From Utricularia gibba (lineage: Eukaryota > Streptophyta > Magnoliopsida > Lamiales > Lentibulariaceae): a DNA stretch of 64,000 nt. Shown here piece after piece: positions 1 through 64,000 of this stretch; within the stretch, counting starts at the first letter, position 1, and each line of letters opens with the position of its first letter. A model generated the notes under the pieces. It did not search any database, was not told the DNA's origin, and saw only the letters and a list, made by a program, of their open reading frames with translations. A program made the translations under genes and the position numbers. Where the stretch lies: contig NEEC01000014.1 of NCBI GenBank assembly GCA_002189035.1, positions 2,501 to 66,500 of the forward strand, read 5' to 3'.

Positions 1-108
1 AGCATGTACTTAAGTTTCCATAATCAACTCCTCAACAACTATGAATCTCATATGCCTTCAAGTCTTGTGCTTTCTGCGTAAAACACTCGATGACAAATCA
101 GTTACCAG

Positions 109-2058
109 GCTCTGGCATTTACTCCACTCTTAAATGGGAAGAGTTGTATTGTGGCTGATCAAAGTGGATCTGGCAAAACTTTGGCGTATCTGTTACCAGT
201 ATTACAGCGTCTTAGACAGGAAGAACTTGAAGGGAAACCAGAGTCACAACATCCACGAGCCATTGTATTGGTCCCTACCGCTGAATTGGCTTCTCAGGTC
301 TGTTAATGGTTTGGAGTTCATCTCACACACCGATCATTATGTCAAATTAACATATTTCCTGTTTGCTATATCCTCATTTATGTGCCCTGTCCATGTAGTG
401 CAATCTTCATTTGATACCGCCTTTGATTCTAGTTAAATCTATGGCTTACCTTTTTGTTCTTGGCGAGTATCGTGTAGTTTGATTTTATTTCGCATCTCAA
501 ACCTTTTCAGGTATTAAGTATTTGTCGATCACTTTCAAAAGCTGGTGCCCCATTTCGTTCGATGGTTGCCACAGGTGGTTTTCAGCAGAAAACTCAATTA
601 GAAAATCTTCGAAAGGGAATAGACGTTCTGATTGCCACTCCTGGACGATTTATGTTTATGGTCAAAGGTGGTTTTCTGCAGTTAACGAATCTTAGAAGGT
701 TAGAGTCTCTCCATCACCTTTGCATTTACTTTTGACCTTAATTAACATCTTGGGCCTCAAATTTCACCTCACGTACTGCAACTCAACCAAATAGCCAATG
801 ACTGGTCATGCCTAAATTAAATTTGACTCCGATCATAGTTCATCAACATTTTACACAACTTGCTCTTCATTCTTGAAGAGTACCCTTAAAGCTTACAACG
901 TTGTCATGCCTTTAGACAATGACTACTGAAGCATATTTTATCTTATGAATGCTGCACATATCTGTTTCTGAAGATGCAGCCATTTTTTCTCCTTCAACAC
1001 GACCCTGTTTCTTAAGCACCACTGACCCCTTCTTATGCTGCAGTGCCATACTGGATGAGGTAGACATACTCTACAATGATGAAGACTTCGAACATGCATT
1101 TCAAACGTTGATTAACTCAGCCCCCGTAACAACCCAGTATCTATTTGTCACCGCCACGTTACCTCTAGACATATATAACAAACTAGTTGAAGTTTTCCCT
1201 GACTGTGAACTAATCATGGGTCCTGGCATTCATCGTACTAGTCCAGGACTGGAAGAGGTATGGATGCGTTTAATTTCTTTCAATATTTTTTAGGTGTAGG
1301 AATTAATAGTTCTCCCATCCATAGATTCCTGAATCTTTTTGGTTTGCAGATCCTCATCGATTGCAGTGGAGAACAGGAAGCTGAAAAAACTCCTGACACA
1401 GCCTTTCTCAATAAAAAAAGTGCATTGCTGAAGCTTGCTGAAGGAACTCCTGTTTTGAAAACGATCGTTTTCTGTAACAAGGTATTCATTTAAAATCACC
1501 TGCGATGTCTCATGTTAATGGGCATCCCTTGGCTCCTGAAACGGTTTGTTGCTTCTCACTGTATGCAGATAGAGACGTGCAGAAAAGTTGAGAATGCATT
1601 AAAACGCATTGACAGAAAAGGAACTTCCACAAAAGTTCTACCATTCCATTCTGCCTTGGATCAAGAATCTAGAACCGCAAATTTAAACGAATTTCTTATT
1701 CCATCAAACAGCGTCCCCATGTTCCTTGTTTGTACGGATAGGTATATCTCCTCCGTTCATGTAAATATCTCCATATTTGTTGAGGCTGATGAACTTATTC
1801 CATTTTTTCCCATTTTGCAGGGCCTCCCGAGGTATAGATTTCGCTGGCGTGGATCATGTGGTCCTCTTTGATTTTCCCCGGGATCCAAGTGAATATGTTC
1901 GCCGTGTTGGAAGAACTGCACGAGGTGCCAGAGGTAAAGGAGTGGCCTATATCTTTGCCGTTGGAAAGCAAGTTTCACTAGCAAGAAGGATAACTGAAAG
2001 AAACAGAAGAGGGCATCCATTACATGATCTGCCATCAACTAACCAAGTGACGAAGTAG
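109..2058 (+). CDS. DEAD-box ATP-dependent RNA helicase, RH50-like, 3' part only
   Basis: The gene is cut by the left edge of the window; six exons remain: 109-297, 511-698, 1044-1257, 1350-1481, 1569-1741 and 1821-2058. They join in phase to 377 residues ending at TAG. Helicase motifs appear in order: motif I SGSGKT, Ia PTAELASQ, Ib ATPGR, II DEVD, III TAT, IV VFCN, V SRGIDF and [13 protein letters not shown]. Both RecA-like domains are therefore present and only the N-terminal region is missing. Motif II reads DEVD instead of DEAD, and motif III reads TAT instead of SAT. I remember such variation in the plant RH50 group, which supports that placement. Family role: ATP-dependent remodelling of RNA; RH50-type proteins are usually predicted to be organellar, but the transit peptide lies outside the window. 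Assignment to RH50 rather than a sister helicase is moderately sure. Confidence 0.88.
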
Positions 2059-3165
2059 GATTTGCCTTTCCCTCAAAGCCCATACAACCTTACATAACGA
2101 GCCTGTTGAAAAAGGAGCTGGGAATGAGGAATCATCGTCGAATCTTAACTCGCATGTTGGAGGAATTTTTGACTCGTGCAGGTTGGGGCCCAAGTAGATG
2201 GCGCATAGACATTTGTGTGTAATTTAACAAAGGGTCATGCATCAGTTTATTCCAGTACTTCTAGACCAAATGGATCACTGCTACGTACATAAACCACCAG
2301 GCAAACTCAGCAATCGGAAAAGTTTGTATGTGAATGGGTGCTTTGTAGCACGCCTTGGCACACACGGCTTTATTTTTCACACCCTAGCTTGCCAGAGGTC
2401 CCTGGATTTTAAAAGTCTTGTTCCTTGTGTCCAAACAAACTAGCCTTTTTTTTTATTTCAATTTGTTTCCAAAGTGTTGTTTTACAATCAAAATGAGATT
2501 AGATTGCGTTGAACACAAATTTATCACTAGTCTAAATCCAAGAAGTATTTTAAATTTATTTAAATAATGATTTTTTATTTTTTAAATATTTCAAAACATA
2601 ATGAAAAATATTAAATTCGATTTAAATTATTATAAAAATGATTCAATCCAAATTTATAATTAAGTTTTAATTGAAAAAAATATTTCATTCGTTTTAAAAT
2701 ACTGATGAAAAGTTAATTAAAAGTTACATTGATTCTTAATACAAAACAGACTTGTGGGTTCACAAGTCTACCTCCCGGGTTTTAGCCTTTAGGAGGCCAT
2801 GGCCATGTCAAAAGATTTTATTTCGGGGTGACCAAAAAATCCACGTGTGGTTTATTTTGGCATGTAATTACAACCAGGTAACAATTCCAAACACGCTGCA
2901 TTTCATGACTGTGTAAAAGCACCTCCCGTGGAATTTCATGGTTCTCATTCCGAGAATACACTTTCTTTCAAGTAAGTTGTTCACAAGAGTCAAGAGATGA
3001 AGACGGATGCACTATGATCCCGTTTTTAACAAGCAAGCCAAGTGAACACATCATCAATTGCCTGTCTTGAGAATCAATCGTTTGATATTTCAGTGACGGC
3101 CAGGAAGCCTTGTGGACAACAAAATAATCATGCAAAACTATACAAAGTTGTCTATGCAATGGCTC
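2059..3165. other. Intergenic region between convergent genes
   Basis: This gap holds the 3' flank of the helicase and the 3' flank of the LAZ1-like gene on the other strand. From about 2440 to 2750 it is strongly AT-rich with runs of A and T. No coding pattern, RNA gene or clear transposon ends were recognised. Confidence 0.5.
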
Positions 3166-6100
3166 CTACATGAGATAATTACCAATACTTGCAGCTTGTC
3201 GCAAAACAGGGGTTCCACATATCGCCGAGTATAACAGCATGGAGCAATGTGCCAAGTCGCTCAGGGCTGAAGCTTCTGCGGGAATTGCATAAAATGGTAA
3301 TGCAAGAGGAATCGGGGGTTCCAACGGTAACTGCACTTCACTCTTTAACCACCCATCTACCCCTCGAATGAGGTAATCACCGAAGGTCTGGTCACTGCTG
3401 CTCTCACCACCACTTTCTGTACTTGTGTAACCCGACCTGTGGCGATTTTTCTTTCTCCTGAAACTGGAGCTTTCACTGATGCTCCCATTCAAAAGAGGAT
3501 CATCAATTCCTCGAATAACTCGGCGTGATTGTGATGATGAGGCAACGCAGCTGTCGTCCTTGGTCCTCCTCCCCTTGTGTTGTCTCTTTATGTTCTGAGA
3601 GATCTTGTGCAGTTTCTGGTTGAACTTAGTGAGGCCTTTCTCAACTGGCTCCACTGCTTGTGTCATGGTAAGCTTCACGTCTTTGACAATCTGTGACGTA
3701 CAAAATTTGTATTAAAACTTAAAAGAAAGCATTATTCCTATAAGATTAGGATGCTTGGGGGGGGGGGGGGGGGGAGCAAATTACGCACAGTTTCACCACC
3801 ACCAACAAAGACATCTTTGACGCTCTCACGAATTTTAGTTCCACTCCTAGGCGTATGGTCAGGTTGTGGAAGTCGCAACTTGGTGGGACGTTCACTGTCC
3901 CTAACCTCATCAGGATCAATTGGGCAATCAAAGGAAACATAATCTCCAAGGACTGCAACGCTCCCAGAAAAACGATCTCCCATTAATTCATAAGGCTTTG
4001 CAGGGAACACATAAAGGTGAACCACAGAAGCTATGCCCATCTGCCCTGGGTAAAGACATGGAACTCGTAACAGAATGTATAAACCATATCTCAGAATGAA
4101 AAAATGAAATCAACGTAGATCAAAAGAGATAAAATCAGCCACTGTGAACTATACCTACTCCTCTACAGAAATCAGAAGCACCTACAGTAAAACTCACAAG
4201 AGATTTTTATGCAGTGTAGTGGACAACTGTTGAGGGGTACTACCGCCAATATTCTACAACATGGCTGACTAAATAAGCTAATTCATCTTTCAAGTTGCTA
4301 ATATAATCTTCACCGGAGCCAGGATCCAAACATATCATACATTAAGACATGGATCTCCGCATTTTGTGAAATCACCTACCACCACCAAATTCTAAAAAAT
4401 ACGGGTGGGATGCAATAATTTGGGAAAAAAGTCCTAAAAAATCTAACTAAATAATGTGGGTTAAATAACTCATGGGTAATAGGGAAAAGTGTAAATAACC
4501 TCAATACAAATAATGAAGTCCTGAATACTTGATTTAAACTGCAGCGCCTGTGCAATTGGACTTCTGAACAAGCCAATGGAATACAGAACAGCAATACCAA
4601 CACCTTGCCACCAAGTTAAGAATACAATCGACTTGAATGTCACGAATTTGTACAGAGGATTTATGTGCGCCAATTCATCCTTGGTTATGGTATAAAAATG
4701 AACTAGGCAATACAACGCCCAGGATTGACTGAAATTCAGAACAACAGCAATATAAGGGTACCTACAAAGAAGAGGGGGTTAACATCGAGTGCAATAACTT
4801 TATGAAAATAGCCAGAGGAAATACTAAATGGTGGAATGGTGTTCAGTTTTTCCATGAGGGCAGGTCTCATATGGTTGCAGCTCTAACTGAAAACGTGTCC
4901 CTAGTAACTCACCCACATTTCCACTGGAAATCTCCATCGCAGTATGCATCAAAGGCTTCGAGAATTACAGCTAAAATAGCAGTAAATGTCTTTATAATCA
5001 TCTGCAAAATTCAATAAAACCACTCTATGTGGCAAAATTCTAAGAGGCGAAGTATAAAAGAGTACACCAGAAAGATAAGAACTTACGTACTGAACAATTG
5101 CAAACTTGATAACCTGATATACCCACCGATTCAGTACCCAAGGCTTTATGATATAGTTCAACGGAAAGGGATGCTTTATAATTCCCCTTTCATGACCATG
5201 ATCCAGAAGAGCAGCCTTCAATGAAACGCCATTCTTTTTACTTTCTCTCTTATCATCAGGATCCACAAGAAGTGCCTTTGCAGTTGCTCGCCCCTCACGC
5301 TCCATAAATTCAAGTGTCCTATCTTCTCCACCTAATTGATCAACAAAGAAAATGTTAAACCTCCAATAAAAAAGGAAGTTATAAGAAGGTGAACTCAATT
5401 AATAGGAGATGAACGTAAGTTTGATAGTCTCACCTAAACAAGCGACTAGGTACCTGCCAAAGCAGTACATGGCAAATGATTCATAGCAATCACGGAGAAT
5501 TCCGATATCAACACTGATCAACGGGTTCGCCAAAGACACAAACTGCAAAGAAAATCATGTGTGAGAACAAGTAACTATTTCGAATCTAATTCAGGTGGAA
5601 TGTCCACTGGGAAAGTGACTCCAAGACAGAAGGAGTTCAGCACTATCTAAATCACCAGAATCAAGGAAAAAAAGAATTCCATATCATTCATCAGCAAGGA
5701 CACAAAAACACGAGATTGGGTAAGAGTGGGGTTCCTAAAAGCAAGCAACTTTTACAATATTTCTTTCATACAAGAGGAGTTAATCTGAGACATCTATCCC
5801 AGTAATAACAATTGCGAGTCAAACAAAAAAATAAAACTTCCAACGGCTCACTCACCGACTCTACGGCATAACAGGGCACCATTAGTGTCACCCCAATCAG
5901 AAACTTTTGTTCCTGATAGAATCAACAAATACACTTGAGTCCTCCTTCCAGACCAAAAAAAAAAAAAAAAAGACAAGAAAAGAAGGCAAAACTCAAAGAC
6001 AGAAATTCAAATCACCGTGACTGCAAACCGACCTCGGGGTTCTTGTACGCTGCTAAGTGCTCGAAGAGTAGGTAAATTGAGAGGGTCAAAGACAGCACGA

Positions 6101-6200
6101 CGAAAAAACCGGCGATCAGAATAGCCCATGACGGAGCTGAATAGTGACCGTGCAGCCAATATATCATATAACTACCAAAATTGACGATCTTCTGCAGCAT
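3166..6200 (-). CDS. LAZ1 homolog, DUF300 / organic solute transporter alpha-like membrane protein
   Basis: Eight exons on the minus strand: 6200-6033, 5912-5856, 5542-5434, 5331-5087, 5001-4913, 4761-4500, 4040-3789 and 3690-3166. They join in phase to 568 residues. The first in-frame ATG at 6200 was used. The first exon holds the hydrophobic segment starting HYSAPSW and the LLFEHL motif, followed by MVPCYAVES, LRDCYESFAMYCFGRYL and GGEDRTLEFMEREG. These are hallmarks I recall from plant LAZ1 and its homologs. Several hydrophobic helices follow, then a basic cytosolic tail of about 200 residues. LAZ1 proteins sit in the plasma membrane or tonoplast and have been tied to programmed cell death and to brassinosteroid and vacuole function; the transported substrate is not settled. 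The gene is convergent with the helicase and divergent from the NAD(P)H dehydrogenase. The donor of intron 7 is GTGCGT, which fits the phase but is not a strong site. Confidence 0.9.
3757..3774. repeat. Poly-G tract of 18
   Basis: There are 18 consecutive G on the plus strand, inside the last intron of the LAZ1-like gene, close to its donor site. On the transcribed strand it appears as poly-C in the RNA. Its true length is uncertain because such tracts are difficult to sequence. Confidence 0.9.
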
Positions 6201-7234
6201 CAAATCTTCCGGCTATTCATATATTATCTTCGAATGACTAATCTCGAGGGATTTGCTCCCAGCGGTACGGAGAAATTGTGGAATTCCGCGGTAAGACTTA
6301 CGCAACGACTGGTGAGAGCAATGGGAGAAAGAAAAAGAGAGCATGTCAGATTTGAGTTAGGTGGTCGGAATTCTCAATTTAGTTCCTTTTATTATTATTA
6401 TTATTCCTGGAACTCCCCATGGGCGGGTCCATGCTAAAGCCATTTGTCGATTATAAGCAGGTGAACTAGAAAATTTCGCTGCGATGTTATAATTTTCTTT
6501 TCCTTTGTAAGGAGATCCATTGGGCATTAGCATCCCTGGCTTCAGTACAATTGAATCCAACGAAGACCCAAACCATGACTTCTCCCATAAAAGTTGGATA
6601 GCCCATGCGTCCATTAGCTCAAAACTATAAATTCTTCATGATTCAAAATGAATTCGGTTCATTTGTTCACGTTTGGAAACGAGGGACGTCGTTGATGTTG
6701 CAGTTTTTGATGTCGCGATCTGCTTTTTCTTATTTGTTTATGCGCCTTCTTCTGTGTTGCTTGTGCTTGCTCAATGCTATTGTTGATGTTGTTCTCCCAG
6801 TCTCCATTCTGCGGTTGAACCGATCTCCCAATGCAGTAATTATTTAGACAAGATATCTTAAAAATCTTTAGCGCCTCCATTATAGTTGTCATTACTTGTT
6901 TGATCGCATTTGTTGCTTGCCCCGTTAAATATGCCGAATTTTAGCTGTATATTCCTAGCCTCTATCTGGGAATTTATGAAGCAGCATCGATTGGTCGCAT
7001 TTGTTTTGTATTCAATTACTTACAAAATTCACATCCTCTATGCAATACATAAACCGACGGTAACGAAAACGTATGCATAAATAACCGAAGGATGAGATTA
7101 ACACTTGTCCTAATGCGGAACACGGCACTGTATATAAAATTCTAATCCTGGTTTTCTACCAGAAAACAGTTGCAAACACCATCGGCTAGGAACCATCGAT
7201 TGAAACTGGAATCTCACCAAGATTGCCAGAGAAA
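6201..7234. promoter_or_regulatory. Shared upstream region of LAZ1-like gene and NAD(P)H dehydrogenase
   Basis: About 1.0 kb separates the two divergent start codons, so it must contain both promoters. A short ATT repeat lies near 6389-6403. No single motif was clear enough to name. The role is inferred from position only. Confidence 0.45.
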
Positions 7235-9893
7235 ATGAGACTCTTGTGGTCGTTCTACCGTCACCATCGTTCCAGCTTTCTGGTTATTTGCACTTTTAGG
7301 TTGGTCGAGATGCCTTCACTAGCATATTGTTTCATTCTCTGGAGTCATTTGGTTTCCAGATGGGGAGTCGACCAGTTATTTGAACCGAATCCCAGATATA
7401 AAATTGTGTTTTTGTTTCCTTCTTCATTTTCGTTTTACATGCATAATCTTTGAACGCTGTATTTATTGCGATTCTCTATTTTCCTTCAAATTTTGTTTGG
7501 CTTATCTGATTCACCTTTTATATCATTCAGAATATACGCCTTGCCAACATTGATCCAGTTCAACCAGATATTTGGTGTTTTTCATCCGATAATTCTCAAT
7601 TGATGTATGCTCTTGACTTGTCGGCAGTGGTGCAGGGCTGGTAGCACTAGCTGATTCCTCTGTAGATGGGACGCCAAGGCCGAAGAAAAAAGTTGTGGTT
7701 CTTGGAACCGGATGGGCAGCTTCCAGCTTCCTCAAAGATCTTGACATATCAAATTACGACGTCCAGGTGGTTTCTCCAAGGAATTACTTTGCATTCACCC
7801 CTTTGTTGCCAAGTGTTACCTCTGGAACTGTTGAGGCTCGAAGTATTGTTGAGCCGGTTAGGAATATAATCAAGAAGGTAGCCAATTTTTTTTTAATCAA
7901 TATAGTCGGGATTCAATCTTTTTTTGTGTTCTTGCTAAAAACAGAGGAATGGAGTTATCAAGTTCCTGGAGGCTGAGTGTCTCAAGATTGATCATGTTAA
8001 CAAAAAAGTGTTTTGTCGTTCCAACATAGAAGGTAACTTAGCTGGGGAAAACGAGTTCTGTTTAGAGTATGATTACCTGGTTATTGCCGTGGGAGCGCAA
8101 GTAAACACATTCAACACTCCTGGTGTAATGGAGTACTGCCATTTCCTTAAGGTGTAATTCACCCTGTTTTTCTGGCCATCTGTAGTAGTGCTGCTTGTTC
8201 ATGTGTAAGAATGAAACTGGAATCTGTTGCAGGAAGTGGAGGATGCTCAAGAGATTCGTAGGACTGTCATAGATTGCTTCGAAAAGGCCGTTCTTCCTGG
8301 ACTCACTGATGAAGAAAGAAGAACCAATCTGCATTTTGTCATCGTGGGGGCGGCCCAACAGGTGTAGAATTCGCTGCTGAGCTTCATGATTACGTCCATG
8401 AAGACCTCGTCAAGCTCTATCCCACCGTGAAGGATTTTGTGAGAATCACTGTGATACAATCTGGTGACCATATCTTGAACACGTAGGAGATGGCTTCAAC
8501 TGATGAATCCTTTGTTTGTGCCTGTAGATGGCTCCAAAACCATCTCATAGATGCTGTTTGTATTTCAACTTACTGTGTAGATTCGATGAGAGGATTAGCT
8601 CATTTGCCGAACTGAAATTCCAACGAGATGGTATTGAAGTTCTAACCGGGCACAGAGTTGTGAGAGTTGGAGACAGAACAATCGACATGAAAGCCAAAGC
8701 AACCGGAGAAGACATCACCATTCCTCATGGAATGGTTGTGTGGTCCACTGGAGTCGGCACTCGCGCAGTGGTGAAGGACTTGATGGACCAAATTGGTCAG
8801 GTATTTGCTCCTTCCTTTGACGATCATTGGTGGTTCTCCGAAGCACTTGGAACATTGATGCTTCTCCATTTGCAGGAAAGCAGGCGTATTCTGGCCACCG
8901 ATGAATGGCTGCGTGTGAAGGGTTGCGAGGATTCAGTGTACGCTCTTGGTGACTGCGCCACAGTGGACCAGAAAAAGATCATGGTTTTTTTCTACTATCT
9001 ACAGAACTAGAAATGTGGAACACGATAAGTGATTTGGTTTTTGACAGAAAAAGAATGGTGATTCTCAGGTAGATATATCAGAGATATTCAAAGCTGCAGA
9101 CAAAGACAACTCTGGTACGTTGACAAAGGAGGAATTCCAAGACGTCATCGACGACATTGTGATTCGGTACCCACAGGTGGAGCTATATTTGAGGAGCAAA
9201 CATCTCCACGCGGTAACTGACTTGCTGAAAGGCTTCTACGGAGAAGGCAAGGAAGAAATAGATATTGAAGGGTTCAAGTCGGCTCTGTCGCTTGTCGATA
9301 AACAGACAAAGAGCCTCCCTGCTACTGCGCAAGTAAGGAAGATTCATAGTTTCCCAAAAGTGCAAGAAAAAAACCAACTTCAACATCTTCATCCATCACA
9401 GGTAGCAGCTCAACAAGGTACGTATCTTTCGAGGTGCTTCAACGTATGGGACAAGTGCATGAAGAACCCAGAGGGTCCTCGCAAGTTCAGAAGCGGTGGT
9501 CGCCATGAGTTTCGCCCTTTCCAGTAACACAACGAACTTTTCTCCCTTGGAAGCGCATAAAAAACTGATAATCATTCACGGCTGCAATTGGATGTTTACT
9601 CTAGGTACCGCCATCTTGGGCAGTTTGCCCCTCTTGGGGGAGAGCAAGCCGCAGCGGAGCTTCCTGGAGACTGGGTTTCCATGGGCAGGAGCACTCAGTG
9701 GCTGTGGTATTCTGTCTACGCAAGGTCGATCCATTTTTTTTAACACTAACATTGCAGCGCAAGATAAGAAATACCCCTGCGTTAACGTTCAAAAATGGGA
9801 TGCAGCAAACAAGTGAGTTGGCGAACCAGACTATTGGTCATGAGCGATTGGTCAAGGAGATACGTTTTTGGCCGAGATTCAAGTCGGATCTGA
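7235..9893 (+). CDS. External alternative NAD(P)H-ubiquinone oxidoreductase (NDB type) with EF-hand, one-base frame break
   Basis: Ten exons: 7235-7299, 7628-7877, 7945-8151, 8233-8482, 8581-8800, 8876-8983, 9048-9332, 9402-9523, 9605-9724 and 9806-9893. The protein is a type II NAD(P)H dehydrogenase of plant mitochondria. It oxidises cytosolic NAD(P)H on the outer face of the inner membrane and feeds ubiquinone without pumping protons. Visible signs: FAD-binding [12 protein letters not shown] early in exon 2; the second dinucleotide fold near [21 protein letters not shown]; an EF-hand loop [12 protein letters not shown] inserted in the second half, typical of calcium-regulated NDB enzymes; and the conserved C-terminal end FGRDSSRI. 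Exon phases all agree, giving 571 residues, if one base is added to the G5 run at 8346-8350. As written the frame ends at TAG soon after that run, inside the NAD(P)H-binding glycine motif. The rest of the gene is intact. NDB subtype was not resolved. Confidence 0.9.
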
Positions 9894-11153
9894 GATACCG
9901 CTGGCAGCCAGAATCTACTCGAAGCAAAGAAGTGTGCTTTTATCATTGCTGTAAAAAAAAAAAAGAAACTGGAGCTTCTCCGTTTTGGAAAAAGGAAATT
10001 ACAGAAATCCACACGAAAAGCCCGACAAATAAGAATCTTACATTGCGCTGTTTATCCTCAATTCGGACACCAACATAGCAAGTACAAGAAACAGCAGAGG
10101 GACTCTTTGTGAGCTAAAGGGTCAACACGTTCAGCAGACAGATGGAAGGTGTGCCATAAAGCTGGGCGGTTAGCTCGGAAGTTTTTCCCACTATGCACGG
10201 CTCGTGCAGTGTGACTGCTGGCATATAGTGGAGTGAGCCGTGAGGTGTGGGGGTGTGCGTGAGAAGCAGAGTCTGTCTGGTGTTTGATCATAGCGTGTGT
10301 GATCAGTGTTGGGAGTGAGTCTGGCATTTTGTATCTCTTGATTAAAAGCCTAGTGAATCTGCGGGTTGGATGGTTTTTCACTCAACACCAGGAGGTTTCC
10401 CAAACAGGGGTTTTACCTGGCTAAATCTCATGTTGATTGTCTACTGGTTTACAACTCACGCGAATCATCCATACACACCTACACTCTTATGAGTGCTGTT
10501 TCCTCCTGTCATCTGCCAAGTGGGAGATGCCTCATCAGGGCCTGAGGAAAACTGCTTTTTTTTCGCCCGTCTCTAGGCCAACACTTGCTCGGAGTGGCAG
10601 CTCACCATTGCTAAGCTGGCCAGTGGCCACCATCGACAGTTTGCTCAAGCAGCACCTGGTTCTGATTGCCGTCATTTCTTTGCCTGTGCTGTGTATCCAC
10701 TGAGCCAGTCGACTCTCCAGAGGACAAAAATGTAAACGAGCTAAATGAGTAGAAGTGGACGGATATAGCTGTCAGCATGCGCGCGTGCCGTATCAGCAGT
10801 TGACAGACGAAGTGAGAACAATAAAAGCACGTAAGGGCAAATGGGCTCTATCGAGTATCGAGTCAAAATTTGACAGGAAATCTTGTGGGCTAAAGGAAGG
10901 AGGTGGGTGTAATTGGGCCGATATTCTTGAACCATGATCTGTACCCATTTATTGGTTGGATACGCTGCTGATGGCGTGGCGAGAGTTTATTGGCTGTGTC
11001 ATCAGATTCTGTCGTGCTCTGGGGGATGGATAATCCCTGAAATCCAATCCACTCCACTCAACTACATCCGCCACTGAGTTTCACGTTACTGAGCATGGTC
11101 GATCGGTTCAGAATCTGAAGCCCAACTACTTTGCCTCCGCCATTTTTGTGTTT
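9894..11153. other. Intergenic region between NAD(P)H dehydrogenase and THF1
   Basis: This stretch holds the 3' flank of the dehydrogenase and the promoter of THF1. Scattered short open frames on both strands show no recognisable domain. No RNA gene or transposon ends were seen. Confidence 0.45.
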
Positions 11154-12729
11154 ATGGCGGCTATTACTTCGGTAACCTTCGCTGCGCTTGCGCTATCGCC
11201 GGATCGAAAATTCAATCCTCGCGGCTCCTCAGTTTTCGCGTCACAATCTCCCAAGCCCCAAGGCACGGTTTCTTATGGTTTATTCACCTATCGCGCTTCG
11301 GCCTCCAGGTTTCTGGTCCGCAGCATGTCAACCGCCGCAGGCAAGCGCTGTTTGTATTTCTTTGTTTTTTTCTTTTAGTTTTTTTAGGACGCTTCTTCTT
11401 CTTCATTTTTTTTCTTAATCGTGTTTGTGAAAATTACTTGATTACGCCGCAAATGCAATGTAGTCTCTAAACATGGATGGGTTACTTATGGACCGACTTT
11501 ACTAGAAAGCTGTTGATGTGGTGTTCCGCCAGGGGCTCCTAGTGTCATTTATCTCTCTGTACTCTTATTACGTCTGCATAAAATCCTTCTCCTCTATTTC
11601 AGATGTGCCCACTGTGTCTCAGACAAAATCAAATTTCTTGAGAGCCTATAAGAAGCCGATTCCTAGCATTTACAACACAGTGTTGCAAGAATTGATTGTA
11701 CAGCAGCACTTGATTCGTTACAAGGCATCATACCGATATGATCCTGTTTTTGCTCTTGGATTTGTTACTGTTTATGATCAACTCATGGAAGGGTACCCAA
11801 CTGATGAAGAACGAGATACCATCTTCAAATCCTATATTGAGGCTTTAAGCGAGGACCCTGCACAATATAGGCACGTCTTCTATCTTCTTTCTTTTCAGTT
11901 ATTTGGATTGACACAAGTTTCTATGGGCTCCTTACTTAGGAAAATAGGGTGCTAATATTGTTAGTGAAATGTATATGTTATGTGCTCTAAACTATTTGCC
12001 GCTCGTTTACTGATCAAAACTTAATTTGCAGTATGTATAGGTGTCAGTCTCTTATTTCTCATTCACTGGAAACCTAGTCTGATTTCCTTCTAACAAAATC
12101 CTTGTTGTAGGGTTGATGCTAGAAAATTGGAAGAATGGTCCCGAGATCAGTCGTCTAGCACTTTAGTGGATTTCCAGTCTAGAGGGGGAGAAGTTGAAGA
12201 CATTTTAAAGGAAATTTCCCAAAGAGCTGGGAGCAAAGGGAGTTTCAGCTACAGTCGTTTCTTTGCCGTTGGTCTCTTCCGAATACTTGAGCTAGCAAAT
12301 GCTACCGAGCCCAGTATTCTGGATAAGGTAAGACTCATCTGCAAGGTTAAATGATTCAGGCATCTGAATATGCTCCATGTTTGGCAACTCTAGACTTCTA
12401 ATGTTTCCTCATTGCTTCGAAGCTTTGTGCTGCACTTAATATAAACAAAAAAAGCGTAGATCGGGACCTTGATGTATATCGCAATGTCCTTTCCAAGCTG
12501 GTTCAGGCGAAGGAGTTACTGAAGGAATATATGGATAGGTGAGAATTTGTAACTTAAATTCGAGGGAATTAACCAATGCTCCTCCGGCTGAACCTTACAT
12601 TTCATTTGTTTTTTCAGAGAGAAAAAGAAGAACGAAGAAAGGGCTGCATCCCAGAAACCAAACGAGGCCGTAACAAAGATCCTGGGGGACGACCAATTGA
12701 CAGCCAGCCTATTGCATACATGCAGATGA
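11154..12729 (+). CDS. THF1: THYLAKOID FORMATION1 / Psb29, plastid precursor
   Basis: Five exons: 11154-11340, 11603-11870, 12111-12327, 12423-12538 and 12618-12729, in phase, 299 residues. Residues 1 to about 60 look like a chloroplast transit peptide, rich in S, A and R with few acids. The mature part carries YNTVLQELIVQQHL, the stretch FALGFVTVYDQLMEGYP, and FSYSRFFAVGLFRLLELA-like sequence, all strongly conserved in THF1/Psb29. A coiled, charged C-terminus with REKKKNEERA follows. Family role: vesicle-dependent thylakoid formation, photosystem II repair through FtsH, and plastid sugar signalling. Two introns seem to start with GC rather than GT: intron 1 at 11341 (CAG then GCAAGC) and intron 2 at 11871 (ATAG then GCACGT). 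For intron 1 a GT donor at 11350 is also in phase and would add three residues. For intron 2 no in-phase GT donor was found. Confidence 0.94.
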
Positions 12730-13251
12730 GGAATTTTGGATGACAAACCTAGCAGTTTCCGAGGCACAAAAGCTCAGTTCCGTGGAAGATCTTTTTATCT
12801 TTGTAAAAATTTCGATATGTAAGCTGTCTAACGAATCATGAGTGCAGAAAATGACGTGTGGTTTGTCCATATTACTATACATTTTTTATGTATATTTCAT
12901 AAATAAAAATAAATAATTACAATGAAATATAACAGTGCAATCATACTAACAAGATGGTAAAATTTATCTAGCCACACCAATAAGCATACCAGGAGAATTA
13001 GGTAAAAAGAAAAAAAAAACTATTAGTTCACTCGTCCCCAACAGATGTGAACATTGTGCTAAATAAAGAGAATGAAACGTGTTTCAATACTCACTTGCCC
13101 GACTGGAAACTCTAGGCTAACCTCCAGAATCACATCCACATTCAACTCCATGGGAGCAAGCATCTATGGTGGGCGTTACATAAAGATGACCTCCCTCCCG
13201 CATCAGTATCCTCAAGGGCTAATTTTTAAAACTATACACTGTTATAATAGC

Positions 13252-13876
13252 TGTTTACAAAAGTACTCACTATGTGTATTAGGTATATTGCGTGTATATA
13301 AATTTACAAAATCACCATTTGCTTAATGTATATGTAAAAATCATATTATAAATATTATAATTTATATTTTCATAATACTTAATAATGATTTTCAGTATAA
13401 TGTTTTTACTGAAAATCATCACATAAAACCAACTCGTTTTTATAATAAACAATACTTTTTAAATAATATTAATACTAATAATATAGATATGATAAGATCA
13501 AAATAATTTTTTATCTAAAACCAAATTGTTTTTATAATAAATAATACTTTTTAAATAATTTTAATACTAATAATATATATTTTATAAGATCAAAATAATT
13601 TCTAAATTAAAATCAAATCGTTTTTATAACAAACAATACTTTTAAAATAATTTTAATACTAATAATATATATTCATAAAATCAAAATAATTTCTGAAAAA
13701 ATATAAAAAAAATTATTTACTAAAAAAATTTTATTTAAAATCATTATCAAGTATTATAAAAATCAAAATTATAATATTTATGATATAATATTTATATACA
13801 CATTAAAAAGAATAGGTAATTTCGTAAAATTACATACATATACTACACCACATTACACAGAGTAGCTAGTTTTACA
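13252..13876. mobile_element. Foldback / MITE-like element with long imperfect terminal inverted repeats
   Basis: The sequence from 13252 to about 13398 is an imperfect reverse complement of 13737 to 13876. Shared blocks, read inward from each end, include TGTGTA, the inner ATTATAAATATTATAATTT-like block and ATAATACTT.ATAATGATTTT. The ends themselves match as TGTTTACAAAAG against TGTAAAACTAG. The interior is almost pure A and T and holds three tandem units. The element has no coding capacity. I could not find a convincing target-site duplication, so the superfamily is not assigned; the outer boundaries are accurate to perhaps 10 bases. Confidence 0.65.
13424..13700. repeat. Three tandem copies of a unit of about 92 bp
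   Basis: Units start near 13424, 13516 and 13609. Each begins AAAACCAA or AAAATCAA, continues with TCGTTTTTATAA or TTGTTTTTATAA, and ends with a GATCAAAATAATTT-like block. Spacing is 92 to 93 bases and copies differ by scattered substitutions and small indels. The array fills the centre of the foldback element. Confidence 0.8.
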
Positions 13877-14708
13877 ATCAACTCGTTCAAGTCCCTTGTT
13901 CGGCCATTAATTCACCTAGGTGGCCCCACCTCCTGCCGCACCTGCAGAGAAAATGCTACCGTTGACTCTCTTTGAGATTTATTGGTTTCCCATTAATTCA
14001 CCTAAATTTAACTTCATATAGATCTTTATCTCCTCTCTTTTATCTATGTTCATCGTAATATAAAACCATGGTAACATGGAGGCTTAAGGTAGTTCATATC
14101 CAAAATTAAAAATATTCAATGAAAATATATTACTTTCGATGAAACTCCATCAAATTCTTCATAATTGAAAGAATTTAAATTAGAGTGCGAAATGAAATCA
14201 GTCATCTTTAATATTTTGTGCTAAACAAACGATGGAACATATGCTCAAGGGATTGGAAATACTGTTAGGGGAAAACCATTGCGAGTCAGTTTTTGTATAT
14301 CATCTGGACCGGATTGTTTTTTGGGCAGCAACCGGCCGGGGTAGCCGGACCTGGCCAAATCTGGTTTTAAAACCTAGGGTGGGTTGCGTTGGATACACTG
14401 CAGGTAAACAGGACGATTGTAACGGAGACAGATCTTTGGTTTCTTCCTGTTTTCTTTGCCAACACGCGGGCTCCTTTTCTTCTTCTCGTCATCGGCGGCA
14501 ATCAACACAAGCGACGTGCCTTCGTTACAATGAGAAGATATTTCTTTAGGTCTGTAAAAAAACTTTATTGATCCATCAGGTTAGCGTTTGCTGAGCACCA
14601 ATTATGAACAAGAAGTGTCTCTGGTCCAAGAACTACCAGATATTTTATTTTGAGAGCGAATGAATGCGTACATCATCAATGACCCACCATTTCCGACCAA
14701 TTCAAGTA

Positions 14709-16109
14709 TTAAGAAACGCTGTGGTGGGTGGCTCTTGAGAAGAGGGCAGTGAACTTCTCCATTTTGGGTCTGGGGAGCGCCACCCCTAACTCGATTCCTC
14801 CAACAACATCCCTGCCTTCAAAAAGACTAATCGAGCCGGTTGCATCGATTGATACTTCCTCGATCTTTGTGGGTTTCCGCCACCCGAAATTCAAGTTATA
14901 GAGATCCATCTTAGGCGACCAGACTGCGGTCAGATGAATCGGCGATTCCCTCAACGACTTCCATTCCAGGATCCAATTCTCGGCGCCTATCAAGATGTTG
15001 TCATTCAGTTTTCGTATTGTGTCACTAATAGCTTCCGCCGCGAATAATACACCGTTTACACGGTCCATGAGTTGGCTTCTTGTCGATGAAGCTCTACCGA
15101 ACCCGACAAAGTTTCCGACATAGGTATCGGGCACGTTGAGGCTGAAACGCGTTATCCCTCCAGCGATGAAGCCCAGGCTGTGAACTGCATCCGCATCTAC
15201 ATCCGCATCTTCGTTGTTAGAGTAGTTGGCTTGTATCCAGAGCTCCCATACAAGGGCGCAAACAGCGACGTACGAGGACATGAAGAGAGTTTTGGCTGAC
15301 CCAGATAGGGAATAAGACCGAGCCAAGATCCGTTTCTTCACTCTCTCTATTTCTTCAGGGCCTAGCTCGAATGTTGCCCTTACCATTAGTTCATTACCTG
15401 GGCGATATCCTATGGAATTTATGTCCAGCTCCATACATTGTTTCAGAAAAATAGGCCTCAGTCTCAGACCATTCAGGTCCGACAGCAACGCTGATCTGTC
15501 ATGGGTAGCCCGGGTTAAATCGTGGTCCCCGTCTTGGCCCTTTGTGAAAACGGAAGCCCACATCTTGAGGAAATTGTTGAAGGTTCTTCCATCTGCCACA
15601 ACGTGCCTGAGTGTGATGCCAATGCAGATCCCTGATTCAGGGAAAATAGTTAATTGAAGGGCCAGAAGCGGGTGACGTGAACCCTCCCGGGGAACTATGA
15701 GAGGGAGAGTGGGCACCAAGCCATGCAAATAAGTGGCCAATTTGGGGGCTTTCGCAGTTAGGCAAGCAAAATCCCCTTTAGCCGACGAGGGGTCTGCCAC
15801 CGCAATGATCATTTCGATGGAGTCCCCCTCAGTGTACTCAATATGAGGTTCGGATTTTGTGGGCAACACGAGCCTTCCCGCGAGAGAGAAGAAGTGGTGA
15901 AGAGTGAGAGAGAGTGCGTTCTTGAGTCTAGGAAGTGTTTGGCTCATGAAACAGGTGGTGGAAACAGGGAAGGAGTAGAAGAAGACGGTTTGTGATGGAG
16001 GGAAAAGAAGCCATGGCACGTCGAGATAGGTAAGAGGAAGAGTTACGGGTTGAACAGAACCCCGAGGTGCGGAAATGCGGCAGCGTTCAACCTCTTCCGT
16101 AGAAATCAT
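14709..16109 (-). CDS. BAHD acyltransferase, phenolic glucoside / anthocyanin malonyltransferase-like
   Basis: A single-exon gene of 466 residues. The start at 16109 is the first in-frame ATG and gives the usual N-terminus with VERCRISAPRGSVQPVTLPLTYLDVPWL in pieces close to known malonyltransferases. The open frame upstream is entered only through a GTG. The catalytic HXXXD motif is RHVVADGRT at about residue 170. YVGNFVGFGRA, corresponding to the YFGNC motif of the clade, lies past the middle. The structural DFGWG motif is changed to NFGWRKP near residue 400. BAHD enzymes move acyl groups from CoA to alcohols or amines in the cytosol; this clade mostly acts on flavonoid or other phenolic glucosides. 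The altered DFGWG makes the acyl donor uncertain. A TTTATAA box lies at 16227-16221, about 112 bases upstream of the ATG. Confidence 0.9.
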   Translation of the reverse strand: MISTEEVERCRISAPRGSVQPVTLPLTYLDVPWLLFPPSQTVFFYSFPVSTTCFMSQTLPRLKNALSLTLHHFFSLAGRLVLPTKSEPHIEYTEGDSIEMIIAVADPSSAKGDFACLTAKAPKLATYLHGLVPTLPLIVPREGSRHPLLALQLTIFPESGICIGITLRHVVADGRTFNNFLKMWASVFTKGQDGDHDLTRATHDRSALLSDLNGLRLRPIFLKQCMELDINSIGYRPGNELMVRATFELGPEEIERVKKRILARSYSLSGSAKTLFMSSYVAVCALVWELWIQANYSNNEDADVDADAVHSLGFIAGGITRFSLNVPDTYVGNFVGFGRASSTRSQLMDRVNGVLFAAEAISDTIRKLNDNILIGAENWILEWKSLRESPIHLTAVWSPKMDLYNLNFGWRKPTKIEEVSIDATGSISLFEGRDVVGGIELGVALPRPKMEKFTALFSRATHHSVS

Positions 16110-16771
16110 TTGCTCTCGAAGAGAACTGAGAAGTGAGTTGAGAAGAGAACCCACATTAATAAAGCTGGCAATTGCCACATGGCAACTTGCCGGTGGGACT
16201 GAATTGCAAACTTGATAAGATTATAAAAATGATGATACTGGGCGTTAGGCGTGAATCGTGTGATACCCGTAAACAAAAAATAAATTAATTTAATTATTAT
16301 AAAAAATTAAGTAAAAATATTTTTTATTATAATATTCAATTTATCAACAAATAGATACGTAATAATTAAAGAAAATCTTTGAAGTAACAAAAATAATAAT
16401 GTATTTTCAAATAATAAAATCTTACAAAAGAAGCCCTAAATAAATATATATTTTATATTAAATATTAATTTTTATCGAATTTATGAATAAACTATGTTAT
16501 TTATAATAAAATAATAATTTATATGCTATCATCTAAAATGTTTTATTGTGTTCATGATTTTTGTGACGTTTTTCAAAAATATCTTCAGCTGCCAAAAAGA
16601 CCAAGTTTATTTATAGTCACCCCCCAACAAGCCCAATGTACTTAGGGGGTTTGTGGCTTTCTTTCTATCTTGGCATCGACGCACAAACTCACCTACAAGA
16701 GGACTCAGCTCCGATTGTGTTTGTTCCTTAGTCCTCAAGACCGAAAAGGGTTTTCAGTGGCTTCAATTTTG
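16110..16771. promoter_or_regulatory. Upstream regions of BAHD gene and PEX22
   Basis: The two genes diverge from here, so both promoters should lie in these 660 bases. The centre, about 16260-16560, is very AT-rich without a clear repeat. Position is the only evidence. Confidence 0.4.
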
Positions 16772-19195
16772 ATGGCCGACAATTCCAAGGAAGGTCTTCT
16801 TCAGTTTATGAGGCGTATCGGAGCTTTTCTCGCCTACAAGTTTTCGAACCTGCATCTTGTTCGTCTTGCAATTTCTTCAAGTGTATTATTGCCTGTTGGT
16901 TGTCATAATTCGTGCGTGCTGCTCTTTCTGTAAACGGATTCTTTGATCCATTTGACTCGTTACCCAAGAAATGATTATTAACCTCCTGTGCATTGGATAA
17001 ACTAATTTAGGGTTCGTTGTAGACTTTGGGTATTAAGCCTTTCTGGCTTCGAATTTCCGTAAGATCACGGGGAGTTTTTTTTTGTTGGGTTTAATGATAA
17101 ATTGATAGTCGTTGACTCGGCGTTTTATTACGCTTTCCCTTTGAAATGCAGGATCCACGATCAGTTGGTGCCTTGGCGGGCCTTGCATTTGCTACTGTTT
17201 TTATTTGGAGAGTATTGAGGTCACCCAGTGCGCCTCGCAGAAGACAACCCAAAAGACAAGCTCCAGCCCCTATTACTCCTGAAGTTGGTGTTCATGAGTT
17301 AATTGGGGCGTCATCCTCAGGTTTCAGCGGTCGTCCCGAAGATTCAGTGCAGAATGTGGTGGATGAGTCTTTTCAGCCTTCAAAGGTAGATTTTCGTTTA
17401 ATCGCTTAACGTTCATTCAACTTGTTAAGAGGACTTACTTCATAACACTTCATTTTTCACTTCATGCAGCTAACTTTCAGCCAAGTTGTTCGACAGAGGT
17501 TGAGTGAGGGAAGGAAGGTAATATGATGTTATATGTATCTCTTTTTCATCATCTGATAAGTTGGAATATATAAATAACTTTTTCTTCTATGATTATATTA
17601 TCTCTATTAAAGTGTGTGACGTTTAACCTTTTTGTTTGTAGTTGCTCATGTTTGTAACCATTGAGTGGTAGATTTCCGGATGTGTTTACAATTTTATTGC
17701 ATGTAATGCTGCTCGATGGAAAATTTGTACTCATTCATGTCCGTGTACCATTACTCCCATGCTCACTTTTTTCCACAATACCTCCACTACCACAGGTTAC
17801 ATGCCGGATGCTTGGTATTATTCTTGAGGAAAGCATTCCAGACGAGCTCCAGGTTTTTATTGAGTTGCATGTGAAGTTATTGAGTTGAAAAAAAGAAGAA
17901 AATTGATTTGTGTCATTTATTTTCTCTTCCAGAAGCAGGCAACCATAAGGCCGTCTGTTCTGGAAGTGTTGCTTGAGATCACAAAGCTCTGTGACTTTTA
18001 TTTAATGGAAAGGGTAATAGACGATGAAAGTGAGGTAAACCACTGTCAAGTCATCGTTTTTTTTTATCTGCGCAGTTTCGTTTTCTGAGCTATGTGACGT
18101 CAGAGTAATGCAAGTGAATTTCCAGGTTGTTCTAAAAGCATTTTTTATTTTCCTTCTCTCGATTTTTTTAATATATCATAAGCAGTTGGGTGTAGGTAAC
18201 CTGGTTTTTATCACTTTCTTTATTTTTTTGAAAGATTTTTCCATGGTTAGTTTGCAGGAAGAAGTGGCCACTGTAGAGTTATATTTCGTGTTCCATTTCT
18301 CTGTTTTCAAAAGAATTGTTAAATATGACTAAAAGTCATTGTTGTATTGTTGATATTTTATCTTGTATTCCCATTTTTACTTAGTTCTCACCAGAGTATT
18401 GTCAATTGCTTCCACTACTACGTTGGTAACCCAGAGCTCTTCGGCAGTTGCATTTACACTTTATTATTGCTCTAATATGTAGAAAAAGGTCCTTGCAGCT
18501 TTGGAAGATGCTGGAGTCTTTGCATCTGGTGGCATGGCTAAGGATAAGGTAAATGGTAAATCCTTTTATTTTACAGACTCCATTTGTTTCCAGAATTGAT
18601 GCATATACGATAAGACCATGCAAAGAGTGGATGCAAATAGATTGGTTGAATTATTGTGAATTGCTGTTGTGCCCTTGGTATCAGAGCGTTAGGGAATGCA
18701 TGCGTGCATATCTTAGTGATGCTTTTGCTTGTTCTTTCTGCTTAGTTGAAACTTTGAAAAATCTTGTTAATTAAACTGCTTCTGCTCTGCACTCAATTGT
18801 TCCTGCAGGTTCTCTTCTGCAGCACAGAGAATGGACGTGTATCTTTTGTGAGGCAACTTGAACCCGACTGGCACATTGACTCGAACCCTGAAATTGTTAC
18901 CCAGTTATCTGTACGTAAACAGCTCTCTTGTATCATTCTATGAGGATTTTTGTATTTCGTCTATGAGATTAATTTGGGTGAGAATTGAGTAACGGATGCA
19001 TCGGTAGACAAAATTGTAATTTCAAGTGGTCTATCTATGCAGTTTTTTTTTTTTTTGTTTGAACGGGATTTCCTTAATAATTTGCAGAGATTTATCAAAT
19101 ATCAGCTGCACATCTCGCCCACCAAGCTTGAACGACCCCCCTCCAATGTCTTCACCTCCTATAGCTTGGAACAATTCTTCGGATGTGTGGTCTAG
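16772..19195 (+). CDS. PEX22: Peroxisome biogenesis protein 22
   Basis: Eight exons: 16772-16882, 17152-17385, 17470-17517, 17796-17852, 17933-18034, 18483-18548, 18809-18910 and 19088-19195. All introns are phase 0, and the product has 275 residues. Exon 1 gives MADNSKEGLLQFMRRIGAFL, very like the N-terminus of Arabidopsis PEX22. Exon 2 carries the membrane segment SVGALAGLAFATVFIWRVLR followed by an RRRQPKR-type basic stretch. The soluble part includes VTCRMLGIILEE, FYLMERVIDDESE, KVLFCSTENGR and the ending SLEQFFGCVV. PEX22 is a peroxisomal membrane protein that tethers the ubiquitin-conjugating enzyme PEX4, which recycles the import receptor PEX5. No lesion was found. The gene is convergent with the GDSL gene on its right, about 1.0 kb away. 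Confidence 0.94.
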
Positions 19196-20233
19196 TCAAG
19201 GTTGCCTGATTATTATCTTGCCAAACTTTTGCTTTGGTATTTCTTATAAACAGAGCTTTGAATGCTTTTGATTTCTGGTACTAATATTTTATTTCAACGA
19301 ACCAGATTTTCTGCTGATACTCTCAGGAACCAGGAATGCCGAGGGCTACTTCATGTGTTGATATATGTTTGGCCAGCTTAACTCTTAGTGCAACTGCTGA
19401 TAAAAAGATCGGCTGTTTGCTGTTGTCATTGGCCAGGGTTTAAAAAAAGCTGCATTTGCCATAGTTTGTTTCTTGCGGAAACTTGGTATTACGAGGATAA
19501 TTTGCATGGCTGGCTGCTCCGTTGTAATGAATGCAACAAACATTTTTCATCGCATGATTCCCAGAACTTAAATGCTGCCGTGTCATGTCTGTTTGCCAAA
19601 AAAGGACACTGCAATAATCATGAAGATCACTGTAGTAACGGAAAGGTTCAAGTTGCCGATTGATTTTGGTAGCCAGGAAACCCAGCTTTGAGATCAGGAA
19701 AAGGATCCCGCACATTATGGGAATATCTGTTGATTATCAAAACCTTATTATGTATGGATGCGAGCGCATTGGTGGTCTCGCTTTGGCAGACTGCGGCAAT
19801 CACTAATTGCATGAAATTGGTTCTTGTTATCATCAGCAATCAAAATGAAGATAACAGCGAGATTCTCGTCCTGGAAGTCGACAACTCAGACACGGTCCTA
19901 ATCCTCACAACATGGATGGCACACCGATTGGGAGAGTGACGCTAGCTGTTGAACTGGAAGATAGTTCGAGAACTTTACATAACTACGATGGCGTGAGGGA
20001 AATGGTGATCTTATGTTTTCAAAGGAAGCGTGAGTACAAATCCATAGCCCCGGCCCACGACTTGGCTGCCTCGCCGCCTCCCTGTTAGATGGAAGTAAGA
20101 CGGTTGTGAAATGCAAGGTAACTCCAAGGAACATTTTTTGTTGCTCGATGTTCCAAATTACAATAGCTTCTTCGGAAAGCAATAAGCCATACATTGAAAT
20201 TATGTATAAAGGTTGTAGTGTAGTTTATATGTG
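19196..20233. other. Intergenic region between convergent PEX22 and GDSL gene
   Basis: This holds the 3' flanks of both genes. Open frames on either strand are short and match nothing I recognise. No repeats of note. Confidence 0.4.
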
Positions 20234-21438
20234 TCAAATGAACTGGTGCAAAGCGGTGTTAACAAGAGCATCTGCAACGATTCTGTTGGTGCGTTCGGTA
20301 GGGTGAAATGCATCCCAAAATACATATTTGGTTGCATCTGAACAGGTAAGCAGATTTTGGGCGTTACAGGCGTATCCCATTTCGAAGGATCCAGTGGCAC
20401 AGCATGCCCTGTCCGAAACTTCAAACCCTGCCAACATTGAGAATTGCTGTCAATGACCAGTTAGCTGACTGTGAATGAGGATGAGGGCTTACCGTATGAG
20501 GATGGAGTTCGAACCAAGTCGAGAATGGGGTCGTAGAGGTTGGACACGACCAAAATCAAGCCGGGGGTTTGCTGATTGAGCTGGGTCACCATGTCGGACA
20601 ACTTGGTGTTGAAACTCAGAGCCGCGGCATTATAGGTTTCAATACAAGCTCGGGTTGGCAGATTTCGTGCCCTTTCTAAAGGCATGCACCCCATCGGAGG
20701 AAGTCCCCCAGGGAGATTTTCCGAGCGCCGAGGGAGTGAAGATCTATGATGAAGTTTCGGGCGATTCCTAGGAGAAAATCCTGGTAAGCCTCCACGGAGT
20801 ATTGCAATGCCCTACCTGTCCCTGGAAATGCGTAGTAGTTCTCCAGGAAATCATTGGTTCCAATGCTTATGATATAGATTGCCTTTGTTATAGTTTCCAT
20901 GGTTTTCCAATCTCCGAGGTATGCCCTTAGCCTCCCTATGTATTCTCTGAAGTAGTCCAGTTCCTTCCACAAAGGAATCACCCCCTGAGGACTAAGGATT
21001 TTCAGAGTAGCGTCGCAAAAAAATAGCTTTTTATCTAGTTTCAGTCATGGAAGGGAGGAAGGAACTCACGAGAACATTAGAGGTTGTGTTGTCGTATCCA
21101 GTTCCCGCAGAAGCAAAGGTCACGCCCACCGCAAAGTCAGTGATATTATATACGGGATCCAAATACGCAGGCACAAAGGGCCGGAGGCCTAAAGCCTCAG
21201 AGATAAAATCAGTGGCTATGCGGCCGTTGCAAAATCTGCCAGTAGGCTCCCCTCCTGAGAAGTCGCGTCCGTATGGCTGAAAGTTGCTCCGAGCAATTGT
21301 GGGGATGCGATTGTTGTTGCCTGCATCTACAGAGGAGTCTCCGAAGACGATGATCGCTGGGACAGTGTCAGCAGCCAAGGGGGCGAGGGCGAGCGCGAGG
21401 CAGAGCGGCAGGATGGCGGCTGCAACGAGGGATCTCAT
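20234..21438 (-). CDS. GDSL esterase/lipase (SGNH hydrolase), one-base frame break
   Basis: Three exons: 21438-21070, 20984-20493 and 20427-20234. An N-terminal signal peptide (MRSLVAAAILPLCLALALAP) predicts secretion. Block I is FGDSSVDAGNNN with the catalytic Ser; GTND supplies the block III Gly and Asn; block V is FWDAFHPTE with the catalytic Asp and His. Family role: hydrolysis of ester bonds in cell-wall, cuticle or lipid substrates; the exact substrate cannot be told from sequence. Two paired-Cys regions (ACCATG and CNAQNLLTC) fit the plant subfamily. With one base added to the C5 run at 20705-20709 all exon phases agree and give 351 residues, and the normal motif GLPPMGCMPLERAR reads through. 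As written the frame ends shortly after that run. The downstream half, including the catalytic Asp-His, is otherwise conserved. Confidence 0.9.
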
Positions 21439-22702
21439 GACGTTGTAACGTTGCCTCCCCATGGGCGCTGGAGGATGGCTTTTATTGTTGCCTGGAGTGG
21501 GAAGGGGATACATCTCAAATTAATGGGTTTACGTATATTTTTAGGAGGGAGGAGAAAAGGTTAAGGGAAAGGAACACAACTAAATTATCAATTATGTAGT
21601 AGTGTGCATGCCTTGGGATTGGGATCCCGCGCCTACAGCCTACAGCCTACAGCCTAATATTAATGGCTGCGCAGCGGCTTGGCTGGCATCCACGTATGTA
21701 TTATTGATTGATTCAAATTTTGGTGGGGGGGAACCCATATCCATCCTCGTTTATTCACACTGATAAGCACATTCAAAAGTACGCCAGAAAAGTAGATGAT
21801 TTTTATATGTACCTAGCTGTATATTTTTGAAAGGGTAGGCACAACTGTAGTACACACTTTGATCGAATGATGCCATATCACATTTACTACCGTGTTCCGG
21901 TGAGTATAGGGCGGGCCCCTAACCTCTCCTCTTCTCACATCCTCAATGATGCCCAAATTATTGTCTACCGCTTTTAAGGGCTGAACCTATTCCACTACAA
22001 CGGGGCTGTGACATGGCATCCAAACACGTGTGTTCTCAAGACACGGGGAATAACAGATGTGCCACAAATTGCAATTCCAACTGCTTCATTCAATATTGCT
22101 CTCTAAATGTTTTGCTTGTGCGTCATCCTCTTCCTTCATTTCCAAGGATACCTTCCGTTGAGGAGCCAACTCAGATGACGAAAATGCCGTGTCATCCATC
22201 AATTAACGGATATCGGAATGATTTATAAATATGATCATCTTGCAATATGCCTGTGAAAAAATTGATTAGATGACCGTGATCATATTCATAAATGACTTGC
22301 ATATATCAGTTAACACGAAGAAAAATGGTGGTTTAGAGTCATTGAAAGTCTTGCGATTGGGATTAGTCAGTCATTTTAGCGGTGAAAAAAATGGCCAAGA
22401 GTGGGTGGATTCCATTTGTAGGTCATTTTGTAGTTTCACAAATGTGCAGCTCGTACGACATAAACTTGGGAAAAGGTTTACCCCCTCCACCCTCCCCCTC
22501 CCCCCAGGCCCTTGTATATAGATGTGAGATACCTCATACAAATTTATGAGGCATATGAACATGCATGAGATACTAACGATCAGACACCAAACTTGAGCAC
22601 CACAGAGCCCCCCATCTTCTATCACTCCTCTGGCATCACATGCGAAAACTCTGAAAAAAACTGGCAAGAAAGTAATGGAGCCCTGCTGATTTGTCATCCA
22701 AC
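21439..22702. other. GDSL upstream region and bHLH 3' flank
   Basis: The region is about 1.26 kb without a recognised gene. It contains the promoter of the GDSL gene and the 3' flank of the bHLH gene. A short direct repeat of the 7-mer CCTACAG (three to four units) lies near 21631-21656. Nothing else notable. Confidence 0.4.
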
Positions 22703-24176
22703 TTAGGCGACTGGTGGGCGGAGGGCATGGTCTTGAGATGTATCAACGGCGGCAGGCGGCATGAATTGCCACATAGCGACGCTGGGGTAACTGATGACAG
22801 GCACCAATTTGTCGCAAGCAGCTTGGTTTCGTACAGCAACTGCACCAGGGACCGGGGGAGCTGGTATGAAGTTGGGTAATGAAGCGCTTACTGCCTTCAG
22901 CTGCTTCTCAAGCGTTTCCTTCTCAGCCTTCAACTTTTGCTTCTCTTCTCGAAGTTCGTTTTTTTCTGCCTGCAATGAGCAGCGCAAAACGAAGAAAGTC
23001 AATCATTGCTCAAATACAAATATGGAAAGTTTTTTTCTTACTTTGAGCTCCTTGATTTTTTCCTGGATATTCAAGTTTGAGTCTTTCTGCTTCTCGGCAT
23101 CAACTTTTAGCTGGGCTATCATACGAACTGCATCAACCAAAATTGCAGATTTATCTGTCTTGGGAGGCTTCCCAGGGTCAATAAGAGCGGCCAACTCCAT
23201 AAACCTAGAACACACAAAACCCCTTGTTAAAGCACAGCTAAAACACATAATCAAGGCATGCTTAACCAAGCTCGTAAACCATTACCTGTCATTTAGCCTA
23301 TCTCTCCTCTGTTTCTCCCTGCATGCCTTTGATTTGAATGGGGCACATGAATCATTTCTAGCTCTGAGAAACAAACAAATAACGAGATTAAACATTATCA
23401 ATATAGAGTTCCTTGTGAAAACATATACAAGCATCTAAGGTATCAAAATTTTAAAACTCACGAACATATCTCGACAAGATCCTCCGAAAAATTAACAGGA
23501 GCGTTCCTCTATAGTAAAAATGTAAGGTGTTGGGAATAAAATAAAGAAAAGTTTATGGGTGCTACCTCTTCTTCGATGAAGCCTCCCTTTCTGATTCTCC
23601 AACCGATCCATCGATCCCCAAACTATCAGTATTTCAGAAAACCAATAATGATTTTTCAAACGGAGATAAGGAAAAGAAGAGGCTAATAAAAAGACAGCAA
23701 AATTGCAATCCCCTTTAAAATACATATTCGAAAAAAATCACGTTAAGGTGGTTCTTCCTTGTGAATCTCACACTTATTCATCATCGCTTCCATTCAAATA
23801 AAATAGGAACTTGAGCAAATGATACGGCATTCAGTTATATGTAAGCGACATAAATAAAGTTGTAAAACACAACCCCCAAGTACTGCTAGCAAGGATAATG
23901 AGACATCTCTCCAGGAAAATAGGCACCAAGCAATAATATGACAACAAGGTGTAAAATCCAGGGAAAGAATCAGGAGTCAACTAGAGGGAACTACCAAGAT
24001 GAGGAATTTTTGTAAAAAAATCATCAACCAAAATAAATACCCAGCATTCGGTGTCGCATTGATGGGTTCCCCCGGGGTGGGAACCCGGGATTGTGAGCCG
24101 AGAAAATGGCATCAACATCATGGATATCCGGAATTCCGTAATCGTAAAACCAATTAGTGTTTTCCGGCGCATCCAT
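22703..24176 (-). CDS. bHLH transcription factor, class IVc, bHLH115/ILR3-like, one-base frame break
   Basis: Five exons: 24176-24041, 23622-23566, 23363-23286, 23204-23042 and 22969-22703. The basic region and helix 1 read KACREKQRRDRLNDRF, with His-Glu-Arg type contacts changed to the class IVc pattern. Helix 2 follows (KSAILVDAVRMIAQLK), then a leucine-zipper-like coiled coil rich in E, K and L. The C-terminus is AMWQFMPPAAVDTSQDH and ends LRPPVA, a strong signature of the bHLH115/ILR3 group. These factors form heterodimers and activate iron-deficiency regulators. The exon 1/exon 2 junction is out of phase as written. One extra base in the C5 run at 24069-24073 restores it, gives 233 residues, and turns the end of exon 1 into family-like sequence (PINATPNAG). 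The gene is divergent from CTF18. Confidence 0.9.
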
Positions 24177-25211
24177 CCTGGGCCAAGACAACAGCCAGCT
24201 TCTGCCCAGAGAAATCTTAAACGAACCCACCAATCTAGTTGGTGAAAGTAGGGGGGAAGATTGACGAAGGGTGAAAAATCGAAAGGCGATGAGGACGTAG
24301 CACCCAGGATTTATTAAATTAGGCCGAAAATGATTCGACCGGAAAAGATGATAGCGGAAAAAACCGGGCCAATATTGTATTCCAAAAACAAACGTCAGGC
24401 CTGCCTATTCATTGGGCAGCCTGAAGCAAGCTACGTGGCATCCTCAGGAGCATACATTCGCTCCTACGCTACGCTACGCTTCGCTTCGCTTCTCTTCTTA
24501 GAGGGGAATCATGGGGTGTCGTGTTGTGCTGTGTAATGCTTTTCTCGCGTAGTCTCTACGTTACAGTAGCAGTTGTTGTGTCGAGAAATCGGCAGGGGTG
24601 GGTGGGGTGGAGTAGCAGTACGGCTGAAACACACGTTTTTGTTTTGTTTGTTGCTGTGCTGTCTGATCTCAATCCTTCCACCTCCGCACGTTTCGACAAC
24701 GGGGCCGGGCTGCCTAACAGTCAACCCCCGTTTCGCGTGCTGCTCTGTGGCCCAGCTGTAGACCCAGCCCAGCCCTCCACAGGTTCACTTGCAGATCCTG
24801 TTTAAGAAAACGTAAGCCCATGTCAATGAACCTTCTGCATTACGCCTTTTCTTCTAAACATTGCATTGCGCATTGCAAGCAGCGAGAAGAGAGAAAAAAG
24901 AATCGGAAGCGATCCGTTCTGGAAATCCTAGCTCCCATCTCATTCATGGGGGACAAATAGATGACCCACTTTTCCAAGACACACTTTACTATTAAAATAA
25001 ATAATTAAGTATATAAAAAGTTTTATAATGTGATTAACGTTTATTATAAAAAAAAGGTTTTATATTGTGATTGGGCCAAGGCCCAATACTCTGATATGAT
25101 TGCTTGTCAGCTATCGCCCTTCTCCCGCCAAAATATCCACCTGCGCCTGCAGTTGGCCAGTTCCACCGTTCGTGGGAGCCAACTGTGCATCACAGAGTCG
25201 GCGTTGGCCTC
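24177..25211. promoter_or_regulatory. Shared upstream region of bHLH gene and CTF18
   Basis: About 1.0 kb lies between two divergent start codons. Near 24460-24496 there is a run of CTACG and CTTCG pentamers ending in a CT-rich tract, of the type common in plant 5' leaders. A bidirectional promoter is inferred from the arrangement. Confidence 0.45.
24460..24496. repeat. Pentanucleotide repeat CTACG/CTTCG
   Basis: Repeats of CTACG change into CTTCG and then a CTTCT tract. The array sits about 290 to 320 bases upstream of the bHLH start and about 720 bases upstream of CTF18. Confidence 0.75.
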
Positions 25212-28200
25212 ATGGAAATTCCTGATTTTGAAGAGCTACAATGGCTGGAAGCCCACTGTATGGAGGATCCCTGGGAAGAAGAAGACTACGTGATGCAAAT
25301 GGAGGAGCCCCCTTCCCCAACTCCTCCGCCCGACCCCGATGAGTCTCCTAATCGACCCATTCTCACTCTTCCTACGCTGCCTTCCCTTTCAAATCCCATC
25401 CAGGTTAACTCTACACTCAAGAAACGCATTCGGCCCGGTGACCACAGGAAGTGCAACCTCGATCCGTATTATTCTCGCAAGAAGAAGTGCAAAACTGGGG
25501 AGGATGAAGATCTGGAAGAAGAATGGAATTTTCAAGGTCCCCATTTGGAGGAAGATGAGGCGACGAAAGCCACAGTACCTGAAATTTTGCACGATAATGG
25601 CGATGCCTTGGATGACAGCATAGTGGAGGAGGAGACAGAGAGTGGAAAAGGGACATTGTCGAGATATGCTTCTGAAATAGATGGGGATTGTGTGCCAATT
25701 ACAGGGTTGGATGGGGACTTGGTGTTTGCAAAGATATGTGAATTTCAGATGGATGAGGAGCGGAGAACAAAGAACGCGTATTCCAGAGAAGGTATGGATG
25801 TTACAAGATATGCACTGCATGCAGCCTTAACCGTTTTGAGTGCTATAGCTTGTGCACTAGTATATGTTTATAATGCGGAATACGGATGCTTGCAGGACTC
25901 CTTGTAGAATCCGTGAGAGTTCTAATGGAGAAAATAGAACATGAGGATTTCACAAAGGTTAGTTCAGTACTGCTCTATGTATTAGGAAGGAGGATGTAGG
26001 TTCATGCTTTTCTATGCTAAATTCAAAAACAAATGAGACAAGCATTAGCTGCCACTAAAACTCGCCTCATGTGTTTTTCTCTCTTTAGTAATCCAACAAA
26101 TTTTTAGCAGTGTGACTGTAGGCTTCTTATTCATAAAGTAATGATTACTCTTTGCTTGTGTAGGCTGTCCAGGCAACTATGAATAGCCAATCTGGAATAG
26201 ACTCACCCAAGCCTCCAGATGGCAACGAGCAACTTTGGGTTGAAAAATATGCTCCAAGCTCATTTACAGAGCTACTCAGTGATGAAAAAACGAACCGTGA
26301 GGTTCAGTTTCTAATTGATTAGGTTTGCGTAGCCTATTTCTTTGAGAAAATTTTGCTATATTAATTTGCTCCCCATAAATCCAATAATTGTAGGTACTCC
26401 TCTGGCTAAAACAATGGGATTGCTGTGTTTTTGGATCTTCGATCAAGAGCACAGCAGATGATGTTTTATGTGCATTGAGTCGACATTCCTTGAGCATGAT
26501 GCATTCAAGGAAATCTGGGAAAACCAGTAACTTTGGAAGCAATAGAGAGAGTGGGTGCACAGGAAACTCACTAGCTCCTCCTGATTTGGATGAGGAGAAT
26601 AATATCAATCTTGGCACTCGGGAGGTAGTGGAAAATAGAAACAAATTCTCCAGTCCTCCCGAAAAAAAGGTTGGATAGTCTTTTACTTCTCAGTTTTATC
26701 TTATTATTTGAGTTTTTGTTCTCTTCATTTACTCTGGCCTACAATGCACAATGCTTATGAATCCCACCTTTCACTCGCAATTCCTAAAGTAAAAGTTACA
26801 TGAAAGTACAATAAGAAACATGAAAAACATAGCCAGACCTGATTGTTTTTATGTTACTGATCGATGTGTTCTGTCATTGGGTTGATTTGATGTTCACAGA
26901 TTCTCTTACTCTGTGGTCCACCTGGGCTTGGGAAGACTACTCTTGCACATGTGGCGGCTAGGCACTGTGGTTATCAGGTGGTAGAGGTGAGAGTTAGATC
27001 CATCTTTACGTGCAGTCAAACAAATTATTTTTTATATGCACCTTTGCATATGCAGTGTTACAAGTATTACGATTCTGTTGTAATATTTTTTTATGAGGCT
27101 TCCCACTGAGCTTTAAAACCCGTGACAGATTAACGCAAGTGATGATCGGTCTGCTTCAGTTGTTGAGACTAAAATCCTTGATGTTGTCCAAATGAATTCA
27201 GTTATTGCAGGTTCAAAGCCAAAGTGCTTGGTTAGTGTTGTACATGATTTTTTTTTGTATCAACATAAATTTGTCGAAGGTTGGTCCTTCAACAACACTG
27301 GTTGTTTATCGAAGGTTATTGATGAGATTGATGGTGCACTTGGAGATGGGAAGGGTGCAATTGAAGTTATCCTTAAATTGGTAGGTCAAGAGTCTTGTTG
27401 CCTTCATGTTTTTCCAGATGTCTGATGGGTGGATTAGAATTGCAATAACTTTTTCCTGGTAGATTACAAACCTCCTGTGATCTGGGAAACCTTCTGGTGG
27501 AATAATCATAAAAACATACAATATTTTCGTAGACATTTTTTTTTTTCACTGTAAAGATCAATGGGATTCTGAGAACAATTTTAGGTTCTCAGGATTTGTG
27601 ATGCTCAGTGCTCAGTTTATCAGTGTTTAAAATGCAGGAGTATTCCATGGTCTCGTCTTGAACTAATAAAAGGTGATGCAGGTATCCGCAGAAAGAAAAA
27701 ACTTTACTGGAAAAGAAAACCTAGATGAAAGATTTACACCTAAGAAGAGGGTTTCTAGTAAGAGACAACGGAATTCCCCCTGTTGAGGCCTGTATGAAGG
27801 AATCCGTATATCATTTTTCATATTGTCAATGCGTTTGTTCCAAGTGACTGCTTATCGTGTGCAGGTCATTTGTATTTGTAATGATTTGTATGCGCCAGCC
27901 TTGAGACCTTTGCGTGAGGTAGCCAAGTAAGTCTTGTATGTGCGTCAATTTGGATTTCATAGTCATTTAATGTTAACTTGTTTGGTGTATCTGTCCAATC
28001 ACAAGCATTATAAAGTATCCATGACCTTGTCCGTTATTTATGAATTTAATTAAAGAAAACGAAGTGTGATAATAATCTCATATACAGCAACCTTATTTCT
28101 TGTGCATATTAGCATGACTTTTCTCATTTGAAACGTGAACAATATTCATAGAAAATTCTTAGTAAATTAAGTCATGTGTTTCCTTTTTCCCCATTTCAGG

Positions 28201-31200
28201 GTTCACATCTTTGTTCAACCAAGTGTTAATCGTGTTGTAAACCGGTAAGATTCCAGATTTATGCTGAACAAAACTTTCGTTCAGAAAGGAGATTTAATTT
28301 TTGACTTTATGTTGATTTCTTATGCTTATTTTTCAAAATATAAAAGTATGTATGAGACAATTGACGCTGTTTGATGAGTGAACCTCCTGTAAATGTATGT
28401 TCCACTCTAGCGTACTGCATGCTCTATGATATTGCTCGTTTATGTTTCATTCGTTCATAATGCATGTTCAGCAATTTTACTGGCATCCTGTTTTTTTTAT
28501 GGATTAACATGGAAGCTCGGTTGTATGGATAATAAAGCAACATCTACTTAGTAGCGATGATTTTGATGAAAAACAATAGGTTGAGATATATATGCAATAA
28601 TGAGAAGATCAAGATGAGCTCCGTTGCCCTTTCTGCATTAGCAAACTTCACTGGTAAGTCTTGTTATGTCATAATTTTTGACCATTCAATGTGATATCAT
28701 CTTTGGGAAATTCTGCTTTAGATTTTTCCTTTTGTGGGCTTTTAGTGATATTTTAATTTTTTCTAGATCTCAAGAAAAAGTATATATTACTCTGGTGTCA
28801 AAGCATACAGTATTCTTTCAATAAATCATCAATGCCAAAATCTTTGGCTTCAGTCTCCTGACAGTGTTCTTTCTTCTAATGAAATTTATTTTTACTGTTA
28901 AAAATCAAATCCTATTTTGTGGTGCTCAGGTTGTGACATACGATCATGCTTGAATACACTTCAGTTTCTCAACAAGAAAAAGGAATCCTTAAATCTGGTA
29001 ATATCAGAAAATTATTATTTATTCTTGCTTTGTCCCAATGTGATTGTCCATAACTTTCGTATTTTATGTACGAAATGAAGCGATTTCTAGTCTAGTGGAG
29101 TCCTTCTGTAGCTTTAAAGGAATCCTCATTTATGTTTAATTCTTATTCAAATTCTCACTCATTCCTACCTGTGTATTTATTGTAATGCGGGTCTTTACAG
29201 GCCTGAGCATTAATTAAATCCTCTGCACTTGGAATATTTTGAGTATCCAAGCAGGAATAAGATAGTTTTTGCTACATTTATAAGCAAATACGATGGATGC
29301 CTGTTCTGTCTTAGCATCCTTTTCCTCAATAATTTCCTGAGAAACAGAATTCATTTTTTTCAAGTTGGACCTGGGTTCTCAAGTGGTTTGTCTGAAGGAT
29401 GTATCAAAAGGTACTTTTGACGTTTGGAAAGAGGTTAGCTGTAGTTGCACATGTCTGAAAGATTTCTATTCGTTTGTTGAAGCCATTCCATTTTTCTTAT
29501 ATATCTTTTTGCTTTTTCATTCAAGATTTTCCAAAGGAGAAAAGCCAAATGGATCAAGGGATCAACCTATTCTGGCAGCTTCTGCTCTGAAAATTTTGAG
29601 TTTCTGTTCTCTTTGATATCTAACCAGTGAGTGGAAGTCTAGAATATCTTTGCTTTGATAATACAAGCCATGGACCTTAGGACGATTTTTTTCCAGTGGC
29701 GAGTATGACTTAATATTAGATGGAGTTCATGAAAATATGTTGCAGCTACATTATGTCGATCCTGTCATGGAGAAGACAGTAAGTATAGCTGTTGTATTCC
29801 TTTGAGCCTGTGTTCAGATAGTCAGATTTGAGTGATTCGTTTTTATGTTGCCCTTTTACCTTCTACCTTCTAGGTGCAATGCTTGGATAATTTGGAGGTT
29901 TCTGATATAGTTCATAAATATATCATGCAAACCCAGAAAATGTCCCTACAAGGTGAAGTCGTGTGGTGTTATTCGATTCCCTGTTTTCTAACTGCTGCAT
30001 GTATATGACACAATTGTTTTATCTATTTGTTTTCCTCAGCGTATCAGCCTCCAGTCGTTTTGCTTATCCGTGGTCTGGTAGCGCGTCCCGAAAAATATGA
30101 TATTCGGTGGCCCAGGTCTTTCCACAGGTACATCCTTAGATGTGCAGTACACCTTCTGGCATGTTTAAAAATTTCTAGATTTTCTCTTTGACAGACACCG
30201 AACAGCATTGACTGAGAGGTTGGATACACTTCATAAATGGCACAACCTCATTCCACCGTATATTTCAAGGCATCTGTCAACAAAATCATTTATAGAGAAC
30301 TCGGTGTCTCAGTTGCTGCATATCCTCTCGCCATCTAAAATCAGACCGGTATGATTTTCTGTATGCAATTCCAAGTTTCCACCAATGAATGAGTTAACAT
30401 AATGATAAGGTTATAAGAACCTGTCAAAAGTTATGGTGTATAACAACTCCCAATTTTCCCTTCTTGGAACTAACATGAATTTCCAATTCACAGGTGGCGC
30501 TGAATTTGCTTTCAGAAACTGAGAAAAGCAGTTTCTGGCAGTTGGTAAGCACCATGGTCTCCTATGCTGTTACATACAAGAACACTGCCAAGATGGGGCA
30601 AGAAGAGGTTTCAGAAACGAATTTTCTTTCCCTGGATCCACCTCTTTTTAATTTTGTAAGGTTCAAGGTATATGTATCGGTCGATTCACTTCTTTAGTTA
30701 TTAATGCAATCAGTGGTGTTGATCTAATCTTTTGTGGCCTCTTCCGAGCAGGGTTGCAGTGCATGCCATCTTGAGCTTCCGTTGGCAGTGAAGCAGGTCT
30801 TACTTCATGAGGTGAGGCATGCGTGGTTGTTATGTTGGCCATATATCCTCCATTCATAGAATCAGACTGCAAATATTTCTCTCTGAGATTCTGATAGTTG
30901 GGTAATATATGAATTTCATGGAGATTGCAATATTAAACTTCAGGTTGAAAAGCAAAGGATTCTTCACTGCAGCCTCTCCAAGTCATTCCATCATAACATG
31001 GCTGAGAATACGTCTACTGGTGAAGTGTCATCTGTGCCTACTGAAACGAAAGGGAAGAACCCGACTTCAACGACCAACAACTCTGGTCTGCATGCGCTTT
31101 CTAACTCAAGTCCAGCAAGCTTCCCAATCCAAGTGGCTGCAACTGCAGCTCAGGTCAAATCATCTGAAAGGAAAAAATATTCTTCTGGTTTTCTGACCGA

Positions 31201-31607
31201 CTTCTTTCAAAGGTATGCATGTGTGTAGATTGGTTATTCTTGCGGACGGGCAATTCGAGTACCATTGTTGCGTGTGTACCAGTTTGATGATTGCAGCAGC
31301 ATTGGTAGTAGATTAGTCTTAAAAAAACGAAGCCGATACTTCAGTGTCGTAAGCAAGCTTGTGGTTCTTTGATTCATAGGTCTAAGAGCAGCTCTAGCCA
31401 TGAAGATTCCCCTCTTTCGATGACAGTGGAAGCCCAACGTAGCCTTAGAACCGTACACCCGTTCCTTTTCAAATTTAACGAGGTGATTTAAGTGGTAGTG
31501 CCGGTGCCATTGCTTTCACTTTAATCTTACTCATGTGTTCTGCTTCGTTTCAGGGGTTCACAAATGCAGTGAAGAGGCCTGTGCGAATGCGAGAGTTCCT
31601 TGCATAA
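25212..31607 (+). CDS. CTF18: Chromosome transmission fidelity protein 18 (alternative RFC clamp-loader subunit), one-base frame break
   Basis: I placed 23 exons: 25212-25791, 25896-25957, 26164-26301, 26394-26669, 26900-26986, 27129-27230, 27315-27380, 27682-27791, 27865-27926, 28200-28244, 28580-28653, 28930-28997, 29365-29433, 29526-29626, 29697-29778, 29874-29952, 30040-30127, 30195-30348, 30494-30667, 30752-30811, 30944-31212, 31380-31482 and 31554-31607. The N-terminus MEIPDFEELQWLEAH is CTF18-like. LWVEKYAPSSFTELLSDE is RFC box II; GPPGLGKTT is the Walker A motif; INASDDRSA and VIDEIDGA (Walker B) follow, then VICICNDLYAPALRPLR and RSCLNTLQFL. CTF18 is the large subunit of the alternative clamp loader that loads PCNA and supports sister-chromatid cohesion. 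One added base in the C5 run at 27776-27780 gives 967 residues with every exon in phase; as written, exon 8 stops at TGA. Acceptors of exons 13 and 14 end in AAG rather than CAG. Confidence 0.93.
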
Positions 31608-32050
31608 CTTGTGCCACTTCGCAGACATCCCGAGCTCCCTCATGGGCGGCAGGCATTAAGAAAGGAGTAGAGAGATCAAGGGTAAGTGTAACTAGAAAGC
31701 GAAGAGATTCAAAATGAGCCCTCATTCGAATTTTTTTTTTTTTTGTTTCTAAGGAATGTTAATGCAATTCAAATTTGCATAATCTGTACTTTGCATATCA
31801 AGTAAAGAATACCATTATTCTTCAAACAAGTACAAAACAACCGACGTTCTGCAAGAAAGGGCCTACTTTTTTCCTGATTTCAGTGGGATGAGTGTCGCCC
31901 CACTCTGTGGTCTTAAGAGATGTCATATTCACTACTTCAAAGTAACAGAACCTATTGATTCATACACAGAAATATCTTCTACCACATAAAGAATCAAGAG
32001 TTCCGCCAAATGCTTCTTACTGATTCATGTTAAGATTACAGGTTTGAATT
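31608..32050. other. Gap between CTF18 and the TON2-like pseudogene
   Basis: This is the 3' flank of CTF18. It contains a T-run of about 15 near 31731-31744. No gene seen. Confidence 0.4.
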
Positions 32051-32054
32051 CAAT

Positions 32055-34215
32055 ATGAGAAGCGGCTACTGTTCCTCTTCTTCCTGGAGTGGATTCTCCC
32101 TGTTGTCGTCAGCCCAGAACCTACGCACATCTATAAGCATGCTTGCTCAGCAGTACCTCCAGCATGCAGATCATATCGCATATCATCAGCAAGTCTGGTG
32201 GCTTTACCATATCCCAGATTTCATCCCTCGATGCGCAGCTGATGATCACCTCCCTCGATCAATTTCTGATGGACATCTTCGTTTCATGAAACGTGAATTA
32301 CCGACAGTTGGTGACATGGTACAAACAAATCTTAAGCTTTATGTATCTGGTGATTTGAGGCATGTAGCTAAAACTCATAGCCACAAGCAGGAATAACAGA
32401 ACTTCTCTGTAGGAAGATTGCATCAGGAAACATGAAAAGCTCTTCATGTTATCATTCTTCACTTCCAGACTTGATTATCGTTATCAACACAGAAGTCAAG
32501 TACGATGTAAGAAAACGTTACGGTAGAAGGCACTCAAACTAACCTGAAGAATGTATGGACATCAGAAATGTCAAGAATCCCCTGCCTTGAAGATCAAGAC
32601 ACTTGAACAAGTATGTACAGCCTTCCTTACTGTCCCAGATATCCAGAGCAAGAACAAATTGAATAAATCCATTTCCCCGGCATTACCACGTCCACTTTTT
32701 CCACAGAGAACATGCTCATCAAAAACAAAACGGGAGAATATGGCACACGATTATCAGTATTTATTTCCCTCTCAAAAAGTTGGTTTCCATCGTAAACCAT
32801 CTTCCCAACAAATGAGGAAGATAATTAGCAATTCTATCCTGCACCTCTTTCCATAAAAATGTCCCATCTACATAATCACGAAGCTCCTGTTTTCCTGTTT
32901 TCCTGTTTTCTTAGATTAGTTTCGGTGCTTGGAGTATTGACTTCAGAAGAAAACTGCGAAAATTACACAAGGGCGAAACTCGGTTGTATGAATCACAGAA
33001 GAAAAAGAATTTATGTGCTTCAATTCGAAAATACATTTGCGAAAAGCCTGCGGGCATGTCCCGGACTTATCTATGGTATGAAATCTAAAGAATAATTTAC
33101 ACACACGCGAGGCTGAAGAAAGCCATCAAAATCCCCATCAAGCTCACTCATAATTCTAGCCTGGGAGAGCGAAACCTGGAACACGGCACAAATCACAATT
33201 TTTCTATACAGATGCATTATTAGATGGCTGACAGGACAGCACGCATCACATAGATATAGAAAGGAAGGATGGAAATCCTTCATGATACGTCCTTCACAAA
33301 CTTCATGAAGTTAGAGTGGCTAAAAAAGCGTCGGCATTTCATTCCTACCTTTTCTGTACACACAGGAGCAATGTGGCAGAAGTCTTCATAATTCATCTAA
33401 GCCAAGCCATACATGAAACGCATTTCAGGTCATCACGCAATCAAAAGTTTGCATTCTTCGCTGATTATTAATGCAAATAATAACTTAATTAATTACCTTC
33501 TCTGCCACTGAGACAATTTTCTGAGGCATACCAACACAGCGTCCAGGTCATCAGCATGCAGTAAAAGAACAGATTGTTTCTAATTGGAGAACATAATAAC
33601 ATCATAAACGCAGGGCCAAAAAATTCAAGTCATTGCTCTTTAGAGAATAACCACTTAGGAGTAGTGCTACAAGCACACACGGAACGAAAGGGAGTTCGGC
33701 TATCTAGGTGGTGATTAAAAAAAAAAACACCTTCAAAGATACTAATTTTGTCAGAAACTTTCAGAAGAACGTAAAAGTGGGATCGTAGAAGGGAAAAAAA
33801 ACTAAAGCAAGTTACTTTGAGAAACCGATGCCTAGACAAACCCATGACCAAACAGTAAAGGGAAGTGAGTAAGAGATCACTCAAACATAAAAAATACCTT
33901 TTGTAGAAGCTTGCAACGCCGCCGGCTTCCGCGCTCTTCTGCTGCGTCTCTTTAAATATGTCGAACAAAATCTTCTTGGTCTCAAGTTTCTGTAATGCCG
34001 AATTGTAGAATCATCGTATGCCAAATATTTATTCGGATCCGAGGCCAGTCCCAGATTCTATGAGGCGCGTAGATTCGGAACCCGGAGCATTGAAGATGCA
34101 GCCGGTATTTTCCTCTGCGCCGGCGCATTGCCAACGCCCGAACCACCGTAAATTTCGGATCGGACTCGCTAGCCTCCCAAGTCCCAACCCCAACTCAGTA
34201 AGGAAACTTTTTTTT
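32055..34215 (-). pseudogene. Decayed copy of TON2/FASS (PP2A regulatory subunit B'' type)
   Basis: Remnants of a TON2/FASS gene run along the minus strand in the correct order, with introns kept. From right to left: AQRKIPAASSML near 34110-34070; KLETKKILFDIFKETQQKSA at about 33991-33930; HADDLDAVLVCLR near 33540; SLSQARIMSELDGDFDGF near 33170-33120; RDMPAGFSQMYFRIEAHKFF near 33060-33000; VFDEHV and GNAGEMD near 32730-32670; DEIWDMVKP near 32230-32200; and SMLIDVRRFWADDNREN near 32140-32090. TON2 directs the preprophase band and division-plane placement as part of a PP2A complex. Lesions are many: a TAG at 34061-34059, frame shifts in the DDLDA and C-terminal exons, missing residues, and damaged splice junctions. 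The missing pieces cannot be joined into one frame. It is not a processed copy because exons are spread over 2.1 kb. Confidence in identity rests on remembered family sequence. Confidence 0.85.
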
Positions 34216-34719
34216 TTTTTTTCAATAGATGGAACTTGGGTGTGAAATGTGAAACGGGACGGATTAGGGCATATTTACCCCAATCGAAAGTAAATATCTT
34301 TTCCTCAACAGGGTGTCATTTTGTTTAATTTACACGGCGGCGTTTCTTTTCTTTGTTTTGTCTGAAGTTGGGATGGTGGAAGCACCGACGACATCGTCGA
34401 CGACAATAGGAGCACGTAAGTAAAAGATTCAGCCCAGCCATGCACACGCTTATGAGAGTAGTTTGTAGGCACAAGGTTAGGAATCCTTGAAATTGGTATG
34501 AGAAATCCCTTTTTTATTCCCACTACAGCTCCAATCCCCACCCTCCCCTTTCCGTTTGTGCTTACCAACCAGTCCCAGTAAAATGCTTATTCCTACGTAT
34601 GCAAGGATGAAAACTGATTCAGGATTCAATTTAAATCGTACCTGATCTTCTTCATCGGCAGAATCACGAGATAGATTACTCCAGGCAATGCTGAAGTAGG
34701 GCCATGACTAGTTGGACAC

Positions 34720-34990
34720 TTGACTAACGCTGAAGTAGAAGACTTGGAAAATCACCAGGCCATAAGTTACCCTGCGAAGAGTGTTGCTGGTGGAGCACTC
34801 TTAGCAGCTGTCCAGGGTGGAGTACTGGAATTGGTTAGTTATGACCATTGAGCTCAGATTCCAAACTATCTATTTTCTTTGTTGTCGGAAAGAACAAGGC
34901 CATGGCTGCATTGTGGTGGGGCTGTCAGTGCTGGGCATCATTAACATTGCCCCCGCAGCCTGTAGTGTTGGCCAAAGAATGAAGGAGGCT
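34720..34990 (+). other. Possible gene relic, unrecognised
   Basis: The frame from about 34721 reads LTNAEVEDLENHQ and then KSVAGGALLAAVQGGVLEL, followed by a GT that could be a donor. After about 70 bases another open stretch reads VVGLSVLGIINIAPAA and ends KEA with TAA. Two adjoining stretches with coding-like composition and hydrophobic character suggest the end of a membrane-protein gene. I do not recognise the family, and no start or upstream exon was seen. It may be chance. Confidence 0.25.
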
Positions 34991-35385
34991 TAAGGATGTG
35001 AAGAAGCTAGGTTTCTATTGACAATTCATAACTCCGGGGTAGTTCAAGAAGGCTGTCGAGTGCAGGCAAGCATACACTCAAATATTCCCAAGTACCCGCA
35101 TTGCATGGCATTGCTTCACTGATTGAGATCTCCCCCCTTATTCCAGACCTGATTGAGATGCCATCAGATGAATATTCCGAAGCCTGTTGAAGTTGGTTAT
35201 TGGGAAAGATGAATTTATAGCGATGCAAGATGCATGGGTCAGGTTTGGGCCTGGGGGGCGGTCCACCTCCATTGAAAGAAAATGATGAGCTTCTTAATAA
35301 TATTATGGTGTACTAATTTCCATAGTAATGCAGCCAGCAGTCCCGTCCGGCGATTGCGAGCTGCAAACTTTTCATGTGGGGCGAA

Positions 35386-35388
<3 letters not shown>

Positions 35389-35433
<45 letters not shown>
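35389..35433. repeat. GA dinucleotide microsatellite
   Basis: About 22 uninterrupted GA units are followed by imperfect GGAGAGG. It lies 1.2 kb upstream of the DUF630/632 start codon. Such tracts are often variable in length between individuals. Confidence 0.95.
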
Positions 35434-35438
<5 letters not shown>

Positions 35439-36663
35439 GCACGTCCATAGCTGGTTTTATGGACGGGTCTGGATCCAGAATTGAAATCGGATGGGCCACA
35501 TATATGTATGTATGTGTAACTGTAGGATGAGGGAGGGGGACCAGTACCACACACCATCTATCTGCTTTCTTATAGGAAAGCAAAAGCTTTTCCATTTCAT
35601 GCCCCTTTTTGAAGCACATATGAAGGAAGCTGAGGGAGTTTGGAAGGAGGGGATCTTTTTCTACAGCAGCCAGCAGCGAGGATGTGCGACAATCAAAAGG
35701 AAAGAAAGTGGTATGCATGATGTTTGTTATGTGGGTAGAGGGTGAATCATTTTCTCGGTTTGACAATCTGGATGGACGCCTTTTTGGCGGTTGGTAGGGT
35801 GTTGGTGGTGGCGGGGCTCCCCCACCCTACTCCCAAAAACAACATACCGTATGATCATACCATAGAACATCGACCTGTTGTGAGGAGTCCGATTATGCAT
35901 GTATATGCTGTTGTTGCGACAGATGCAGATGAAATATTGTTATGTTGCCTGAACAAGTTGAGTCGATGGGTGGAACTACGCACCATCATTCCCCTGACAG
36001 CAACATCACCAGATATACGAGTCCATTAACAAGTCTTCAAGGCGCTTCCAGCTGCTCGCATACCAAGAAAACAAAAGTAATCAGGGTGCTTCTTCTTCTT
36101 CTTCTTCCTCTTTTATATAAATAGAGAGAGAGAACACCAACATATTTTCTCTTGTACGGTCGTCATCCCATTCTATTCGATCCATGGGGAAGATAGATGA
36201 ATACCCCCATTCCATTCCAAGATTACCCACCCTTGTTTTTCGTTCTCCAAATGGTTCCCATGCCTCATGGTGGGAAAAGAAGATAGATATTGATAGGCAG
36301 TGTGCAGCGATGTACCTCCCTCCATCCTGGGATCTTAGTACCATCCCGATCCCGATCCCATCCCACGCTCTGGCTTTCAAGATCGTCCCAGCATCGGGGA
36401 GGCTTCTCCAAATTCCTTATTTCTTTCTTTCTTCTTGTGTGGCTGTGGCGACAGCCTCGCCAGTCACCAGTAAATGTAAAATCCGTATTTTTTAAAAGTG
36501 AGTAAAGCTGACATTTTTTTTGTTTTTTTTAACACAAGGAAAGATAAAAAAAAAAGGACCAAGGACACCGTGGCTCCTACACACACACACACTAACTAAA
36601 CGACTTCTCCTCCGATGGTGCTCCACTCCACCTCCACGCCCGCATAGATTCCCCCCCTCCAAC

Positions 36664-39424
36664 ATGGGCTGCGCCGCCTCTAAGCTCCATGAATCGCCGC
36701 CGGTGGCTCTCTGCCGTCACCGCTGCGCTTTTCTCGACGATGCTCTCCGATACCGCCTCGCTCTCGCTCAGTCGCATGTGGCTTACCTCAATTCCCTCGA
36801 CGCTCTCGGCGTATCCCTTCACCGCTTTCTCCACCTGCAGCGGGATCTCGATGGGCCCTCTTCCCCCCTTCTCAAACTCCCCACAAAGGCGAAAGGGGAG
36901 CCTGATTCGCCGGAGAGGATTGGGCACCATCTTCAGTCGCTGTCGCATTCTGGGTCCCATCTCCACTTTCACTCAGACTCGGATTCTTTCCACCATCTTG
37001 ATGATGAGATACCGCCGGAGATTCACGAGCATTGGCACCCTTACGGCGGCGGTGCTCCAAGTTACGGCGATTCCTTGTTAAATTTCCGTGGGGACGGCGG
37101 CGACGTAGCCTTCATGAGAATCAATTACATGAAAGCCCAAGCCACCGCCTCCGTAGCTTATTCTCAGAAGCCCGTTGGCGCCGCCACTGTCCGTGTTGAT
37201 GACTCCTCTCTTTCTCTCAATTCCAAGTACGTTGATGTTGATGAAAACCGAAATCGGATTAATCCTCCACCGTATATCAGCGGGTATTCAGATTACCGTG
37301 GTGCAGGAGATGGGCATTCTATAAAACATCAGGCGGCCCCGCCACCGCCTCCTCCTCCTCCTACATCGACGTGGGATTTCTTAAACCCATTCGAAGCATT
37401 CGACAGGTATTACATTCCTTACGGCAACGACTTCAAGGAGATTCGCGAGGAAGAAGGGATTCCTGATCTGGAGGATGAGGATGAGGAAGTGGTGAAGGGA
37501 GTCGATGGAGATCGGAAGGATGTTAGTAGTCAAACCAGTAGCAGTCACTCAAAGACGGCGGCGCCTGAGGAACAGCATCCTGCCGTCATTAATGCAGATC
37601 GTGAAGCGGGTCCAAGTGATGCAGCGGGAGAGCACAATTTGCTCAATGACGACGAAAGTTACCGAAACAGCAGAGTAAATTCTTCTGCGGTGAAAGCTCG
37701 TGGGCGTGGTGAAATCAAGGACGATTTGGACGCCGTAAAAGTGTTAGAAACCCAATTTCTCCATGCTTCGGAGTCTGGGAAGGAGATTTCTGAGTTTCTC
37801 GATGTCGGAAATGTTCCATATAAACACAAGAAGGGCGGCAGCCTCCTTGTACATGGTAAAGATTCGATCTTTTAATTTTGACAAGCGTCCTCAAAAGTGA
37901 TAATTTCCAGTTTCCTTGCATCACGTCACAGCTCCCAGTCCGAAGAAGATACTGCATCTGCATCTACCAGGGCTGTTGAAATCGGGGGGGTCTAAAAACC
38001 AAGATTCCGAGATGGATCAACACAGGCCTAAAAACCTTTCTTCCACTTTACACGAGATCTATCTCTGGGAGAGAAAGCTGTATGAAGAAGTGAAGGTGCA
38101 AAAGAGTTATTCGCCTCCTTTCTTTCTCTCCTTTTGTCTAGGCGTATCTTTTGGTGGGGCTGCAATATTCTCTGCTTTTAAATCCTTTTGGACAATTGTA
38201 GTTGTTCCATTATGCCTTCACGTTGCACCGACAGTTTTGTGCTGGTCCCCAATCCACATTTGCTACCAAGAAAGATGTAGTAGTTTTCTTGTGTTCCACA
38301 GGGTATCAATGCTCTTTAATTCCCACGTCCATACTTGTACGGTTTCACGTCAAGTGACATTTTCTCAGCAAGTTCTTCCTCCACGGTGATTTTTTGACCT
38401 TTTTTGGTTCATTTAGGCCGAGGAGAAAACTAGAGTTTTACACCATCGGAAATCTGTAAAGCTCCAGGATTTAGACAGGAATGGCGCTGAGGCCAACAAA
38501 GTTGATGCGACCAGAAGTTTAGTGAGAAGCCTGTCCACCAAGATGAACATTGCGATTCAGGTTGTTGATAGAATCTCAATGAAGATCAACATGCTCAGAG
38601 ATGAGGACCTGTACCCGCAGCTTTATGAATTCATCCACAGGTATACATCCCAGTCCTTCATCCAAGACTACGTACTACTGTCTGCCTACATTGGTGGTGT
38701 TTCGTTTCGAATGGGTTCCTAATGTGGTGGCTTGGTGTGTGGGTTGAACAGGCTAACGAGGATGTGGAAATCCATGCTTGAATGCCATCGTTCGCAGCGA
38801 GAAGCACTCGAGGAATCAAAGGGACTTGACCCCCTTGCCCCTCAGTTGGAAGCCATTTCTCAGTTTCAGCAGGATCTAATTACCTGGGCGATGGCGTTTT
38901 CAGACTGGTTCACCGCCCAAAGATCCTTCGTGCATTCCTTGAACAACTGGCTCCTGAAGTGCATTCTCTATATTCCGGAAGGAACTCCTGATGGTCCAGC
39001 TCCGTTTTCTCCAGGGCGGATGGGAGCTCCTCATGTTTTCGTTGTTTGCAACCATTGGTCCCAACTACTGGACACTGTTTCAGAGTATCAAGTAGTGGAG
39101 TCGATGCAGGAGCTCGCGAGAAATGTGCTTCAACTATGGCATCGTCAGGATGACAAGGGAAATAAAGAAATCCAAGCCATGGAGAAGAGAATCATGCAGA
39201 TTCGTGTAGGGGGCGGAGCTGGTCGTGCTGTATATCAAAGCGAGACCAGCAAAACAGGGAGCATCCAGGCCAGCCTGCACCGACTTGTGGAGGCAATGGA
39301 GAAATTTACAGCCGATTCTTTGAAAGCGTACGAAGAGCTTTTGCAGCGGATCACAGATGTCACTGCTGCTGCTGCTGCTGCTCCTCCTACTACTACCATC
39401 ACCTTACAACAAAATTCTTCTTAA
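36664..39424 (+). CDS. DUF630/DUF632 domain protein (NRG2 / APSR1-like)
   Basis: Four exons: 36664-37855, 37932-38095, 38417-38640 and 38752-39424, in phase, 750 residues. The N-terminus MGCAASKLHESPPVALCRHR starts with Met-Gly-Cys, a likely N-myristoylation plus palmitoylation site; the DUF630 domain covers the first 60 or so residues. The middle is low-complexity with a run of prolines, the TSTWDFLNPFEAFD motif, and acidic stretches. From about residue 440 the DUF632 domain follows, with TLHEIYLWERKLYEEVK, DEDLYPQLYEFI and LTRMWKSMLECH, and later FVHSLNNWLLKC. The product ends in an Ala run encoded by GCT repeats. Family members are plasma-membrane or nuclear regulators; NRG2 acts in nitrate signalling. 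The biochemical activity is not known. An AATAAA lies at 39469-39474, 45 bases after the stop. Confidence 0.93.
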
Positions 39425-39803
39425 AATCTCTGCCGCTGACAAAATCCGCGTCATTCTTGGCCAACAACAATAAATGAGTCATTTGTAAATGTGGGAAATT
39501 CATGGCCTTGGCTTCTCACCACACCCGACACCACCAATGCTGATTTATAAATTTCTACAATCTATCATACACTAAGGTGGGCCTGTACGGCCCATGTTTC
39601 CAATCCATTAACAATCTCGGAATTCGGAATATCCTGGCCTGGCCTGGCCTGCCTCCCTGCCTCGACGAACGCTTATCCGCGATAGGGTTACACGTGGGAA
39701 TGTTCATACGGTCAGCCCGGTTTCGGAGCCCCTAATCTCCACTTCCGACCAGGTCGGTAGGTATCCGGCGTTGAACCCTCAATCAGCGAGACACTCCACA
39801 GAA
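39425..39803. promoter_or_regulatory. Gap between DUF630/632 gene and GGR
   Basis: This 380-base gap holds the polyadenylation region of the upstream gene and the promoter of GGR. A short CCTGG repeat lies near 39630-39650. No other feature seen. Confidence 0.4.
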
Positions 39804-41087
39804 ATGCTGTTTTCATCCGCGATAGCCGCATCGCCGCATGCCTTTTTACCGAGGGTTGCCTCATCGCCTTCTCACCGTGGACTTCGGTGCTCCCTCGCTC
39901 CGGTTCCGGCTGCATTTGATCTGAAGACGTACTGGACGGATCTGATTAAGGAAGTCAATCAGAAACTCGATGAGGCGATACCGGTTCAGTACCCGCAACA
40001 GATATACGAGGCAATGCGCTACTCTGTTCTCGCCAAAGGCGCTAAAAGAGCGCCGCCTGTTATGTGCGTGGCTTCCTGTGAGCTCTTCGGAGGAAACCGG
40101 CTCTCCGCCTTCCCCACCGCCTGCGCTCTTGAAATGGTTTTCTTCTTTCCTTGTCAGAATTCCATCCCATCTTGGCGGCAACTGCGCAATTATCTTCAAA
40201 GGGAGATTCATCATATTACCTTATTGATTAATTTGGACTCTTCAACAAGCATTCTCTTCGAGCACGCTATGTGTAAATCCATTTATGGATTAAACATGAT
40301 CATTACTTGGCATTAGAGGATACCTAGTTAAACACATTTCAACAAAGTATTGTTGGAGTATTGATTCTCATCTTTTTTGTGGTGTTTTCTCTTACTCTCT
40401 TGCTCTTTTTCCTTCCCACAGGTTCACTCGGCTTCACTGATTCATGATGACTTGCCGTGCATGGATGATGACCCGTCGAGGCGAGGCCAACCTTCCAACC
40501 ACACAGTTTTTGGGGAGGACATGGCGATATTAGCTGGGGATGCTCTGTTCCCCCTTGGTTTCAAGCACATCGTTTCCCACACTCCAGCTGATCTTGTACC
40601 TGAGACTCGACTCCTTCGTGTCATTGCCGAGATCGCAAGGGCAGTGGGATCAACCGGAATGGCTGCTGGTCAGTTCATTGATCTTGAGGGTGGACCAAAT
40701 GCAGTGGACTTCGTTCAAGAAAAAAAATTCGGTGAAATGGGGCAGTGCTCAGCTGTATGCGGTGGCTTGCTGGCTGGTGCGACAGAGGATGAGCTTCAGT
40801 ACCTGAGGAACTATGGTCGTGCCGTTGGAGTCCTGTATCAGGTAGTGGATGACATATTGGAAGCAAATGCAAAGAAGGAGACGACCCAGGGGGAAAGCAG
40901 CAAAAGAAAAGGCAAAAGCTATGTTTCGGTATATGGTGTAGACAAGGCAATGCAGGTTGCTGAGGACTTGAGGTCTCAGGCTAAGCGAGAATTGGCGAAG
41001 CTGGACAAGTATGGAGACCAGGTTCTTCCTTTATACAGCTTTGTTGATTATGCTGCAGACAGAGGGTTTAGTTTTGCCCCTGAGTAA
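39804..41087 (+). CDS. GGR: Geranylgeranyl diphosphate synthase small subunit type II (GGR-like), plastid
   Basis: Two exons, 39804-40136 and 40422-41087, give 332 residues. The first in-frame ATG is at 39804; the open frame upstream is entered by TTG. Residues 1 to about 45 look like a plastid transit peptide. The body opens FDLKTYWTDLIKEVNQKLDEAIPV and has the first Asp-rich motif DDLPCMDDD. The second Asp-rich motif is not canonical: it reads DDILEANAKK, lacking the final Asp of DDxxD. Two CxxxC motifs are present, CVASC and CSAVC, which mark small subunits and are used to bind the large subunit. These features match GGR-type proteins, which are inactive or weak alone but bind plastid GGPP synthase and steer it toward GGPP or GPP for chlorophyll, carotenoid or terpene supply. 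The long basic insert after DDILE is like GGR. Confidence 0.92.
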
Positions 41088-41884
41088 CCGTTGGATGTTT
41101 TGTAACGTATGCACCCTCTTGTGGTAACCGTGTTTGCATGCGAATGGGGAAGATCCCAGATATCAAATCAACCATATACGGACCAAAATACTCTTATTTT
41201 CGTACAGCTGATGAACAGCATTCTGGACAGTATGCATGAAAATCAGCAAAGCGCCACCTGATCATAAAAATGCTTCTCTCTCCTCTGCTGGCGGAGAAAG
41301 TCTAGTTACATGCCCCCATCTTATTGCAGCATAAAGAAGGGGCATTATATAGGCTGGCATCATTATTCAATGGGCTTAGACTTGTATCCGCCAGGAACAG
41401 GATCCTGCGTGTGGAGCCCCATAAATGGTGTCCGGCGGCTAACCTGGCTTCCTACCGATGCAATGCAACAACAAATGCAAACGTGAGGTGCAAACTTGAA
41501 GAACTTCCTGGTACTTTCTCTCCGCCACATCCTGAACACACACCAGAGAAGAAAAATGCAACTTGTTTTACTGCGATAGCTGTTTAATATAAAGTGACAA
41601 AAGATGCCAGCCACATCGAGATGGCCATGTGGTGGGTATCTCTCTAACTGCACAAAAAAATCTTCTAGATCCTGCTATTCAGCTTAATAAAAATAGTTTG
41701 GATGATTGGTTTTATATTTTACAAAAGTGTCTGTGTCATTTCATTATACGACTCCTTGATGTCACTCATGACGTTGTACTCATCCCTTCTTCTCTCTTTC
41801 CTTGTTTTCGTCCTACTCATCTGTATATAACACCAGACACGGCGGCGGATAAGCGACAAGGAACTGCGGCTTGCGCTTGACAAG
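41088..41884. promoter_or_regulatory. Gap between GGR and first monooxygenase, with TATA box
   Basis: The 3' flank of GGR is followed by the promoter of the first monooxygenase. TATATAA at 41824-41830 lies 55 bases before its ATG, which would leave a short leader. No open frame here looks coding. Confidence 0.45.
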
Positions 41885-43480
41885 ATGGAAATGGAGGAAG
41901 AGGTGGTGATAGTCGGTGCTGGTGTTGCTGGCCTTGCTACTGCCCTGGGACTTCACAGGTATGCAGTGCAATGCAACCCGTACTCTACCTAATTTAGTTC
42001 TTGCCGCTTTAATATGGTGGATCCATTAGACTGGGGATTCGGAGTTTGGTTCTCGAGTCCGCGGAGACACTGAGAGTTACCGGCTTCGCGTTTGGGTTCT
42101 GGAGCAATGCTTGGAAGGCCTTGGAAGCCTTGGGTGTTGCGGATCCTGTTAGGGACAGGCACCAGAGGCTCTTAGGGTAACCTTAACATTTTACCTTGAC
42201 AAGTAATATTACATTCTCCTGCTGACTCACTGCTATAACAGCCTTGTAGTCACATCCACAACCACGGGCCTTCAAGCATCGGAGATGATGCTCCCCGGGT
42301 AGCCGGGTAAGTGTTTGTGAAATTGCCTAACCGAACCCAAAGAATGCTTGCTACCTTCTGGCTTTTAGTGATGCTTCGTTTCATCAACAGGGGCACTCTG
42401 GAGGTGCGATGTGTTAATAGAAAGATTCTCCTGGAAATAATGGAAAAGGAACTCCCAAGGGACGCCATAAGGTACTCATCCAAGCTTGTAGACATACAGG
42501 TTGATGGTGCCACCAAGTCTCTCCTCCTTGCTGATGGAACTGTAATCAAAGCCAGGGTACGCTCTGTCACTTTGATGATTCGTACTTCAAAAGTCACATT
42601 TGGGTCGTAACGCTCTCTTTTTTTTTTTTGTGATGTTGATTAGGTGGTGATTGGAGCTGATGGAGTCAACTCTCCCGTGTCCAGGTTTTTGGGGTTGAGC
42701 AAGCCTGTTTCATCCGGTCGTTTCGCGATTAGAGGCTTCGTAAACTTTGAGGATGGTCATGGATTCGACATGAAATTCTTGCAGTTCGTGGGGGATGGGA
42801 TAAGACATGGGATCGTGCCCGCTGACGATCACTCTATCTATTGGTTTTGTTCCTACTCCCCTTCCTCTCAAGGTTCTAGTTGGATACATCTTGCACATTT
42901 TTTTTAGTTTTCATGGCATTAAAACAATCGGACCTCGTGATGGCATAAAATTGCATCAGATGAGCGAGAGATAGAGCATGATCCCGCCAAATTGAAGGAC
43001 TTCGCACTGAAGAAACTTGGAAAGGTGACGGAAAGGGTGAGGCAGGTAATTGAGAAGACGGATCTAAACTACATTATATCCACAGAGTTGAGATTCAGAC
43101 ATCCATGGGAGCTTCTATGGGGCAAGATAAGCAAAGACAATGTTTGTGTGATCGGAGACGCATTACACCCTATGACACCGGACCTCGGGCAAGGTGCGTG
43201 CTGCGCGCTGGAAGACAGTGTTGTGCTGGCCCGTTGCTTGGGGGAGGCAATGGGGGGGGAAGGTAAAGACGAATGTATTAGGAAGGGGATGGAGAAGTTT
43301 GCAAAGAAGAGAAGATGGAGAAGCTTCGAGTTGATAAGCTTGGCTTACTTGGTGGGACGAGTGCAGCAAGGTGGTGGAACTGCCATCAACTTTCTCAGGG
43401 ACATGTTTCTGGGCAAACTGTTGATGGGCATTGGAATCAGTAAGGCTGGATACGACTGCGGGAAGCTGGCATCCCCGTAA
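41885..43480 (+). CDS. FAD-dependent monooxygenase, plant MO/CTF2-like, copy 1, one-base frame break
   Basis: Six exons: 41885-41958, 42030-42176, 42242-42306, 42391-42556, 42644-42872 and 42960-43480. The N-terminal dinucleotide fold is VVIVGAGVAGLATALGLHR. GADGVNSPV is the DG motif that contacts FAD and NAD(P)H; GDALHPMTPDLGQGACCALED is the GD motif that binds FAD ribose. This is the aromatic-ring hydroxylase-like family; the substrate is unknown and plant members are often salicylate-hydroxylase-like by similarity only. Compared with copy 2, exon 3 is one base shorter in the CCCCGGG stretch at 42293-42299, causing an in-frame TAG at 42300-42302. One added base gives 400 residues with every later exon in phase. 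No transit peptide is evident. AATAAA lies at 43510-43515 after the stop. Confidence 0.9.
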
Positions 43481-44288
43481 TGCATCATGGCGTGGGCGAA
43501 ACCTGTATCAATAAATAAACCATAAGAAATATGTATGTGTATATTATTGTGTGTGTGTGTGTTATGTGGAGCTATGTTTCAAACTCAGCCAATTAACCTG
43601 TGAGTTAAACAGGTTAATTGGTTTTCGGCAATTCACTGATTAATCAGATTTCAATTATTGGTTTTATATATAAATTTTTTAAAAAAATAATATAATATCC
43701 AATCAGGGTTTTAAGGGTGTGGATGTAATATGATAGATTACTTTGCTTTTATAAAAAAATTTACTTCAAAAAATATTTCGATTTGATAATTATGTAATTT
43801 GATTGAGTCAAAAACAATTACGATTTCTCTTGACTAATAAATTTCATGATTTATTTTTTATTTCCAAACGAATTTCCATATGTGATTTATTGTTAATGTG
43901 ATTTTTTTTGTATAATAAAGAAGGGAATGACTTCGATTATTATATTTTAGTAACTAAAATATGTGTTACAAAAATTAAATATATTAATTATTTTATTATT
44001 AGTGATGATTTAGTAAGCTTCAAAATAATATTTATTATTTATTAATTTTAGATTTGATCGATCAAGCTCGGGTTTTTAATTGGACCCGTTCCATACTTAT
44101 ATACCCAATTGAAAGTTGAAAACATAGATGGAGAGTGAATTGTGACTGGTTTAAAAAACTGGCCACCGCACACGTCACAACAAAGAAAGAGACAGCGTGT
44201 GTGGACCGGACCTACTACCACCACAAGAGGCTTCTAGAAATGAAGATGATCAGGTGTCCACTACCACCCGCCTGGCTGCCACGAGAAG
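43481..44288. promoter_or_regulatory. Gap between the two monooxygenase copies
   Basis: A short GT repeat lies near 43551-43560, and an AT-rich block from about 43660 to 44060. A TTATATAC sequence at 44098-44105 could serve as TATA box for copy 2, about 190 bases before its ATG. No gene seen. Confidence 0.4.
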
Positions 44289-45935
44289 ATGGAGATGGAG
44301 ATGGAGATGGAGATGGAGATGGAGGAAGAGGTAGTTATAGTCGGTGCAGGCGTTGCAGGTCTAGCGACTTCCCTAGGACTACACCGGTATGCCATTTAAG
44401 CTAACAACTTGCAATGGAGGAAGAAATTTAAGCCTTAATTCTTTAGTACGATTGATCCATTAGACTGGGGATTCGGAGTCTGGTTCTGGAGTCCGCGGAG
44501 ACGCCCAGGGTCACTGGCTTCGCATTCGTCTTCTGGAGCAATGCTTGGAAAGCGTTGGAAGCCCTGGGCGTCGCGGATGCTGTCAGGGAAAAGCACCGAA
44601 GGCTTCTAGGGTAATCCTTCATCACTTAACCTGGATTAGTAACATCCAACTCCCACTCACTCTTTGTACCAATTCATTTGCTATAGCTTCGTAATTTCAT
44701 CCACATCAACGGGACTTCAAGCATCAGAGATGATGCTCCCGCAAGAGGCAGGGTATGTTTCACCGAGCTCGGTGGTTTATGCATGGCTTTTGGTGATGCA
44801 TACCTTCATTCGCAGGAGCACCCTGGAGGTACGATGTGTATACAGAAAGCTTCTCCTGGAAATACTGGAAGCGGAACTCCCCAGGAATACGATAAGGTAC
44901 TCGTCTAAGCTTGTTGACATACAAGTTGATGGCCCCACCAAGTCTCTTCTCCTTGCAGATGGAACCGTAATCAAGGCCAGGGTATGGTCTATAGCTTTAA
45001 TTGCACGCATTTACAGCATACACGTAACAGTCACATTTAAGGTTATAGAATATCCTGGTGGAAATGTCTCTGCTTTTTAATCTCTTGAATAGGTTGTGAT
45101 TGGGGCTGATGGACTTTACTCTCCGGTGGCCAAGTTTTTGGGTTTGAGCAAACCTGTGTCATCTGGTCGTTTCGCAATCAGGGGCTTTGTAAGCTTCGAG
45201 GATGGCCATGGACTCGAGATAAAATTTATGCTGTTCTTGGGGGATGGGATGCTGTATGGTGTAGTGCCCCTCGATGATCGCTCCATCTATTGGTTTTGTG
45301 CCTACGTTCCTTCCTCTGAAGGTTGTAGTTGCATTCGAACTTCTGATTTTCAGCTTCCATGTCATTGAAACAATCCGACCTCGTAACACGTCCCTTGGTA
45401 TAACATTGCATCAGATGAACGAGAGATTGAACAGGATGCTGTCAAACTGAAGGAATTCGCACTTCGGAGGCTTGGAAAAGTAACCGAGAGGGTGAGGCAG
45501 GTATTTGAGAAAACGGATCTAAACCACATTGCATGTACAGAGTTGAGATTTAGACATCCTTGGGGGCTTCTGTGGGGCAACATGTGCAAGGATGGTGTTT
45601 GTGTGATCGGAGACGCATTACATCCCATGACACCAGACCTTGGCCAAGGTGCGTGTTGCGCGCTAGAAGACAGTGTCGTGCTAGCGCGTTGCTTGGGCGA
45701 AGCAATGAAAGGGGGAGATGGGGATGAGAGGACAAACAAGGGGCTACACAAGTTTGTCAAGGAGAGAAGATGGAGAAGCTTTGAGATGGTAAGCTTGTCG
45801 TATCTGGTTGGACGAATGCAGCAAGGCAGTGGAGCTGTGCTCGGCTTCATTGGAGGTACTCTCTTGGGCAAACTCATGACGGCTATAAGACTCAGACAGA
45901 CCAGATATGATTGTGGGAAGTTGGCGTCTCAATGA
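44289..45935 (+). CDS. FAD-dependent monooxygenase, plant MO/CTF2-like, copy 2
   Basis: Six exons: 44289-44386, 44464-44610, 44687-44752, 44816-44981, 45093-45321 and 45415-45935, giving 408 residues. Exons 2 to 6 have the same lengths and phases as copy 1 apart from the single base missing there, so the pair is a tandem duplication. The motifs are VVIVGAGVAGLATSLGLHR, GADGLYSPV and GDALHPMTPDLGQGACC. The start is a run of five Met-Glu codon pairs (ATGGAG repeats, 44289-44318), so any of several ATGs could serve; the longest was taken. Copy 1 has only MEMEEE, so the repeat expanded after duplication or contracted in copy 1. A role in hydroxylating an aromatic compound is inferred from family only. 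Confidence 0.93.
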
Positions 45936-46243
45936 TGTGTGGGAGTGCAAGGCCTGCCTGGATTCCTGCTGTATTGTTGTCCAACGGTGGCTTGCATATG
46001 AAGAACATCTCCGAGTGTGTTACAGCTGAACTCCGGTCTTATTTACGTTGCTTTCATCACCGAAGATTGTGTTTCAATTGATGTGACCACCACAAGTACA
46101 TTCAACGCATACGATACAAGGCTGACGAAACACGAATACCAGTAAGTTCAGGTAAAACATTACACCAACAGCGTTGAGAAACACAACAACAGGGACAAGA
46201 AATCTTGTCTTTTTCCAGATTATGGAGCTGGGGAAGCACCACC
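45936..46243. other. Gap between convergent monooxygenase copy 2 and ROP gene
   Basis: A gap of 308 bases holding the 3' flanks of both genes. No other feature seen. Confidence 0.4.
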
Positions 46244-48842
<2,599 letters not shown>

Positions 48843-49184
48843 TTACCACGCTGTTGAAAAAGGATGTTTCGAACCTCCGGCGATTGATGGGGAAAGCTGA
48901 AAAGGCTGGATGGAGCCCCCTCCCGCTGGATTCCGTCCACTCTTTGAGAATGGAAACAAAAAAACAAAAGTTGAAATAATTCTCGTGAGGGGCTCCCCAC
49001 CGCTCAAAGTCAAGTGCAACATTCCATCAGCATGTAGACACCTCACATCACCAACAATTGATGTGGCATTCGGCGCAGTATCCTGTATGAAGACGCAAAG
49101 GATAGATGGATTGCAGCAGCATGAGAATGACGGAGGAGTGAACACTTCCATAACGCTAGCAAACCTTAGCAGGGGACCGTAGGG

Positions 49185-50488
49185 CCCCTTCTTGGCTGCC
49201 TCTGCTGCACCCTTTTCTGCTTCTATCTCAGCCGCAATGGCATCTATTTCAGCCTCTTCGAGCTGCCGCAGTCCATCCTGCTTGGTCATCTCAGAGACTT
49301 CAAAGTTCTTCCCCCCGCTCTCCACGACCTGCAAGTTTTTACATGAAACTAGGAAAATGTGGTCCCCTTGAAAGTAAAATTGCAACCCACTAGTACAGCT
49401 CCATTTCACTGCCCCTGTCTCATAGTGAATCACCCCCTCTAGATTGCTTGCGTTTTTTCATGAAAGAACAGCAACGAAGGAGTTTGGTTAATTTTAAGTA
49501 ACACCATTGACATTTTACCTCCATCAAAGCACGAATGACTAACTTCACAGTTTCCTGATCGGATGCTTCCTTGTAATTTTTCTCCAAGAATTCGCGAATG
49601 GAGTTTGAGTTTCTCCCGTTAGCATTGTCTTTCCAAGCAGAAAATGTCCCAGGGGTGATGGAGCACCGGTGTGTGGATCAAAACCAATGATCAGGGTTGA
49701 CAGGCCAAAAGGTCTAACACCACCACTTTAGGTGTATTTCTGCTGAAGCCCAGCAATGTAGCGTGTAATGTATTCAACTGTCACTGGATCTTCAACTGTG
49801 AGCTTGTGACTCTGGCATTCTATTCGGGCCCTGTTAATCAAAACTCGAGCATCTGCTTTCAGACCAGCACAGGCCAATGCAATGTGATCGTCTAGACTGA
49901 CGATCTTCTTCACTGATCTGGAAGATAACAAATGAAATATAGGAGTTCAGGTGTGACCATCATGTAAAAACACAGAAGATTGAAAGCATAGTACGCCATG
50001 AAAAATTGTGCACAAACCCTGATAATACATCAAGAACAACCACAATCAGCAAAACAGAGGGAAAAGCTACATTCCGGGGTAGGCCAGCGTTCAAGTGCAC
50101 AAATTTTTCAGCTGCGGTTTGGCAACTGAAAAAACTGCTTTTTTAGCGGTGCTGTTCCGCAACCGAAAAAAAATTTCATCCAACACCAAAACATTTTGGA
50201 TTTTACAAAGCATTAAATTGGCGCAGAAAAATCAATTCAAACCTCGAAAGGACCTGAAAAAATCATCACCAATGATCAGCAGATCGCTTGGAGAGCCAAG
50301 GAAAAGGAATAAACATAGAATCGTGAGGCTTAGGAGCTGATTTTTTTCTCAACGGCGAGCACGATAACATCCGTGCCTGGGATGCCGACAGCTGCGTTCC
50401 CTTTGCGCATGGCCTCAAGAGCGTACTCCACCTGAAATAGGCGGCCGTCCGGTGAGAACAGAGTGATTGCTCTATCATATCTAGCCAT
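49185..50488 (-). pseudogene. Decayed copy of 20S proteasome alpha-4 subunit (PAD1-like)
   Basis: Three exons on the minus strand: about 50488-50315, 49917-49519 and 49328 onward. The start is intact ([26 protein letters not shown]) and most of the alpha-subunit fold is recognisable: [53 protein letters not shown] and the C-terminal KKGP. Lesions: an A7 run (plus-strand T7 at 50341-50347) where six are expected shifts the frame within the first exon; CAA to TAA at 49730-49728 gives a stop; a deletion near 49652-49665 removes about seven residues and shifts frame; and the normal stop is lost, so the last frame runs on to 48843. Introns are kept, so this is a duplicated copy that died, not a retrocopy. 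A functional alpha-4 gene should exist elsewhere. Identity is sure; non-function is very likely. Confidence 0.92.
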
Positions 50489-50959
50489 TTCTCAGAAAAA
50501 AAAAAAAAACATTAGTCCGTTGCTCAGCTGCGATCCGCAAGTCGGCAAGAATTCGCGCCTTTCCCTCGCCTACTAACGGAAACGGAAACCTTAAATTTAT
50601 TGGGTAGTGAGCCAAAAGCTAACGGGCCAAGTTTTGTTTGACAAGGAAGCCCAATTAAATGTAGGGGAAAAAACTGGAGGCTGCGGCCCACGGGATGGTA
50701 ATGTTCTTTTAGCTTGCCTGGTTTGTCATCCAGAGCTAACGGCACAAATTTTAATGAAGCTCAATAGCATTCGAGGTATGGAAACTTGATCAACGAGGAC
50801 CACATAAACGAGGAGTAAAGAAAGGCTTTTAATCCATACAAGGTACCGCAGCAAATCACCCGACAGGCTGACGATGATGAATCCATGCTGAAGAAAAGAG
50901 AACAAGTGTCACCTTTGGATTGTGGTGTCCGCCCGAGGAAAACCAGAAATGGCTTGTTA
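50489..50959. other. Gap between cyclophilin gene end and proteasome pseudogene start
   Basis: This holds the 3' flank of the cyclophilin gene and the former promoter of the proteasome copy. If the cyclophilin frame break were real, its altered reading frame would run through here to 50761. Confidence 0.4.
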
Positions 50960-52687
50960 TCATCTTTGGATTCTGGTGTCATCTTCCCACTTGCTTTTCG
51001 GTATCTCCCAGAATCGATGATGACAACTTTCTTCCTCGGCTTCCCGCTGTAGGTTCCGGCTCCACCCTCGATCGCGTATACTGTATCCATACCATCAATA
51101 ACCTTCCCAAACACAACATGCTCTCCGTCCAGCCTGCACATTTTTCTGGCATAAGGTCGACAAAATCTCAAGTAAGTTGGCATAAGGTTAAAACAAAAAC
51201 AAGAATACTTACCAGTAAGTCTTGACAGTCGTAATGAAAAACTGTGATCCATTAGAATCGGGACCAGAGTTCACCATGGAAACAACACCTACATGATTCA
51301 AATGTTTTGAACGCAACAAGAGATTATTCCCCGCATTATGCACGTTTGCTGAAATTAATAGGACCTGCGTGTGAATGCTTTAACTTGAAATTTTCGTCTC
51401 TGAATGTGCCACCATATATGGATTGATTTCCCTTTCCATCTCCGGACACTATATCTCCGCCTTGTATCATGAATCCAGGTATGATACGATGAAATGGAGT
51501 TCCCTTGTAGTGAAGAAGTTTTCCATTAAGAGCTTTTCCCATCTCACCTGATTTCAGGGAAAAAAGAAGATCCTCTGATATTGGAAAAAAAGGTGGCTCT
51601 TGGAAAACATACACTGATAATGCATACTAAGAACAGTGACCAATAATTGAATGCTACACGTACCTGTACACAAAGCCCTGAAATTCTCTGCAAGGAAAAT
51701 AAGGTTTTTTGAGTGAGTTGAAAATTGCAATTCATAAGAAAAATGAAAATAATTAGTGCATGTAAAAGCATATATTTACCCACAGTTTTTGGCACAACCT
51801 CGCCATATAAAGCAATAGTGATTCTCCCTGTACATGGAAAGCAGTTAATGTAAGCATAGGTGACTCAAGAAGCAGAACACATTGTAGCGAATAGACCTCA
51901 GAGACCAATAATTCACATCACCGGATACTCTTGATCCTAATAAAAAATCCTGAGATATACACCAACAAAAAGGGGCCATTACCCAGGCGTTGGTTTTCCA
52001 TATCCACATCTAGAAATACTCTATGTGTGATTTCGTGGAACTCTCCCACAATCCCTGGCTCCTCAAACTGAAAATACAAAGCCAACTAAACAAAAAGCAG
52101 ACCGTAAAAGAAGAAATCTAATTCAAAATAATTTCCAAAAAAAAAAGCGCATCAACAAAAACTTGAAGTACAATACTAATTTATATAAGCATTCAACAAG
52201 GATTCTAAGACTTGTAGAAAGTAGCGTTGTCAACAAGGGATCTCGTAGTGAGTTAAACTCACAGCGATTAAGTGAAACTGCAACTTAATATCAACTAGGC
52301 AATGCCACACATCACGTTAAGAAGCCAAGCTGTTGGGTCAGAGGACAAGCATCAAACACGTTGCATCAACACCAGTAAACGCCGATTGCATGAAATAATC
52401 CACAGGAAAATAAATGCGAGATCGGAAATCAAGAAGCACAAGATCCAAAGATGGCAAAACAAATAATCGGAAGCATCAAGACGCTCATCTCAATCAATGA
52501 CGACTGCACACGCAGACGAGACAAGGGTAAAAGTAAAAACAAGAAGCAGATGTAAGTTAAATCCCAGTAAAATACAAGAAAATTGCACCTTTCTAGAGTA
52601 AGAAAACCCAAGAAATATAAGCGCTAGAGCCGCGAAAACGATCAATAGATTCCTGGGTTGAAAAGACGACGAGATCCCCCCAGCCAT
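50960..52687 (-). CDS. Peptidyl-prolyl cis-trans isomerase, CYP21-1-like cyclophilin, one-base frame break near the end
   Basis: Seven exons: 52687-52589, 52067-51983, 51827-51780, 51687-51664, 51547-51365, 51288-51213 and 51133-50960. The N-terminus has a single hydrophobic segment, [15 protein letters not shown], so the protein is a secretory-pathway signal-anchored or signal-peptide cyclophilin. The catalytic domain includes [14 protein letters not shown] (with the active-site Arg), [13 protein letters not shown], and [12 protein letters not shown] with the cyclosporin-contact Trp. Exon 4 is only 24 bases. With one base added to the CCC at 51007-51009 the end reads [13 protein letters not shown] and stops at 50960, giving 229 residues like CYP21-1. 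As written the frame changes to [11 protein letters not shown] and continues to 50761, adding about 66 unrelated residues. The isomerase domain itself is intact. Confidence 0.92.
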
Positions 52688-53189
52688 TTCTCAGGTGTTC
52701 ATGATTCATCAACTGCGCACAGCTCCACCACAAGAATCGCCGAAAACATACAATTTCCTGGAGGGGGAGTAACAACAGCCTTGGCGGTAACAGTCAACCC
52801 AGAAGACGCTGCCCAGTGAAGCAGATCCTTTCTTGGTGGGCATTCATTTATTCAGCACGCGCTCTTGGCTTTTATTTTTAACCTATCGCTTAATAGAAAA
52901 GTTTACCATTAATTAATTTACTTATATGAAATATTAAACATCACCTGTATGTACCCTGTATCTTTGTTATGTGAAACTACGCACAAAAATGCATCGAGGC
53001 TGCGGTTGCAGCAAAATTTGGTTTCTGATTCAACAAGGTGTTATCCCAAGCCATAAAACCAGGAGCCATGGAAATGAAAACAGACTACAACCACAACCAC
53101 AGGTATTACGATGCATAAGTTAAATTGCTCGTTCTGTGTTCTCTTGCAGTATGATCCAGCCACAGAAGACTTCACCCCAAATCACCTCT
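52688..53189. other. Gap between eIF4B and cyclophilin gene
   Basis: Both genes are on the minus strand, so this is the 3' flank of eIF4B and the promoter of the cyclophilin. No other feature seen. Confidence 0.4.
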
Positions 53190-54693
53190 TCAGGTATCAT
53201 CTTCACCATCATATCTGGGGGTGTCTCCTCCTTCCAAGACCTCCTCTCCAGTTTCCCTCTTCTCAGCAGTCCGGCTCTTTGTTTCATCATCTCTGTAAGG
53301 CCCAAACACATTTACGTGATACATGCACAATGTGAATCAATGAACACACGCTTTTAGTTATCAACACGAGCTGTGTCGAATCCACCTAAACACAATCCAC
53401 TTTGCATACACTCCATTAAATAGGCGAGTAAGCTAAGTGCAAGTTAAGAATGAATGCATCAGCCAACCATGCAGAGGCAAAGAAACTATTCTTAAAGACA
53501 GCACAGAGCTCCCCGTATCTAGTGATCCGTAGTTTCCTTAGTTCAGTAACTGACCTCTTAGGACTAGAACCATCCGACTCCAACCTCCTCCAAGGCCGAT
53601 CAGTTTTTTCTTCTTGGAGCCTCCTCTCTCCGCCGTTCCCACCCCGAAATCCCATTCTTAAACTCGATCCATTGTTTGTCCCTGAACTAACAACTTCTTT
53701 GGTCTTCAAAGACTCCAGCTTTTTATCGATGTCCTTCCAGTCTTGGCCTTTCTCCTTCAAAACTTCCTCCCTAGGACGCGCTTCGCCAAATGGACTGCTA
53801 GCTTTTGGTTTCGCAGCATCAACGGTCTCAACATTATGATCTTCAGTCACTGGCCGAGTTCTGGGCTGCAAGTTCAGTTTTGGCCTAGTTGAAAAACCTT
53901 CTTCTTCTTTCTTCCTTCCCCAACTCTCCGAATCGACTCTGCTCGGCTCGAAACCCCCCTTCCTATCCCTTAAGCTATCAAACGCTCCGCCAATCTTCCG
54001 CCCATCCTCCTCCTTCGGCTTGACCCAGCTAGTGGAATCCGCGCCACCGTTGCCTGAGTCAAACCCAAATCCCGGTTTCCGTTCACTCTTCCTCGAATCA
54101 GATGGTAAAAAATTCTTTTGAGAAGCCCAATTGTCTACATCATCAGCTCTCGACTGTGAGTCGGAGAAGAACCCCCCTCTTTCTGCTCTCTCCTTCCTAT
54201 CAAACCCAACACTGGATGTAAATTTCTTTTTCGCTCCCCAGTCATCAGTCTCATCAGCCCTGGACGGCGCAAACTCGCGACTAGATTCCCTATTGAAGCT
54301 TCTGCGCTGCTGGTCGTCCCTGGCACCGCCTCCGTATGATCTGAATCCTCCACCCAGCTTATTCCGATCGAGTTCCTCCGCTGATCGCTGACGAGGCCCG
54401 GTGGGAAGCATCATAAGCTCATCGGGAGTCAATCCCTTGGCTTCACCTGCCCCAGGCTTACCCACGCTATAGTTGGAGAACTGCTGGAGGGACAACGTCT
54501 GCCCCTTCTTCTTCTTTGTTTTGGCCGTGACGGCCGCCGAAAGAGATGGAAAATCAGCCGTTTCACCTTCATCGGATTTCTCGTTAGCCAGGGATGAATC
54601 TTCCTGGTCGAGGCGGGTGAGATCCCCATCGTTCTCCTCTGACTCCAGCGCCCATGCTCCAGGCTTTCCCCAAGCGCTCACCGTTGCCGCCAT
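53190..54693 (-). CDS. Eukaryotic translation initiation factor 4B
   Basis: Two exons, 54693-53555 and 53292-53190, give 413 residues. The start MAATVSAWGKPGAWALESEE is the plant eIF4B N-terminus; the open frame runs farther upstream but that part is low-complexity. Conserved pieces: LSLQQFSNYSVGKPG and GLTPDELMMLPTGPRQRSAEEL. The middle repeats a pattern of D or S, then W, then a lysine pair: DDWGAKKKF, DNWASQKNF, TSWVKPKEE and ESWGRKKEE. This repeat-containing Arg- and Lys-rich middle binds RNA and partner factors. A C-terminal region with RPWRRLESDGSSPK precedes the last exon, which ends in acidic residues. eIF4B stimulates eIF4A helicase action during cap-dependent translation. The exon 1 donor is GTCAGT. 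The product is somewhat shorter than my memory of Arabidopsis eIF4B, so a missed exon is possible. Confidence 0.9.
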
Positions 54694-55818
54694 TGTGGGC
54701 TGGTCTTCTTCGATGGTGCCGAAGGCTAGATAGGTTTTTGTGAGGATTTTGCGTCCGTTCCACGCCACAAAAAAAAAAAAAAGAAAAAGAAAGAAGGAAT
54801 GATGTGATCTGACGGCGGTCATTAGGTTGTGGAAGACAACCAACGGCGGATATTCGTCTCTTCGCGATAATGGGCTCATCGGAAGACCCGACCCAGAAGA
54901 GTGAGTTGATGGATGGGTGAATTCAGAGCCCATCCATACACGTGCTTTCGTCCGTAAAATCTGGGTGAGTTGTGAAAGGCCAGGCCCAGCTGCGTGCAGT
55001 CATTTATGTTACACTGGACCACCAACTGTGCTGTGCTGCATTTTATTTACTGTGAGAACGAACAAACTCCATTCCATCAAACATTCAAACAAAAAAGTCT
55101 CCGTTCCGTCGATCGATCTCCCTCCTCCACCCATCCACCCGGCCATGAGTGTCCGGGCGAGCGGGCATGGCGTCGAATCCGGTGCCTTGTTCTAGATGGG
55201 GCGTGCGTACCACCAGCGCTGCTGGCTGCATTCATTTTCTTGTATATGTTCATCGTCAGTAGCAGCAGCAGCAGCAGCCCAATCGATCTATACAGTAAAG
55301 TTCGTTAGGTGTGTTATTGTGTAGCCGTGATGAAGGCGCCGCCGGAGACGTAACTACTAACTAATCCATTACTCTCCTGCCTGCCCCTGCATTGTATTGT
55401 TTTGGTCCCGTCCCCCTACCTCCCTCCCTCCCTAGCCTTCACTTTCTTTCCGGGTACCTTACGTCGTACCGACGTAGGGTACGGCACGAGACGAGCCCTT
55501 CAACATCATCAACCCCCCGTATGTCAATGTCTTTCTGGGAAGCGAAAGGCCATTCTTTGGTTTTTTGTTTTCGAGTTGCAGGAAGGAAAAATAGAATGAT
55601 GACAATAGTAATTAATAATCTAGGCCGTGGATTTGAGAAAAACCACACCAAAATCGACGGCCGGAGAAATCCAGGGTGCTTCCCCGAGGGTTGGGTGCAA
55701 ATCCGCACCTCACTCTCTCCCCCCCCCCCCCTCGAAAGAGAATTTACAGACAGACCGACTGACTCCAACCAAGACTACCAAATCAAATCCAAACGAAAAA
55801 CCCTGATAAATTGGGGGT
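54694..55818. other. eIF4B upstream region and SAUR 3' flank
   Basis: About 1.1 kb without a recognised gene. It contains a CAG-type repeat near 55259-55277 and a C10 run near 55722-55732. The eIF4B promoter lies at its left side. Confidence 0.4.
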
Positions 55819-56139
55819 TCATCGGAGCATGGACGTGAGGGATCGAAAATGGACTTCTTCGCAGGGAAGGGTGAGCCCCATTTCATGGTCAAACCCAAAC
55901 TCCTCCTCCGCTCGCTGCAGAAGGCTCTGGAACTCGGGGCGGGAAAGAAACGAAATCGGGATTATATAGCGGCTCCTGTTCTTGCCCACGTAGACCGCGA
56001 AATGCCCCCTCGGTACATCCGCCGGCAGGCAACTGTCGTCGTCCACGCTGTTTTTCTTCCCCAGGCTAGAACATCTCTTGAGAATCTTCATCAAGGCAGG
56101 CGTCTGGGTGTGTTTGGTACATGCCTTGGAAATCGCCAT
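55819..56139 (-). CDS. SAUR family protein (small auxin-up RNA)
   Basis: A single-exon gene of 106 residues. The start at 56139 is the first in-frame ATG ([13 protein letters not shown]); the open frame upstream is entered only by TTG. The SAUR core is clear: [21 protein letters not shown], then [20 protein letters not shown] and the ending [15 protein letters not shown] proteins promote cell expansion by inhibiting PP2C-D phosphatases and so activating plasma-membrane proton pumps. SAUR genes are typically intronless, as here. The [12 protein letters not shown] stretch is typical of the SAUR71/72 or SAUR50-like groups. No auxin element was identified with confidence. Confidence 0.94.
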
Positions 56140-56213
56140 TTGAAATCGCGCAACGAAGATTTGAAACAAAGGAGCAGGGATCCTGCGAACTGGTGGCGGT
56201 ATGGAGGAGGGCT

Positions 56214-56244
56214 GGGGACTGGGACTGGGACTGGGACTGGGACT
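56214..56244. repeat. GGGACT hexamer microsatellite
   Basis: Five tandem GGGACT units. They lie 75 to 105 bases upstream of the SAUR start codon, so they fall in its leader or core promoter. Confidence 0.9.
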
Positions 56245-57698
56245 TTTATTTATTTATCTGTGGAATGGGGGCGCACCGCAGCGGTGGCTCGGGTCACGTA
56301 GGCCGTAACTTACGGTTGGTTTAGGGCTGGGACCCTCGGCCATCCTTTAACTTAACTTCCCTAGGGTTACAATATTATTATTTTTCTTTCCTGATGTTCA
56401 TGTTGCGTGACAGCTTTCTCATTATTATTATTATTATTATTATTTCTGGAAGTCAGTGGGAATCCGACTGTGTTGACCGGATCGGATGTAATCACCCGTC
56501 TCAATTTGTTTGTTTATTTTTGTGCGTAGAACCGAACCGACCCGACCCGCTGGGGACTGGGACTGGGAGGCAGGAAAAGTAAAGGTCAGATGGTGCTTTA
56601 AAGGCACTTGAATGCTACCTTTGACTCCAAAAATTCCCAGTAAAGCACAAGGTACCAACCACACCAGTTGAGTTGCGAAATGGCTAGCACTAGAGTTATC
56701 GGCTGCTGATTCTCCTCCTTCAGCTTAAAGGGGTTTCCGTACGAAGGGATGGGACGGGGAGGAGGACTCCTTACTACGGTTGGTTGGCATATAACTCCGG
56801 TGGTCCAACAAAATAAGTGCTAGTGCTAGTGCTAGTGCTAGTAGTAGTGCAGTACACCGAAACCAACACCCAACTTGGAAAAGCCTTCCAGCCCCGCCCC
56901 GCCCCGCGCCCTCCTGCTCCTCCAGACATACGAAAATAATTCCTCGTATCAGTAGTTAGTTCTACTTCCGCCCCTGACTCCGTTCATAAAAAAGGAGAGG
57001 CCGCTGGTCCCATGGATTATCGTATGAGCTTGCAGCGGTCCCATAAAAGAAGTGGGAAGAAATATGAGTACCCAGAGGAGGAGGAGTGGCGGGCGAGGGC
57101 AAGTTGGTTGCATGACACGGTGCCCATGTTACTCCTCCAATCAGCAGATGGCAGACATCTCAACGAATCCGGTGCGGTGGAGTCATTCTCCACAAGCCCA
57201 TCCCCCAAGTGGATCCAAGGAATGTGCGTGCAGCGCAGCCACAACTCAGAAGCGCTTCAGGGGGTGTGTTTGGAGAGAGAATGGGTGGGGTGGGGGTGGG
57301 GGGGAGCGTCCTGCAGTGCCCGCCCGGCAGGCCCGCCAAGGAGGATCAATCATGTGGCTGGGAAGGGAAATGAATGAGACCATCAAAACAAGACCCTGTC
57401 CCTGCCCTGTGTGATTAATTGGACCGGAAGACAATTATAATGCCGCGGCCCAGTCCAGCTTGTGCGACTGCGAGCAGCTACCTCAAATGGGGCCCGCCCT
57501 GCAACCTGCACCGACAGATAGTGCCGTGCCCTTGTCCTTCCCCAGACCTAAAACGATTGATTCACCCAGTAAAATTATAAATCAAAATACCCTTGTGGCG
57601 CTTTGGGTCGGGCTTCGCATGATACGGGCCTGCCCTTAATTTCCCATCTTAATACCTGTAATTGAAATAAAATTGACAGTTGCGTCGGGACTCGGGCC
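56245..57698. promoter_or_regulatory. Shared upstream region of SAUR and methylthioadenosine nucleosidase genes
   Basis: About 1.45 kb between divergent genes. It contains an ATT repeat near 56420-56442, a TAGTGC/GCTAGT repeat at 56815-56849 and a CCCCG repeat near 56892-56908. No gene recognised. Confidence 0.4.
56815..56849. repeat. AGTGCT hexamer microsatellite
   Basis: Five or so units of AGTGCT, ending in GTAGTAGTG. No coding relation. Confidence 0.85.
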
Positions 57699-59560
57699 AT
57701 GCCTCCGGCGAACCACCCCCTCGCTGCGGAGGCAGTCACACCGCCGCCTGGGAACCCCATCACCAATGTCCTGATAGTCATCGGTACCCTAATTGCGCAC
57801 TCATTCCGCCTTGTACCTTTTGGTGTCTAGTAAGTGATTGATGGATCAATGTTTTTTTTTATTTTTATAGCTATGCAGGCGGAGGCGTTACCACTAGTGG
57901 AGAAGTTCCAGCTCTCCCAGGACCGTGATTCCTTGTATGTTGCATTTTGAAAAATTCCTTTTGTCTGATGGTTTACTTGGAAAAGCTATCATCTCTAACG
58001 TTTTGGAAGACTTTCTGTCGGTTTTTCGTCCTAAATAAATAATGTTTTTAAGGATCAACAACTATGATTTTTTTAACTCTATTTTGATGGAACTTCAAAC
58101 CCAGATGAGTCAGCATGCTAATCCCGAAAAGCTAATGGCGCAGGTTTCCAGGAAGTGTTCCTTGGGTCAGGTACCACGGCGGCTACAAGGAATTGAGCAT
58201 TAACATTGTTTGCCCCGGAAAAGACAAATATCTAGGTTTAGTAATTGTTTGCTCTCTGCCCAAACCTTTTTTTTGGGCCGTTATAGAAAAATCATAGGCT
58301 GTAGTTCATACCACGCTGGTCTGATGCTGTATTTCTATGCATGAAGTTAATGAGAAAGGAGGGTAATACTTTGCAGGGGTCGATAGTGTTGGCACAGTTT
58401 CTGCATCCCTTTTGACATACGCTTCAATTCAAGCAATGAAACCGGATATTATCATCAATGCCGGAACTGCTGGTGGATTTAAGGTACTCTGCTTTCTGCC
58501 GTTGTCTTCTTCTTCTTTTTTTTGTTCATTAGATATCAAGTGGTTTAGCCTTCTGTGAAACAATCCTCCCACTCCTTTCTGAACTGTATAATGTTAGCCT
58601 TTAATCATTCTTTATCACGGTCTCCTGTTATTCACAGTGTGAGAGGCTTGCTGTTTAACGCTTTTTTTTTTTTTTTAATTTTCTAGGCCAAGGATGCTTC
58701 TGTTGGTGATGTCTTTCTTGCATCCCATGTTGCATTTCATCACAGAAGAAATCCTATCCCCGTCAGTGTGATATCAACATTAACAAGATGCTGTTTTCTA
58801 TAAAATTGAGGTTTATAGTGTGTCTATTCCATGTTTTTCTTTCACAGACTTGTTTTCTATTTCCACAGATATTTGATCTGTATGGTATTGGGTTACGTCA
58901 AGCATTCTCTACGCCAAATCTGATCAACAGCCTCAATCTAAAGGTGTCTTCTCAACTTAAACCATAACTTGCTGAGAAGTTTATGAATGATTAGAACATG
59001 GAAATCTGAGAACGGAATTCTTTGTAATGTTAGACTGGAAAGTTATCGACTGGTGATTCCTTAGATATGGCTCCACATGATGAAGCAGCAATCCTTGCAA
59101 ATGATGCAACTGTCAAAGACATGGAGGTAGCCTGCACTTTCCTTTCAATTTTTTCAGCAACACCTACTGTTAGAATCCTTGACCTAGTGTTCACGCAGAT
59201 GCTGCGCTGATTCTTAGAATAACTTTTCAAACTTGACATAATAGAAGTCACAGCGGATTCAAATCATCTCCATAGACGAAACCGAATCATTTCCAAACAT
59301 GGTTTTCGGTATATTGCTTGGATGTACTATCCTAACACATACTCTCCATCCTATGGTGTCAGGGAGCTGCCATTGCTTACGTAGCTGATCTCTTGCAAGT
59401 CCCTGCAATATTTGTCAAAGCCGTGACTGATATTGTTGATGGTGACAAACCGACGGCCGAGGAGTTTCTACAAAATCTGATAGCTGTTACCGCTGCGCTT
59501 GAAATTGCAGTGACACAAGTTGTGGAGTTCATCAGTGGAAAGAGCTTAGCTGAACTTTGA
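57699..59560 (+). CDS. 5'-methylthioadenosine nucleosidase (MTN1-like)
   Basis: Eight exons: 57699-57783, 57871-57934, 58144-58235, 58377-58483, 58687-58761, 58869-58943, 59034-59126 and 59363-59560, giving 262 residues. Conserved blocks: AMQAEALPLVEKF, DSVGTVSASLLTYASIQ, PDIIINAGTAGGFK, FDLYGIGLRQAFSTPNL, LSTGDSLDM, NDATVKDMEGAAIAYVADLL (with the purine-binding Met-Glu), and KAVTDIVDGDKPTAEEFLQNL (with the catalytic Asp). The enzyme splits methylthioadenosine into adenine and methylthioribose in the Yang methionine-salvage cycle that supports ethylene and polyamine synthesis. Plant MTN1 acts mainly on methylthioadenosine, MTN2 also on S-adenosylhomocysteine; sequence alone does not settle which this is. 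A transposon sits 197 bases after the stop codon. Confidence 0.95.
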
Positions 59561-59748
59561 TCCTTTTTAACTCACATACAGTCATGGTCTTTTAGGGTCT
59601 CAAGAAATTGACTTGTACTTCGTGGCATTGCATGAGCTTGCATGGTCCATTTTATGTGTGGCTTGTTTGATGTTTGTGGGGCAGTTCTCTGTGCAAGATT
59701 GCTCCTTGGTCCCCCCCTTCAATTTTGCGCAGTGCTCGATTTCCACCT

Positions 59749-59757
59749 AAAACGGAC
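59749..59757. repeat. Left target-site duplication of the Mutator-like element
   Basis: AAAACGGAC, identical to 63727-63735. Two further bases on its left (CT) also match the CT that ends the element, so the true boundary may shift by up to two bases. Confidence 0.85.
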
Positions 59758-62700
59758 GGGTCTTTTAGAAAAATGGCCACTGTCTTCTTTGTACATTAGA
59801 AAAATGGCCACCGTGTGAATTTTGTTAGAAAAATGGCCATCCTCTAATTTTTTTTTAAAAAAAAATTTTACACGATTTTGTTATTATTTATATATAGTAT
59901 AAATCAATAAATTTTGTTAATAAATATCATTTAATATATAAACATAAATAAATACATCAAAATCATCATTTTCTATTTTGTCATTGTATTTTTTAAAAAC
60001 ACAGAATATAGATTAACAATAGTTAATTAAATAATTTCATTTTAATTATTAGCTTTCTAAATTTGTTTAAAATTAGTTGATTTATAAAAAAAGCATTCTC
60101 TTTTATTTTAATTTTTTTTCATTCTTTACCCTAAATCATTCTTTACTTAAATTTTACAACCTTTATCTTCAAGCATTCTTTTTTTTATATATTTATGTAT
60201 TCTTTAGCTTCAAGCATAGTTTTCTTAATTTTTGTATTCTTCATCTTCAATCATTCTTTTTCTTCATCTATTTAAGGAGAACTTCCATTATCATTTTGAA
60301 AATACAAATCATTTCACAAGACGTATTTTCTTGATTGAGATGGCATTTCAATCTATTATGGCAAAGATATTCTTCGGTGGAAATATCCAAGAATATCACA
60401 ACGGATATCGGGCATATGATCAACCTCCAATCGCTATTACGAGCTTCGAAAGTCATATATCATTGGATGAATTGAAGAGTCAATAATCATCATTTTGCGG
60501 TTTACAAGTTGATCGATATGAAATAATAGTTTATGCACAATATTATGATTCAACTTCAAATTCTACAAGATTCATGGGGCTTGGATCAGATGTTGATTTG
60601 CTATATGTTTTCAATCCATTATATGCCGCAATGGGTGTTGATCTATTTGTTGAGGCTACATTGATACCGGAAGAATAAAACAATCCTAATTTCAATATTA
60701 ACAATCCTTTACAAGATGTGGAGGAGGATCAGCAATACGGTATTTATTTTTTTAAAATTTTCTATTATGATTTACGTAATTTTTATTAGAATAATTCAAA
60801 GTTTCATAATTTATGAAATTATTGATGAAAATATTGGCCTAACTTTTATCTCAAGTAGGAAGTTACATTTTTTTAGTTATTTACACTTTTTCGAAATAAT
60901 TAATAAATTTATTTACATATCTCTTTATCAATATTATTTATAGAATATGATTTAGAAAGAAGAGAAAAAAATGATCCTTTGTTCGATAGTATGGCTCAAT
61001 ATGATACTGACTACCATGAACAAGGGCAAGAAACCAATGAAAATGAGGAGTTGATTGATGAATTCTCTGAAGGATGGGTTTCACGAGGATTTATTGCCAA
61101 TGAGGATCGATTAGATAATTGGTCAGAAGATATACCTGATCCCTTACATCTGATGCCTTCACCATTCACAAAAAACCAACAGTTTGGTTCTAAATTGGCA
61201 TTTCTCAATGCGGTCACTCAATATTCAGTAAAAGTTGGCCGTGAGTTCTCTGTGTACAAAACAAATGAAGAAAAACATCTTGAATTGAGATGTTATCAGA
61301 AGTCATCTCAAATGTGCAATTGGAGGATTCGATGTGCTTATCATAAACGCCTTGATTTATGGAAGATAACTGCATTGGAGGAGCCACATACATGCCGGTG
61401 TCTTGGACCAAACGCACTCTCACATAGGAATATTGGAAATAATTATATTGCTGAAATAGCTAGACCACTATTAGAAGAAAATGTCACAACTAATGTGAAG
61501 GTTATCCAGACATTGATTAAAAGGGATACATGATTTACAGTGCCATACCATCGAGCATGGTATGGTATGCGAAAAGCATTTGAACTTGTTTATGGCACAT
61601 GGGAGTCATCAGTACCTCTACTACCTGCATTTCTACAAGAAGTTCAGACACAAAATCCCGGAACCATTGTCGTCTACAGACACAAAGAAACCAATGCTTC
61701 CGACATTAAAACACTCAAGTACGTATTTTGGGCTTTTGGACCATGTATTCATGCTTATCGATGGACTCGGCCTGTTATCACAGGAGATGGAACACATCTC
61801 TACTCAAAGTTCAATCACAAGTTATTGATTATCGTAACTGTAGATGCTTGTGGCCTTCTTCTACCTCTTGCATTTGCAGTGGTTGATAGCGAAAATGATG
61901 AATCTTGGTTATGGTTTATTCGGCTGCTCGGTCACTATGTTGTTGCAGGACGAGGGACATGTATTATATCAGATCGATGTAGTTCAATTCAAGAAGCATC
62001 GTCTCAAGTGCTGCCTTTCAAACCAGAATATGGTGGATGTCATCGTCATTGTATACGACATCTAAGATCTAATTTTCTCACTCATTTTCGTACCGAGGGA
62101 CTTAGGGAGAAATTCAATCAAGCGGTATATGCTACATCCATCGAAAAATTTGAAAAATACTTGATTGGAATTCAAAAACTCAATTACGCAGCTTGGGAGT
62201 ATTTGAATAAATTACCTCGAGAAACATGGACACTTACTAATGATGGAGTTGCTAGATATTTATTTAATTTCTTTTAATATATACATTTTAATTAAATTCA
62301 CTTAATATATGAATATAATTTTTAAATTTAATTTCAGGTGTGGTACATTAACAACAAATCATGTTGAAGTATTAAATGGAATATTAAAAGGAGCAAGACA
62401 TCTTAATTTGACATCATTAGTACATGTATTATTATAAATTTTAAAGGATATATATATTGTCTATATCTAAAAAATATATTATTTAATATGTGCAGGCTAC
62501 TTATATTAGATGACAACATTATTTTTCTAAGAGACAAGAGAAAGCAATCAATTTACGACATAAACACATCGAATATGCGGATCAACCAGGGAAACTATAT
62601 GCACATTGGGATAAGCCCATCCCACATGCAAAGATCCAAGTTATCGTTGCTACACAATCAAAGGTTCGAGTTATAACCCGTAAAAAGAATGGGAAAAATA

Positions 62701-63726
62701 AAAGCTACATTGTTATGGTTCAAGATGGAATATGTGAGTGCAGAAAATGGCAAAATTTTGGCGTACCATGCTCTCATGTACAACAGGTATGTCTATTTTA
62801 TTTATTTTATTAATTTGTATATTATTAACCCTATCATAAATTTATATACAGGCATGCAAGCGACTCAATATTGATCCTCGTAGTATTATTAATCCAATGA
62901 TGCATCTCGATCGTCAAATAACATCATATGAAGTTCAAATTCAAGCATTACGGTCTGAAGAAAGATGGGCACCACCAGCATTTACCTTGATGCATGATCT
63001 AAATCGAAAAAAAGATGTTCGAGTAGGTCGTCCTGAATCTAGAAGACATCTAATGCCTATGGATTTCCAAGCAAGTGGATCATTACACAATAGACCACGT
63101 AGAGATTCTGCTTTACTTGAAAATAGAAGCTACGAATCACCTACATCGGTACATCGATCTTCTGTTGATCTTCCATCCCAACCTACATATGGAAATATTG
63201 AAGTACGTCCACGATCTTCAATGCACAATCCACCTACTGGATGGAACTATACAACGAGCGAAACTGGACAATCTTCAAGGAATTCTACACAACAAAGCAG
63301 TTCAATCATTCATAATTTTTTAGGTAGATTATATTGTATTTTATTATTTTAAACAATAAATTTGATAATTATTTATATATTTTGAAATAAATTTATTCAA
63401 ATTAATATTTTAAAAATAATTTATCAAATTTTATAAAAAAAATACGTATAGAAAAGATTAAAAAGCTTTTTAAATATTTAAATATTTAAATATTTTTTGA
63501 ATAACTTAAAATATTTCGAAAATATTGTAATTTATAAATTTTAGACATTATTTATATATCTTAACTATTATTATTTTATATTATTTTAATAAAGAATATA
63601 ATTTTTTTAAAAAAAATATAGACGATGGCCAGTTTTATAAAGAATTACACACAGTGGCCACTTTTTTAAATCACCCCACTTTTCTCACACACATGTGAGA
63701 GGGTGGCCACTTTTCTAATAAACTCT
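59758..63726 (+). mobile_element. Mutator-like transposable element (MULE), decayed
   Basis: The element is about 3.97 kb, with 9-bp target-site duplications on both sides, the size expected for Mutator elements. The terminal repeats are short and imperfect: the left begins GGGTCTTTTAGAAAAATGGC and the right, reverse-complemented, begins AGAGTTTATTAGAAAAGTGG. The ends contain repeated TTAGAAAAATGGCCA units (three on the left near 59768, 59801 and 59836; related GGCCA motifs on the right at about 63625-63705). The interior is AT-rich and carries a broken MuDR-type transposase gene on the plus strand. The element appears not to be autonomous any more because of stop codons. Confidence 0.9.
60340..63352 (+). 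pseudogene. MULE transposase (MuDR / MULE / SWIM domains), broken
   Basis: Coding pieces in order: the N-terminal part from 60340 (AKIFFGGNIQEYHNGYRAYD, then HISLDELKSQ); an intron of about 60740-60943; the MuDR DNA-binding-like domain (FGSKLAFLNAVTQYSVKVGR) in 60979-61533; the MULE catalytic domain in 61540-62277, with ITGDGTHLYSKF holding the first acidic residue and SDRCSSIQEA and CHRHCIRHLRSNF further on; TTNHVEVLNGILKGARHL at 62338 onward; and a SWIM zinc finger CECRKWQNFGVPCSH near 62730-62785. A low-complexity tail follows. In-frame stops break it: TAA at 60484 and 60676, TGA at 61531 and 62511. No clear donor precedes the exon at 62338. Family role: cut-and-paste transposition. Confidence 0.9.
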
Positions 63727-63735
63727 AAAACGGAC
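63727..63735. repeat. Right target-site duplication of the Mutator-like element
   Basis: AAAACGGAC, the same nine bases as at 59749-59757. The identity suggests the insertion is not very old, or that the site has been lucky. Confidence 0.85.
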
Positions 63736-64000
63736 AATGTTTCACCTGCCTCGGGTACTTGAAAAATGAGAGCTCTTCAAACAAGACTCATGGCAAAGGC
63801 ATGGGCCTATGTATGCTGGAAGCCCCTATTTCTGAACTCAGCGGAATTCAAGGCAGCCCACGCGTTCGCAACGTACATAGTTTGGTGGTAGGAATTAGGG
63901 AAGATCGAAACGAAGCAACTACTTGTTGATTGTTCGTTGATTTTTGGAATGGAAGTGATTTCAGCTATGCCGTAGACCTTCAGGGACGATGAAACTGCTC
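63736..64000. other. Right edge, no gene seen
   Basis: Before the transposon inserted this would have continued the 3' flank of the nucleosidase gene. No open frame with recognisable domain is present in these 265 bases. Confidence 0.4.

Follow-up and report, generated by a model that had tools for sequence, protein, structure and literature searches.

Six genes in one stretch of a plant genome assembly each go out of frame at or beside a short G/C run, and the question is whether these genes are dead in the plant or were broken in the assembly. The window, meaning the whole stretch of 64,000 nucleotides that was analysed, corresponds to C98:2501-66500, and the assembly searched comprises 100,091,633 bases in 516 contigs. 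The comparisons presented here indicate, with a probability of about 0.95, that errors in the assembly consensus account for the six frameshifts.

Total size and number of contigs fit the PacBio/HGAP assembly of Utricularia gibba; both the species and the sequencing method are presumed. The closest protein relatives among the matches listed are plants of the same order, and they include Genlisea aurea, a member of the same family. For the U. gibba genome, assembly with HGAP and a contig N50 of 3.4 Mb are given in PMC5793159. Four contigs, C1, C2, C505 and C507, have round sizes (8,500,000, 6,192,500, 3,452,500 and 642,500 bases), perhaps through trimming.

Frame breaks in the window

The interrupted genes and the sites of interruption are the following.

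8346..8350, plus strand: NAD(P)H dehydrogenase, external alternative, NDB1-like (NDB); G5, frame change, one base short
20705..20709, minus strand: GDSL lipase; C5, read as G5 in the coding sense, where the frame changes and one base is lacking
24069..24080, minus strand: ILR3-like bHLH, exon 1; C5 beside a short G run, one base short somewhere in the interval
27776..27780, plus strand: CTF18-like clamp loader; C5, frame change into TGA, one base short
42293..42299, plus strand: FAD monooxygenase, copy 1; CCCCGGG, where the frame changes, with one base fewer than in tandem copy 2
51007..51009, minus strand: CYP21-1-like cyclophilin; CCC, read as GGG in the coding sense, where the frame changes just ahead of the C-terminal tail

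All six runs lie where the original prediction had placed them. That the six genes are out of frame at or beside these runs, each one base short compared with its relatives, was confirmed, and the support ranges from decisive for NDB down to spacing judged by eye for the bHLH and monooxygenase genes.

At the NDB site, 120 of 120 homologs match in both plus frames 1 and 3. In four of these homologs the frame-1 match extends to 8349 and the frame-3 match begins at 8316 (three homologs) or 8346 (one homolog), and in the DNA alignment the paralog L076 has one extra base at 8346. The two-frame match of the GDSL lipase to PF00657 is nearly decisive; positions 59-123 of the profile are found in one frame (20.2 bits, below the 23.6 cut-off), and positions 120-173 (24.7 bits) are encoded in another frame of DNA that overlaps the first match. 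Here too a paralog, L075, has one extra base at the 20705 site in the DNA alignment.

The protein homologs identify the gene at 24069 as an ILR3-like bHLH factor. A second frame was not shown by tblastn alone, with 119 of 120 homologs in one frame only, and the evidence for a missing base comes from the N-terminal spacing of 25 of 120 homologs, judged by eye, and from the homeolog L074, which is longer by one base. The missing base may lie anywhere within CCCACCCCGGGGG. The present frame of CTF18 runs into TGA, and a typed read-through peptide spans the junction in alignments to the CTF18 chains 9uiq, 8umt, 8umu and 8zwo; by its spacing to homologs the gene is one base short. Tandem copy 2 of the monooxygenase is open at 44643-45080, through the place equivalent to 42293. 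The flank of copy 1 at 42331-42620 aligns with copy 2 and the DNA alignment ends at the 42293 site, so that the last step was read by eye. The tblastn search was mostly uninformative for the cyclophilin (100 of 120 homologs in one frame); the motif searched is present in 104 of 120 homologs and is followed by EIPK in 78 of these 104, and this family tail is found in the other frame at 51007. In Pfam the CTF18 and bHLH pieces had no match, and the single hit of the monooxygenase pieces, to PEX6, was at chance level.

It had been stated that runs of five stand where six are needed. The one-base shortage holds; the identity of the missing base does not follow, since the frame cannot tell it. The gap lies in or beside degenerate codons at most sites (codons by eye), so the missing base could be any of several, and the three aligned relatives have A, A and G opposite the gap. 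A sixth G or C is thus plausible, and proven at no single site.

Longer runs had been reported to be in frame, and two of them are:

43252..43259, plus strand: G8 in monooxygenase copy 1; in frame, spacing equal to copy 2
37984..37990, plus strand: G7 in the gene at 36.5-39.4 kb; no frame-changing gap relative to the homeolog L073

A third, the C6 placed at 49312, exists and starts at 49311. Run length alone is therefore no rule, and the in-frame G8 and G7 are what a random process governed by context and depth would allow.

Homeologous block and downstream constraint

Much of the window has a homeologous counterpart at C304:3465664-3537071 (L073, L074, L077 and L078), where the order is reversed and DNA identity is 69-86%. 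Redundancy of the genes is therefore possible, as would be expected if the six sites were true one-base deletions in genes that died after whole-genome duplication. In five blocks compared by eye between homeolog and window, no further clear frame break was seen in the coding parts of the genes that we take to be DUF632-like and GGPPS-like. L073, the GGPPS-like homeolog, is itself two bases short in a coding stretch, opposite window position 40499. Queries covering 7600-27200 and 34000-53500, which leave out the CTF18 site, found no near-identical second copy of the window at the gene sites within the same assembly; the best matches there were 65-86% identical (39 of 53 and 30 of 31 candidates scored).

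The sequence downstream of the breaks argues against gene death. Apart from the break, the bHLH and NDB reading frames are open and resemble their homologs closely, and differences from related copies fall mainly in third codon positions after the site: 20/11/41 differences at codon positions 1/2/3 for GDSL relative to its paralog, 8/3/26 and 20/7/39 for NDB, and 14/5/25 and 35/20/66 for the monooxygenase. The excess is weaker in the bHLH gene (4/3/8 and 5/5/12). Relaxed constraint downstream of the lesion was looked for in these four genes and not found, and the third-position excess means that the downstream frames of NDB, GDSL and the monooxygenase were under selection.

Single-base losses across the assembly

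The GRAS family, which is mostly single-exon, was chosen as a genome-wide control. From 69 matches 42 loci were examined, with matches on C416 (two), C177 (one) and C321 (one) left out, and frame-aware profile alignment gave 22 single-base deletion events. Events with a gain passing 15 bits were regarded as strong, L067 being dropped as an intron-like gap. The 18 strong deletions are distributed over 14 loci and 11 contigs, or about one per 2.5 kb (44,301 aligned bases, without L013 and L072). Only four four-base steps were found, two in intron-like gaps, one readable as +1 or -2 and one in a stop-bearing copy (by eye). The BAHD family, which is unrelated to GRAS, gave the same picture, with five distinct deletions (two of them counted twice via overlapping loci) and no insertions at a 10-bit cut in 30 loci. 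Deletions thus dominate over insertions in both families, which speaks against true gene death.

The strong GRAS events were compared, at a radius of 15 bases, with the positions of 23 intact copies (25,359 nt). A G/C run of at least six bases lies within this distance of 4 of 18 events and of 0.2% of background positions; for runs of at least five the figures are 5 of 18 and 2.1%. The mean longest G/C run is 3.8 at events and 2.5 in the background, and none of 20,000 resamplings reached as high a value. The systematic undercalling that the window had suggested is thereby borne out, as single-base losses concentrated at G/C runs in GRAS and BAHD across the assembly. The preference is not exclusive: 13 of 18 strong events have no G/C run above four within 15 bases, so that long runs raise the risk strongly and explain the losses in part.

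There was no enrichment of A/T runs at the 18 strong events (2.6, background 2.7). This bears on the idea that a mutator clone was sequenced, for example a mismatch-repair deficient one, in which the losses at G/C runs would be real. Loss of single bases at runs is the spectrum expected of a mutator, so that the events themselves would suit such a clone; A/T runs should then have been affected as well, and a plant could hardly survive with a coding frameshift about every 2.5 kb. According to PMC5749785 the substitution rate of Lentibulariaceae is high, which would also favour the idea.

The conserved motif RPGGPP of the GRAS proteins serves as a natural experiment. The G/C run in it is 2-4 bases long in all 36 intact copies and 4, 4, 5, 6 and 6 bases in the five broken ones; three of the five broken copies and none of the 36 intact ones thus have a run of at least five (p about 0.001 by hand, with paralogs that are not independent). 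L014 and L061 have the same residues around the motif, and where L014 has a T, L061 has a C, which gives L061 a long run, and its frame is broken. Among the copies, one and the same protein motif survives when its synonymous codons keep the run short and is interrupted when they create a long one, a dependence on codon choice that speaks against gene death. Five paralogs broken at one motif might also be taken as a sign that the living plant makes use of G/C runs for programmed frameshifting or for slippage in transcription. The other 36 of 41 paralogs read through RPGGPP without a shift and a conserved slippery site was not found, nor do the six window genes have a position, domain or slippery motif in common; such a mechanism is extremely unlikely.

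One GRAS locus is present twice in the assembly, as L012 on the small contig C316 (38 kb) and L013 on C412. The two differ by one substitution and ten indels, and in 10 of 10 indels the bases are missing from C316. Three of these are single G or C bases and seven lie in an AT-rich tract, where two of the seven comprise 7 and 4 bases. C316 has an open frame of 412 aa, C412 one of 615 aa. The pair shows base loss directly and is a partial stand-in for independent reads. A copy without the loss again speaks against frameshifting by design, and ten indels beside one substitution speak against a mutator clone, the sequencing of which has next to no probability. It is only slightly more credible, and still very improbable, that the run losses are real in the DNA of the plant, by a mutator or by genome-wide drift of G/C runs, and that the proteins are rescued by slippage in transcription or translation.

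Internal stops occur within the match in the broken GRAS loci of C480, C375:103546, C3 and C244:2105663. These stop-bearing loci may be real pseudogenes, and to that extent they favour gene death as a reading of frame breaks in this assembly. For the six window genes it is improbable. Similar single-base losses in other families of the same assembly make it almost certain that the six are errors and not dead genes.

Probable origin of the consensus errors

The errors would arise if, in PacBio continuous long reads, pulses are fused or passed over within homopolymers, chiefly those of G or C, and if the consensus step keeps the shorter call where the vote of the reads is unclear. The risk would grow with run length and be probabilistic, set by local context and depth, so that some longer runs come out correct. 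As far as can be judged from sequence comparison, the artefact is of a known, ordinary kind and is found across the assembly. A title-level search of the literature on the U. gibba genome and assembly, with the main long-read paper outside its scope, gave no title that reports this error.

The HGAP/Quiver assembly of P. falciparum is similar in that a long-read assembly has far more indels than substitutions (25,352 and 1,798 before short-read correction) and apparent frameshifts (PMC5964635). Divided by the 23.5 Mb set in HGAP, its indels number about one in every one or two kb, which is alike. It differs in that the indels are mostly in runs above six bases, with long homopolymers and TA repeats dominant (PMC5964635), whereas short coding G/C runs stand out in the present assembly; a shared pipeline is presumed. 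Frameshifts that give intact genes the look of pseudogenes are also described for long-read assemblies of small genomes (PMC12007338), genome size being the difference from the present case.

Consequences for gene-loss claims

If the assembly is the U. gibba reference, it contains about one false frameshift per 2.5 kb of coding sequence in the family tested, and counts of lost or truncated genes would be inflated in a species used for arguments on genome shrinkage. The artefact is a warning on gene-loss claims, and polishing with short reads or RNA-seq ahead of gene-loss calls would remove the problem.

L027 (C375) and L028 (C142), the two DELLA-like copies with the canonical VIDFSMKQGMQWPALLQALA motif, both lose their frame at the C run of GGPP; their divergent relatives L004 and L006 are intact. 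Two canonical DELLA-like copies thus appear dead at one C run, an example of how such counts could be inflated.

Other features of the window

At 13217-13878 the window contains a repeat of about 660 bases, with 93-95% identity to copies on C480, C402 and C2 and weaker matches on many contigs. It matches on both strands, in the manner of a foldback or MITE-like element, and its alignment to its own reverse complement has a score of 222. A stretch of 18 G at 3757-3774, or C18 when read from the opposite strand, lies between two minus-strand open frames and, by eye, may be intronic.
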